64,000 bases of DNA from Owenia fusiformis (lineage: Eukaryota; Annelida; Polychaeta; Sabellida; Oweniidae): NCBI GenBank assembly GCA_903813345.2, contig CAIIXF020000009.1, positions 1,302,001-1,366,000 on the forward strand. Reading direction: 5' to 3'. The notes under the pieces were generated by a model, which worked only from the letters and a program-made list of their open reading frames with translations, made no database searches and was not told the origin of the DNA. Position numbers and translations under genes: made by a program. Shown here one piece after another: positions 1 to 64,000 of the stretch; the first letter of the stretch is position 1; the number at the start of each line of letters is the position of its first letter.

Positions 1-41
1 TGTCTGTCCGTCCGTCCGTCCGTCCGTCCGTCTGTCTGTCC
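1..41. repeat. TCCG/TCTG microsatellite
   Basis: The window opens inside a simple tetranucleotide run of TCCG and TCTG. It leads directly into the longer repeats that follow. Confidence 0.85.
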
Positions 42-1560
42 ATCAACAATAGAGGCACGTTTTAAAACCTCTGTCGATAGGATTCCTGTTTTAAGTTATT
101 TCTGTTCTCCTATGACTCCTGGTTCAAAAGCTCGCCTATTTTCAAAATGGCCGTCACTTTTGTCTCACGAAATTCACTTTTGAGCCATTTCCTAGCTTTA
201 CAAATAATTTCAGGTGTCCTACACTGTAAAAATCCATGTCAATGTAAAGGGTAGATATATGTTATAATATTGTTACAAAAAATCAGCGAAAAATTATATC
301 CATTTTTTTATTTTCAGCCATTTTAGTTAACATTGATTTGTCTATCTGACTCGCGAAATCCAGTTTTCGTCAATAACAGTGGCACGTTTTAAAGCCTCTG
401 TCGATAGGATTCCTGTTTTAAGTTATTTCTGTTCAACATCAATACAGAAAACTCCCCTATGACTCCTGGTTCAAAAGCTCGCCTATTTTCAAAATGGCCG
501 CCATTTTTGTCTCGCGAAATTCACTTTTGACCCATTTCCTAGCTTTACAAATAATTTCAAGTGTCCTACATTGTAAAAATCCATGTCAATGTAAAGAGAA
601 GATGTATGAAATAATTTTGTTACGAGAAATCAGCGAAAAATTATATCCATTTTTTTATTTTCAGCCATTTTAGTTGTCCATCTGTCTCGCAAAATCCACT
701 TTTGGACCATTTACCTTAAACCCTCTGTTGTTAGGATTCCCGTTTAAGTTAATTTTGTTCAACATCAATACAAAAAACTCTCCTATGACTCTTGGTTCAA
801 AAGCTAGCCTATTTTCAAAATGGTCGCCATTCTTGTTTCGCGAAATTCACTTTTTGCCCATTTCCTAGCTTTACAAATAATTTCAGCTGTCCTGCATTGT
901 AAAAAGCCATGTCACTGTAAAGAGTAGTTGTATGAAATAATTTTGTTACAAAAAATCGGCAAAATATTATATCTGTTTTTTTATTTTCAGCCATAATTTC
1001 AGCTGTCCTGCATTGTAAAAAGCCATGTCACTGTAAAGAGTAGTTGTATGAAATAATTTTGTTACAAAAAATCGGCAAAATATTATATCTGTTTTTTTAT
1101 TTTCAGCCATTTGGTCGTTAACATTGAATTTTTCATCTGTCTCGCAAATCCTCTTTTGGACCATTTACTTAAAACCTCTGTCGATAGGATTCCAGTTTCA
1201 CATTATTTTTGTTCAACATCAATACAAAAAAACTCCCCTTTGACTCCTGGTTCAAAAGCTTGCCTGATTTCAAAATGGTCGTCATTTTTGTCACGCGAAA
1301 TTCAATTTTGGCCCATTTCCTAGCTTTACAAATAATTTCAGGTGTCTTGCATTGCAAAAAGCCATGTCACTGTAAAGAGTAGTTGTATGAAATAATTTTG
1401 TTCCAAATAATTGAAAAAAATTATATCTGTTTTTATTTCATCAATTTTACTTAACATCGATTTGTCCATCTGTCTCTCTGTCAGTCCAAAATAGTGGCAA
1501 GTGGCTTGAAATAATTTTGTTACAAAAAATCAGCAAAAAATTATATCCGTTTTTTTCTGT
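42..1560. repeat. Tandem ~325-455 bp degenerate repeat, four copies
   Basis: The phrase GGTTCAAAAGCT recurs near 121, 470, 794 and 1249. It is followed each time by the same order of words: CAAAATGG, CGAAATTCA, CCTAGCTTTACAAATAA and CCATGTCA. Copies differ by point changes and indels. The third copy is longer because ~120 bp ending at the CAGCCAT near 990 are repeated immediately to about 1110. The short open frames here are by-products. I see no transposon ends or coding motif, so the family is unnamed. Confidence 0.8.
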
Positions 1561-1712
1561 CACCATGTGAGCCCAGTACCCACGGTACTAATTTTTTACA
1601 CATGTTACAAATTCTACAACTGATTAACTTTTTGTCAGCCATCTTGGTCATCAAGCCCACACTGCTATGTTTTAGGTACGGTATTATTCACCCTGTGCCT
1701 TGTTATGTTTAT

Positions 1713-4700
1713 TTGTGACATTTGGACACCATCCCTTAATATGTTGACATTTGGTCACCATCCCTTAATGTGTTGACATTTGGACACCATCCCTTAATGC
1801 GTTGACATTTGGACACCACCCCTTAATATGTTGACATTTGGACACCATCCCTTAATGCGTTAACATTTGGACACCATCCCTTAATATGTTAACATTTGGA
1901 CATCATCCCTTAATGTGTTGACATTTGGACATCATCCCTTAATGTGTTGACATTTGGACACCACCCCTTAATGCGTTAACATTTGGACACCATCCCTTAA
2001 TGTGTTGACATTTGGACACCATCCCTTAATGCGTTAACATTTTTGGACACCATCCCTTAATGTGTTGACATTTGGACACCATCCCTTAATGTGTTGACAT
2101 TTGGACACCATCCCTTAATGTGTTGACATTTGGACACCATCCCTAATGTGTTGACATTTGGACATCATCCCTTAATGTGTTGACATTTGGACACCATCCC
2201 TTAATGTGTTGACATTTGGACATCATCCCTTAATGTGTTGACATTTGGACACCATCCCTAATGTGTTGACATTTTGACATCATCCCTTAATGTGTTGACA
2301 TTTGGACACCATCCCTTAATATGTTGACATTTGGACACCATCCCTTAATGTGTTGGCATTTGGACACCATCCCTTAATATGTTAACATTTGGACACCATC
2401 CCTTAATGTGTTGACATTTGGACACAATCCCTTAATGTGTTGACATTTGGACACCATCCCTTAATATGTTGACATTTGGACACCATCCCTTAATGTGTTG
2501 ACATTTGGACACCACCCCTTAATGCGTTAACATTTGGACACCATCCCTTAATGTGTTGACATTTGGACACCCGCCTTTAATGTGTTGACATTTGGACATC
2601 ATCCCTTAATGTGTTGACATTTGGACACCATCCCTTAATGTGTTGACATTTGGACATCATCCCTTAATGTGTTGACATTTAGACACGATCCCTTAATGCG
2701 TTAACATTTGGACACCATCCCTTAATGCGTTAACATTTGGACACCATCCCTTAATGCGTTAACATTTGGACACCATCCCTTAATGTGTTGACATTTGGAC
2801 ATCATCCCTTAATGTATTGACATTTGGACACCATCCCTTAATATGTTAACATTTGGACACCATCCCTTAATGCGTTAACATTTGGACACCATCCCTTAAT
2901 ATGTTAACATTTGGACACCATCCCTTAATGTGTTGGCATTTGGACATCATCACTTAATGTGTTGGCATTTGGACATCATACCTTAATATGTTAACATTTG
3001 GACACCATCCCTTAATGCTTTAACATTTGGACACCATCCCTTAATATGTTAACATTTGGACACCATCCCTTAATGTGTTGGCATTTGGACATCATACCTT
3101 AATATGTTGACATTTGGACACCATCCCTTAATGTGTTGACATTTGGACATCATCCCTTAATATGTTGACATTTTGACACCATCCCTTAATGTGTTGACAT
3201 TTGGACACCAGACTTTAATATGTTTACATTTGGACACCATCCCTTAATATGTTGACATTTTGACACCATCCCTTAATGTGTTGACATTTGGACACCATCC
3301 CTTAATGTGTTGACATTTGGACACCATCCCTTAATGTGTTGACCTTTGGACACCATCCCTTAATGTGTTGACATTTGGACACCATCCCTCAATGTGTTGA
3401 CATTTTGACACCATCCCTTAATGTGTTGACATTTGGACACCAGACTTTAATATGTTGACATTTTGACACCATCCCTTGATGTGTTGACATTTGGACACCA
3501 TCTCTTAATGTGTTTACATTTTGACACCATCCCTTAATGTGTTGACCTTTGGACACAATCCCTTAATGTGTTGAAATGTGGACATCATCCCTTAATGTGT
3601 TGAAATGTGGACACCATCCCTTAATGTGTTGACATTTGGACATCATCCCTTAATGTGTTAGCATTTGGACACCACCCCTTAATGCGTTAATATTTGGACA
3701 CCATCCCTTAATGTGTTGACATTTGGACACCAGCCTTTAATGTGTTGACATTTGGACATCATCCCTTAATGTGTTGACATTTGGACACCATCCCTTAATG
3801 TGTTGACATTTGGACACCATCCCTTGATGCGTTAACATTTGGACACCATCCCTTAATGTGTTGACATTTGGACACCATCCCTTAATGTGTTGACATTTGG
3901 ACACCATCCCTTAATGTGTTGACATTTGGACACCATCCCTAATGTGTTGACATTTGGACATCATCCCTTAATGTGTTGACATTTGGACATCATCCCTTAA
4001 TGTGTTGACATTTGGACACCATCCCTAATGTGTTGACATTTTGACATCATCCCTTAATGTGTTGACATTTGGACACCATCCCTTAATATGTTAACATTTG
4101 GACACCATCCCTTAATGTGTTGGCATTTGGACACCATCCCTTAATATGTTAACATTTGGACACCATCCCTTAATGTGTTGACATTTGGACACCATCCCTT
4201 AATATGTTAACATTTGGACACCATCCCTTAATGTGTTGACATTTGGACACCATCCCTTAATGTGTTGACATTTGGACACCATCCCTTAATGTGTTGACAT
4301 TTGGACACCATCCCTTAATGTGTTGACATTTGGACATCATCCCTTAATGTGTTGACATTTGGACACCATCCCTTAATATGTTGACATTTGGACACCATCC
4401 CTTAATGTGTTGACATTTGGACACCACCCCTTAATGCGTTAACATTTGGACACCATCCCTTAATGTGTTGACATTTGGACACCAGCCTTTAATGTGTTGA
4501 CATTTGGACATCATCCCTTAATGTGTTGACATTTGGACACCATCCCTTAATGTGTTGACATTTGGACATCATCCCTTAATGTGTTGACATTTAGACACGA
4601 TCCCTTAATGCGTTAACATTTGGACACCATCCCTTAATGCGTTAACATTTGGACACCATCCCTTAATGCGTTAACATTTGGACACCATCCCTTAATGTGT

Positions 4701-7700
4701 TGACATTTGGACATCATCCCTTAATGTATGGACATTTGGACACCATCCCTTAATATGTTAACATTTGGACACCATCCCTTAATGCGTTAACATTTGGACA
4801 CCATCCCTTAATATGTTAACATTTGGACACCATCCCTTAATGTGTTGGCATTTGGACATCATCACTTAATGTGTTGGCATTTGGACATCATACCTTAATA
4901 TGTTAACATTTGGACACCATCCCTCAATGCGTTAACATTTGGACACCATCCCTTAATATGTTGACATTTGGACACCATCCCTTAATGTGTTGACATTTGG
5001 ACACCAGACTTTAATATGTTGACATTTGGACACCATCCCTTAATATGTTGACATTTTGACACCATCCCTTAATGTGTTGACATTTGGACACCATCCCTTA
5101 ATGTGTTGACATTTGGACACCATCCCTTAATGTGTTGACCTTTGGACACCATCCCTTAATGTGTTGACATTTGGACACCATCCCTTAATGTGTTGACATT
5201 TTGACACCATCCCTTAATTTGTTGACATTTGGACACCAGACTTTAATATGTTGACATTTTGACACCATCCCTTGATGTGTTGACATTTGGACACCATCTC
5301 TTAATGTGTTGAAATGTGGACATCATCCCTTAATGTGTTGAAATGTGGACACCATCCCTTAATGTGTTGACATTTGGACACCACCCCTTAATGCGTTAAC
5401 ATTTGGACACCATCCCTTAATGTGTTGACATTTGGACACCATCTCTTAATGTGTTGACCTTTGGACACCATCCCTTAATGTGTTGACATTTGGACACCAT
5501 CCCTTAATGTGTTGACCTTTGGACACAATTCCTTAATGTGTTGAAATGTGGACACCATCCCTTAATGCGTTAACATTTGGACACCATCCCTTAATGCGTT
5601 AACATTTGGACACCATCCCTTAATGTGTTGACATTTGGACACCATCCCTAATGTGTTGACATTTTGACACCATCCCTTAATGTGTTGACATTTGGACACC
5701 ATCCCTTAATGCGTTAACATTTGGACACCATCCCTTAATGTGTTGACATTTGGAAACCATCCCTAATGTGTTGACATTTGGACACCATCCCTTAATGTGT
5801 TGACATTTGGACACCATCTCTTAATGTATTGACATTTGGACACCATCTCTTAATGTGTTGACATTTTGACACCATCCCTTAATATGTTAACATTTGGACA
5901 CCATCCCTTAATGCGTTAACATTTGGACACCATCCCTTAATATGTTAACATTTGGACACCATCCCTTAATACGTTGACATTTGGACACCATCCCTTAATG
6001 TGTTGACATTTGGACATCATCCCTTAATGTGTTGACATTTGGACACCACCCCTTAATGCGTTAACATTTGGACATCATCCCTTAATGTGTTGACATTTGG
6101 ACATCATCCCTTGATGCGTTAACATTTGGACACCATCCCTTAATGCGTTAAGATTTGGACACCATCCCTTAATGTGTTGACATTTAGACACGATCCCTTA
6201 ATGTGTTGACATTTGGACACCATCTCTTAATGCGTTAACATTTGGACACTATCCCTTAATATGTTGACATTTGGACACCATCCCTTAATACGTTGACATT
6301 TGGACACCATCCCTTAATGTGTTGACATTTGGACATCATCCCTTAATGTGTTGACATTTGGACACCACTCCTTAATGCGTTAACATTTGGACATCATCCT
6401 TTAATGTGTTGACATTTGGACATCATCCCTTAATGCGTTAACATTTGGACATCATCCCTTAATGTGTTGACATTTGGACATCATCCCTTAATGTGTTGAC
6501 ATTTGGACACCACCACCCCTTAATGCGTTAACATTTGGACACCATCCCTTAATGTGTTGACATTTGGACACCAGCCTTTAATGTGTTGACATTTGGACAT
6601 CATCCCTTTATGTGTTGACATTTGGACACCATCCCTTAATGTGTTGACATTTGGACATCATCCCTTAATGTGTTGACATTTAGACACGATCCCTTAATGC
6701 GTTAACATTTGGACACCATCCCTTAATGCGTTAACATTTGGACACCATCCCTTAATGTGTTGACATTTAGACACGATCCCTTAATGTGTTGACATTTGGA
6801 CACCATCTCTTAATGTATTGACATTTGGACACCATCTCTTAATGTGTTGACATTTGGACACCATCCCTTAATATGTTAACATTTGGACACCATCCCTTAA
6901 TGCCTTAACATTTGGACACCATCCCTTAATATGTTAACATTTGGACACCATCCCTTAATATGTTAACATTTGGACAGCATCCCTTAATGTGTTGACATTT
7001 GGACATCATCCCTTAATATGTTGACATTTTGACACCATCCCTTAATGTGTTGACCTTTGGACACAATCCCTTAATGTGTTGACATTTGGACACCATCCCT
7101 TAATGCGTTAACATTTGGACATCATCCCTTAATATGTTGACATTTGGACACCATCCCTTAATGTGTTGACATTTGGACATCATCCCTTAATGTGTTGACA
7201 TTTGAACATCATCCCTTAATATGTTGACATTTGGACACCATCCCTTAATGCGTTAACATTTGGACACCATCCCTTAATGTGTCGACATTTGGACACCATC
7301 CCTTAATACGTTGACATTTGGACACCATCCCTTAATGTGTTGACATTTGGACATCATCCCTTAATGTGTTGACATTTGGATACTATCCCTTAATGTGTCG
7401 ACATTTGGACACCATCTCTTAATGTGTTGACATTTTGACACCATCCCTTAATGCGTTAACATTTGGACACCATCCCTTAATATGTTGACATTTGGACACC
7501 ATCCCTTAATATGTTGACATTTGGACACCATCCCTTAATGTGTTGACATTTGGACATCATCCCTTAATGTGTTGACATTTGGACACCACCCCTTAATATG
7601 TTGACATTTGGACACCATCCCTTAATGTGTTGACATTTGGACATCATCCCTTAATGTGTTGGCATTTGGACACCATCCCTTAATGTGTTGACATTTGGAC

Positions 7701-10700
7701 ACCAGACTTTAATGTGTTGACATTTGGACACCATCCCTTAATATGTTGACATTTGGACATCATCCCTTAATGTGTTGGCATTTGGACACCATCCCTTAAT
7801 GTGCTGACATTTGGACACCAGACTTTAATGTGTTGACATTTGGACACCATCCCTTAATATGTTGACATTTGGACATCATCCCTTAATGTGTTGGCATTTG
7901 GACACCATCTTTTAATGTGTTGACATTTGGACATCATCCCTTAATGCGTTAACATTTGGACACCATCCCTTAATGTGTTGACCTTTGGACACAATCCCTT
8001 AATGTGTTGACCTTTGGACACAATTCCTTAATGTGTTGAAATGTGGACACCATCCCTTGATGCGTTAACATTTGGACACCATCCCTTAATATGTTAACAT
8101 TTGGACACCATCCCTTGATGCGTTAACATTTGGACACCATCCCTTAATATGTTAACATTTGGACACCATCCCTTAATTAGTTGACATTTGGACATCATCC
8201 CTTAATGTGTTGGCATTTGGACACCATCCCTTAATGTGTTGACATTTGGACACCAGACTTTAATGTGTTGACATTTGGACACCACCCCTTAATGTGTTGA
8301 CATTTGGACACCATCCCTTAATGCGTTAACATTTGGACACCATCCCTTAATGTGTTGACATTTGGATACTATCCCTTAATTTGTCGACATTTGGACACCA
8401 TCTCTTAATGTGTTGACATTTTGACACCATCCCTTAATGCGTTAACATTTGGACATCATCCCTTAATGTGTTGACATTCGGACACCACCCCTTAATATGT
8501 TGACATTTGGACACCATCCCTTAATGTGTTGACATTTGGACATCATCCCTTAATGTGTTGGCATTTGGACACCATCCCTTAATGTGTTGACATTTGGACA
8601 TCATCCCTTAATCTGTTGGCATTTGGACACCATCCCTTAATGTGTTGACATTTGGACACCAGACTTTAATGTGTTGACATTTGGACACCATCCCTTAATA
8701 TGTTGACATTTGGACATCATCCCTTAATGTGTTGGCATTTGGACAACATCCCTTAATGTGTTGACATTTGGACACCATCCCTTAATGTGTTGACATTTGG
8801 ACACCATCCCTTAATGTGTTGACATTTGGACACCAGACTTTAATGTGTTGACATTTGGACACCATCCCTTAATATGTTGACATTTGGACATCATCCCTTA
8901 ATGTGTTGGCATTTGGACAACATCCCTTAATGTGTTGACATTTGGACACCATCCCTTAATGTGTTGACATTTGGACACAATCCCTTAATGTGTTGACCTT
9001 TGGACACAATTCCTTAATGTGTTGAAATGTGGACACCATCCCTTGATGCGTTAACATTTGGACACCATCCCTTAATATGTTAACATTTGGACACCATCCC
9101 TTGATGCGTTAACATTTGGACACCATCCCTTAATATGTTAACATTTGGACACCATCCCTTAATGCGTTAACATTTGGACACCATCCCTTAATGTGTTGAC
9201 ATTTGGACACCATCCCTTAATGTGTTGACATTTGGACACCATCTCTTAATGTGTTGACATTTGGACACCATCCCTTAATGCGTTAACATTTGGATACCAC
9301 CCCTTAATGTGTTGACATTTGGACACCATCCCTTAATGCGTTAACATTTGGACACCACCCCTTAATGTGTTGACATTTGGACACCATCCCTTAATGCGTT
9401 AACATTTGGACACCATCCCTTAATGTGTTGACATTTGGACACCATCCCTTAATGTGTTGACATTTTGACACCATCCCTTAATATGTTGACATTTGGACAC
9501 CATCCCTAAATGTGTTGACATTTAGACACCATCCCTTGATGCGTTAACATTTAGACACCATCCCTTAATATGTTAACATTTGGACATCATCCCTTAATGT
9601 GTTGACATTTGGATACCATCCCTTAATGTGTTGATATTTGGACACCATCTCTTAATGTGTTGACATTTGGACACCATCCCTTAATGCGTTAACATTTAGA
9701 CACCATCCCTTAATGTGTTGACATTTGGACACCATCCCTAATGTGTTGACATTTGGACACCATCCCTTAATGTGTTGACATTTGGACACCATCCCTTAAT
9801 GTGTTGACATTTGGACATCATCCCTTAATGTGTTAACATTTGGACACCATCCCTTAATGTGTTGACATTTGGACATCATCCCTTAATGTGTTGACATTTG
9901 GACACCATCCCTTAATATGTTAACATTTGGACACCATCCCTTAATGTGTTGGCATTTGGACATCATCACTTAATGTGTTGGCATTTGGACATCATACCTT
10001 AATATGTTAACATTTGGACACCATCCCTCAATGCGTTAACATTTGGACACCATCCCTTAATATGTTAACATTTGGACATCATCCCTTAATGTGTTGACAT
10101 TTGGACATCATATCTTAATGTGTTGACATTTGGACACCATCCCTAATGTGTTGACATTTGGACACCATCCCTTAATGTGTTGACATTTGGACACCATCCC
10201 TTAATGTGTTGACATTTGGACATCATCCCTTAATGTGTTGACATTTGGACACCATCCCTTAATGTGTTGACATTTGGACACCATCCCTTAATGTGTTGAC
10301 ATTTGGACATCATCCCTTAATGTGTTGACATTTGGACATCATCCCTTAATGTGTTGACATTTGGACACCATCCCTAATGTGTTGACATTTTGACACCACC
10401 CCTTAATGCGTTAACATTTGGACATCATCCATTAATGCGTTAACATTTGGACACCATCCCTTAATGTGTTGACCTTTGGACACAATCCCTTAATGTGTTG
10501 ACATTTGGACACCATCCCTTAATGCGTTAACATTTGGACACCATCCCTTAATGTGTTGACATTTGGACACAATTCCTTAAAGTGTTGACATTTTGACACC
10601 ATCCCTTAATATGTTGACATTTGGACACCATCCCTAAATGTGTTGACATTTGGACACCATCCCTTGATGCGTTAACATTTAGACACCATCCCTTAATATG

Positions 10701-11354
10701 TTAACATTTGGACATCATCCCTTAATGTGTTGACATTTGGACATCATCCCTTAATGTGTTGACATTTGGACACCATCTCTTCATGTGTTGACATTTGGAC
10801 ATCATCCCTTAATGTGTTGACATTTGGACATCATCCCTTAATGTGTTGACATTTGGACACCATCCCTTAATGTGTTGGCATTTTGACACCATCCCTTAAT
10901 GTGTTGACATTTGGACACAATTCCTTAATGTGTTGACATTTGGACACAATCCCTTAATGTGTTGACATTTTGACACCATCCCTTAATCTGTTGACATTTG
11001 GACATCATCCCTTAATGTGTTGACATTTGGACACCATCCCTTAATGCGTTAACATTTGGACACCATCCCTTAATGCGTTAACATTTGGACATCATCCCTT
11101 AATGTGTTGACATTTGGACACCATCCCTTAATGTGTTGACATTTGGACACCATCCCTTAATGTGTTGACATTTGGACACCATCCCTTAATGTGTTGACAT
11201 TTAGACACAATCCCTTAATGTGTTGACATTTGGACACCATCTCTTAATGTGTTGACATTTGGACACCATCTCTTAATGTGTTGACATTTTGACACCATCC
11301 CTTAATGTGTTGACATTTGGACACCAGCCTTTAATCTGTTGACGTTCGGACACT
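1713..11354. repeat. 29-bp satellite array, about 330 copies
   Basis: A 29-bp unit, core TTGACATTTGGACACCATCC followed by CTTAATGTG, runs for 9.6 kb with almost no interruption. Variants recur in mixed order: TGCGTTAAC or ATATGTTAAC for TGTGTTGAC, GGACATCAT for GGACACCAT, and CCAGACTT for CCATCCCTT. Rare marker units such as TTTAGACACGATCCC recur at 2681, 4593 and 6682. This shows that blocks of dozens of units were duplicated together. The edges decay at 1713 and near 11354. No gene lies inside. Confidence 0.97.
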
Positions 11355-12007
11355 AATTTGCGATCAAAACTTTTCAGTGCATATGATTGTCTTACCTTTG
11401 ACTTAAGATTTTTCATTTTTTGCCTCTTCTCCATTTGGGTTGTCATTATAATCAATATGGTAAATGAAGGAAAGACATAACACACATTAAAAAACTTTAA
11501 TTGTGGAAATTGCCAAAGTTAGAAATATAGAGTAAGCTGTTTTTTCCCATCCCCCTGAGCAGGTGTCCAGAATCCGTACCTCCTTCTTTCCTCTGACGGT
11601 AGCCTCGCACCATTGACTTATCAAGTAAGAACATTAACCAAATATCTGAACCCTGGAACCTGCGGTTAAAAAGAAAAGATATTCTGGTCTTGCACGCTGT
11701 AGGTACAATTCAAACGCTTACCATTCAAACAGTGCTTGAAAGTTTCAAAGTAGGACATCCCACATCCCTCTTTGTTAAAATCAGATTTGAAGAGATGGGG
11801 CGAAGATTATGCCAATTTTGTAATCCAGAGATTGATGATCTTTCCTATTGTTCTATTTAGAGTTCCCTTGAAGGCAATGATGAACAATTGTTTTTCACCA
11901 TTACACGTCCTTTAATGTTCAGAGCAAATGATGTTGGCTACTGGGAATGAAATTGAAGACATCAAGCAATTTTTATATAATATGTTTGTTTCACCATAAT
12001 CCTAATG
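11355..12007. other. Non-repetitive spacer
   Basis: Unique-looking sequence lies between the satellite and the LINE insertion. I see no exon, RNA gene or repeat here. A 70-codon minus-strand frame at 11273-11485 starts inside the satellite edge and has no motif. Confidence 0.5.
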
Positions 12008-12799
12008 ATACCACAGAATATAGCACTGATCAATATCCCTAGCAAGTTGCATTATCAGGCTGCATTATTGTGTTCTGGGTGTCTCCATGGCTCTGATACA
12101 GGTAAAGTTATGGGGGTCTTAAACTGGTGCACACTACCCCAAAGGAGGGAACAACACATTCTTAACTTCATGTACAAAGTAATCAGAAACCAGGTACCCT
12201 CCTATGTATCTTCAATATTTGAAGAATTCAAAAATCCAGCTACCAGAAGAACAAGCAATACAGAAGTATACCAAATTCCTATAAGGTCAACTGCCCAATT
12301 TATTAAATCCCCTATTCCTAATGCAATATCACTGTGGAACAAATTACCTAAACCTCTTTTAGAATATGCCTTAAAATTTTCCCTACCATCGTTCAAAAAA
12401 GAAAGTAATAAACACTTTCTGCCCAAGAGAATAATCAGTTCAACGTCCCTGATTAATTTAACAAGGTCTCAAGAAATCACTCTCAACAGAGCTCGTGTAG
12501 ACTTATTTTTGAAAGCAAGACTTTTTGCACACCAATTTACATTTATAGACTCGGCTCATTGTTCTTGTGGCAAACCTGAAACACTAAAACATTTATTTTT
12601 CAAGTGTCCTCTATGCCAAATTAATAGGCATGCCCTGATGGAAGAGGTCAACAATAACTTCTATAATAAGATCAGCCAACTAACAAACATGGATGATAAA
12701 CTTAATTTTCTCTTATATGGTGACGAGGCACTATCCTTAGCAGAATTAAGTAAACTTCTTATCATCGTCAGCAACTTTCTCCATGACAACAAGACATAG
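12005..12799 (+). pseudogene. LINE ORF2 C-terminal fragment
   Basis: The 264-codon open frame encodes the region downstream of a LINE reverse transcriptase. It has an RREQHILNFMYKVIRNQVP block near residues 47-65 and an LWNKLP block near 110. A cysteine/histidine motif C186-x-C188-x7-H196-x4-C201 lies in CSCGKPETLKHLFFKCP, typical of the C-terminal tail of ORF2 proteins. The first five codons, including the ATG, belong to host flank plus the target-site duplication. True element coding therefore starts at codon 6 (12020). It is open but truncated, so it is a retrotransposon remnant and not a host gene. Confidence 0.88.
12008..12019. repeat. Left target-site duplication of the LINE insertion
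   Basis: ATACCACAGAAT at 12008-12019 is repeated exactly at 13045-13056, right after the poly(A) tract. This is the pattern left by target-primed reverse transcription, and it fixes both ends of the insertion. Confidence 0.9.
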
Positions 12800-13044
12800 C
12801 AAAGAGGTCTCATCTAAGCCCTGGAGAACTCATAATATATTTATTTTGTTTTTTACACATCTACTTGGCACAAACCCCTCTGGTCCCTGGGATACCCTTC
12901 GATGCACAGTCGTCCTCAAACAGCTAAATATTATACTTAATTTTTTACATGTAAGTGATGGCCAACCTATAATGCCAATATGGCGATTGGTGGCCGAAAA
13001 TGTATTGACTTTACCTCAATAAAGTTTATACTATAAAAAAAAAA
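12020..13044 (+). mobile_element. 5'-truncated non-LTR retrotransposon (LINE) copy
   Basis: The insertion is bounded by 12-bp target-site duplications and ends in AATAAA (13018-13023) plus a short poly(A). It keeps only the last part of ORF2 and a ~240-bp 3' UTR. The reverse transcriptase catalytic core and the endonuclease are missing, so this copy cannot move by itself. The reading frame is intact over its whole retained length and the flanking duplications are perfect, which suggests recent insertion. The clade is uncertain; the tail resembles CR1/Jockey-type ORF2 C-termini. Confidence 0.88.
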
Positions 13045-13056
13045 ATACCACAGAAT
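13045..13056. repeat. Right target-site duplication of the LINE insertion
   Basis: This is the second exact copy of ATACCACAGAAT. Its first base overlaps the end of the poly(A) tract. Confidence 0.9.
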
Positions 13057-13189
13057 GAACATGTATTGGTATTGTATATTTATAAACATTTTTATAAGGG
13101 CACTCTGTGTTGGTGTGTCGCTGTCTAAGTGTAATAAATAAATAAATAAGCAAATAAATCATTGAAAATATGAACAAGATCTAAAACTA

Positions 13190-13346
13190 GGATCTTAGCT
13201 TGTATTTTAGTGAATGCAACTAACGGCTAGCGGCTACCGGATTAACTTACTATTTTATGACCAACTCATTTCATTATGAATGGAATAGTGGCAGGTACTA
13301 TTCCGACAGGCGTTGGTTGCATTCGCGAATACAAGCTTAGATTCAT
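13190..13346. mobile_element. Short foldback/MITE-like element
   Basis: Inverted arms of about 34 bp, TTAGCTTGTATT...GAATGCAAC on the left and GTTGCATTC...TACAAGCTTAGA on the right, flank ~80 bp of unrelated sequence. No coding capacity is present. I could not identify the target-site duplication. Confidence 0.65.
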
Positions 13347-15668
13347 TATTTGACTTATTTTCCTTTATAAGCCTTTATTTTAAAGGCTTTTATCTGGAAG
13401 GCTAGCAATTCGAAAGTCATATTATACTAATAACTAATCTGCAATTTATCATATTTTGCGTGCCTATTATATTGATGGCTCTCTGATGTTGTTTTGCGTT
13501 CTTAATACCGGATATGAACATCCTGTATATATTTAAAGTTCTTTATATATTTACGCTAACCTTCAACCTAAAAATATTTTTTCAATACTAGATTGCGTAC
13601 TGTACTGGATACAGTGCTTAGAATGAACTTTCATTTTCATCTGCTGTCTAACAGGTTTGAGGATGTGGAACCATTGCAAGGCACTCATTCATTCACCAGT
13701 AGCTCATTTTCTATGCAGAAACTTATTGAGGCATATAAATGTATTACTTCAAATGAGATTGTTTATTTACTTTTGCTTTTTCTATTTATTGTATGAATAA
13801 GTAATTTATAGCAGCATACAGTAAATCGGAGGAAAACGCTTTTTCATGTCTTTGCCTCAATTTTCCTTTACATTTGAATTGATTGTCTTGTATTTCTATA
13901 CAATTTTGAGTGTTGACTACTAGCTACATGCCTTTTATATTATTTATTGTTGATTCCCTGTTTTTCTCTGTTTTTCATTTGAAAACATGACCAGCGGAAA
14001 AATATTGGAATAAACAAGTTATAACAGACATGCAGTCAAAGCTCCGAATGTTAGAAACCCCACAAGCTACATTTAATTGCGACCGTCGATAGACCAACTA
14101 ATAATAATAATGACATGAATGAGAGCATTAATACTGTAAACACTAACAAAATTCGCTTTCTTGTGATGCGCTCAAAATGTGCTACAACTAAAAATACCTT
14201 CAAAATAAATCGTGCACAATTTTCTCGATGTGCAGTATTTAACCTCGATCATTAAGTCCGCCCCCTCTTCTATATATTCAAGGCCTGGTAAATTATTTAA
14301 TGATTAACATGAATTGATTTAACCGATTTCGATTCATTTCTTGCATCAGGATGACGTTCATGATGCAATAAAAGAATATTTACTGATATGATTCAACGAT
14401 TATGTTTTTTCCCTGGCTATTTTATCAATACAAAAAGCAAGGTTATGCAATAAGCTCTTCATTAGCTATGCGTGAATCGATACGTTTGAACAATTACATC
14501 TGTTTATCTGTTTTAATTACCAACCACGTTTAAATCAGCCGATTGCATTGCATTTTATTAAGACTACTCTATTCAAAATATATTACTAGTACTACAAACA
14601 TTTCGTTACCATGCATCATTATGAAATCGTATATCTGTTATAAAGCACATTCCAAAATCAGTTGCAAGTACACTTCAGGTGCGTCACGGAAAATAGAAAG
14701 GTTTGCAATTTGATATGCCAGATCCAGGATCATTTTCACAAAGGAATGCATTAAAGTGTATGAAAATATTTCTAGATAATTAATATCCTAGTTTTGATCG
14801 TATGTATGTAAAAGTAAGTTTTGATTAAATGGTTGGCACTGATTTGCTTACACAAGTCCAATGCAATCTTAAAGGCGTACGTCCCTCCAAAAATAATATC
14901 AAAAATATTCATGACGTCATTGGTCCACTTGTAGGCTCTAAGAAAATTTAAGATTAATTCATAATAAAGTACGAAACTATTGATTACCGATCTTGACTTC
15001 AATTGAAGAAATAAGCATTGTTTTAATTAATGATTAAAAACAAAAAAAACTTCATCCATGCACGTTCCAAGTCTTACTTTATTGTCTTTATAATCAAAGT
15101 TAATTAAAATAGAACCAGTCTAATAAATTAATTGCCTAAATCAAAAATTGGTAACAAGTAAAGTTTATCGTGCAGAAGTATGTGGATATCTTGAATCAAA
15201 GTCGTCTGCTAGATCTCAAGATGTAGATCATAATCACATGCAAATGCCACCCCCGTCAATAAAATGTCGCAATAGTCTTGTTTTGAAAGGCAAAATACGA
15301 CAGAATTTATAGTGAGTAAGACAAAATTTGAACAAACTTGTCGACTACAATAAAGCTTCGAAGCGAATTAAAAAATTGAAACAATTCATTCAAATTCATA
15401 GAGAAACGTTAAAAGCAAAACAGCCCTTGTGAATATGATTTGGTCCAGCGAGTAGTATCAACACGAAGACATACAAACAAACACTGGAAGTGTTTATATC
15501 AACTATAATTCTTTACACGTTGAATTGAAAAGCAATTGCGTCAAGTCTACAATAAGGTCTTCTTCACGTACTATTTCATTGATGTAAAATCGGACATTCT
15601 ATTTAGCTATATATGCTCGGAAGGTAGGAACCATTAGCTCAGCGTTCCCTGAGCGTGCATCGGATAAT
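13347..15668. other. Intergenic, no gene recognised
   Basis: AT-rich unique sequence. The open frames at 13593-13796 (+) and 14772-15002 (-) are short and have no motif, signal peptide or convincing splice context. Its end is the presumed promoter region of the gene starting near 15669. Confidence 0.5.
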
Positions 15669-16351
15669 TTGATGAAACACTTGGATAAAATGGTGGTTTG
15701 GATAAGACTGATTTTATCTCTCGGGATAATAGTTACTGCGTATGGACGATCGTTTGAGGGACAATTGAGCGGCGACGGTCCGGGGAGTGGCACCATATCA
15801 GAGCCACGTAGTAAAGGACACCGTCGTCCAGATAAGCCAGTGGGGCATAACGATTTGGACGACGATGATGACCCAATTGATGCGGATAAGTTGATAACGC
15901 GTTTATCCGATGGCAGAATTAAATGGACGTTTAGTGTTCTTGGAGAATTCCATCCAGATGTGACAATCACGTGCGGAAATACTAGCATAAGTAGGGATTT
16001 TATCATGTCTGAATCGGATTGGGTAAGTTACAGAAAGTGTACATACGGTATTAGCATAAGAAATATCACGGGGAGGGAGGGGGGGGGGGTTGAGAATGTG
16101 ATAAACTATATGTTATTGATAATAAGCAAACATCAAAAATGGACAAGTCAGCTTTACAATGTACTGATGTGGTATATGGTATTATTCGATATATCACAGT
16201 GTATTTACGTAGTTTTTCATTGAAGCGCAACGCAACAACTTTTTTATCTATTAAATAAACATTAATCACATCAAATTGTCGTCACAATTTAGTAAGGTCA
16301 AAATTCTATCTTATGTTTTAGATTGATCCCTTGTATAGTTTGATGTTTTAA
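15669..16351 (+). CDS. Putative small secreted acidic protein (two exons)
   Basis: Exon 1 (15669-16022) opens with a hydrophobic signal-peptide-like segment, best from the second ATG at 15690 (MVVWIRLILSLGIIVTAYG). A Gly/Ser-rich stretch, a basic patch and an aspartate run (DLDDDDDPIDADK) follow. Exon 1 ends in phase 0 at a good donor (G|GTAAGT at 16023). A matching acceptor, TTATGTTTTAG, ends at 16321. It opens a nine-codon last exon with a TAA at 16349-16351, giving about 127 aa. Only one cysteine lies beyond the signal peptide and I recognise no family. The same exon could instead be a 5' exon of a longer gene. The minus-strand frame over it has no signal or motif. Confidence 0.4.
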
Positions 16352-16664
16352 TTGGTTGCTACACGAGATCATGGACAAGAGTAAAGAGTTTTGTACCATC
16401 TCAATCTTTCCATCTCTTTAGGGGAGGAAATGGTCCAGGGATAGGGGTGGGGAAAGAGTTTACCCCTTCCTAAAGTTTTACATTGTTCCAACAAATAGCT
16501 GAACAGTTTAACACTAATGTTTCGGCAGGGTGATGCCTCAGAGATGTGGCCCTCGATGGAATGAAAATTTTAGGCCTAGACATTTTCTACTGATCTTGCT
16601 TTTAGGTTTACTCTCATGGTCCAAGGATAACTTAAGACAAAGATGGAATTCTCTCTTTCAATCC

Positions 16665-17890
16665 GCTCCCCTTCCCAATAGCCCTACAAAAAGATAACCC
16701 CCTCCTAATAGCCCTAAATGATAACCCCCTCCTAATAGCCCTAAATGGTAATCCCCTCCTAATAGCCCTATATGATAACCCCCTACTAATATCCCTAAAT
16801 AATGACCCCATGTAAACAGCCCTAAACGACAACCCCTTCCCAATAGCCCTAAATGATAACCCCCTCATAATAGCCTTAAATGATATCTTCTCCTAATAGC
16901 CCTAAATGATATATTCTCCTAATAGCCCTAAACGACAACCCCTTTCCATAGCCCTAAATGATAACCCTCTATTAATAGCCCTAAATAATGACCCCATGAA
17001 CAGCCCTAAACGACAACCCCTTCCCCTATTAATAGCCCTAAATGATAGACCCCATTAATATGCCTAGATAATAGCCCAAAATGATAACCCTCTCCCAAAA
17101 GCCCGAAATGATAAACCTCTCCTAATAGCCCTAATTGTCAAATCTTTCCAAATAACCCTTCCAAACAGCCCCAAATGATAACCCCCTCCAAATAGCCCTA
17201 AATGTTAACATAACACATATCCAAATAGCCCTAAATGTTAACCCCCTCAAAATAGCCCTAAATGACAACCCCCTCCAAATAGCCCTAAATGACAACCTTC
17301 TCCAAGTAGCCCTAAATGTCTAATCCCTCCAAATAGCCCCAAATGATAACCACCCCCTCCGAATAGCCCTAAATGATAACCCCCTCAAAATAGCCCTCAA
17401 CGATAACCTTCTCCAAATAGCCCTAAATGTTAACTCCCTTCAAATAGCCCTTAATGATAACCCCTCCAAATAGCCTTAAATGATATCCCCCTCCAAATAG
17501 CCCTAAATGATAACCCCCTCAAAATAGCCCTCAACGATAACCTTCTCCAAATAGCCCTAAATGTTAACTCCCTCCAAATAGCCCTTAATGATAACCCCTC
17601 CAAATAGCCTTAAATGATATCCCCCTCCAAATAGCCCTAAATGATATCCCCCTCCAAATAGCCCTAAATAATAACCCCCTCCAAATAGGCCTAAATGTTA
17701 AATCCCTCCAAATAGCCCTCAATGATAACCCCTCCAAATAGCCCTAAACGATAACCCCCTACAAATAGCCTTAAATGATAACCCCCTCCAAATAGCCCTA
17801 AATTCACTCGAGTCTCTAGCCAATTCTTACCCTAAATGATAACTCCCTCCAAATAGTCCTACCTATTAATAGCCATAAATGATACTACTG
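16665..17890. repeat. ~27-bp minisatellite, about 45 copies
   Basis: The unit core is AATAGCCCTAAATGATAACC plus a variable CCCTCC. It recurs every 26-29 bp with many small indels and point variants. Minus-strand open frames at 16632-16868 only read the repeat. Each unit carries CCCTAA, the complement of TTAGGG, but never in tandem. Confidence 0.93.
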
Positions 17891-18405
17891 ACCAACTGTA
17901 TTTCATATGTCCTTTCCTATAATGCCCCAAGGAATTTACTACGTATTTACTTTATTTAGTAGCGTATTTGCTCACAATAAATCTATTGTTACATCTAAAA
18001 AAGAAAAATCACACATTTGTAAGAAAATTAGACCCAGAGATCCTGAGTATTGAAGAGGAAATGTTGACACTAAGCCTCAACTTTTATAATGTCACAATAC
18101 CTAAAACTCAATGTTTCAGCGTTCCCACGATATATGAATTAGAACTCAAATGTAGTTTTTCTATATCATGACACCTAGCTTGCATTTGAAAAGATTTATA
18201 TCAAATGATACCTCAATTACTAACTGATCGTTGTGTCAGGAATCTCAATCGTAAATTCATAAATCATCCGGATATTTTATCTCTTGTTTATATTACATTT
18301 GTTGTTTACACGTTATCAAGATTTATGATAAGGATTCTTCGATTCTAAACTTTATTGCCATCTAAATGTTAATCCATTATAATTATTCACCAAATGGAAG
18401 TATAA

Positions 18406-18490
18406 ATGCGTTTGTTCGCTGGTTCTTTTGTTGTATGTTTATTTGTTTGTTGCTTTGTGGTTCAACATATTTCAGGGCATCAACTGGGAG
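18406..18490 (+). CDS. Astacin exon 1: signal peptide
   Basis: [20 protein letters not shown] then HISG is a classic signal peptide. The exon ends in phase 1 at GGGAG|GTAAGT. It is placed in the astacin gene because the phase matches exon 2 and no other coding exon intervenes. That link spans a 4.9-kb intron and is inferred. Confidence 0.65.
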
Positions 18491-21400
18491 GTAAGTTACA
18501 CGTTCTTAAGAGAACGTGACGTGACGTGACGTAGAACCATAGTCTTCTAGGGATAAGTTCTCCCCTTCCTATTATTTACATGCCCGATTTAGAATAAAAG
18601 TATGATAAGGAAAATAGTTTTTATTAGGGCCTTGGAATAACAAAAGAGATGAGAGATATAAGATATAAACACAACCAGACAAACAAACACCAAAGCACAA
18701 CCGATTGTCAAACTAACACAACACAATAGGGCGCAACCCAATAATTAACCAACACAACACAGCCAACAAAACCAAACTCCATGCAACCCAATGCCCATTG
18801 TTAAATTAACAAAACACAAGTATGCATAAACAGATACCAACCGATAAATCTACAGTCAAAACTACCGTATTTTGGAAAATTTACCAGAAAGGCTACCATT
18901 TTCTGAGAAATCTACGGGTAAAGATACATTTTTTCAAAAATTTACCGCAACAACTACCGTATTTCCAAGGATCTACCACAGAATCGCCTGATTTTTCAAA
19001 ATCTACCGCGAAAGCTAGTTATATTTTCCCGGGTTTTAGAAAAATCTACCGCAAAAGTACCGCAATTTTAATCAAAATCTACTGCAAATGTTCCATTTTT
19101 ATTTAGGTTGGCAGTTCCGACAACATTAGTTGCATGTTAAAAATGGTAAACAAAAACGATAAAAAACGAAAATCAAGGAAATACTGACAAGATTGATTAG
19201 TTCCAAACGAATTTCATATTTTAAAACAAGGCTCTCTAATAATTAAATACAATGATAAATTAGATTGTCTGATTTCCATATTTGATGGGAGTCGTCAACC
19301 ATTTCAACTGACCAACGTGGCTCATTTGTTTTAGAGTGCAAACTTCGGTTGATTAATCTAAAACAATAGATCTGACAGGACCAATATAGCCCAGGAATAT
19401 CATCAACATTATTATTAAAACAATATGCATCAAAATCAGTAATGATGCTACACCTTTGAAGTATTTAGTTAATATGTCAAAATCATTCGATCTATTTCCA
19501 TATGATGATACTAGGGTTAGATTAGGTCAGATCTGCAGGAAGCTCTTATTGCCATTGTAGAGTGCGTTTCTTTACTGGTGTGCTTTCCCATCTTTTGACC
19601 GCCCCCTTTCGTACTTAATATTCGCCAGAGCCTCCGTACACTTTATTGGCTGGAGTTTACTTTTACCAAAAGTTATCTGCATTAAGTCGGAAAAATGTTA
19701 GATTAGACCGAGATACAAATGATAAAAAATGCATTTGTTTTCATTTTATTACTTAACATCTCATAAATGAATCAATATTTTATAATACGAACCACCTTTT
19801 GAATATTTCAGTAAACGACATTTAACGACATTTAACCTTGAATTTCCGACATCCCATTAAAAAATGAATAGTTTCTGTTTTATTGCTTTTCATACATTTA
19901 TCCAATCGAGGCGATCTTATCATCGTATGATGAATTATGGTGTCAAACGTGAGTTCAAAAGACTATAAAAGTCAATGATTTTACGAACATGCACAATAAC
20001 TTGTTGCGCTCACAAGTAATATATATATAAAAGTGAATTTTATCAGAGACTGTTTTCACAAGATTCTCAGTTCTCACTAGCCTACCACGCCCACTCGTAA
20101 TGGCGACCATAGCCACTTTGAAAGACATTTCTAACTGGAGAAACGTCTATGAGTTATACTACAGAGCTAGTTTCATATTTAATTTGTCATACCAGGAGAT
20201 CTAGAATATACGAGGTAGGCCATATCAGGAGATCTAGAATATACGGGATGGGCCAAATAAGGAGATCTAGAGTATACGGGGTGGGCCATATCAGGAGATC
20301 TAGAATATACAGGATGGGCCATATCAGGAGATCTAGAATATTCGGGGTGGGCCATACCAGGAGATCTAGAATATACGAGGTGGGCCATATCAGGAGATCT
20401 AGAATATACGGGATGGGCCATATCAGGAGATCTAGAGTATACGGGGTGGGCCATACCAGGAGATCTAGAATATACGAGGTGGGCCATATCAGAAGATCTA
20501 GAATATACGGGATGGGCCATATCAGGAGATCTAGAATATACGAGGTGGGCCATACCAGGAGATCTAGAATATACGAGGTGGGCCATATCAGGAGATCTAG
20601 AGTATACGAGGTGGGCCATATCAGGAGATCTAGAATATACGGGATGGGCCATATCAGGAGATCTAGAATGTTCAGATTGGGCCAGTCTTAACATTAGATG
20701 CAAATGATCCATATCATGCATTACCGCCATAACAAATAATATAATTATAATTCTAAGAATTCGTATATTTCTTTAATCTATTTTTCAATATTTTGGTTCA
20801 TAATTTTACTCACATCTCAAAAAACTTCATTGTAACAAGAGGCCCAGGTTGTCTTCTGTATGTAAAATCAACATTTTATCAATTATGTGTATTTTTAATA
20901 TGTTTACCTTGACATTACATTACCTTTGGAGGTATTGGAAGGATAGGAATGTTAGGGGATGGGGGGGGGGGGGAGGTAGGACAATGAGGGAGTAATCAAG
21001 GGGCATGGGAGTACATTACTAAGTTATGGAGTGAAACTGAAACTGAATGGAAATGTTTCAATGATTGATATTTCCATTAACCTCGTCGATAATTCAGCTG
21101 CAATTAAAATGAACTGTACACCCTTGGAATGAAAGATCACTCTTTGATTAGTATATTCAATGCATTTTCGTAACTTTTAAATAGACGAATACATTTCATG
21201 TATACTTGTGGAATATTGCATGGAGATTTAAAGTGCTAACCCATTCATTAAAATGTCCTATCTTCCTAATTTTCAAGATTAATACACGGCATTGATATGA
21301 CATTTACTTCAAGGTCTTTATTGCTTTACAACTTGATACTGTAATTAGTATGTATTAATTGCATAAATAAACAATACTTGAAAGTAGTGCAATGACTTTT

Positions 21401-24400
21401 TTATGATACATTAAAGAAATTGAAAAAATACCCAAGAGGATTGTTCAATAACTGGGTCTTAACTACAGTTTTCTTTATCAACAATGACATCCTTTTGGTT
21501 GTTTTTACTTACTTCTGCATAAATGTATACTCTGGGAGGAAATAACCAAAACTAAAATATTGGAAAGGGCAATCTTTGAATACAAGGTTAATGAAATATA
21601 TATTATTATTAACAGCTATGGTTAGTTGTCTATATGAGTTGCAATAGTTGGTAAAGCCAACAATGAGGGCAACAGATACATAAATAAACAAATGAAAACG
21701 TCGATACCTAGATGGATGATACAGTAGCATTGCTCGCCATTGAAGATGAGCTTAACTGGTGTTATTGAAGTTCGCCAGCTTTGTAACAGTGATACAAATT
21801 AAACGTTTATTTTTATTTAAGAATGTACTAAAGATAATTAACAAAGGACATTATCGAAAGTAGATCAAAGGATAACGTGTAATGGATACTTATATTAAAT
21901 CATGGTTGATCTACATCTCTTATCAAAGTAACTTTCTCTTCCATAGGGCCACGGCGTGAATGTAAAATGAAATTGTTTCAAGTAAATGTATGACCTCTCT
22001 TTGAAAGGACAATTTTAATAAATACCTAATAAATTGAATAACCGACTGTCATGAAATTATTTAAAATGGCTCGCGTGGCCTAGTTACTGTATTAATCCAA
22101 CTGGTTGATTTGCCGAATGGTCAGATGTTATCATATTCCTAATTTTTCCAATTTTTCCCAATGACAAGAACCTTCCCATCGAATAGCATTATGAAATATT
22201 TCCGACATTTAAGTTTCTTAATTCAGAATTACCAGTTATATAGTATACGGTATTGATCTATAACATTATGAATGACCCCTTTCCATTCTATTTAAGGCCG
22301 AATAGTAAGAGTATGTTAATCATGAATATGATTTAAAGGCCTAGTTATTGGAACATCATGAATATATAAGCACAAATGCCAAAAGGGAAGGGTGACTAAA
22401 AACGTTAAGGAAACCCAACAAGAAAAGCGAACTGTAAGTGTAAATCTGTCATAAGAAAAGTAGACCCTATATATCCCAAAACCATGATCTAACGTGAAAA
22501 GAAACAATGTCTAACATTCCCCTCCCCTTCCAATCGAGAACCAATATCACAATCCAGGAGCAGAACACCAAGGGACATTTCATTCATACTGAAGTCATTA
22601 CAATACATGTTGAAGAAAAATTGAAAAATTGATAGCCAATACTCATAACATCAAAAATAGTTGTAGATACTAGTACTCATAAAAGATAGAGTATTCAGTC
22701 TCAAATGATGTGGGATAGATAAAATCCAGTCTCGAAGTCCATAGGCAATTCAAAGAGTCAACATCCGTTCGCAAACGAAATATGAAATTATATATACAGT
22801 ACATATATTTTAACACTTATACATATATTTTAAACACTGAAATGAGATTCATATGCAAAGGAAAAAAGATAAAATCTCTTTTCATGATCATTTTTTCGAT
22901 ATGTTATCTCATTTCTCTAACCAAGAATGTCACCGCATTTGTGTATGTAATCATTAAATCATATACAGTATGTATAATCACATTTTTATAATAATTTATA
23001 TTTATATTTGTGCAATGATTGATTTCTGCATGTGATCCTATTATTATAATCTTATTATTTATATCATATTGGTATTACAGTTTTATAATATTTCATATGG
23101 TGCATATAATCACATTTATGTAATAATCCATTTCATGTATATGATCTCATTTTATAATTACTTAATATGTGCATATATTCACATATCTATAACATTTACA
23201 ACATTTGTTGTAATATTTAATGTGTAATCACATTTGTATAATTCAGTTTTCTCTGAACTTGAATCAATTGTTAGGATAACACTTTGACATCAGTATTTTC
23301 ACCTTTTCTTGCACATTCATACAAACACTATACCAAAACCATAGCAACCTTATCAATCTGCTAATTTTTCAGAAACACCTAGTGGCGATAATGAGGCAAG
23401 TGACATCACAAAGAAAACTGAAAGACATGGTAGTAGTGTGGAGAAACATGGCATTGGTGGAATTCTACTCTCAACTAGAAAGTGGATTTACAAATCACGA
23501 GGTACAATAAAACACACTCGACAGTGAGAATGATTCCAAACCACAGTTAAGCTTAAATGTCCTAATTAAGAATACATATTCTAACTATTGAAAATGGATT
23601 CTAGCAATACCACCAACATGAATGTACTTGTTCATATTTGATCAAAATGAGTATTTTGTGTCTATCCCCATGGTGACGTACATGATGGTGTCCCGATGCT
23701 AAGTCATAAGTCAATGGTGTATATCCCCATGTTAAGTCTAAGCACCCTTGCTGAAATCCTCATTTTCTCAGAAAAACTCAAGTTGATCGAGTCTCAACAA
23801 GTAGATTCATGAAGGTTATGGGTTCTTAAACAGGACATTGGGCTTGCTTTTTGTATATTTTGTTTGGTCTACTTACCAAAATACGATTATTGATTAAATC
23901 ATGTAAGCAAATTAACAACATGACAAACCAATGCTATTGAAATGATTTCAAAAGAAAATTGTAAATGTTTAGAATTGACTTTGGGTCGTTACTTTAGCAA
24001 GCCCTATATTCTTTGTTACAGGGTAGAAGCAACATTAACGTATTGCTAATTTTTGAAGAAAATATTCAATTTTGTTGAAAAGTATAATATCATATATCTA
24101 ACCAATGTCCCTGGCTTCATTGGTTACTAAATTCATTATTTTCTTTTGGAAACTTTATTACTTATTTCGAGATTCTTTATTTATCATTTCAAGGTTCTGT
24201 TTGATATGTTGTTTGATGTAAAAACTCATAACTTCATTTTGTATTTAAAGGTTCCCTTTGATGCGGAAGCTCCTAACTGTATTTCTTATTTCAAGGTTCT
24301 TTTTGATTTAAAATCTCATAACTTCATTTCTTATTTCAAGGTTCTTTTTGATGTGGAAACTAAAGGACTCTTCCAAGGAGATGTTATCCTGTCAGTGAAG

Positions 24401-27400
24401 CAATCACGCAAACTTCTAAAACAGGCAAAGAACAGTAGAAAAAAAGTTAAAAAACAGAAAATTGATTTTCGCAATAGAAAAAAGAACCATAGGGTTAATA
24501 CAAAACTTAAACATAAAAGAGATCATAGGAGAGATGTAAGTGAAAGAGAGAGTAGGGAAACAAAAGTGAGGCGATCTATATCAAAGATTGAGAGACAATT
24601 AAATGCAAAATTAAATAAAAAGAAAATTGTTAAAACTAGAACGAAGAGAAAGATGAGAACGACGGAAAAGTGGACACTTCCCATCCCATATTTCATTAGC
24701 AAAGAAAGAAACCATTTTGGTATGTATTACGAGCATATTCTCGTGTAACTATAATTTGCTGTTGTGATGGTATATGAATACGGATTTCTGTTATTGCTTA
24801 TTACTTCACTTCACTGGCTATGTAACGTTTTTGTAACTCGAAAAGAATCTTTGAAGTCATGGCCAGTGGATAAGTATATTCTCCCATCCACATAACTTGA
24901 AAAATAAAGTTCCTCATTGATTTAAGATTTACATACACAATGCTACAAACAGTTATGTTCAAGCAAATGAAACCATTCCCAATACCAAGAGTCCTCCTGA
25001 AATAGTAGTCAAGCCAAAAGAACAGCCTTCATTGGATTATTGCTCACTAATTTTCTATGATTATATTTTAGATGATACTGATAAAGACAGAATCAAGCTA
25101 GGAATAAGTCATTGGGAGCAAAACACATGTATAAGGTTTACAGAGCAGACAAAAAAGCCAAACAATTATCCATTTGTGCCTTATGTTGAGTTTCAGCCAA
25201 GCACGGGGTGAGTACTTAGGCTTAATAACATTTTTTTGTTTAGACCACCAAAACATAATGTAAAACACATTTGTATTACAATTCAAGTTTGAATATGTCA
25301 AAGATGGCTAATTGAAAATAACTTTATTTCATAACATAGTCAATATAGTGAAGCCCATTGACATCCTTGTCAATGGGCATAATTGTTCACTTTAGCATGG
25401 TTACCACAACAGGAATGTTTTGATTTTGTAATGTTATGCATTATTCTAATATAACAAATAGTAGAGGCTTTTTAATTGTTTATCGCATCGGCGGTATGAT
25501 CCCATGCAAATGTATCAATGTAGATAAGGAAACAAGGTCGTCATACAATCTCGCATCCCTCATAATTCAAGAACCATTACTATACAGAAACATGATTGGA
25601 AGTTCTTCACGAACAATTCATGAATAAATATAGACTAGAATATATTATCTTGAGTAGTTGATGGCATTAATAAAAAGCTGTATTCAAATAATCACTAAAT
25701 TGATCTATAGAATATGCATCTTTGAAGTCGATATAGTTATTATTTATTAAAATAGATCCGGTTCCAGTTAAACTAAGCTTACTAAGTACATCTAACTAAG
25801 GAAATAGCTGAACATTAGTGTCAACATTTACTGAGAATTTTCTCAGTACAAACAGGTGAATTTTCCTTTGATTTGCCAAAACCTTTTTTTATATTAATAT
25901 TTTTGCTATAAAGAACATTTTATCATCAAAACATATTACTCCTTAGTTATATTTATTAAAATTGTAAATTATAACAATTTTATTGATACCACCCAGGACA
26001 TTATTGTGGTCTGTCATCTGTATGGTTACTTATTATCTTGGTTTTATTTCCAGTTGCTCAGCTTACGTCGGACGAGATCCCTTTTCCCCAAGTGAGATAT
26101 CCGTGCATCGTAACTGCCTCAAAGTAAGCTAGCAAGTAATAATAAAACACAATGTATAACATTAACCATATCATATCATATCACGTCACGTCACATCATA
26201 TATAAACCTATAAATACCATTATATAAACCATATCGTATGATAATTAATGCTTGATAATTATAGTAAATACAATAAATATGTAATAAAATATAATAAATA
26301 GCATACAAGATCATAATCATATCAACCATACGTAATGTAATACAATATAATACAATATAGTATAATATAGTATAATAAAAAGAAGTTATTCACCGGGATG
26401 GATTTGATATCGGGGATATCACAAGGGTGATATATCCTGAGGGAATGCAGTGACAGAGGGAAATATTGATAACATCCGAGAAATAATCGTCATATCATCC
26501 TAAAGGTGAATACGATATACATAATATAAGCTTGGTACAATTGCACATGAAATAGGACACATGCTTGGGTTTTACTCAAGTTATTTCCATTTATGCATTT
26601 TTTGTATCATTTACATCTGTCTTCCACATTTAAGCTTTGTACAATTGCACTTACAATAGGACACATACTTCGGTTTTACTCAAGTAATTCCCATTTATAT
26701 ATTTGTTGTATCATTTACATCTGTCTTCCACATTTAAGCTTGGTACAATTGCACATGAAATAGGACACATACTTGGGTTTTACTCAAGTAATTTCCATTT
26801 ATGCATTTGTTGTATCATTTACATCTGTCTTCCACATTTAAGCTTGGCACAATTGCACATGAAATAGGACACATACTTGGGTTTTACTCAAGTAATTTCC
26901 ATTTATATATTTGTTGTATCATTTACATCTGTCTTCCACATTTAAGCTTGGTACAATTGCACATGAAATAGGACACATACTTGGGTTTTACTCAAGTAAT
27001 TTCCATTTATATATTTGTTGTATCATTTACATCTGTCTTCCACATTTAAGCTTGGTACAATTGCACATGAAATAGGACACATACTCGGATTTTGGCACGA
27101 GCACACCCGACCCGACAGGGACTCTTATGTTAAGGTTGTAATCGATAATATAATGGATGATTTGATTAGCAATTACAACAAGTGGGCGATGGATGAGTCG
27201 AGAAGCAGTGGAATACCTTATGATATTGCCTCCATCATGCACTATGGTAAACAAGTAAGATAGTCAAAGATACATTCTATTTTATCAGTTATGACTGGTT
27301 TGTTTGCATGCGGACTTAGTCTTATCAATTTGCATTTTTACAATATATTGGATACTAGGAATGCCTTAATTAATACATTATTGGTATCCTTGGGCCGTTC

Positions 27401-30400
27401 CGAAAGGGGACAATAATCCCTGAGGGACCGTAATTCCCTTCACACCGGGAAAATTTATGCAGATGTGACGTTAACCTTTGATCAATACTATAAGCTACAA
27501 AAATAATGAAAATCAGATGAACATAATTGGAAATTAAGTTGTCATTACAATTATCAAACATTTAATAAACTGCTATATTTTACATGGAAATCGAGAATGA
27601 TTGATGCTTACATACGCGCCCATTATGATAGTAAGGCGATTTATAAATGACAGGAGTAATTGAACATTCCACATTGTTGTCCGTTAATACTTAGCAAACC
27701 AGTACCACGCTTGCATTTCTCACATTGAGCAAGTTATTAAAAAAAAATTAGAGGGTTATGTTTTTGTGTCACAAAGAGGAGAGCGTTTTATGTTTAGTAC
27801 TCGTTATAGTAATTTACTCCTTCCTTGTGAAAATTATGAAAATAATATATATCAACTCCATATAACTACACTTACTCTAAATTCGTCAGAACGTACACGT
27901 TAGAACCAAAACACACATAAAATATCCGTGTCTATCTTAATATTCTTTTCAGTTCTTCAGTAAGTTCAAGAACCACAACACTCTAGAGTCATTGGACCCA
28001 TTGATGATGGATGCCATGGGACAGCGGACACACTTATCTTTTCTTGATGTCAAACTGGCCAACTATGAATACTGTTTAGGTAGACAATTAGTTCTCCAGA
28101 TTACGAAGTATAAGGGGTTAAGCTGCTGAAATCAGTAGGTTAAACGTAAACCATTTTCATATATCAAACTGTATTAGCTCATTCAAACTCATTTACTTTA
28201 CAGATTACAGTGAATATATGATGCAATATGTTGTGTTGAAACGATAATTAAGTGTTCTATTTCTTAATGCTTTCTTTGTTTTTTTCTCATGATAGATGCC
28301 TGCCCAGGGTACAATTCTCTTGCTTGGAATGACTGTCAAAATGACGGATACAGAGACCCGAATTCATGTACACGTTGTAAATGTCCTGATGGTTGGGAAG
28401 GGACCTTTTGCGATCAGGTCAAATCAAAAGAAGGTGTGATTCTATATATGTGTGTCACTTAACGATTCCTAACAGAATGAATCTTAAAAAATAAATGAAT
28501 AAATATATGTTATACATAATCCCTTGTACGTATTAATCATGTACAAGTTGATTTAATTTTAGTTTGTGGAGAAAATACATTGTCAGCAACTAGTGATCCA
28601 CAAAGGTTCCACTCACCAGGTTTTCCAATACCGGGGTATCCAAAAGCAGCATTATGTACTTGGCTCATACAGGTAAGATGTAAAATATATTCATCATTCT
28701 CATACTATACTATGTCAATCCTTACCTCATGTACTAGGCTCATACATGATATGCTATACAATATGTACACCATTCTTATATTATAAGATGTCAATCCTTA
28801 TATCATATACTAGGCTCATACATGATATGCTATACAATATGTACACCATTCTTATATTATAATATGTCAATCCTTACATCATGTACTAGGCTAATACATG
28901 TTATGATATACAATGTGTACATCATTCTTATATTATTAAATGTCAATCCTTACATCATGTACTTGCTCATACATGTTATGCTATAAAATATGTACACCAT
29001 TCTTATATTATAAGATGTCAATCCTTACATCATGTACTAGCTCATACATGTTATGATATACAATATGTACATCATTCTTATATTATAAGATGTCAATCCT
29101 TACATCATGTACTAGCTCATAGATGTTATGATATACAATATATACAACATTCTTATATTATAAGATGTCAATCCTTACATCATGTACTAGCTCATACATG
29201 TTATGATATACAATGTGTACATCATTCTTATATTATACGATGTCAATCCTTACATCATGTACTAGCTCATACATGTTATGATATGCAATGTGTACATCAT
29301 TCTTATATTATAAGATGTCAATCCTTACATCATGTACTAGGCTCTTACATGTTTTGATATACAATGTGTACATCATTCTTATATTATAAGATGTCAATCC
29401 TTACATCATGTACTAGCTCATACATGTTATGATATGCAATGTGTACATCATTCTTATATTATAAGATGTCAATCCTTACATCATGTACTAGGCTATAAAG
29501 CTAAGCTAAGCTATAAACATTAGAAAATGAGAAAATTGAGTGAATACAACAATAAACTATTTATTTAGGCACCAGAGGGAAAAAATGTCATCACAAAATT
29601 TGCAGGTGACAGGTTTGTCGTAGCATTCGAGCAGACCTTTCCTACAACTTCAACACGATCGGGAACTGGGGATTACTATTGTGAAGATGACTGGGTTGAG
29701 GTCCGATACCAGTCATTGACAGAGACAGGCCCAAGGTTTGTATGATTAGTCACCAAAATGGTGTTTGATTCACAATGATTATTTACATGTATATATTGGC
29801 ACAGATGTTAACAGGAGAAATATCAATGTTTGGAAAAGGAAAATTAAAATGTACTACTAGACGGAGACAAATTTGCGAACATATATTACATATGTGTTAT
29901 TTACCGGGAAGGGATAACATTATGGTATAACTAGTACTAATGATGGCATCTTTGCAAATTCATTTTTTAGGTTCTGTGGATTTGTGGTAAACACCACAAT
30001 GGAGTTTGTATCTAGGGGTAACAAACAGATGATTCTATTCAGGTCCTTTCACACAGATTCCTACATGACTTACGCTGGTTTCCAAATGGAATATTTCACC
30101 AGGGACAGTAAGATATTTAATGTACAATACGAGGGTTAGGGTTATACTCTATATAAATAATATTTCATCATTATTTTATCAGTTAGGAATATACAGGGTG
30201 TCAAGTAATCCCCCTGCTACAGCTAAAACCTTGAGAGATGGTACCTGCTGTGATATACCATTGGAAGGATCATCCAAAATTATGTTAACGCTCAAGTATT
30301 TTGGATGGAGTTCACCTATATTTTCACGTTGTCCTTAAATGTTAGTGTGCCCACCTCTAATAGCCTTTATTACCTCTAAATGAGAAGGATATGACCATAA

Positions 30401-31300
30401 GAATATATCAAATAGTTAAATATTTTCGCATTCCACTTGTCACAAAAATGTTTTGAATAAAACTGAAATTTCTCATTAGCTTTTTACCCCAACAGGAGTA
30501 AATGGCGAAGCAACTAAGCAGGTGAAAGTGTCTGGGATTATGACTACAGAGTACAAACATTATGAAGGTTTGTACAAAATAGAGGCTCGGCAAGTGAATG
30601 GTATGGCAGTCTTCAAACATATACTGGACGACTTAGCATATTTGTTCTTTGTGGATTTGGGGAAAGATTTCCAAGGTTGGGGACTGGGTGCCGAGGCAGG
30701 TGCAGATTACGCTGACATTTTTATTGAGAGCACATCTGATTACCCTGACAAGGCGAAGGGAACGTGGATAAGTTGGGTTCCTCCCGAAGAGGTATTAGAG
30801 GATCAACTCGTCGTTGAAGCAAGTGAAGGTAAACACACTGTGTATCACATTCACAATCCGAGTATGTAGATGACCTACACTCATTTACAACGTTTCCATT
30901 TCACTTCTACCTGGTCTAACAGAAACTACTGTAAAATTAAGCTTCACACTTTTACCCTAACTTTTTAGAATCTTGTGAATACATTCATTTTACCAATGTG
31001 AATGGCGCCGACGAGAATAATTTGCAAGGTGTGTATGAACTGGACCATCATCAAAGTGGATTCCCAGTGTACAGGAAAGTTACATCCGATGAGGATCTTT
31101 ACTTGTATCATATCAATGGAGACTGGTTGATTGGTGACACTATTAACAGTGAAAGTGCTTACGCAGTAGCCGAGGGTGATGATACGGTTGATCCTACTAA
31201 GATATCTATCATATGGAAGATCTTTGAGGGAGGAAGAATGGTTCTACATAATACAGCTAAAATAGAATGCCACTTCGGTGAGAATATTCCTACTAAATAA
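18406..31300 (+). CDS. Astacin-family secreted metalloprotease with EGF, CUB and two C-terminal modules
   Basis: The 13-exon model is 18406-18490, 23373-23501, 24366-24719, 25072-25207, 26054-26123, 27051-27254, 27953-28079, 28296-28433, 28563-28672, 29569-29735, 29971-30107, 30496-30828 and 30969-31300. It totals 2322 nt (773 aa) with phase kept at every junction. Order: signal peptide (~1-24), long Lys/Arg-rich propeptide with an LFQGD motif (73-77), and catalytic domain (~172-368). The latter has [12 protein letters not shown] zinc ligands H264, H268 and H274 and the SIMHYG Met-turn at 319-324. Next come a six-cysteine EGF-like domain (369-407), a CUB domain (415-552) and two related modules. 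Astacins are secreted zinc endopeptidases activated by propeptide removal. AATAAA lies at 31405-31410. A strong donor at 31278 leaves open an extension to 63482. Confidence 0.9.
18491..20185. other. Astacin intron 1, first part, with a degenerate tandem repeat at about 18835-19100
   Basis: About seven imperfect ~40-bp units built on ATCTACCGCAAAAG...TTTT lie at 18835-19100. The 94-codon open frame there is a reading of that repeat. The rest is AT-rich and shows no exon. Confidence 0.6.
20186..20684. repeat. 33-bp minisatellite, 15 copies, open on both strands
   Basis: The unit core is ATCAGGAGATCTAGAATATA plus CGGGATGGGCC, with an AGATCT site in nearly every unit. Since 33 is a multiple of three and the unit has no stop on either strand in one frame, a 180-codon plus frame and a 183-codon minus frame arise. 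Variant units follow a partly regular order, pointing to two- or three-unit duplications. I do not call a protein. Confidence 0.95.
20685..23372. other. Astacin intron 1, last part; no gene
   Basis: AT-rich sequence with a G run near 20960-20975 and loose ~70-bp repeats of TAATCACATTTGTATAAT type at 22970-23240. No exon is recognised. Confidence 0.55.
23373..23501 (+). CDS. Astacin exon 2: start of propeptide
   Basis: This is a 129-nt exon between TAATTTTTCAG and GAG|GTACAA, phase 1 to 1. In that frame it reads a polar segment ([20 protein letters not shown]) and then KWIYKSRG, leading into LFQGD. The phase-0 frame is also open throughout, so the frame depends on which first exon is used. 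I prefer phase 1 because of the signal exon. Confidence 0.65.
24196..24365. repeat. 45-bp tandem repeat ending at the exon 3 acceptor
   Basis: About four units with core TTATTTCAAGGTTCTTTTTG recur at exactly 45-bp steps (24241, 24286, 24331). The last unit runs into the splice acceptor before GACTCTTCC. The open frame starting at 24146 reads through these units and is not taken as exon. Confidence 0.8.
24366..24719 (+). CDS. Astacin exon 3: propeptide and start of mature enzyme
   Basis: The exon starts GLFQGD; the aspartate of the FxGD motif is the conserved residue that blocks the zinc in pro-astacins. A long, very basic stretch (many Lys/Arg, with RRS and KRKMR sites) follows. The mature N-terminus begins near [11 protein letters not shown]. 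It ends in phase 1 at TTTTG|GTATGT. An alternative phase-0 acceptor at 24340 has a better pyrimidine tract. Confidence 0.85.
25072..25207 (+). CDS. Astacin exon 4
   Basis: It contains the astacin signature [10 protein letters not shown] with the first catalytic-domain cysteine, followed by [10 protein letters not shown]. Phase 1 to 2, donor GGG|GTGAGT. Confidence 0.9.
26054..26123 (+). CDS. Astacin exon 5
   Basis: It encodes [20 protein letters not shown] plus CLK, the GCxSxVGR block and the next conserved cysteine. Phase 2 to 0, donor AAA|GTAAGC. Confidence 0.9.
26531..27050. repeat. 104-bp array of five decoy acceptor plus half-exon copies
   Basis: Five units start at 26531, 26635, 26739, 26843 and 26947, and the true exon at 27051 is the sixth. 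The spacing is exactly 104 bp each time. Each unit holds the first ~15 codons of the zinc-motif exon followed by intron sequence; from the second unit on, each is preceded by the acceptor CTTCCACATTTAAG. All lack the third zinc histidine (GFYSS where the true exon has GFWHE). The second also loses HE (IALTIGH). Confidence 0.95.
27051..27254 (+). CDS. Astacin exon 6: zinc-binding site and Met-turn
   Basis: It encodes [19 protein letters not shown], a full HExxHxxGxxHExxRxDRD astacin signature, and SIMHYG. The 204 nt are phase 0 to 0 with donor CAA|GTAAGA. The three histidines and the catalytic glutamate are intact. Confidence 0.97.
27953..28079 (+). CDS. Astacin exon 7: end of catalytic domain
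   Basis: It encodes [20 protein letters not shown], the GQR..LS..D....N..Y.C block with the last domain cysteine. Acceptor TTCTTTTCAG, phase 0 to 1. Confidence 0.92.
28296..28433 (+). CDS. Astacin exon 8: EGF-like domain
   Basis: It is a symmetric phase 1-1 exon with six cysteines (371, 382, 393, 396, 398, 407) and the [10 protein letters not shown] ending typical of EGF modules. As in other astacins, it sits between protease and CUB. Confidence 0.9.
28563..28672 (+). CDS. Astacin exon 9: CUB domain, first part
   Basis: It reads [20 protein letters not shown] then [17 protein letters not shown], the N-terminal CUB pattern (C, SPGFP, YP, C-x-W). Phase 1 to 0. Confidence 0.9.
28653..29495. 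repeat. 76-bp array seeded by the exon 9 donor
   Basis: About eleven ~75-76-bp units with core ATGTCAATCCTTACATCATG plus TACTAGGCTCATACATG. The first unit includes the last 20 bases of exon 9 and its donor (TGTACTTGGCTCATACAG|GTAAG). Later units carry CATACATG and lack the GT donor, so only the first is functional. Confidence 0.9.
29569..29735 (+). CDS. Astacin exon 10: CUB domain, middle
   Basis: It encodes [20 protein letters not shown] and later [13 protein letters not shown], the third CUB cysteine with the acidic C..D.VEV strand. Phase 0 to 2. Confidence 0.9.
29971..30107 (+). CDS. Astacin exon 11: CUB domain, end
   Basis: It encodes [10 protein letters not shown] and [19 protein letters not shown], the fourth CUB cysteine and the closing aromatic strand. 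Phase 2 to 1, donor ACA|GTAAGA. Confidence 0.9.
30190..30345. other. Possible transposon fragment in intron 11
   Basis: TATACAGGGTGTCAAG resembles the CAGGGTGTCC start of the Tc1/mariner-type element at 44125. I found no matching inverted end nearby, so it is at most a fragment. Confidence 0.25.
30496..30828 (+). CDS. Astacin exon 12: C-terminal module copy 1
   Basis: It is a symmetric phase 1-1 exon of 111 codons. Pattern: [20 protein letters not shown], then [14 protein letters not shown] and a WISWVPPEE end. It is related to exon 12+1 and to 63482-63775 by the order GxY, NGxxVF/VY, LY(L/F)xx, W-x-(I/L)G and a closing W. I know such modules from uncharacterised marine invertebrate proteins but cannot name the family. 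Confidence 0.82.
30969..31300 (+). CDS. Astacin exon 13: C-terminal module copy 2 and stop
   Basis: Acceptor CTTTTTAG, phase 1. It reads [34 protein letters not shown] and a terminal ECHFG. The exon reads through to TAA at 31298-31300. A strong donor, CACTTCG|GTGAGA, at 31278 would instead make a 309-nt phase 1-1 exon and continue the protein. Confidence 0.82.
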
Positions 31301-31404
31301 CTTTTAATAACTTGACATTCAAAAATTGAATCTGGTGTCCCATGTATTTGTATCACTGGGCGAAGTGACCAAATATAAACAATTTTAATCACAAATAATC
31401 AGTG

Positions 31405-31410
31405 AATAAA
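31405..31410 (+). terminator. Candidate polyadenylation signal of the astacin gene
   Basis: AATAAA lies about 105 nt after the TAA at 31300. It supports, but does not prove, transcript ending here. Confidence 0.45.
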
Positions 31411-32360
31411 TGATTATTATCTGGTTAAAACCTATTATCGAGACTATTATTGCTGGTTATCGCTGATTATCGAGACTTATTAATCAAGAATAACCAGTGT
31501 TTTCACTGGTTATTACGATAATCAATTCTTATTAATGTGTAGCCAATGGCAAAAATTCCAACTGATTATTATGTCAAGTGATTATTCACCCAACTGGTTA
31601 TCGCTTTGTTTTCATTAGTAATTAAGAACGGTCTGCCATTTATGCATCTAGCGCTTCCAATTATTATCCGTTGAATAAACAAACTATAGCCTTTGTCTAG
31701 CTAAAGAATATGATTTTTTGCGAAATTGAATTTTTTATTCAAACATCATTTTTAAATTCATTATCAACCAAACAAAAAATAAAAGAAACACATTTTTAAA
31801 ATTTCATTTAATGTTAGACTTTATTAAGCTGTCCAACTTCAATTACCAGGATTCGAGATTTTTTATTAGCAATTATCATGCAGCAGATATCTGCAATTGA
31901 ATCAATAGTTTATACTAATTAGTAGTGATTAAAGAATATCACCAAGAAAATATTTTATCATCATGTAGAAAGTCCAATCTAAAATCTGGTAAATGTGTTG
32001 CATTTATTGAAGCAATAACGTTGCGATGAAATTCGATTGTTGGGAATAAGAAATACACATCAATACTTTTACATAATATCCAGCGTATTGAAATAAGATG
32101 TTATAACAAAGGCAATTGAAAAACTCAATCTCGGTGAAACTAGTAGTGAAACTCCCTAAATCTGTTAAAGGGAAGCCTTCATTCAAGCACTGAAATTTAA
32201 GTTTAAGAGGAAGAATTCAGTATCCTGTGTGTACACCACCCCCTCCTATCCCCAATTATTTAACTATGCTCCAATGTGTTTCATTTCTGTGTTTAATAAA
32301 TGCAATCAATATGATAGTTCTATATTACTCATTATTACCGTAGAGCAAATGTACGCAAGG
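31411..32360. other. Spacer with GATTATC/GGTTATT dyads
   Basis: 31400-31620 is rich in CTGGTTATT, GATTATCG and their complements. It includes the perfect hairpin AATAACCAGTG/CACTGGTTATT near 31487-31512. Similar words recur near 34265-34330 and 62815-62850. No gene is seen. Confidence 0.45.
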
Positions 32361-32369
32361 TTAAATTTT

Positions 32370-32690
32370 AATCTTATTGAATTATGTTAATTAGTTGCTT
32401 GGATGGAGATTGTTTGCTTGTTTATTAGCACGAGTCGATTGATTGCTTGATTGGCCGTTTACTCGCTAACATTCTTTCTTTGTTGCTTTGCTGCTTCCTT
32501 GGTTTCTTACATTAGAGTTTAATTAGCTACTTGCTTGGTTGGTTTGTCGGTTGTTTGCTTGATTTATTTGTAAGTTGCATGGTTTGCTTTTTTACTTGTT
32601 TAGTTTCCTGCTTGCTTGGATGGTCGTTTGCTTGGTTGCTTGGTTGATTACTTGCGTGGTTGGTTGCTGAGTTATTTATTTGAAACTTTC
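32370..32690. repeat. Degenerate TTGCTTGG-type simple repeat
   Basis: Loose tandem words TTGCTTGG, TTGGTTGG and TTGATTG cover the stretch. No coding potential. Confidence 0.7.
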
Positions 32691-32696
32691 TAAATG

Positions 32697-32996
32697 TCCA
32701 TAAGCGTAGCCAAGGAGGAGGGGGGGGGGGGGGTTGCGAAAACCAATAAAAATCAAAACCCGAGAAAGAGGACTCAAAGAGCTTTTAAATGCTTTTTATT
32801 TGAAGCTTCTAGCTCACTTTGGAAGGAACTTGCATCCAGTTTTTGTAAAATTCAATATAAAAATCATTTTTGGCTTGTTTATGTCATAATCGCACCCCCC
32901 CCTGTTTATGTCACAATCACATCCTCCCCCCCGACTGAAAACCGAAATATTTGTGGCAATCACACTCCCCCTGACTGAAAGCTGGCTACGCCCCTG
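32697..32996. mobile_element. MITE-like element with GCGTAGCCA ends
   Basis: GCGTAGCCAAGG on the left and its complement CTGGCTACGC on the right flank a region with G-rich and C-rich runs. The open frames inside have no motif. Non-autonomous. Confidence 0.5.
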
Positions 32997-32999
32997 ATA

Positions 33000-34390
33000 T
33001 CTGTTATTGGCCATCAATAAACTATATTTATATTGTGAGCATTTATGGGTTTTGATAACAATAGGCTTTATACATGTATAATTAATCAAATTTCATATTG
33101 TATCATGTTGGCTAAATCGTTTCAAGTGAAGAATTAAGAACTGTAATCGGGGTTTGCTTAGTTAGAGTCAGGGAACAAAATGTAATCAGACGGACGGATT
33201 AATTAATATTTGTTTTGATAAATGAGTATTATAGGTTATTGGCAGTATCATGGGAACCAAGTAATCGTGTATAGGATTATTTTTTGTTTACTTCAGAATT
33301 GAGTGAACCATCTGTAGTTTTAAAAACAAGGATCAATAAATACATCTAATCAAGATCAAATATTAGAAATCTATTTTTAACTGGACAAATTCTTGTTCTC
33401 GAATGTCAAACAGAACCTTCATTATCTTTTTTCATCTGGAACTTTGCTTTGAATTATTTCAATCAAACGTGTGTTGATGCTCTGAGCTAATACTTTAATT
33501 GACAAAATGTTGCAATAGGGGGGGGGGGCATTATTGTCTTTATTACATTACTTTTGTACATTATTACATACACAGTAAACGTGACCCGATCGGGGAGGCG
33601 GTTCGGGTTGTGCACAGTGCACAATTTGTTATCTCTTTATGCATGCTTTATTGCCAAATTAATATAAAAACAAGCTAGAGAAACATAAGTATTTATTTTG
33701 TATTTTGTTACCACACGTCAAAAGGCGCATTTGAAGTTCAGAAAATGTAATAAGACTTGGCTAGACATTGTGTACTTATATATTTATATGTTACATATTT
33801 ATTATGTATTCAATTCGAAATTCTGTTCACTCGCACTCCTTGAACCACCCCTACCCCTTGGCTACAGGTATAAGTATTTTCGGCACACGGAGAGAATAAC
33901 ATTAGACTTCTGCAATGCAACTACATGTAATAAGAGAGACCTAAAATGAAAATAATGTAATGTAAAAATATACAATTGTAGTCCATCACAAAGTTCATTT
34001 ATTTCATAAAAACGTCAAGGGACAATGCCTCTAAAGACTAAAATAAACAAATGTACTTCCGTAGAAACATCCTGTAGTAGAAAAAACAAATGACTTTTCA
34101 TAACGGATTAGAATAGCCAGTCTGTCTAATTGTATAATATATTAGATACATTTTAAATTCCTTTATACTTCTTATCACAGACAGTGTGATCATTTTATTT
34201 AGACAAGATATTGTATTCCAGCAGTGTCATTTGTAATTAGCCCTTTGAAGTTTAATCAGTCCGATAATCAGTTGGTCGGTTATTCAGTAAAGACAAAAGT
34301 GATTATCGCAAGGCCATGCCTGTTGCCATTGTATCTAGCCTTTAAAAGTTATAATTAGGTCAGGATCAGACTGTGTCTGGTTATTAAATT
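33000..34390. other. Intergenic flank left of the large element
   Basis: AT-rich sequence with a G run at 33519-33529. No exon, RNA gene or transposon end is recognised. The last ~120 bp directly abut the inverted repeat. Confidence 0.5.
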
Positions 34391-35175
34391 AAGTCCTGAC
34401 TATTTAATAAAGGAAAAAACCATCTGTTCCTTTTATTTCAGTCAAAAAATGAAAAAATACCATTGTGAAATGTACTTTTAGAAATGATTTGCTTTATTTC
34501 AAATAGACAATTTGTAAATTGTACAACTACATTTACTTTATATTCGTACATCAGTATTAATATTTAAGCTTTTGCTGCCAATATAAGCTAAACAATCTAT
34601 CAAAAATTTAATTTGTCGAGTATAGAAATTTCTATACGAGAAAAATGGCTGAATGTACAGACATTTGTATATCAGACTTAAAATGTCCCTATAGAAATTT
34701 CTATAAGAAACAAGCTGCCCATTCGTATAGAAATTTCTATACTAGAGAAACGGATGCATGTGAAGAAAATATATTATGTCCGATAACTGTGCATGTTCGT
34801 ATAGAAATTTCTATACGAGGCAAGCACTGTATAAATATTTCTACAGCAAACCCGATAACTACCGGCATAGAAATTTCTATACAGACAGTATAGAAATTTC
34901 TATAGCTTATCCGATAACTGTCCGTATAGAAATTTCTATACGAGGCAAGTCAACAATGTATATAGAGATATCTATATTGGGGATATGTCTGCCTGTATAG
35001 AAATTTCTATAGCATACTCGATAACTGTCATATAGAAATTTCTATACGAGGCAGGTTTACAATGTATGTAGAGATACATGTATCTATATTGGGGATATGT
35101 CTGCCTGTATAGAAATTTCTATAGGATACTTGATAACTGTCTGTATAGAAATTTCTATATGAAGCAAGGTTACAT
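34391..35175 (+). repeat. Left inverted repeat with palindrome array
   Basis: It has a ~230-bp non-repetitive outer part, then ~550 bp of subrepeats. The 16-bp perfect palindrome TATAGAAATTTCTATA, or a one-base variant, occurs about eleven times (34621, 34691, 34725, 34799, 34865, 34889, 34924, 34996, 35031, 35108, 35143). Between copies lie CGAGGCAAG, GATAACTGTC and the variant palindrome TATAGAGATATCTATA. Confidence 0.9.
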
Positions 35176-35300
35176 ATAAATACAAAATACAAATTACATA
35201 CAAAACAAATTACATAGAAATATATTTACAAGAGAAATGGCTACCTGTATATGGATGTCTATAGAATACTTGGTGACAAGACAGCCACGGGTAATAATAA

Positions 35301-35440
35301 TGCCTTGGTCACATTTGCCCCGAATTTTACTACGGCGCCCGGCCGATTGAGTATTATGTTCAAAATTAAATAGAATTGTAAACAAAATACTCAATCGGCC
35401 GGGCGCCGACCGATGGATTGGAGCAAATGTGACCACGGCA
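35301..35440. mobile_element. GC-rich foldback element
   Basis: Outer arms TGCCTTGGTCACATTTGCCC (35301) and its complement (35420-35440) enclose inner arms GGCGCCCGGCCGATTGAG (35334) and its complement (35386-35407). It is nested just inside the left inverted repeat. A related half, ACTCAATCGGCAGGGCGCC, lies near 47125-47146. Confidence 0.75.
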
Positions 35441-36933
35441 TAAGAACAAAAATATCTATCCTTATAAGTATAAAAGAGCTCCAATGACTTCTTAATTATA
35501 AACATGTACATTAGACAAAATGGCGGTCTGTGTAAATCTGTATGTTGTTACAAATCACAACCATAGTACTATAATTATAGGTTGCCTCTTTCAGAAAAAG
35601 AGCAGAAATAGAAACAGGTTTTTACTTTTACAGAAGGACTGTCTTCATAGAAATATCCACATGATACAAGAATGTGATCCGTAAAGAAATGCCTATATTG
35701 GTTGAAATACTTGTAGTTACCATGGGTATTCTTCATAAGATTATCTTAAAACATTTTTCAATAATGACAATTACAATGGAAACAACGATGCATCTCGCAT
35801 TCATGCTGCATTTACCTACTGTTATCATTCTTATAGCTTATAATTAATTTCACTATATTATATCCAAGATGAACAATTAATGTCATGTTGATATTTCCAA
35901 GAAATAAAAATTGACAAGTTATTTTACACTTTATAACTACTACACTAGATTAACCAAGTCGTTTTTGCCTTAGAATGATCAATGTTCACAATGACCAAAT
36001 CAGTTATAAATATATCTTCTAACAAATGCAGTATGCACAGAGTTACCTGATTTAAAATTGGTCATTTATATGATCCTACTACGCAAAATATCAGCCTATC
36101 GTCACTTCCAATATCCTGTTAGAAAACTGGTATATTACAACGAGATATGCGCATCATATCACAATGATGTGGAATGTTGCAATATTCTTGCACTGCTTTC
36201 AGAGAAATAGACTGATTGATATGCTCTCGAATATATGCTTTCAATATTGCAAGATAGAGTACATAAATCAGATTTATGTATTGATATAGGAAAATGAAGT
36301 AAAAAATTAGATCAATATAAATCTGGAGATTGATAATAAAAAGTATCCAAATGTCCTTTGTTAGATCATATGGTATAAACTGTCCCCAGGGATGAAAATG
36401 AAAGCTGTCAGGTCTGCAGCGATTCACTGAAAAATGAGGAAAAAGAATAATTAGAACGAATAGCTTCAGCAAGTGCATGGGTGTGAGGGGCTCCCTTTGC
36501 AACTTGTTATAGTATATTGGGAAATGCAATTCTTCATCAATTTAAAAAACATTGGAGCGAATTCAATGATTCTGATCATTATTTTTATAATAACATGTCT
36601 GTAACAATTTAAATTGACAATACAGAATTAATATTATGAAATTAATGTTAGCTTTAAAGCTCTTAATAAGTAGTCTTCATAATAGTTATCAAGTAATATG
36701 AAGTTTACCGATTTTCTGCCTCAACTTTGTCTTTTTTCTTTTCCCTTTCACATTTTCCTCAGAACAGGGCGGCCTTTTATTATCTTTTTTCTGAACTTCA
36801 CCTAAAAAAACATGCAATTTTTTATTGATTAAATGTTTATTTTGACAACTCACACATTGTATCGAATATTTGTTTCTTTATGCACTGAATCCTCGACAAA
36901 GTTCGTTGAAATGCATTCATTTATTGACTGATG

Positions 36934-38073
36934 CTATATTTGAAGTTGTTTTAATTTGTACTCATCACGTGACAAATCCAATTGAAAGAGAATTTTTTTA
37001 CTTTTATTGATACTGTTGGTCTGCTTTGCAACTGTTTTGCTTTGTCCCACTCTTCCAAGAGATTGCTTCTTTCTTTTGGCAGATTTGTCTGGAAGCATGA
37101 TTGTAACCATGATTATGCAATTCAAATTATTTAATAGTAAATTAATATGCAAAACAAAAACAAACCCTTGCACATTGAAATATCATGCCAAGTTCTCATT
37201 TTGATTAACTTTCAAATGGTTAGGACGATATCTATACAGCCGCAAGGACCCTAATCCCTTATGAGTATAAGTGCCTATATTGTAAGAACGTGCATTTTTT
37301 ATTCATAATGGATCGATGTGCACCTGGTGTTTCATATATGTGCAACCCCTCTAAACGCTTACATGTAACATTGCCAGCATGTCATGATACATACAATTTC
37401 TTATGAAAAGTTATATAAGAAAAAAACACGAAAAGATACATGGTATCGAAGTATGTGGGTATGAGGTAATATTTATGGACCCTGTTCAGTAATCTTTTAA
37501 TTTTGTCCGTTTCCCATTTAAGTGATAACGCTTAAAGGTTTGAACTCTGCCATGATGACAACTGTTACCCACAAACGTTGATACATTGTCTTATTTAACA
37601 AATGATAACCGGATAGACGTGGCGATGCTACACACATGGTTTCAGAGGGGCTACTAAAATACCCTGTATTAATGAGAATACTCAAACTGCTGGGATTATC
37701 ATTTTTGTTAATACGCTGTCTAAGCAAAATAACAAGTTCTTAGCAAATGATTAAGTATCAAAGTATTACATCCGTTACTCGGGATCTGAAATTTGGTAAG
37801 GTAAATTTAGAACAGATTTGAATACATAAGAGGAATCAATCTTTCGAAATATTTGATTTTAACATTTTCAAATGAAAACAAATATGAATTATTCTTTCTT
37901 TAAAGTTACGTGATGCAGTTATACCTCCTACGTGATAGGTTACAATCACGTGTTATAGAGAATCACAAAATACTTTTGAAATATATGATGTATTGATTTA
38001 ATATACCTGTTCCTTGTGGTTTGTCTGCCTTTCTTTTAGCAGCTTTTTTAGCAGTCTTTTTACCCACCACAAT
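36934..38073 (-). CDS. Transposase-like gene exons 9-10: basic tail
   Basis: Exons 38073-38007 and 37088-36934 encode KKTAKKAAKRKADKPQG and DKSAKRKKQSLGRVGQSK, nuclear-localisation-like sequence. The stop is TAG at 36934-36936, with AATAAA nine bases beyond. A Lys-rich frame at 36801-36709 and an open frame at 36426-36119 also have good acceptors in matching phase, so alternative 3' exons are possible. Confidence 0.65.
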
Positions 38074-41000
38074 CTAAAAAGAAAGTCCATGGTATAAATC
38101 AGATGACAATAAACGGGTTCCAACAATCATTACATCATGTAACCTAGTATGGAACGATTGGACTTTAAGGAAGATGTTTTGAATGAGATGAAATAAGAAA
38201 TGTTTTATGGCAGAAATAGTTTAAACCATGTTCTCATTATGCCAGATATTATTCTGAAATTCAAAATTATCATATTCAAATTTACATTACACAGGTATAC
38301 AAATGAAGGTTATTAAATCGGAGGTTTAGGATACAAGGTTACCCCGGTATATATTGAGTAGGAGAATACAATATATTTACCCTCTGGATCGAGGGTAGAT
38401 TTATTTATTTTCCCAGACATATCAAAAACCGAGCTCTAAATAACTGATTTTTTCCGTATATGTACATTTATTTCATACTTGAACGTGTTATAAATACATA
38501 AAGCAGCTTTGTAAACACTTATATTTTCATCAGCGGGTAGATATAGCTATACGTCCCCCTTTGAGCGGGCATATATTTCATCTGTCCGCTGACGTCAAAA
38601 TCGCCGTTCGCATATTGCTTCATTTTTGTAACATTCGCATAATGAATGTAAACAATAATGGAAAAAATGCAGACAATCGCGATCTGCTTGATGGTTTATA
38701 GAAGAGAATGGGCGTACTTATCCCTGTTAAACAAAGATTTGAGAAAATTAACTTGGATGGATATCTGACCCGGCCACTGCCAAGAAAACAAAACTGGACA
38801 TGGCTATTCTAAAATAATCTTTACGGTTGGATGGACATTTTCTGAACTCCGGCCAATTTAACAACGTGGCCAATATTGGTATGGAATAAACAGATCATCC
38901 TATAGTCGGTTCATGATATCGGGATAATCCCAATATCCTGAATCTCATATACAGTACATAGGTTAATCTCTATATACATGTACATTATATTTCTGCGTGT
39001 TATTCACATACGTACATTAAACAGTACTCCTGAATATAGTTAAAAACAACCTTTGTAATCACACCACTCACCGATGGTTGTTCTTGTTCTATTTCCAACA
39101 TTCTGGCAATTTCGATGGGAATGGCTGAATCTATGTTGGTATCCTCCTCAGCTGACAGTTTTGGTAACCCATCAAGCATCCACTGTTTTTTGTTTCTCAG
39201 TAGATATTGGTTCACCAATTCATCTGATGCGAGAAGGGCTCGTACATGCTTAATATACTTTTGCCACCAGATATATTGGCTGCCGTCCCTTTGGTCACTG
39301 TATAGTGGTCGTAAAAATCTTTGGTTGCGTTGTATTCCATCAATATTCAATTTCTCGAAATTTGGTGTCTGTATGTCCGGTTCTCCCTGTGGAAGCGTTT
39401 TTAAAATTGAGGGTGCCTCAACCCATGGTTGAGTATGGAGCCCCTTATAAAGTAATTTCACGCCATTTGACGTCTTAATAAATTTAAAATGCAATGGCTT
39501 GGTGTGATGTTTTATTTCATCGAGGTGTGGTTCTATCCACTTACGGAAATTATAGACGACGTTTATTCTTTGCCCGTTCTTCAATAGCGAAAGAAGATCA
39601 TCCATCGTCTCTGCCTCTTGCTGTCTGAGACCATCAGCAATCTTATGGAAATATGAGTCGATGTCCTCATGGGTGTGACCCACAATCAAAAATGATAGTT
39701 CAATCTACAAAGAAACCATGTGTTCACTGTTAAGAACATTACTTACGTAAGAGACAGGATAGTGTGTACGAGCAACTGTTAGTTGTTGTTCTTTGAACGT
39801 GTTGTAATGGCGAGATAGATGTTGAGTAAAGATATCGATATTAGCATGTGTAATTTTCAAAACAATGACAATGAAAAAGAATTACGTGAAAATGAGTCAC
39901 GTTTTTATCTACTGTTCAGGGATTGGAATTATTATTTCAACGAAACTCTAATTTGCTGTAATTCAATAGATGCAGATGCAGAACATGCAATAAAATAAAA
40001 ACTACAAGCATGCAGTTGCAGTGACATAATTTTTGTGCGAGTTCTCAAATGCATAGTTTTACTGATTATCATTGGGGGAAATAGACATCTTGATATTAAA
40101 GCTCTATGAAGCTGAGGATAGAAAATGAAGTCATCTTTGGTAATCATTAGTTCGTTATTGAGTTAATTACCTCTTTAAAAACGCCATTCCTAATAAGGAG
40201 TTCACAGAAACCAAGCATATAGCGATTTTTGTTTTCCCTCCAACAGTTGTCAGCTTGGAGATAAAGGGTTGGTGGCAGTTTGTTACCCTAAAAATGAACA
40301 AAAATTCAATAACATGAAACGCTACTATATTAATCAGGAGGCCGTTTCTCGAAACTTTCGTTATTAACGAATCGTCATTTCAATTGTTCAAAAAGTTTTT
40401 TTCTATTTTTCGAAAGTTAACCATTTGCGATGACGTCATGATTTCTAACGATTTATTCGTTATCCATGACTGATTTAACGAGAGGGTTAGGGGTCTCGTA
40501 ATATAACGATGTTGTATCTAAACAAATTATAAACCATTAAAACACATTTTTTATATGCTGATTAAACAATATAATACTATCTTTATATAATATAGTTTCA
40601 GTTTTAAGTTTAAAATAGTTTATTTTTGTGTCACTGATATTACGATATACAATGTAAAATACATAATATGCTTAACGAGCACGACAACGAGGTGGTTCGA
40701 GAAACGGAATTTGCACATTTCGTAATCAACTCGTTAATTTCACGATTCGCTATTAACGATTTGTTAATAACGAAAAGTTTCGAGAAACGGCCTCCTGTCA
40801 CGCCATCGTTATTTATAGTCTAGCTTGATGCCCTATGCCACTAGACATTGATTTGATAAAAAGATAAGAAAAAGGCCACAGTCTTGAAGCAAGACCGAGT
40901 AGTTTGTAAGAAAACATGTTTTCATTTCATTAATTGGTTCGGAAAACCTACATACCATTTTCGCGGCGATGGTCTGCAACACAAGGAGAATAACGTTGAC

Positions 41001-44000
41001 TGATAGGTTGGAATCATGCGGGTATTCACAGGTGTCAATGAATGTCTTGAACAACCTATGCCCGTGAGATATTACACCAGTGATATGCGTCTTAAGCAGG
41101 TCTCCCTGTCCAACGGATTTAGCTTTAGAGCCTATAAGATGTGGAAGTGAAGTTTTGCCTGAAAATATAAACAAATCATGCGAATGCTAAATTCAGAGAT
41201 ATATCTTAATTGGAATCTGTTATTTGTATTACGACCCATTGTTACTTATATGCATCGGACAATAACAAATACCGTTACACCTGTATGTTTGTTTAGGCGT
41301 CGATGACGCAAAGCAATATAGAGTATATTGCCCAGAAATATATACTATTTTTAAACGTTAAAAATTCTTTATAGCTTTCCGACAAGAATTTTAAATACGC
41401 GTTACTTCCAACGAAAATGTTAGTTCTCGACTAAAAGAAAAACTTGGACATTCGCATATACGAATGCAGCGGTAGATAATGAAAAACACCTTCAATTAAT
41501 TTACCTTGATCCATGCCGTCAAAAATAATAGATAGGTACTGTGTCGGTTCATTCCTCGATAGTTCCCGTTTGTTATAATAATATTGCCTCTCCATCCTGT
41601 AAAATAAATATAAATCCTTAAAAGGATCAAAGCTTTTCTATGATCCCAGTTTTGTAATGTATATTTGGGCCTCGCCACAGGAAAACCAGTCTCATCAAAA
41701 AATTGAAATTGTGCTACAGAGCCAAAAATGTGCCAAAGATTAAGATGAAAACGTGCTAAACTCAAGTCCGTCATTTCTGTATCTGTAATGAAAAATTGTC
41801 AACACATAAGCCATGGCTCATTTGAAAGGTTTCGTTGTGCTTTTTAAGATAAACAAAAAACAAAGCATTGAAAAAATCTGTAATAAGACCCCTTTTCCTG
41901 TGGCCTGGATCATTAAGATTTATATAAAATATCATAATAATTATATCTTATCGTATTAAATATCATAGTTTTATATTAAATCGTGTTGTTAAAACATAGA
42001 CTAACGCTGTGGAGCATATGGATTTGGCCCATGGTATTACGAAAATTAAGAATATGCGTTTACAATAGTTGAGTTTAATATTTAAGTACTAATAACTAAT
42101 AAACACCAAAATTGTCTGTGCTCGTTACAATGAGATAACAAAGCTTGTTTATGTTTATGGTTAAAAGCGTGGGGTGGTGGAGAATGGGTGGTTTTCGAAC
42201 AATAAAATACATAAAATCATCCCATGTACACACAGTGTACAGAAAGTCGGGTAATCAGAGATTATACACATAAAACATGTATTAGTTCTTTCGAATGAAT
42301 TAAGTACGTAAAAAGTCCTATACATCAATGTAACTAAGGTTATCATTATCAGAGATTGTTATGTGTGAAACGCATACGCTTAGACCAGTAATTTTTCCTT
42401 CAGTCATATGAAATACATTAATGGATCAAGTGTTATAAAGGGTGTTTACTTCCTTTCTATTAATCAACTGACTATTTTATAATTTGTTTCCTTCGAATAC
42501 TTTATTCTATTATCAAGAGAAATTGTGAGAGTATGTTCATCTTTTAGAAGTTGGGCCTGAACTTACTCAAACAGAAGGCGTGTGGTATGTCATGGTCGGT
42601 GACCATGACTGACCACTTACATAAATATTTCGCCTTGGGTCATGAAATCTTAATTGGAAGATGGTATCTTTTAATTCAAAAATAACATGAAGTTTAACAA
42701 AACCACACAAGATGTACGAAACGTGTATATGTTCTTCAAATTCAAATGTTGCTACATATGACCATGGGTCGGACTTTAACCATGCACTAGCGGAATAAGC
42801 CTTTGTCTTTGGCCGATACTGATCACCCCACTGTCAGATAAGAAATTACGTCATCACTTATTGCGCAGCTCTATAAAACGTCCATAAGTGTGATATTCTT
42901 AAAGAGAGAATCAGAGATAGCAATCAGGCCCAACATAAAATATTTTGGAATATTTCTGGCAAATGTCATTCCTTGTCATATCTATTTTCTAAAAATCCTA
43001 AAAGTGTACACTTCATTTCACTTAAACAAAGGTGTTTAACAATGATGAATTATTTTTATATAAGAATGGTTACCATTCTTATTATTTGGGAGCATTTAAA
43101 CTTTTTTCACCCATACTGAACATGATGCAACAATCATGTATGTCATTGCTAAAAAGTGGTACTACTTACATTTGCCTATTGTTATGCTCGTTCAGTGACT
43201 GTTTAATCAGTCTTCTTCGTTCCGGGTTCAGCGTTCTCTCAAGGCGTCTGTTTAGACTCACACATTTATCACATTTAGTGAAACAGTTTGTCTGAAATAA
43301 AAACAACTTTTACTTGATATATATTCATTGATGATTTCGCCTTATTATCATATTATAGTGAAGAGGCTTGTCTCACCATGGTAAAAAGGCCAAATATCAA
43401 ATGTTTAATAAAGAAGCCGTCATTTTCCAAAGTACCTGTCCACTAGTGTTTTGAGAAAGTGACCATGCTTTTGGGTGTTTGTGTATCATCAACTATGAAT
43501 GACATCGCTTGACACTTCCTTACTAGTTTTCACTACTTGCAAAAAGCTGCCAATTTTAAGATCTACTTACTCCATAATATCATAATACCTTCAATGTGAA
43601 CTTCAACAGCTATTAAAATGGGAAAATGCCCCCCCCCCCCCTTTGAATATGCCTGTTTAGGCTCACACAAGGGAAAATTGGGTATGTCGTATAAATTACC
43701 CAGTTTTATGTTGCACTAATAACCTGATTATGATGTTTTGATATATTTTAGCTGCGCATATCTGGTTTGTATAACAAGGTAAATGATGACACATGTGAAT
43801 TTGGAGTTTCAGAAAGGTTCTAAGTATTAGTACATTTACATTTATTTGTTTAGATGAATTTATTCACTTTCAATACTTTTCAAAATAAGTATAGATCAAG
43901 TCCTTTAAAGAAGGGTGTTCCCTACGCTAAATTACAATCAATTCTACTTGACACAGAGGCGAGCCAAATAGTGAACTTGAATTATCTTGTATAAAGATGC

Positions 44001-47000
44001 ACTTGTGAGTGTTATTTGAATTTAATAGGCTAAAATAGAGTAAGCATAATTGAGGACCATAAAATAATGAGTATTTGATAGTCTAAATCAAACAATCTGT
44101 TGGTGGTATTTTAATGTTGATGTACAGGGTGTCCGAAAAGTAAAGATACAAATACTAAAATTTTAAGAGATTTAGGAGTTTTGCAATGAAATTGCTACAG
44201 ATTGTAGAGGAACATTATTACAATGTGTCTACCAACTCTCATCGCATATAGTCTAAACCGGTTAAAGTTACGGTTGTCATGGTTACGGAGGTGAGAGGTA
44301 TGTGGAGCGGTACCAGATCATCGCTAAAATCTGATTAATTGCTAAAATATAACCATTTGATACAGTCTTCATCATTGTGTTTTCTATCAGTATTTTGTTT
44401 TCTTGAATATTGTATTATTGTTGCTATTATGTTCTCTTATGTATAATGGTGTCATTGATACACGTCAGAACTATGTTATGTCATCAGTGTAATCAAAGAA
44501 ATATTATAGAAGTGCTTAAAATAAAAGTTCCCTGGGTTAATGAGGAAAGTCAATATTCCACCTCCACAAAAATACACCAGTTCACAAAGCAAAGCCAACA
44601 AATCTCAAAATGGAGTGTCTTGACACTAAACCTTTTTTTACAATGTCCCATATTTACCTGAAAAAGGCCCCTTTAGACTTTTACCTTAATGAGCATCCCA
44701 AAGCGATATTTGTTAGAAGTTCAGTATTCAAATGAGACTCAACTAGAAGCGAATGTTATCAGCAATCTGAAGACAAACAGCAGCGGTTTTGTCCGGTCTT
44801 TGAATCTCTGGTCAAGATGCACCATGAACATATAGATAATGTGGGGAAAACATAATACTGGATTATAGTAGTCATGTTAAATGATAAAAAAATATTAGAG
44901 TACTAATCTTCATGCTGTTGTGGCACATAATTTGATGTTTTATAGGAACAAATGGGTTGAGTGCCATGATGATAGGAATAGGAAAAAGATTTATAAAAGA
45001 CAATAAAACTGAATTGTGACGCTGCTCCATATACCCCCAACTCCCGTTACCATAACGACCATAACCTTTTCATTTTGAATCTATATGTCATGACAGTTAC
45101 AGGATATATTGTTGAAATGTCATTCTACAATCTGTAGCAATTATATCTCACAACAGGTAAATCTATTGAAGTTAGAGCATTTGTATCTTTACTTTCCGGA
45201 CACCCTGTATTTTCTATTATTATTACGTAACATCTTTTAATTAACGCATTATAATATCGTGTAACTTCTATTGTAGTTTATTATTTAAGTTTAGTTACAA
45301 TAAACTATTTGACCACATAGAAATAGTTTTGCATTATATTTATCATATTTTGCATCATTGAAAAATAGGCAGTCAAAAGAGAATGTTGGCTAAAAAGTAC
45401 GTATAGCTGCACTCAATAAAAGTTTGTAATTATACAGAGTTATATTTCGAGAACTGTTAACAATCTTCGTTTGGTGAGTAGACGTATATTTCGGCAAATC
45501 ATGCCCAATTTTCGACGTTGTGGTCCGAATGCACTTTTCATCGGCGTTATGAATTCTATTTCATTTTTTGGGGTTTGGGTACGGATGCAATTTTCATGGA
45601 AATGTGGGTGCATTCATAAACATTTCATATTATACATGATACATGCATGGCTATAGTTATCCAGCCATAACGGTTGAACAATTAGAGCATAGACGTATGT
45701 ATTTGATGTTTTAACGATCGAAACTAGTGTCAAATATCGAAGTTTCGATATTGCTGCTGTTAGAATAGGTGTAACAAAGAGGGCCGCCCGTGTTGACATT
45801 CATTTTCATGTGCTATTTTCAGATAACCATAATTCATTCCACACATCGTCTTCATATTTCGTTTTTGCACAAAAAGTCAAAGTCTACTTCGATTTTTTTT
45901 GTAGGTCGGTAATTCTTTATAATGTACGAAAAACTAGAATATTCAGTGGTCTACTTTTTAAAATTGCAAAAATACAAAGTACACACTGACTTTAAGTCGT
46001 GATGGTATAAAAATACATGTAGGGCTTTTTAGTGAAGTTAAATGTTGCATATACCTATGAGGAAATGAAAGCATTTGTTTTTAATTCATAACATGAACTG
46101 GTTTCATATTACACTTACCTTTTTAATCTTGAGATGGGGAAACATGTCGGCCCACATACGCATAAAACTTGTTTTGCTGAAAAAGTTTCGAAATTTTTCG
46201 ACTCTTTCGCTTTTGTATCGAAGGTACAATCCCTCTTTCCTCGTCTTGTAGGGAAGCATAATGTCTGCTGAATCGGGCATACGGTCAGCGTGATAAGTCG
46301 CATATTCTTCTAACCAAAATTTAGCATCATCATAGAGTGATGTTTTACTTCTGCGCCTTTGATAACCTGTTGATAAAACTCCGTTTTCGTAATCCTTCAC
46401 TGATTTATAATAGAATCCTTTGCTTATATAAAAAAGTTGGCAAAATGCTTTTGAACATATTCCCAATCCACTTTCAATCATTAAAAAATATTTGCCATTG
46501 CGATGTTTTGCGTCTCTTAATTTCTGAATCAACCATTCGTGTCTCGATTCGAAATCCTTCGTCCATAAAATCTCCCTACATCTACGAGCCATGTCCATGT
46601 TCAAATTCAAATGACACTTTGAACTGCAGCATTTCTTCATATACTTAATCTGGAGTAATGAACCGTGTCTTAAGCTTTTTTCCAATATCCTAGAAACCGT
46701 TCTTTCACGTTTTGGGGCTAAAATGAACAAAATTTTATACATTTAAAATATTCAGCTGGTGATTGTGTCATTTTGTGTGATTTTTAACTTTAACTGATAC
46801 ATTTTCGCTGTGACTTTGTTTTCTAATTAAACACGCAATCTGACGTCTAATATCACTGAAACTTTACAAAAATACAGATTGAAATATTTAACGAAGAATT
46901 GATTTGCATTACATTTTATGTTAGATACAGTGTATAGTGTGTACTAGATATAAATGCATTAACATTTTAAACACAGTTATGAATGGGGGTCGCTAATTAT

Positions 47001-47930
47001 CTGTTAAAATACATTGAACTTTTGAGTTGATCCCTTATATGCTAGCCTCGCATTAGCTCCGATTCATCGGGCTGCTTCAGTCCGATTGAGAAATTTGTTA
47101 GAAATCGCATTTCTGAACACAATACTCAATCGGCAGGGCGCCTATGAGAGCGGAATATAACTCACCTGTTGAGAAAGTACCGATGTTGACCTTCGGGGTA
47201 ACGCTTCCTAAGTCTTCTGGTAGTAACTCTTTTAAGCTATCTATAGCAGATGTTTCGTCGTCATAATCGCTAAAGCTTTCATTCCATAAGTTGCTTTTCA
47301 TCAGATTTTTGGATGGTGCAATGGGAGTACTGGTTAATTGTTTGTTTTCGTTATGCCGAGTTTTTGAAGGTGTTTTAACCGCTTTTTCGTATTTGTCATC
47401 ATCGTCGCAAAAAGCGAATACATCTAGTTTTGAATTTTCAGCGCTAGTATCAGTATCATCTTGACAGATAAGTGAAATACCAAGTGGCTGATCATTATTT
47501 TCAAGAGATATTCCAAGAGGGTCTTCGTTGTTATCGTTCGCTATATCGAGGGATATTCCAAGTGGATCTTCAGATGTAGTGTTTAAAAGAAAGCTTTCAC
47601 CCTGAAAATCGAAATTGATTTTTGTTTTATTTTCACTGGTTTCATAATAACTACTATTCCTTGGTAATGTTTTGGCAAAGGAAGATAAGGAAGGAAGAGT
47701 AAGTATTGTGTAAACCAGATAGAAAACACAGTACTAGCCATAAGAACACCAACGCCGGAATTTATGATTATTATGCAGTTGCAATTATTTTTGTATTTGG
47801 GGGTTTCTTGTTAGAATTGGCACATAAATTCATTACTTACCGCATTGTTGCAAGCACCGGGTGTTTTAGTTGAGTAAGTGTATCCATATATATATAAAAT
47901 GAGACAAATATATAGGGTCCATCTATCCAT
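36934..47930 (-). CDS. Transposase-like protein (DGMDQ/DNC/GHTHEDID family), ten exons
   Basis: Exons, 5' to 3' on the minus strand: 47930-47841, 47601-47166, 46717-46119, 43291-43170, 41596-41505, 41158-40956, 40287-40171, 39704-39072, 38073-38007 and 37088-36934. They total 2514 nt (837 aa) with every phase matching. Order: hydrophobic start, acidic region with three PLGISL motifs (43-74), conserved Cys/basic region, a TKCDKCVSL zinc-like motif, then DGMDQGKTSLPH (D442), LQADNCWRENKN (D527) and VGHTHEDIDSYF (E566/D567/D569), and a Lys-rich tail. I associate this family with DUF7869-type proteins found in many invertebrates. An RNase H-fold transposase with these acidic residues as the triad is inference. 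AATAAA lies at 36920-36925. Confidence 0.8.
39072..39704 (-). CDS. Transposase-like gene exon 8: GHTHEDID motif and C-terminal domain
   Basis: It opens IELSFLIVGHTHEDIDSYFH and continues for 211 codons without a stop. It ends at a good donor, TCG|GTGAGT; reading on instead reaches a stop near 39000. E566, D567 and D569 are candidates for the third catalytic position. Confidence 0.85.
40171..40287 (-). CDS. Transposase-like gene exon 7: second acidic motif
   Basis: It encodes LPPTLYLQADNCWRENKNRY and a helix. D527 is the second candidate catalytic acid. 39 codons, phase 0 to 0. Confidence 0.88.
40336..40798. mobile_element. MITE with 40-bp inverted ends
   Basis: AGGAGGCCGTTTCTCGAAAC at the left is matched by GTTTCGAGAAACGGCCTCCT at the right. 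The arms continue through CGTTATTAACGA on both sides. It lies in the intron between exons 6 and 7 of the transposase-like gene. It has no open frame, so it is non-autonomous. Confidence 0.88.
40956..41158 (-). CDS. Transposase-like gene exon 6
   Basis: It encodes GKTSLPHLIGSKAKSVGQGD then LLKTHITGVISHG, completing DGMDQ-x-KT-x-LPH. Phase 1 to 0, donor ATG|GTATGT. Confidence 0.88.
41505..41596 (-). CDS. Transposase-like gene exon 5: DGMDQ strand
   Basis: It encodes MERQYYYNKRELSRNEPTQY then LSIIFDGMDQ, ending in phase 1. D442 is the first candidate catalytic acid. Confidence 0.88.
42440..42710 (-). repeat. Dispersed repeat, copy A
   Basis: About 270 bp here match the reverse complement of 52720-52995 at roughly 80 percent by eye. 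A shared segment is GTCATGGTC...GACCATGAC, a dyad at the centre. It lies in the intron between exons 4 and 5 of the transposase-like gene. Confidence 0.8.
43170..43291 (-). CDS. Transposase-like gene exon 4: C-x3-C-x2-C motif
   Basis: It encodes TNCFTKCDKCVSLNRRLE and RRRLIKQSLNEHNNRQM, the expected zinc-like knuckle and helical linker before the catalytic half. Acceptor TTATTTCAG, donor AAAT|GTAAGT. The plus-strand open frame over 43032-43295 is its shadow. Confidence 0.85.
44125..45207. mobile_element. Non-autonomous Tc1/mariner-type element
   Basis: The left end, CAGGGTGTCCGAAAAGTAAA then GATACAAAT, and the matching inverted right end are flanked by TA at 44123-44124 and 45208-45209. Subterminal GCTACAGATTGTAGA is also inverted near 45130. 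At 1083 bp it has no transposase frame. It lies in the 2.8-kb intron between exons 3 and 4 of the transposase-like gene. Confidence 0.88.
46119..46717 (-). CDS. Transposase-like gene exon 3: conserved N-terminal domain
   Basis: It has a CCSSKCHLNLNM cysteine cluster, WTKDFESRHEWL, GICSKAFCQLFYISKGFYY and a block AKFWLEEYATYHADRMPD...MLPY. It ends FMRMWADMFPHLKIKK. This order matches the N-terminal half of the DGMDQ-type family as I know it. Phase 1 to 0. Confidence 0.85.
47166..47601 (-). CDS. Transposase-like gene exon 2: acidic region with PLGISL repeats
   Basis: The 436-nt exon runs from GATTTTCAG to ACAG|GTGAGT. It is rich in Asp, Asn and Glu, with PLGISL at residues 43-48, 58-63 and 69-74. 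It contains no stop in this frame. Function unknown. Confidence 0.75.
47841..47930 (-). CDS. Transposase-like gene, candidate exon 1
   Basis: ATG at 47930, 30 codons (MDRWTLYICLILYIYGYTYS...), phase 0, donor GCG|GTAAGT. It resembles a signal peptide, which is odd for a nuclear protein. An unseen first exon, or a start inside exon 2, is possible. Confidence 0.4.
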
Positions 47931-48910
47931 TTTCAACACTTTCTATGTCGACTTCTGATTCGTTTTCGAATTTCCAAAGTGTCCAAACTATAGATTATTC
48001 CGTGTATTCGTCCTTCATTAACTTATTTAGTTGGCATATAACGTCAGTTACAGGTAAACAAAAGATTCACTTGCGCACGATGTGTGGACACAATTATTTT
48101 AGTTTCTGGGTGACTTGTTGGCTCTTACCCCGAGGCTATGGAATGTCATGCATTTCACGACTGGTATGCCTTATCCAATTGGTTAACTTGATACGTGTAT
48201 AGTATTTTACAATCTGCAATACAGTAAAACCTGATTAATCTGAACGCCATCGGAACGAGTTAAAGGTGTCGGATTAGACAGGATTTCGCATCTTGAGATT
48301 CTGGATTTGGAAGGCCAGTTGTGATTTAGACTATTGGATTTTCTCTTTGGAAATATTGACACAAAAATAAACAAAAGCTAAATTAAAACCATTTGAGCAA
48401 TGTTATGCAAAACATGTGAACTATTTTTGAAACAGTTTGAGTAAGACAAGCACATGTTTATATGAGTCACATGAGTGTTCAGTGTTCAAGTTAGGAGATG
48501 TTTGAATAAGATAGGTTTCATTGAAATGAAAGTAAATGGTTAAGCAACGGGGACCAGAGAAAGTGTTCGGATTTGAAGGTGCTCGGAATATCCAGGTGTT
48601 CGAATTAACAGGTTGTACTGTGTCCCCTCTTTACTTTTGAAATATTGTTTTGAGATGCTAGATATAGTAACCTATCGTTTCAGTTTACAAAAAATATCAA
48701 CCTCTCAAAAAGTAATTATGTGTCCGGAATTTCTATGCTAAAATGTTCGATTCTAAAACCAGATGATCAAAATCAAAATCAAGGTCTCATAAATATAGCA
48801 AAGCTGTGTGTTACGTTTGTCAGGGTTGAACGGTTGTGTGACTATCTTCTGGCCTTAGCGTCATAGTTTATAGCATCAACGTTTTTACAATCTGATATAC
48901 TTATACACGC
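47931..48910. promoter_or_regulatory. Divergent spacer between the two element genes
   Basis: The first coding exons of the leftward and rightward genes are 980 bp apart, so both promoters should lie here. A MITE occupies 48222-48620. I cannot identify a TATA box or binding sites with confidence. Confidence 0.45.
48222..48620. mobile_element. Pogo/Tigger-like MITE
   Basis: Ends CAGTAAAACCTGATTAATCT and the inverted TTCGAATTAACAGGTTGTACTG fit the pogo-type CAGTxxAACCT...TAATTCGAAC pattern. No transposase is encoded. The TA target duplication is only clear on the left. Confidence 0.65.
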
Positions 48911-49954
48911 ATGCAGACAATTGCAATCGCTTGCAATTCCAACATGGCTTCGTTTCTGAATGATTGGCATATGATTGAAAGCGGTGGTAAAATATACCTT
49001 CAAAAAGAGTTAGAGACGGAACTCTATGAGATAAGGGGTGTTTACCAAGCAAAATTACAAAAGCAGGGCGAATATATAAAGGTTAGTAATTTCTATTAGA
49101 ATTGTGCAAATCGGGTTGACTTTGGAGCAATTCATGGGGAGTAAGGCCTCCATCCCTCTTTTCTTCTAGGCTATTTATTAACCTGTAAACATAGAGAATA
49201 TAAGAGAGGGGTGACTTTCTCCCCGTGGTTCAATGAGAAGGAGTTCGCATAAAACTTTAGATCATGTAAATATTTATATTCTAGAAATCGGGTGTTGACA
49301 ATTGTGTCCATAAGACCTTATCATATTCTTCCAGTATCTGCAATTTTTGAGGGGAACTATATGTTGACCAAAGTATCAATCTCGCGAATTAAAACTAGAG
49401 GAAATATGGCTTTTTTGCATACATCTGTAATTTTATAACCATTTACAATAGGTATGATTTTTGTGTTTGGGAAAATAATCTCTCCTTATGCACAAATGTA
49501 AAGGTGCACACTTGTTTTCAACATATATTTCAATTACAGATGCTTATTTGGGACCATGTCCTCGAGAAAGCAGCAGACACAACCGTGCATCTGCGGTCCT
49601 TACAAACCGGAAAGAACGATTTTAGCAAAAGGTTTCTAGAGGCGGCAACTAGAGTGTCAAGAACGTTGTTCTGCAATCTTTGGGAGGAAACCGGTCGGAA
49701 ATGTGAGTGTAAATACAAGTAAAGTATAAACTATGTTGCAGTGGCTCGTTATTTTGCTATTCCAACTATGTTTGAACACAACTTAAATATTGCTTGTTAA
49801 AGTTCATTAACGATATGGCGTTCCAATTTAAATGGCGTTCTGGATTTGATGTGTCATAAAATAGTATATTGCTTTTTCAGGTTTGCCCGATCCATTATCA
49901 CAACAGCAGCTAAGTTCCTTTGTAGACGATGCTGATACATGTAACTTGGATTTG
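48911..49954 (+). CDS. ParB-like gene exons 1-3
   Basis: Exon 1 starts at ATG 48911 (a second ATG is at 48944) and reads MASFLNDWHMIESGGKIYLQ after that second Met. Exon 2 (49540-49702) reads KAADTTVHLRSLQTGKNDFS, and exon 3 (49881-49954) is short and acidic. Phases 0, 1, 0. No named domain. Confidence 0.72.
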
Positions 49955-52900
49955 GTGAGTATAAGATAATTGTTCTTTTTGTTAAAGTAGGTTCTCTGGC
50001 AAGTAGCGACACAGCAAAAAACAAAACAATATTTTGAATTTTTTGAAAATTAGGCATTACCTCGATTCACCAAATATGGGAATATAATTTTACAAGGAAT
50101 AATAAGTATGAACTTTTATTGAGGTTTGATTCAAACTTTGGAAATTAAGGAGAGCTTAAGAATGTGACCTTAAATTATATATTTCATATCTTGTCTCGAA
50201 AGTAAGCAACTCATATTAACTTCATATTTGCTGACATTGACAGTTCAGTATACGGAAATTATTAGCATTCGGAAGGACGCTTTTAGAAACTATAAACCAC
50301 TTTGCATTTGATTACACGTGGTCCGGAAACCTAGAACAACCTTTTATTCGATATTTTAACTTCGATTAAAGTTGAAAGATACTATGCGGTTTGAAATAAA
50401 CATAGCAATAATATTATGTAACCAGTGTCAGCAAAGTGTAAAACTACAATGGATGGGTAAAATAATATCTCAATACAAATGTTGACTCAATAGTGCTTTA
50501 TCAGAGTGATATATCAGGTAACCTTTTTGATACAATATAAAACATGGTTCTTAGGTATTTGAGAGATCTTATTTATAAGAGGGTTGTCCCAGAAGTAATG
50601 CAGTATTTGCTCTAACTTTATCAATACTTGATATTTTTCCATGAAATTTTCAGTGAATGATCTTCTCATCTACATGTATAATTGTTACGTGTAGTTAAAT
50701 GTAACTTTGGTCAAATCGCAATCTAAACATTCGGACAAAATGGTCAAACTTACTCGATCGCTTAAACCACACAGAGTGTAACTGATTAACATATTCCACG
50801 CTTTAACTTTATGAAATACGTGGGGCGATCAACAAATAACGGAAGTATACCCCTCATCTCAGAAAATACATTATAATCGTCCAGTTATATCCCTAATGAT
50901 GATATTCATGAATTGAAAATTATGATATGATATGGCTAAAATAGAGGACCACCTCTTAGGTATGATACATACGAACACCAGACTTGTAATTCGACAAGGC
51001 TTAACAACCCCAAGTAATGGCCATAAATCAGCAACCATATAGCACAAGTGCCAGACTAATTAAAACCTGCTGCTGTTATCAGTGTAGCCCTGGGTTTGCT
51101 TGCGATAACTATATCATTAACACTATCATTCAGTGGCAATTCATTAATATCAATTAAAAATTAGCTCCAAATGTGTTTGTTTTCTAACTTTATAATAAAC
51201 CCGGGATAATAAACAATTATTTGTCGTCAACTTGACAACAAACAACTGGTCAATCCTTCTTATTTTATTATATTGTGTAATTTATTATGTTCGTATCATG
51301 TATTGAGGATATGTATACCTAAATACCAACAGTCAATCATGCTCGCGAGAATGGTTCTATTTCTGTTCTATTCAACGGTTTGAACGGTTTCCAAACTTTG
51401 TACTGACCATGCAATTTTGACTCACATCTATAATAGTTTGTGTGTTGTGATGTTTAACCCAACTTCAACTTACTAAAAACTTACTAAACCCCAACTAAAT
51501 AATCACAAGGCTGACTGGAATTTATGCATCAAACTCACATTTTAACAGTTATCAAAATGTTAAGGTTTGAAACACTTGTGCGTCTGATGGTCAATGTATT
51601 TTTCTATCTGATTTTTGTCATTGATTTTTCTGATCAGATCATTTTGATGAGAAATGAAAGTTTCATTAATATAAAAATTAAAAACCAACTTATTGAAATA
51701 CATGTAAATGAAAAATAAAAAATATTGGTTATATTTTAATATATAAAACATTTGATTTGGCTTAAGTATGTTTATATACATTATACAGAGGCGAAGTCAA
51801 CATTCAATCAGGGGTGGCATTTTAGAATATCCCGACAACTAGTGGGCAGAGCGATTTTATACATTTAAAGCTTTAATATTCCTCAAATTTATGCTATTCT
51901 TTGTTTCGTATGTGGTGGCTACTCCTATTTATTTAATTATAATTTTGTCACTAGTGGCTACTCATATATTTATTTAACCCTCAAACGGTTTCTGGGGTTT
52001 GAACATTCTTTGCAAAATCAGAAATACTTATTTAATCTACATAAAATTCCACCTAATTCTCAATGTATTCACTTCCTTTCAGATAAAACAAACCAGATGT
52101 AAATCACATGATAACTTTTTGTAGTACAAAGAACATCACGATCGCAAAAATTATATTCAAATAATATACTGTTATATATGAATGCTGTCAAGTGCTAAAA
52201 ATGCCCCCGTTCCTGTGTAATTAGGTTTACTCATATTTTCTTGCATCCAATAAATATCGTTGTGAATTTTGAAATTTAATATCATATAAAGGAGCCTGGG
52301 CTCAATGACCTACTGGGATAGATCTCAGTGAGAAGGGTCTCATTTCTCATATACCTGAAAGGGATTATATTTTTAATTGCTCCCCTCACTCTGTACTTTC
52401 ACTGACTTCGTAATTTATTGTTTTACTAATTCAATAACCTTGAATGACAATTATTGACCCAACGAGCAGTATACCTGGAATATCTTTTTAATTATTTTCC
52501 TCGCTCTGTCCTTTTACTGACTTTGTAATTTATTGTTTTACTCATTCTATGTCCCTGACATAGAATGAGTAACCTCATAGAATGTTAACCTCATTGAGCC
52601 GCATGAGGAAAGATCAGCTTTTGTTATGAAGATGATTAATTGTTTAATATTTTATTTGACTCACTAGATCCTACTGTAATTGTAGTCACTTTTCAGCCTA
52701 GGTTTTGTGGATGCAAGATGTATTATTTTTGCAACTATTTTTGGATTAAACTTCGAAATTATGCTATTTTTGAATTGGAGGATACCATCTCGCAATTACG
52801 ATTTCATGATTCAAGGCGAAATATTTATGTAAGTGGTCAGTCATGGTCATTGACCATGACATACCACACGCCTTCTGTTTGAGTCAGTTTACGCCCAACT

Positions 52901-55900
52901 TACTAAAAGATGAACATACTCTCACAAGTTCTCTTGATAGTAAAATAAAGTATATGAATAAAACAAAATATAAAATAGTCAGTTGGTTAATATAAAGGAT
53001 GTAAGACCTTTTATAACATTATTGATAAAACTATGAGGAATGAGTATTAAGTAAAAGACTTTATCATTCTTTACAAAATTAGATTTAATAATGCATTGGA
53101 CCGATGGCGTTTGGCATTGCTGAATTTTTCAGAGGTGATCAGGTTCATTATGCATGGACATGTTTTAAGTATTTGGGAGATAATATCTGTCGGTCCCCGT
53201 ACATTGCGAGACATAAATACATGTCAAGGAGTTAAAAATATGTATGGTTACAAGTAAATTATAAACTATCGCATGTATCGTTAAAAGTGATATGACTGAA
53301 TTTTGATAATATCGCTAGGCCAATAGTATCAAAGATACCTAATCATGATTTATATGAAGTCTGTTACAACAACAGGGTACACCTAAATTCATGTTAAATT
53401 CAATTTTGGTCAGTCATACATCTAAGTTTAATTTTATCATTGGCTTCACTCTTGTACATTAGTTAAGCCATCGAGACGACATTAAGGCCAATCACATATC
53501 AAAACATCAAATAAACTTCAAATGTCCACTGTGATGACACTTTCAGACCTATTGCGGGAACAAGAGTAAATTATGTTTTAAAAACCAGTAACGCGATCAA
53601 TGCCAATTCAGAATTGCCGAAATCGCTGTTCCCTCTTCAAAAGAGGAGACGCGAAAATCTTTCCTTATAAGGTCAAAATATTTCCCATGATGCAGTTCGC
53701 GGAGGAACAAATTTATACTTCCTTGTTTTCCCTCATAGGTTTAACATGGGGATTTTCACACCTATTTTTCAAACGATATCATGTATATTCGTTCATATCT
53801 CCGTACGAGGGTACAGAAAAAAATATTATAAACGATTGATCTCTTATTAATCTTAATATAACAGCTATTTTTTTCATTGTATTGATTCATAGCGTGGTAA
53901 AAACGATGATTGAAAAGTGAGAAAATATTCCGGAAGAGAAGGTCACATGATCAGTTGACTAGTCGCCATATTGGAAAAAATAATTCCATTCGACTTTCAA
54001 TACTTTCATGCCAATCTTACCGCACTACAAACTGCAACATCGATGCATCAACTGAATAAAAGTATTCATTTTCAAATTACATCATAGAGTTACGTTGAAA
54101 ACGTTTATTGATTAAACTCCGTATACTGACTATTAAAGCAATGACAAAGAAGAATACTTCCGATGTTGTCATTGTTTTATTTAGCGTGCGGGTGTAAAAA
54201 CAAAATTGCGTAATTAGTTTGATTTAGAACTTTCGGGTCACGCAAATAGCTACGCGAAATGCATAGTGAGAAAATATTGACCAATCAAATGTTGTCCTTT
54301 TTTAGTGCTTTTTCAGTACATATTTGCGAACGTTCTGATCAAAGAGCGAATCACGAAATGTAGAATTAACTTGTGGACCAGAGTGGATCAGTTACTATGA
54401 ATAATTGCAATAAGTAGAGCTATTAGTGTAATATACACTGATCACATTTCAACACGATTTAAAGATTTTTAAGATAAGAAGACTACCATGAAAATAGGGA
54501 CATACAGGCATTTTATTTATATACGTTTCGTATTAACTTAGTCTTGCTACAAGACGTTGGATCCTCGCTTATATATTTCACATAGGGAATGTGTCATTGG
54601 TCGCTCGCTTGTTTTGCGATCGTCTATTTGTACTTTTTTACTTTTATTCCAGACATCTCCAGTCTCAAAAGATAGGCAAAGTCAACGTTCGATCAACCCC
54701 GTAGGGGCCAGTGGAGAAACAGATCTTGCGGTCAAGGCGCAACTTATTGGTATGCTAATAGTTTCATTTTATTTGATGTTAGCAACGCATATAATGATTA
54801 ATCAACTCATCGAAATACGTATACACTTTACAAATACACATTGGTATTCCTAAATGATTTTAAGATAATCAGAGAGAACACTTTTTGAAAAGAACGATAA
54901 CATTATCATTACTGTATATTTGTACTGAATCAGTTTTTGAAGTTTTATCTCCTTGAAATTTTAACTTCGGTTATTTCCCATTTGGTCAATGCATACCATT
55001 GGTCTTACACATTTGAAAATAGCTGCCTAGCTGCAGTCTATAATAATTTTGTTCAACTCTGTTTAGGTGACTTCATCACAGTCCCAATTAGATGTTTGGA
55101 GTCTCCATCTGATGTGAACCGGGTACGAGACTTGCACAGTTCACAGGTGGAAAAGATCAGAAAATCAATTGAAGCTAGGCCAGATGCCAGCTTCACCATT
55201 ATGCTGGGGAACATCACATCATCTGTTCCCATAGACAAAGCAGCTGTGGAGGAAGGGCTGCACACGGTCGAAGTGATAGGAGGGAATCACACTTTGGCTG
55301 CCCTCAAAGAACTTCATTTGAAAGATGGGTGCAGTGATGAGTCAAAATTTAGCAAATGGTGCATTAAGGTATACTAAATTCTAAAAATAATAGAGTGAAA
55401 AATGTTAACATGTAAATATAACGTGTATTTTATTGATTTTATTCATATTTTAAATGTTAAAAGAGTATACTGGTCTTATAGCTGACATATGAGATTTAAT
55501 GTAATCCACAGGTGTACTGGGGCTTGTCAAATACGCAGATCTTAAAACTTGGGATGGATCACAACGAGGTGATGGGGACACATCTGAAGAAAACTTATCC
55601 CGATATGGTTAAGCTTTTCAGAAGGCAGCTAGTGAAGATATTGGATACGGATATAATACCAGACGTATTGCCAAAAGAAGTTAACACGTTATGGCGGAAT
55701 ACGTTATGCTCAATTCTACGGATAGAGGTAACACTATGATTATATAGCTACCGTAAACGACAATCTTAATTACAATAAAAGATTATGGTATCTAAGATGT
55801 TGCACTCATACTTATCTATTATTTTAATAACCAATAAAAATGCATTATGCAACCAATATTCAGTATTATATGTACAGGTAGTGTTTTATGTTATAATTTA

Positions 55901-58900
55901 CAATTGGATGTTGTATTTTAAGGACAAACAGAAGCTCGCAAGTAGTTACCAAAACTACACGCGAATTGCCGAGCTACCCAATGACAAATGGAACGCTGTC
56001 AATACGTTTATGAACAAATGGGAGAGGGGGGAAATTAAATCACAACCATCTGGCCAAATGAAGCAGACATCAATGATAAATGTAACAAAGGACTGCTGGC
56101 AACACGTTGTTAAGACCAACAATGGTGAAATGACATACAAAGAATTCCTTGCTGTCAAGAAACCGGGCCAGAAAAAAAGGTTGGTGTAAGTAGTCTCATC
56201 AGAATGCAATAATCTAGATATATGGTGATTTTAACCTTGCCAGAGGATATAAGTATAAATCAAACATTTCGTATACTGTATTTATAAGTCCCCTTCGTGT
56301 ATCTAGCCGCGGATTGTAAGCGCAAAGCACAATTTGTATCAAGTTCATCGATGTATCCATGTACAAGGTGGTCAGAAAATGGAAACCCTGCATTTTCCTT
56401 ATATCTTTGTCACTTTAAGGTTTTACTTCCTGATATATCACACATTTGTGTATCATTCAATTTCCTACCACCCTACAATATTTCATGACCATCAGACTGA
56501 TAGTCACAATTTTACAGCACTTTGAATAGCATGCTTCAGATTTGGCCATTGTAGCGCTGTAGGCAAAACAGCACAGTTGTCAATGATCCGAATGGCCTGA
56601 ATGACACAAATGATCTCACTTTTGAGGTTTGCAATTGTCCTGAGGTCATTCTCATAATTATACTCTATCTCTGTCATATCCCAACAGGAAGGGACAATTT
56701 AGACGATGAATACAGGTTTCCCCACAGCGCAAAAGTGGCTACTGGGCATGTTCTTTAAAGTACTGTAAAGTACTGTAACATTGTGACTATCAATCTGATG
56801 GTCATGAAATAAAGTAGGCTGGTAGAAAATGAAATGATGTACAAATGTGTAAAACATCAGGGAGTTATTTTTCAAAATGACAAAGATATGAGGAAAATGG
56901 TATTAGGGTTTCCATTTTTTTTGACCACCCTGTATTTCAGATCAAATGCTTCTTTAGCGGCACAGTATAGGATGGAAGAAGGCCTGGATGACAGTCGCGA
57001 GTGTATTGATAATGGCAGACAACTGGTAAATGTTATCAAGTATCCTAGCATACCATAGTGACAATTCACAACCGGACAAATTATGCTGGACTTTTCAATT
57101 TTTTTTACTGAAACGTCCTGTTTTTATTCTTATTAATTTAAAGATGCACACAAACACGAAATAGTACTATTGGATCGGTTGTTCGCATGTTGAAATTTAG
57201 GTTTACTTCCGAGGTCTGATATAACGGTTCTCCATTAATATTGAATTAGTTCTTGTAAAAATCGCATCGAACACTCTACCTTTACTTCTTGTGCATTTTA
57301 TGTTTAGGACAGTGTTATTATTTTAAAACAGACAAATGTAATTGGAAAGTTTAATCATGGACTTTCTGTACCGGTATGTCCATGGTTCAACAAGATAAAT
57401 TGTATTTCCTTTTATGTTGATAAGCACAGCTCGGTACATAGACCTTCACAATTGTAAAATGCATATATTTCAGAGCGACTACGTCAATCAATCAATCGGG
57501 AAGGGTGCCACAGATAAACAGGTGCATGATATTCAGTCTGAGCTAAAGAAGAAAGAAGCTACCGTCAGAAAGGTAAGCATTGCATGGTAAGGTACATATT
57601 CTTGAAATCCTTTTAAAAGATAGGAGAGGAAAACTAACTCTTAAACCTATACATGTTGTGAGAACAGTGTTTACTTGCATTAATATATACTGTATTGTTA
57701 ACAAGGCTAACGCTATATGCAATTTATTAGGATAAACATTATATTTACAGTAATATGCAAGTTCATCTCTCTGGTTTATATACATCGAAACACGCTTATT
57801 CTTTACTTCAGATTATATGTTTCATTTCATCGAGACTTTCGACTTTTATCTCCTAGTCTTTTTCAAGATTCTAAAAATATAATACATTTACATATTTTAC
57901 AGTTAGAGGAACAGGTAGATGCAGCATTAGCAAGGGCGCGTACTGCAGAAAATCTAGCCAGTGAGATGGAACTCAAGATGAACAAAGTCAAAGACAAGTA
58001 TGAAAGGGTATGGTTAACCATTATTTTACGAAAACGTAAGGATTCATGCAAGAATGTGTGCATGTTTGATCCTCAGGGGTCGATACCATGTCGATGGCTA
58101 AACATTAAATTTCCAATTTATTAATTTGTTAGATACGTCTATTTAACTATGGTTTCAAAACTGTGGTACAGTATATAGAATCAATCATACAAAATAAATA
58201 ATCTAAAATGAGTAGATAAAAGTTAATATTTCTTAATGCATTCTCTCTTAAATTGATGCTTTCTAAAAATTTACCATGACAATTATCAACATATCTTGTT
58301 TTGTCATGTTCTGCCCTCAAACGTGTACATTGACATGTTCATTATTTACAGCAAATTGATGAACTAAAAAGCCATCATACCGCAAAGGAGGCAGAATTGC
58401 GTAGGAAGCTGAAGGAAAAGTGTGAAAGTATGGAGAAGGAAGCTATACGCTATGCACAAACCGTGGCCTTGTTAGAGCAGAAGCTGCGACAGGTAATTGC
58501 CTTTTACTTCCTATGTCATTTTTTGATCAAGTAAGGGCCAACTAGATGTTATGAAATATATCTTCTGGGACGAGGGGTAATTGTAGTATTTTCCCAAAAG
58601 GCAAACGCGGAACTAATTCGTATGCCATGGGATTTTCGTTCAGATTGTTCTATACCTGACTGTATCAGGTATGATAACAAGAGAATAAATAAAAGTAAAA
58701 TATCTACTCCACAATCCCCCTACCTCCTGTTTGCCTGGACTTTTTGGTCTCAAGTAGTACTGCTGAACTTCTGATCATTAGCTTTTAATATATCTCATAC
58801 AATTTACTGTTAGGTATACCTTGTTCCAAGTCTTCTCAAAGCAAGGTGGCCAGTAGGTCAGTTTAGTAAGTTGCTTTCTTGTTTGCAAATACTTTGTATG

Positions 58901-61523
58901 ATAATCGTAATAATTTAATCCTAAAGTTCCACCCATCAAACAGCCCTCCACAGCAATTGTCATTATCATTTATGATACTTGATTCTTGAAGTACTGAACA
59001 ATATTATGAATTTAAATCAATATGACACTTGATGGGCCATTTGCTATAGCATGTTCAAGGTTCAAAGTTCAACATGACAATCAACTCTTGTAATAGCTTT
59101 GCTCATCTAAGTAGTTTGTTTGGGTAGGGGTGGAAGTAGGAGTGATTTTGTAAATAACTACAATCTCGAAATGTTACGTGATGTTGATAAGTTCTGTTTT
59201 GACCCAAACGGAAGATTGATTTTTGTACTTTATTAGCTACATATAATTATATTAGTTGCATAGATAGAGGTTATTGAAGTTACTGTGTAAATATCATACT
59301 TTAAAAGTGTCATTTGCAAATTAGTTTAAAAATACATTCTGATGACCCGTTTTATTCACTGTATATAAATGGAATTGTTATTCTTGATCAATAACCCAAT
59401 ACACATCATTTCTTAGGTATAACATGTACACGTGTCTCCTGGCCTATGACATTAATTTATCATTTTTAACTTCCAGATGAGAGAAAATACAACCACCCCC
59501 ATCGAAGATACTCTTACAGTCACTTCTATTCCAGAGGATGATGATGCCCTATCTGTAGAAATACCTTACGGTAATAATCGAATCACTTTTCTGATATTCC
59601 CCAAAATATTTGTCAATGAAACATGTGACGACAAAAAAGACAATGGGTGTTATGAAGCATGCACAAGCCAATGGTTAGTCATTTGGTCACGCAGCTTCGA
59701 ATAACTAGACTGGTGATATATCTGATTCATAAAACACATGCAAATATATACTTTGTGCTGATAATGTAGTCTCAGGGAGAATTGTGTAAAATATATCAAC
59801 ATTTCAATCACAATAATACTGTACCCAGGAGCAGCAAACCTGCAATTGAATACGTAACAGGTTTATATGATACGGTAACTTAACATTCAAGAGTAGAGTA
59901 ATTGATGCTTTATTATGCTTTATTTACTAACTGCATCAATTGTGCATGCCTATTACATGTGATAATAACAATAACAATACAAATCATATTTTACAGAGTC
60001 CCATAGGAAACTAGGCCAAACTAAGAGAAACGTCCCTGGAGAGATATATGGGACATGTACGTGAGTTTTATTCGTTCATTCAGAACAACGAATGTCTTTG
60101 AATCATAATTCTTTAATTTAATATTTTCAAAAATGATGATATTATACTAACTAGTATTTCGATGAGTTGTGTGGGGATTTTTCTTGGTTAGCTCCGCGGA
60201 AAATGTCACATTGATTTATTATTATTAATTTTTTGTTACAAGGTGCGCCAGAAGATGCTAAGAGGAGGCGAACAGAAAAAATTGACAAACAGGTGAGTGA
60301 ATTTACGTTTTAAAAGAAGAACTTAAGGTCTAAATATGTATTCTGAAAACCCTCTAGCGTTGGAAAACGTTCACGCAAATTCGTTTTTCTCAATTTAAAA
60401 TCAGTATATAATAAGAATACTTGACTAAGCAAGCCGCATAATAATTTAGCTTATTTCGTATATTACAGCTATATTAACAAAATATGAATGTCCGGTAAAT
60501 AGTGTAGCTGTTTTTATGTGTGCTCATTCATATGTGATATGGTAAGCCTTATTTCACATATGTAAAATGAACAATCATAAAATGCAATTTCATTTATTTA
60601 TAGGCTACAAACAGCAGCGCGGAGCCACAGAGGAAAAGATACAGAGATGTATGTCCATATTTAGTTTACTCTGTTAATTTCCTTCAATTAATGATGATTA
60701 ATGTTAAGATTTACACCAACAAATTATGTAGAATGATGAAAATGTATATAATGATCCTTGATATAAATAACAGAACACAAAATAATCTTGATGTTGTATA
60801 TTGATTAAAGGTTAAATCTGAAATCATTAAGGATTAATTTCAAGGTTAAAATCGCATTAACTATAACACTTTTAATGGAATATTTGAAAACACTTTCGAA
60901 CGCGTGAAATCGCGTCCATAATTTAAGACTAGTCTACTAGAGATTGAAATATGCTGCGATCTATATAACTTTTAAAAATGATATTTTTTATAATAACTTA
61001 AGTTCATTAACTTAATAGTAAAATGTTTTATTATCGATGTTTCCCTAATCATCCAACTAGCTTTATCAAGATTACATTTAAAGTGGAAGTACAAAGTTAT
61101 ATTATTTATGACGTAATAAATAATAAAACATTTTACTCTGAAATTGATGAACTTAAGTTAATATTTATATATCACCAGAGTGATAAATCTACACAGAAAA
61201 TATATTTTTTATATTTATAGGTCATCTGTGCTAGGTGGCAGAGCGAAGTCTTTCTTGGAGTAAAGGAACGTGATACAGTATTTTATTGCAAGCAGGCACT
61301 TTCAACTATCAGTGATTTTAACAGTCTTATGAGGATAACAAACAAAATGAGAGTAATTAATAGAGGGGATTACGCCAAGATTGGTGAGGAAATACCCGAT
61401 AATCATTATTTTGTCGTACAAGATAGATACCTCGATGCTCCAAAGAACAACTTGGTTATTCTTTTAAAAGAAAGTGAAGAACAAGTGTTATCATACCTCT
61501 CGTCTCTTGTAGCACAATTTTAA
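48911..61523 (+). CDS. ParB-like nuclease-fold protein with coiled-coil tail, sixteen exons
   Basis: Exons: 48911-49081, 49540-49702, 49881-49954, 54653-54749, 55067-55368, 55512-55727, 55923-56185, 56941-57025, 57474-57572, 57903-58007, 58352-58492, 59477-59570, 59997-60056, 60243-60292, 60604-60648 and 61221-61523. They total 2268 nt (755 aa) with all phases consistent. Residues ~170-254 look like a ParB/sulfiredoxin-fold N-terminal domain: DFITVPIRCLES, a helix with SQVEKIRKSIE, and the hallmark VIGGNHTLAALKEL (GNH at 241-243). In bacteria this fold binds or cuts DNA and nucleotides. Residues ~475-572 are heptad-like coiled coil. The last exon (101 codons) is an unrecognised domain. AATAAA lies at 61558-61563. 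Its role with the neighbouring transposase-like gene is inferred from layout only. Confidence 0.8.
49955..54652. other. 4.7-kb intron 3 of the ParB-like gene
   Basis: It holds a dispersed repeat copy at 52720-52995 and a perfect hairpin at 52530-52572 (TTACTCATTCTATG and complement). A possible isolated mariner-like end, GGGTTGTCCCAGAAGTAATG, lies near 50581. No further exon is recognised; short open frames lack motifs. Confidence 0.5.
52720..52995 (+). repeat. Dispersed repeat, copy B (inverted relative to copy A)
   Basis: It matches the reverse complement of 42440-42710, including AAGGCGAAATATTTATGTAA and ATACCACACGCCTTCTGTTT. It lies in intron 3 of the ParB-like gene. Confidence 0.8.
54653..54749 (+). 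CDS. ParB-like gene exon 4: Ser-rich linker
   Basis: TSPVSKDRQSQRSINPVGAS then GETDLAVKAQLIG, phase 0 to 1. Acceptor TTTATTCCAG, donor TTG|GTATGC. Confidence 0.75.
55067..55368 (+). CDS. ParB-like gene exon 5: ParB-fold core
   Basis: This exon carries the whole recognisable fold: the first strand FITVPIRCLES, helix QVEKIRKSIEARP, and strand-turn-helix TVEVIGGNHTLAALKELHLK. G-N-H replaces the bacterial G-x-R/G-H-R at the active loop. Phase 1 to 0. Confidence 0.85.
55512..56185 (+). CDS. ParB-like gene exons 6-7: helical extension
   Basis: Exon 6 (55512-55727) reads VYWGLSNTQILKLGMDHNEV onward. Exon 7 (55923-56185) reads AELPNDKWNAVNTFMNKWER, a tryptophan-containing helical region similar in style to the region after ParB cores. 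Exon 7 ends at GGT|GTAAGT in phase 2. Confidence 0.78.
56364..56932. mobile_element. 569-bp MITE with ~170-bp inverted ends
   Basis: The left end, CAAGGTGGTCAGAAAATGGA, and the inverted right end (complement CAGGGTGGTC...) are flanked by TA at 56362-56363 and 56933-56934. The arms continue through CATATCTTTGTCA and CATGACCATCAGA..GATAGTCACAA. It ends eight bases before exon 8. It is Tc1/mariner-like in target choice and has no transposase. Confidence 0.88.
56941..58492 (+). CDS. ParB-like gene exons 8-11: coiled coil
   Basis: Exons 56941-57025, 57474-57572, 57903-58007 and 58352-58492 encode Lys/Glu/Ala-rich helices. Examples are HDIQSELKKKEATVRK, LEEQVDAALARARTAENLAS and KEAELRRKLKEKCESMEKEA. 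This probably mediates oligomerisation. Exons 9-11 are phase 0 with clean AG/GT boundaries. Confidence 0.78.
59477..60648 (+). CDS. ParB-like gene exons 12-15: acidic then basic linker
   Basis: Exons 59477-59570, 59997-60056, 60243-60292 and 60604-60648. Exon 12 is acidic (IPEDDDALSVEIPYG); exons 13-15 are basic (HRKLGQTKRNVPGE, EDAKRRRTEKIDKQ, EPQRKRYRD), suggesting a nuclear signal. Exon 13 must end at ACAT|GTACGT (60056). The nearby ACGTGAG donor would put a stop in exon 14. Confidence 0.65.
61221..61523 (+). CDS. ParB-like gene exon 16: C-terminal domain
   Basis: It has 100 codons plus TAA. It opens VICARWQSEVFLGVKERDTV and includes MRVINRGDYAKIGEEIPDNH. Compact mixed alpha/beta composition; no family recognised. 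Confidence 0.75.
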   Translation, partial: VICARWQSEVFLGVKERDTVFYCKQALSTISDFNSLMRITNKMRVINRGDYAKIGEEIPDNHYFVVQDRYLDAPKNNLVILLKESEEQVLSYLSSLVAQF

Positions 61524-61557
61524 TGTCTTTGAACCTCTCGCCAAATTTTAAATCACA

Positions 61558-61563
61558 AATAAA
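61558..61563 (+). terminator. Polyadenylation signal of the ParB-like gene
   Basis: AATAAA lies 35 nt after the stop codon, well placed for a 3' end. Confidence 0.6.
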
Positions 61564-61799
61564 ATATTTGGCACCCTCTCACAATCAAAAATCTATGACT
61601 TAATAAAAATCTTTGCCCAAAATTACTCACATAGTAGCAATGATGCGCCTAAACGGCCTAATGAAACAGTTACTTTACAATGTTCTTACCAGATAAACGG
61701 TGAACTCGAAATAATTTACTCTTGATTTATGTAGTCATTTTTATAATACTTAATTTTTACATTTTAAATACATTGTCTGAATTGATGTTTTCTGTAATT

Positions 61800-61945
61800 T
61801 TTGGCGAGGTACTTGCCTCGCCTGCCTCTTGCCTGGCTACATGCCAGTGTATATTTGGTGAGGTAGTTGCCTCGCTTGCCTTATGCCTGACTATATCCCA
61901 ATGTATATTTGGTGAGCTAGTTGCCTAATGTCTGGCCATACCCAA
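61800..61945. repeat. ~58-bp tandem repeat, three copies
   Basis: TTGGTGAGGTAGTTGCCTCG and neighbours recur three times between the ParB-like gene and the right inverted repeat. Confidence 0.75.
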
Positions 61946-62029
61946 GAAAATATGTATTTGAAAATGGTTTATAAACAATTTGTAAATTCCAAGACATTTA
62001 TAAACAGACGGTTTTGCTGTTTAACATAG

Positions 62030-62808
62030 AAATATTGTAACATTCTATATACACTGTGAGCTTGCCTCGTATAGAAATTTCTATACGAATAGTCATCGAG
62101 TATGCTATAGAAATTTCTATACAGGTTGACATTTCCCTAATATAGATATCTATATACATTGTTGACTTGCCTCGTATAGAAATTTCTATACGGACAGTTA
62201 TCGGGTATGCTATAGAAATTTCTATACAGGCTGACATTTCCCTAATATAGATATCTCTACATACATTGTTGACTTGACTCGTATAGAAATTTCTATATGG
62301 ACAGTTATCGGGTATGATAGAAATCCTAAAGTTACAGTGAATCACTCCCGTAGTAAAGATATTTCTTTATACATTGTCAGCTTGCCTCGTATAGAAATTT
62401 CTATACGAACATGTACAATTACTTTAGACATTTCTCTACATGCATACATTTCTAGACTTTAGAAATTTCTATACGAATGGGTAGCTTGTTTCGTATAGAA
62501 ATTTCTATACGGACAATTTCCGATCAGCTATAGACATTTCTATACATGCAGCCATTTCTCTTAAATAGAAATTTCTATAACTGACACATCAACTTTTTGA
62601 TATATTTTTAGCTTTTATTGGCAGCAATAACTCAAATATTAACACTGGTGTACAAATATAAAATAAATGTTGTTATGCAATTTACTAATTGTCTATCTGA
62701 AATAAAGGAAATCATTTCTAAAATTACAGTTTACAATGGTCTTTTTCTATTTTTTGACTGAAATAAAAGGAACAAATGGTTTTTTCCTTTATTAAATAGT
62801 CAGGACTT
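62030..62808 (-). repeat. Right inverted repeat with palindrome array
   Basis: Reverse complement of the left repeat. About ten TATAGAAATTTCTATA palindromes or near copies lie at 62073, 62106, 62175, 62210, 62282, 62388, 62458, 62493, 62530 and 62563. The outer ~230 bp end in GTCAGGACTT at 62808. Confidence 0.9.
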
Positions 62809-62876
62809 TTAATGATTATTCTAAAAAGTTAATCGCTGATTATTATGTGTTAATTCCAACCTGTTTGTCTAGTGTA

Positions 62877-63242
62877 TGTATTTCATACTTGAGTGGGTTT
62901 GGGGTAGATATCACCCGGGAATATATATCATATCTGAGGAGCGGGCAGGATATATTGTATATGTCCCGCTCTAGGCCAAATGCGGGCAGATATAATATAT
63001 CCATCCCGCTCCCGGGAATTTTTTCAAAAGTTTAAAAAAGTTTATAAATTTTAAAAATTTAAATTTCAGAAGTTTGAAATTTTTCAAAAAGTTTAAATGT
63101 TACAATTTTATTGAATTGAGCTGAAGGGACATTATGAAAATGTTAAATATAAATTGTGCTTTTACAGTATAGGCCTATCTTGTCATTTGAAAAAGGTGGT
63201 AAAGGTTATATCTACCCCAAACCCACTCAAGTATGAGATACA
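62877..63242. mobile_element. Foldback element with 35-bp inverted arms
   Basis: TCATACTTGAGTGGGTTTGG then GGTAGATAT at the left is matched by its complement at 63208-63242. The inside contains ATATAT-rich dyads such as GCGGGCAGGATATATTG. No coding capacity. Confidence 0.8.
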
Positions 63243-63247
63243 CCAGT

Positions 63248-63381
63248 TATGTACGGTCGGTTTTGGATACAGTGTTTATCCCGCGGGAAATATGTGTATC
63301 TCCATCGGTCCCTGCGGTCCCGCGTGAGATACACATATTTGCCTTGGGATAAACCCTGTATCCAAAACTTCCCAGTACATA
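63248..63381. repeat. Long hairpin
   Basis: GGTTTTGGATACAGTGTTTA on the left and TAAACCCTGTATCCAAAAC on the right belong to arms of about 55 bp around a ~22-bp loop. It abuts the foldback element and may be a sister copy. Confidence 0.75.
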
Positions 63382-63481
63382 ACCCTTATGTATGTCATAT
63401 AGTTTCTATATATTTTATTACAAATAGGTGACTCACCGTGTAACAAGTTAATATTCTATGGCGCACACATACATAATGTAG

Positions 63482-63775
63482 GAATTGTCATGGGTGAATA
63501 CAAACTTACCCACCAATATCACAACAAAAGACCAGTTTACAAGCATGCAAGTGACGAATTGGATTATCTGTTTTACTTTAAATATGATTCCAATGTCACC
63601 AAGGCACACCAATGGATACTTGGATCAGATTTTACAAGAACATTTTCTTACATCGTGGATTATGCCATAAATCCAATGGATATTGATACATCAGAGGAAA
63701 ATCCATTCTCCTCTTGGGAACCTTCAATCAAAGCGTTTGCTGTTGACAGAGGACTAAAAATGAAGTGTATGGATC
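63482..63775 (+). CDS. Exon of the astacin-tail module (copy 3)
   Basis: This 98-codon exon reads GEYKLTHQYHNKRPVYKHAS then DYLFYFKYD, HQWILGSDF and a closing W and KCMD. That is the same GxY, N-x-RPVY, LYF, W-x-(L/I)G order as the two modules ending the astacin gene. It is phase 1 to 1 like those exons. Donor GATC|GTAAGT is strong; the acceptor ATAATGTAG lacks a good pyrimidine tract. It may be a later exon of the astacin gene, whose exon 13 has a phase-1 donor at 31278, or part of a neighbouring gene that runs off the window. Confidence 0.7.
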
Positions 63776-64000
63776 GTAAGTAAAAGCATTCAATGTCGAC
63801 ATATCCATTAAAATGAATTGCATGGATCGTAAGTAAAAGCACTCAATGTCGACATATGTCTTAGAATGAATTACATGGATCGTAAGTAAAAGCATTCAAT
63901 GTCGACATATCCATTAGAATGAATTGCATGGGTGGTAAATTAAAGCATTTAATGTCGATATATGTCTTAGAATGAATTGTATGGATCGTATGTAAAAGCA
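63759..64000. repeat. 53-bp array repeating the exon donor
   Basis: Units repeat at exact 53-bp steps, with donor GT at 63776, 63829, 63882, 63935 and 63988. Each unit keeps ATGAATTGCATGGATC-like exon end followed by GTAAGT, GTAAAT or GTATGT. The array continues past the window. Confidence 0.93.

Follow-up and report, generated by a model that had tools for sequence, protein, structure and literature searches.

A giant two-gene DNA transposon in Owenia fusiformis with palindrome-array ends, a putative DUF7869 transposase and a tentatively ParB-like partner

Two divergent genes lie between long inverted repeats in a 64-kb stretch of Owenia fusiformis DNA (the window, meaning the whole stretch analysed), and the locus raises the question of whether genes and repeats move as one unit and, if so, what each gene contributes. 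An earlier note, made from the sequence alone, had proposed a giant autonomous DNA transposon in which a ParB-like DNA-binding or nuclease protein works with an RNase H-fold transposase. At the level of sequence the mobility of the element is evident, and its paired ends, target duplications, near-identical dispersed copies, deleted derivative and constrained genes identify it as a recently active cut-and-paste transposon.

Architecture of the element

The outer inverted ends (34391-34592 versus 62607-62808) are 90% identical, and palindrome-rich arms continue beyond them to about 35174 on the left and about 62044 on the right. Reading inward from either end, the sequence begins AAGTCCTGACTATTTAATAAAGG. 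The interior is occupied by two divergent multi-exon genes, which confirms the arrangement first described. Both gene models were built using splice sites and phase, and the splice phases are consistent; exon 1 of gene 1 (47841-47930) is doubtful. The features are listed below.

34391-62808, giant DNA transposon copy of about 28 kb, Owenia fusiformis
34391..34620, + strand, outer part of the left terminal inverted repeat, beginning AAGTCCTGACTATTTAATAAAGG
34621..35159, left palindrome array, 12 sites of TATAGAAATTTCTATA at ≤2 mismatches
36119..47930, − strand, gene 1, putative DDE transposase with DUF7869, 12 exons, 948-aa model
39072..39704, − strand, gene 1 exon 8, GHTHEDID (candidate third acidic position) and the C-terminal part of DUF7869
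40171..40287, − strand, gene 1 exon 7, second conserved acidic motif LQADN
41505..41596, − strand, gene 1 exon 5, first conserved acidic motif FDGMDQ
47931..48943, central spacer separating the two divergent gene models
48944..61523, + strand, gene 2, tentatively ParB-like with a long helical, probably coiled-coil part, 16 exons, 742-aa model
55067..55368, + strand, gene 2 exon 5, region with EVIGGNHTLAAL, weak alignment to the ParB N-terminal domain
55512..56179, + strand, gene 2 exons 6 and 7, helical; the corresponding part of the homolog P0001 shows a weak match to the helical region of Spo0J/ParB/Noc
62070..62579, right palindrome array, 10 sites of TATAGAAATTTCTATA at ≤2 mismatches
62580..62808, − strand, right terminal inverted repeat, outer part

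The genes do diverge from the centre as had been described, at a spacing of 1,013 bp between the models and not 980 bp. The further statement that the ends enclose two genes and little else stands for the genes, but several repeats are nested inside as well. These lie at 42446-42688/52761-53004, 44123-45209 and 56391-56899.

Copies, paired ends and target sites

We searched the 498-Mb, 525-contig assembly with the terminal 230 bp and paired the inverted matches, as the earlier note had advised. Of at least 25 matches, 22 form 11 inverted pairs with ends 20.6 to 72.5 kb apart and three are single; the predominance of unpaired repeats that would have counted against a transposon was not observed. 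The terminus pattern at up to 3 mismatches, which includes more distant termini, occurs at 33 places, compared with 5 for a reversed control.

Five additional family-1 copies were retrieved in full and are 93.3-99.8% identical to the window copy over collinear blocks of at least 300 bp; two rows at 79%, in which one array repeat aligned with another, were left out of this range. Copy C2b carries an internal deletion and is without gene 1 exons 5-9 and gene 2 exons 5-11. Copy C4 is missing about 310 bp, a loss that takes in the final 20 bp of gene 1 exon 4 together with the splice donor of that exon.

With the element ends defined as AAGTCC...GGACTT, an identical 4-bp target duplication was found at a constant offset in 10 of 12 insertions (CTAG, AAAA, ATTA, CATT, CTAA, AAGA, ATGA, TTAT, ACAC and ATAA). 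No matching duplication is present at the remaining two, the window copy and a 72-kb pair on C12. A thirteenth insertion, on C7, stands outside this count; its outermost sequence has drifted. For comparison, left and right flanks taken from different insertions match in 13 of 132 combinations at any tested offset. Four copies of a second family also have AAGTCC ends and a 4-bp duplication; at one of these, on C1, a 6-bp reading, one base out, fits too.

A reverse-transcriptase frame surrounds copy C4. When the flanks of C4 are joined through a single copy of the duplication, the frame is open over 199 codons, and with both copies it breaks. An empty site had also been suggested as a check, and at C66 none was found, as no place in the genome spans its joined flanks.

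Gene 1 is very probably a transposase

In a Pfam scan, exon 8 of gene 1 matches DUF7869 (7e-24). A confident predicted model of a gene 1 relative, P0006, has an RNase H core, and every one of the 50 structural matches listed for it is a DDE transposase or an integrase. The conserved acids fall at the expected places of this RNase H-like model, with the third acid a candidate. Because of the DUF7869 match, the RNase H core in the relative's model and the nature of the structural matches, the gene 1 product is very probably a transposase, and the RNase H-fold transposase of the original proposal is supported by prediction. As in the Mos1 mariner transposase and retroviral integrases, the core is predicted to be RNase H-like with the acids where they are expected, but sequence identity to these proteins is 5-15% in the listed rows. 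Gene 1 further differs from mariner in its motifs (DGMDQ, LQxDN and GHTHEDID) and in the 4-bp duplication, where the target site of mariner is TA.

The 120 listed of 250 gene 1 homologs found include sequences from molluscs, nemerteans, lancelets, echinoderms, cnidarians, sponges, a hemichordate and plants. In the open-licence literature searched, no paper names DUF7869, and a search for the GHTH motif together with transposase gave nothing relevant.

Gene 2 is a tentative ParB-like protein

Among 7,997 candidates scored, gene 2 had two homologous matches, P0001 and P0002, the latter from Branchiostoma belcheri. When the three-row gene 2 alignment served as the query, P0001 alone was retrieved from 7,995 candidates, and coiled-coil words crowding those candidates are perhaps behind this narrow result. 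The pieces of the Owenia fusiformis P0001 at C12:30.33M are identical up to introns.

The ParB-like label is weakly supported. By hhalign, gene 2 aligned to the ParB N-terminal domain with a score of 19.8 and a probability of 0.8%, and one of 60 shuffles scored higher; the alignment contains a stretch in register, GGNHTLAA in gene 2 and GERRWRAA in ParB, of marginal score. In a low-confidence model of P0001 the helical part matches Spo0J/ParB/Noc, and because this fold has a mean pLDDT of 48, with residues 1-123 below 50, we take the match as a lead only. On the other side, sequence profiles from Pfam, NCBIfam and PDB did not call ParB in gene 2. The exon 5 protein by itself matched nothing in PDB, and tblastn found no match in phages. 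The ParB half of the earlier description keeps a faint alignment and a low-confidence fold match as leads, and we found nothing that points to the nuclease it offered as an alternative.

The gene pair is conserved and constrained

We located 25 genome matches to the DUF7869 exon 8, equal to 23 places after split matches on C3 were merged. A gene 2 match lies within 24 kb at 14 of these, comprising 11 divergent pairs (the window included) and three degenerate same-strand remnants on C3, and was not detected within 24 kb at the other nine. Conversely, four of 18 genome matches to gene 2 are without a DUF7869 match within 24 kb. The expectation that both genes would recur between the ends of related copies was borne out by the 11 divergent pairs, and with the paired ends, the 4-bp duplications and the predicted RNase H-fold transposase this recurrence supports a giant, autonomous-looking DNA transposon. 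Exon identities are 56% and 48% for the divergent pair at C12:19.3M and 40% and 49% for that at C7:28.7M, the transposase falling to about 40%. In Branchiostoma belcheri, P0002 is LOC109464217 and the DUF7869 homolog P0013 is LOC109464227; because these LOC numbers are near each other and the contigs are equally long (819,786), the pair probably occurs together in lancelets too.

Copies C2a, C3, C4 and C66 have no internal stops over the codons compared (941-948 of 949 for gene 1 and 742 of 743 for gene 2), and the only exon gaps listed in them are that of C4 and one of 3 bp in C2a. Between families 1 and 2, dN/dS is 0.075 for gene 1 exon 8 and, for gene 2, 0.019 in exon 6 and 0.104 in exon 7; in gene 2 exon 5, dS is saturated and dN is 0.14. 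Between the window copy and C2a the ratios are 0.32 for gene 1 (25 changes) and 0.35 for gene 2 (21 changes). For C3, C4 and C66, the 2 to 6 changes per gene give ratios of 0 to 1.06 and are too few for use. These substitution patterns indicate that gene 2 is under purifying selection. That it acts with the transposase is a hypothesis which we base on the co-conservation of the two genes.

A palindrome is retained at the ends of divergent relatives

TATAGAAATTTCTATA occurs at 22 sites at ≤2 mismatches (17 exact), 12 in the left arm and 10 in the right, and nowhere else in the 64-kb window; the central region between the genes has none at this threshold. Within the arrays, 11 of the 20 gaps are 35-36 bp and seven are 66-77 bp, with one of 108 and one of 23. 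The exact 16-mer is found at 281 places in the genome, compared with 3 for a reversed control. Of 50 listed among these 281 places, 48 are in clusters of at least three and two are alone, and 42 sit at ends of elements identified here.

A relative at C12:19325102-19359675 has ATAGAA-NN-TTCTAT sites at both ends, 11 on the left and nine on the right; they are mostly ATAGAATATTCTAT, and therefore the two central bases differ. The most divergent relative examined (C7:28720679-28748380) has inverted ends that are 92% identical, and its outermost sequence has drifted, with the exact 14-bp core ATAGAAATTTCTAT at both ends. The core is thus exact in the most divergent relative and altered mid-site in a closer one. 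A palindrome kept amid changing surroundings is best read as a candidate binding site of a dimeric protein of the element.

In bacteria, parS is also a clustered 16-bp palindrome. Likeness to the ParB/Spo0J-parS system extends to the GGNHTLAA/GERRWRAA register and the weak helical match, but the scores are marginal and neither gene model is ParA-like in Pfam scans.

Alternative explanations and known systems

That two ordinary neighbouring host genes are flanked by chance by unrelated inverted repeats would fit the window copy, which has no matching target duplication, and the wide distribution of DUF7869 genes. We consider this highly improbable, as the whole unit recurs at dispersed sites with new flanks, at 93.3-99.8% identity by block and with 4-bp duplications, and we rejected host-gene synteny with chance repeats on the strength of the paired ends, the dispersed near-identical copies and the duplications. 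The size and long inverted ends would also suit a large virus-like element (a Polinton/Maverick or an integrated DNA virus), an origin that is hardly credible either. Pfam found no polymerase, packaging ATPase, protease or capsid domain in gene 2 or in 10 open reading frames, nine of them inside the element, and the duplications are 4 bp, unlike those of Polintons, which are generally 6 bp. Neither gene has a confirmed relative in viral contigs: the search patterns fitted 33 and 45 stretches there, tblastn confirmed none of them, and a viral or Polinton origin was rejected on this and on the lack of viral domains in the frames scanned.

Two other accounts deserve more weight, although we think each of them unlikely. 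Sola transposons make 4-bp target duplications, as do 10 of the 12 insertions here, and the element may belong to this or another named superfamily with such duplications, the gene annotation alone being new. The nearest published parallel seen in the open-licence literature is Sola1-1_Ec32 of Ectocarpus, a giant DNA transposon of 21.5 kb with a ParB-like gene on the strand opposite the transposase (PMC12477816). The likeness holds for size and for gene orientation, with the ParB label tentative in our case. However, the Ectocarpus partner is described as a 1104-aa ParB-like and DNA methyltransferase protein (PMC12477816), whereas gene 2 is a 742-aa model in which Pfam detected no methyltransferase domain. 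The second account keeps the transposon and has the N-terminal part of the transposase bind the arrays, with gene 2 an accessory that works elsewhere, for instance in transcription, in evading silencing or in choosing targets. Binding to subterminal repeats is common among transposases, the gene 1 model has cysteine-rich N-terminal motifs, and gene 2 was undetected at nine of 23 DUF7869 places. Against this, 11 divergent pairs place gene 2 beside gene 1, gene 2 is constrained, and its weak ParB-like features are typical of proteins that bind clustered palindromes.

KolobokP is likewise a two-gene element, with a DDD/E transposase and a second, enzyme gene, a His-Me finger endonuclease, and its table includes Owenia fusiformis and Branchiostoma belcheri (PMC9587614). 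Its long terminal repeats are direct, whereas the ends here are inverted and carry palindrome arrays. Kolobok duplications are described there as TTAA-specific and 4 bp, and those of KolobokP itself as 3-4 or 4-5 bp (PMC9587614); none of our ten is TTAA, and a Kolobok identity was rejected. Among the open-licence papers listed by our searches, none showed an animal element that pairs a DUF7869-type transposase with gene 2, and the two-gene arrangement with palindrome-array ends was not found in the papers searched.

A proposed mechanism for uniting distant ends

We propose that gene 1 encodes a DDE transposase that cleaves at AAGTCC and inserts the ends into the target with a stagger of 4 bp. 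The 16-bp palindromes clustered at either end would serve as loading sites for a dimeric DNA-binding protein, for which gene 2, with its tentatively ParB-like part and long coiled coil, is the likeliest source; in this proposal the transposase itself is the alternative array binder. By analogy with the gathering of parS sites by ParB, the palindrome-bound protein would bring the two far-off ends within reach of the transposase. Palindrome binding and end synapsis by gene 2 are hypothetical, and we derive them from co-conservation and the weak ParB features. For the account as a whole, a recently active cut-and-paste transposon of about 28 kb with a DDE gene 1 and gene 2 as the likeliest array-binding gatherer of the ends, we put the prospects of its being right at about even.

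A bolder version would make this a new superfamily-level, two-component animal transposon in which ParB-like clamping or bridging of parS-like arrays unites ends 28-35 kb apart for a DUF7869 transposase. We hold it to be speculative and rather doubtful. If it were true, a bacterial-style DNA-gathering device would have been recruited to perform synapsis in a giant eukaryotic transposon. The element would also give DUF7869 a transposase function and suggest, in a form open to testing, how far-apart ends of giant DNA transposons are united. The short palindrome, which is retained even as the proteins diverge to 40-50% identity, offers a concrete candidate binding site.

Elements nested in the transposon

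The introns of the ~28-kb transposon carry nested inverted-repeat elements at these window positions:

44123-45209, nested inverted-repeat element
42446-42688/52761-53004, nested inverted-repeat element
56391-56899, nested inverted-repeat element

When the transposon copies were aligned, the element at ~44125-45205 was missing from the further copies C2a and C2b, so it was either inserted after their lines split or lost there.

Related sequences elsewhere in the genome

Among the 50 listed of 281 exact matches to the terminal-array palindrome TATAGAAATTTCTATA, two groups fell outside the recorded transposon copies, each with three matches in a cluster and a single one farther off (by ~7 kb at C1:25432805-25440171 and by ~15 kb at C2:2103123-2118224). 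These groups are possibly shorter or older members of the transposon family.

At C3:8567000-8621000, pieces of DUF7869 (the domain of the putative transposase, gene 1) and of the tentative ParB-like gene 2 lie <1 kb apart in three degenerate places ~23-30 kb from one another. The pieces are on the same strand, with stop codons in several, and represent either remnants arrayed in tandem or a rearranged version of the gene pair. DUF7869 exons at C3:4182401, C7:31730025 and C12:2984133 share one matched range at 36% identity, and a genome search with gene 2 gave no match near them. They perhaps belong to a separate DUF7869 transposon family.

The most divergent related element read (C7:28720679-28748380) lies just past what looks like a splice donor, which follows a host gene's cysteine-rich coding stretch (~6800-6980 in L053, a stretch of C7).

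Tandem repeats outside the transposon

The window also holds the following arrays:

1716-11353, minisatellite, 29-bp unit (9.6 kb, ~332 copies, 91% matches)
16668-17803, tandem array, 27-bp unit (~42 copies)
20188-20669, tandem array, 33-bp unit (~15 copies)

The left part of the window, where the minisatellite sits, has a strong strand skew.
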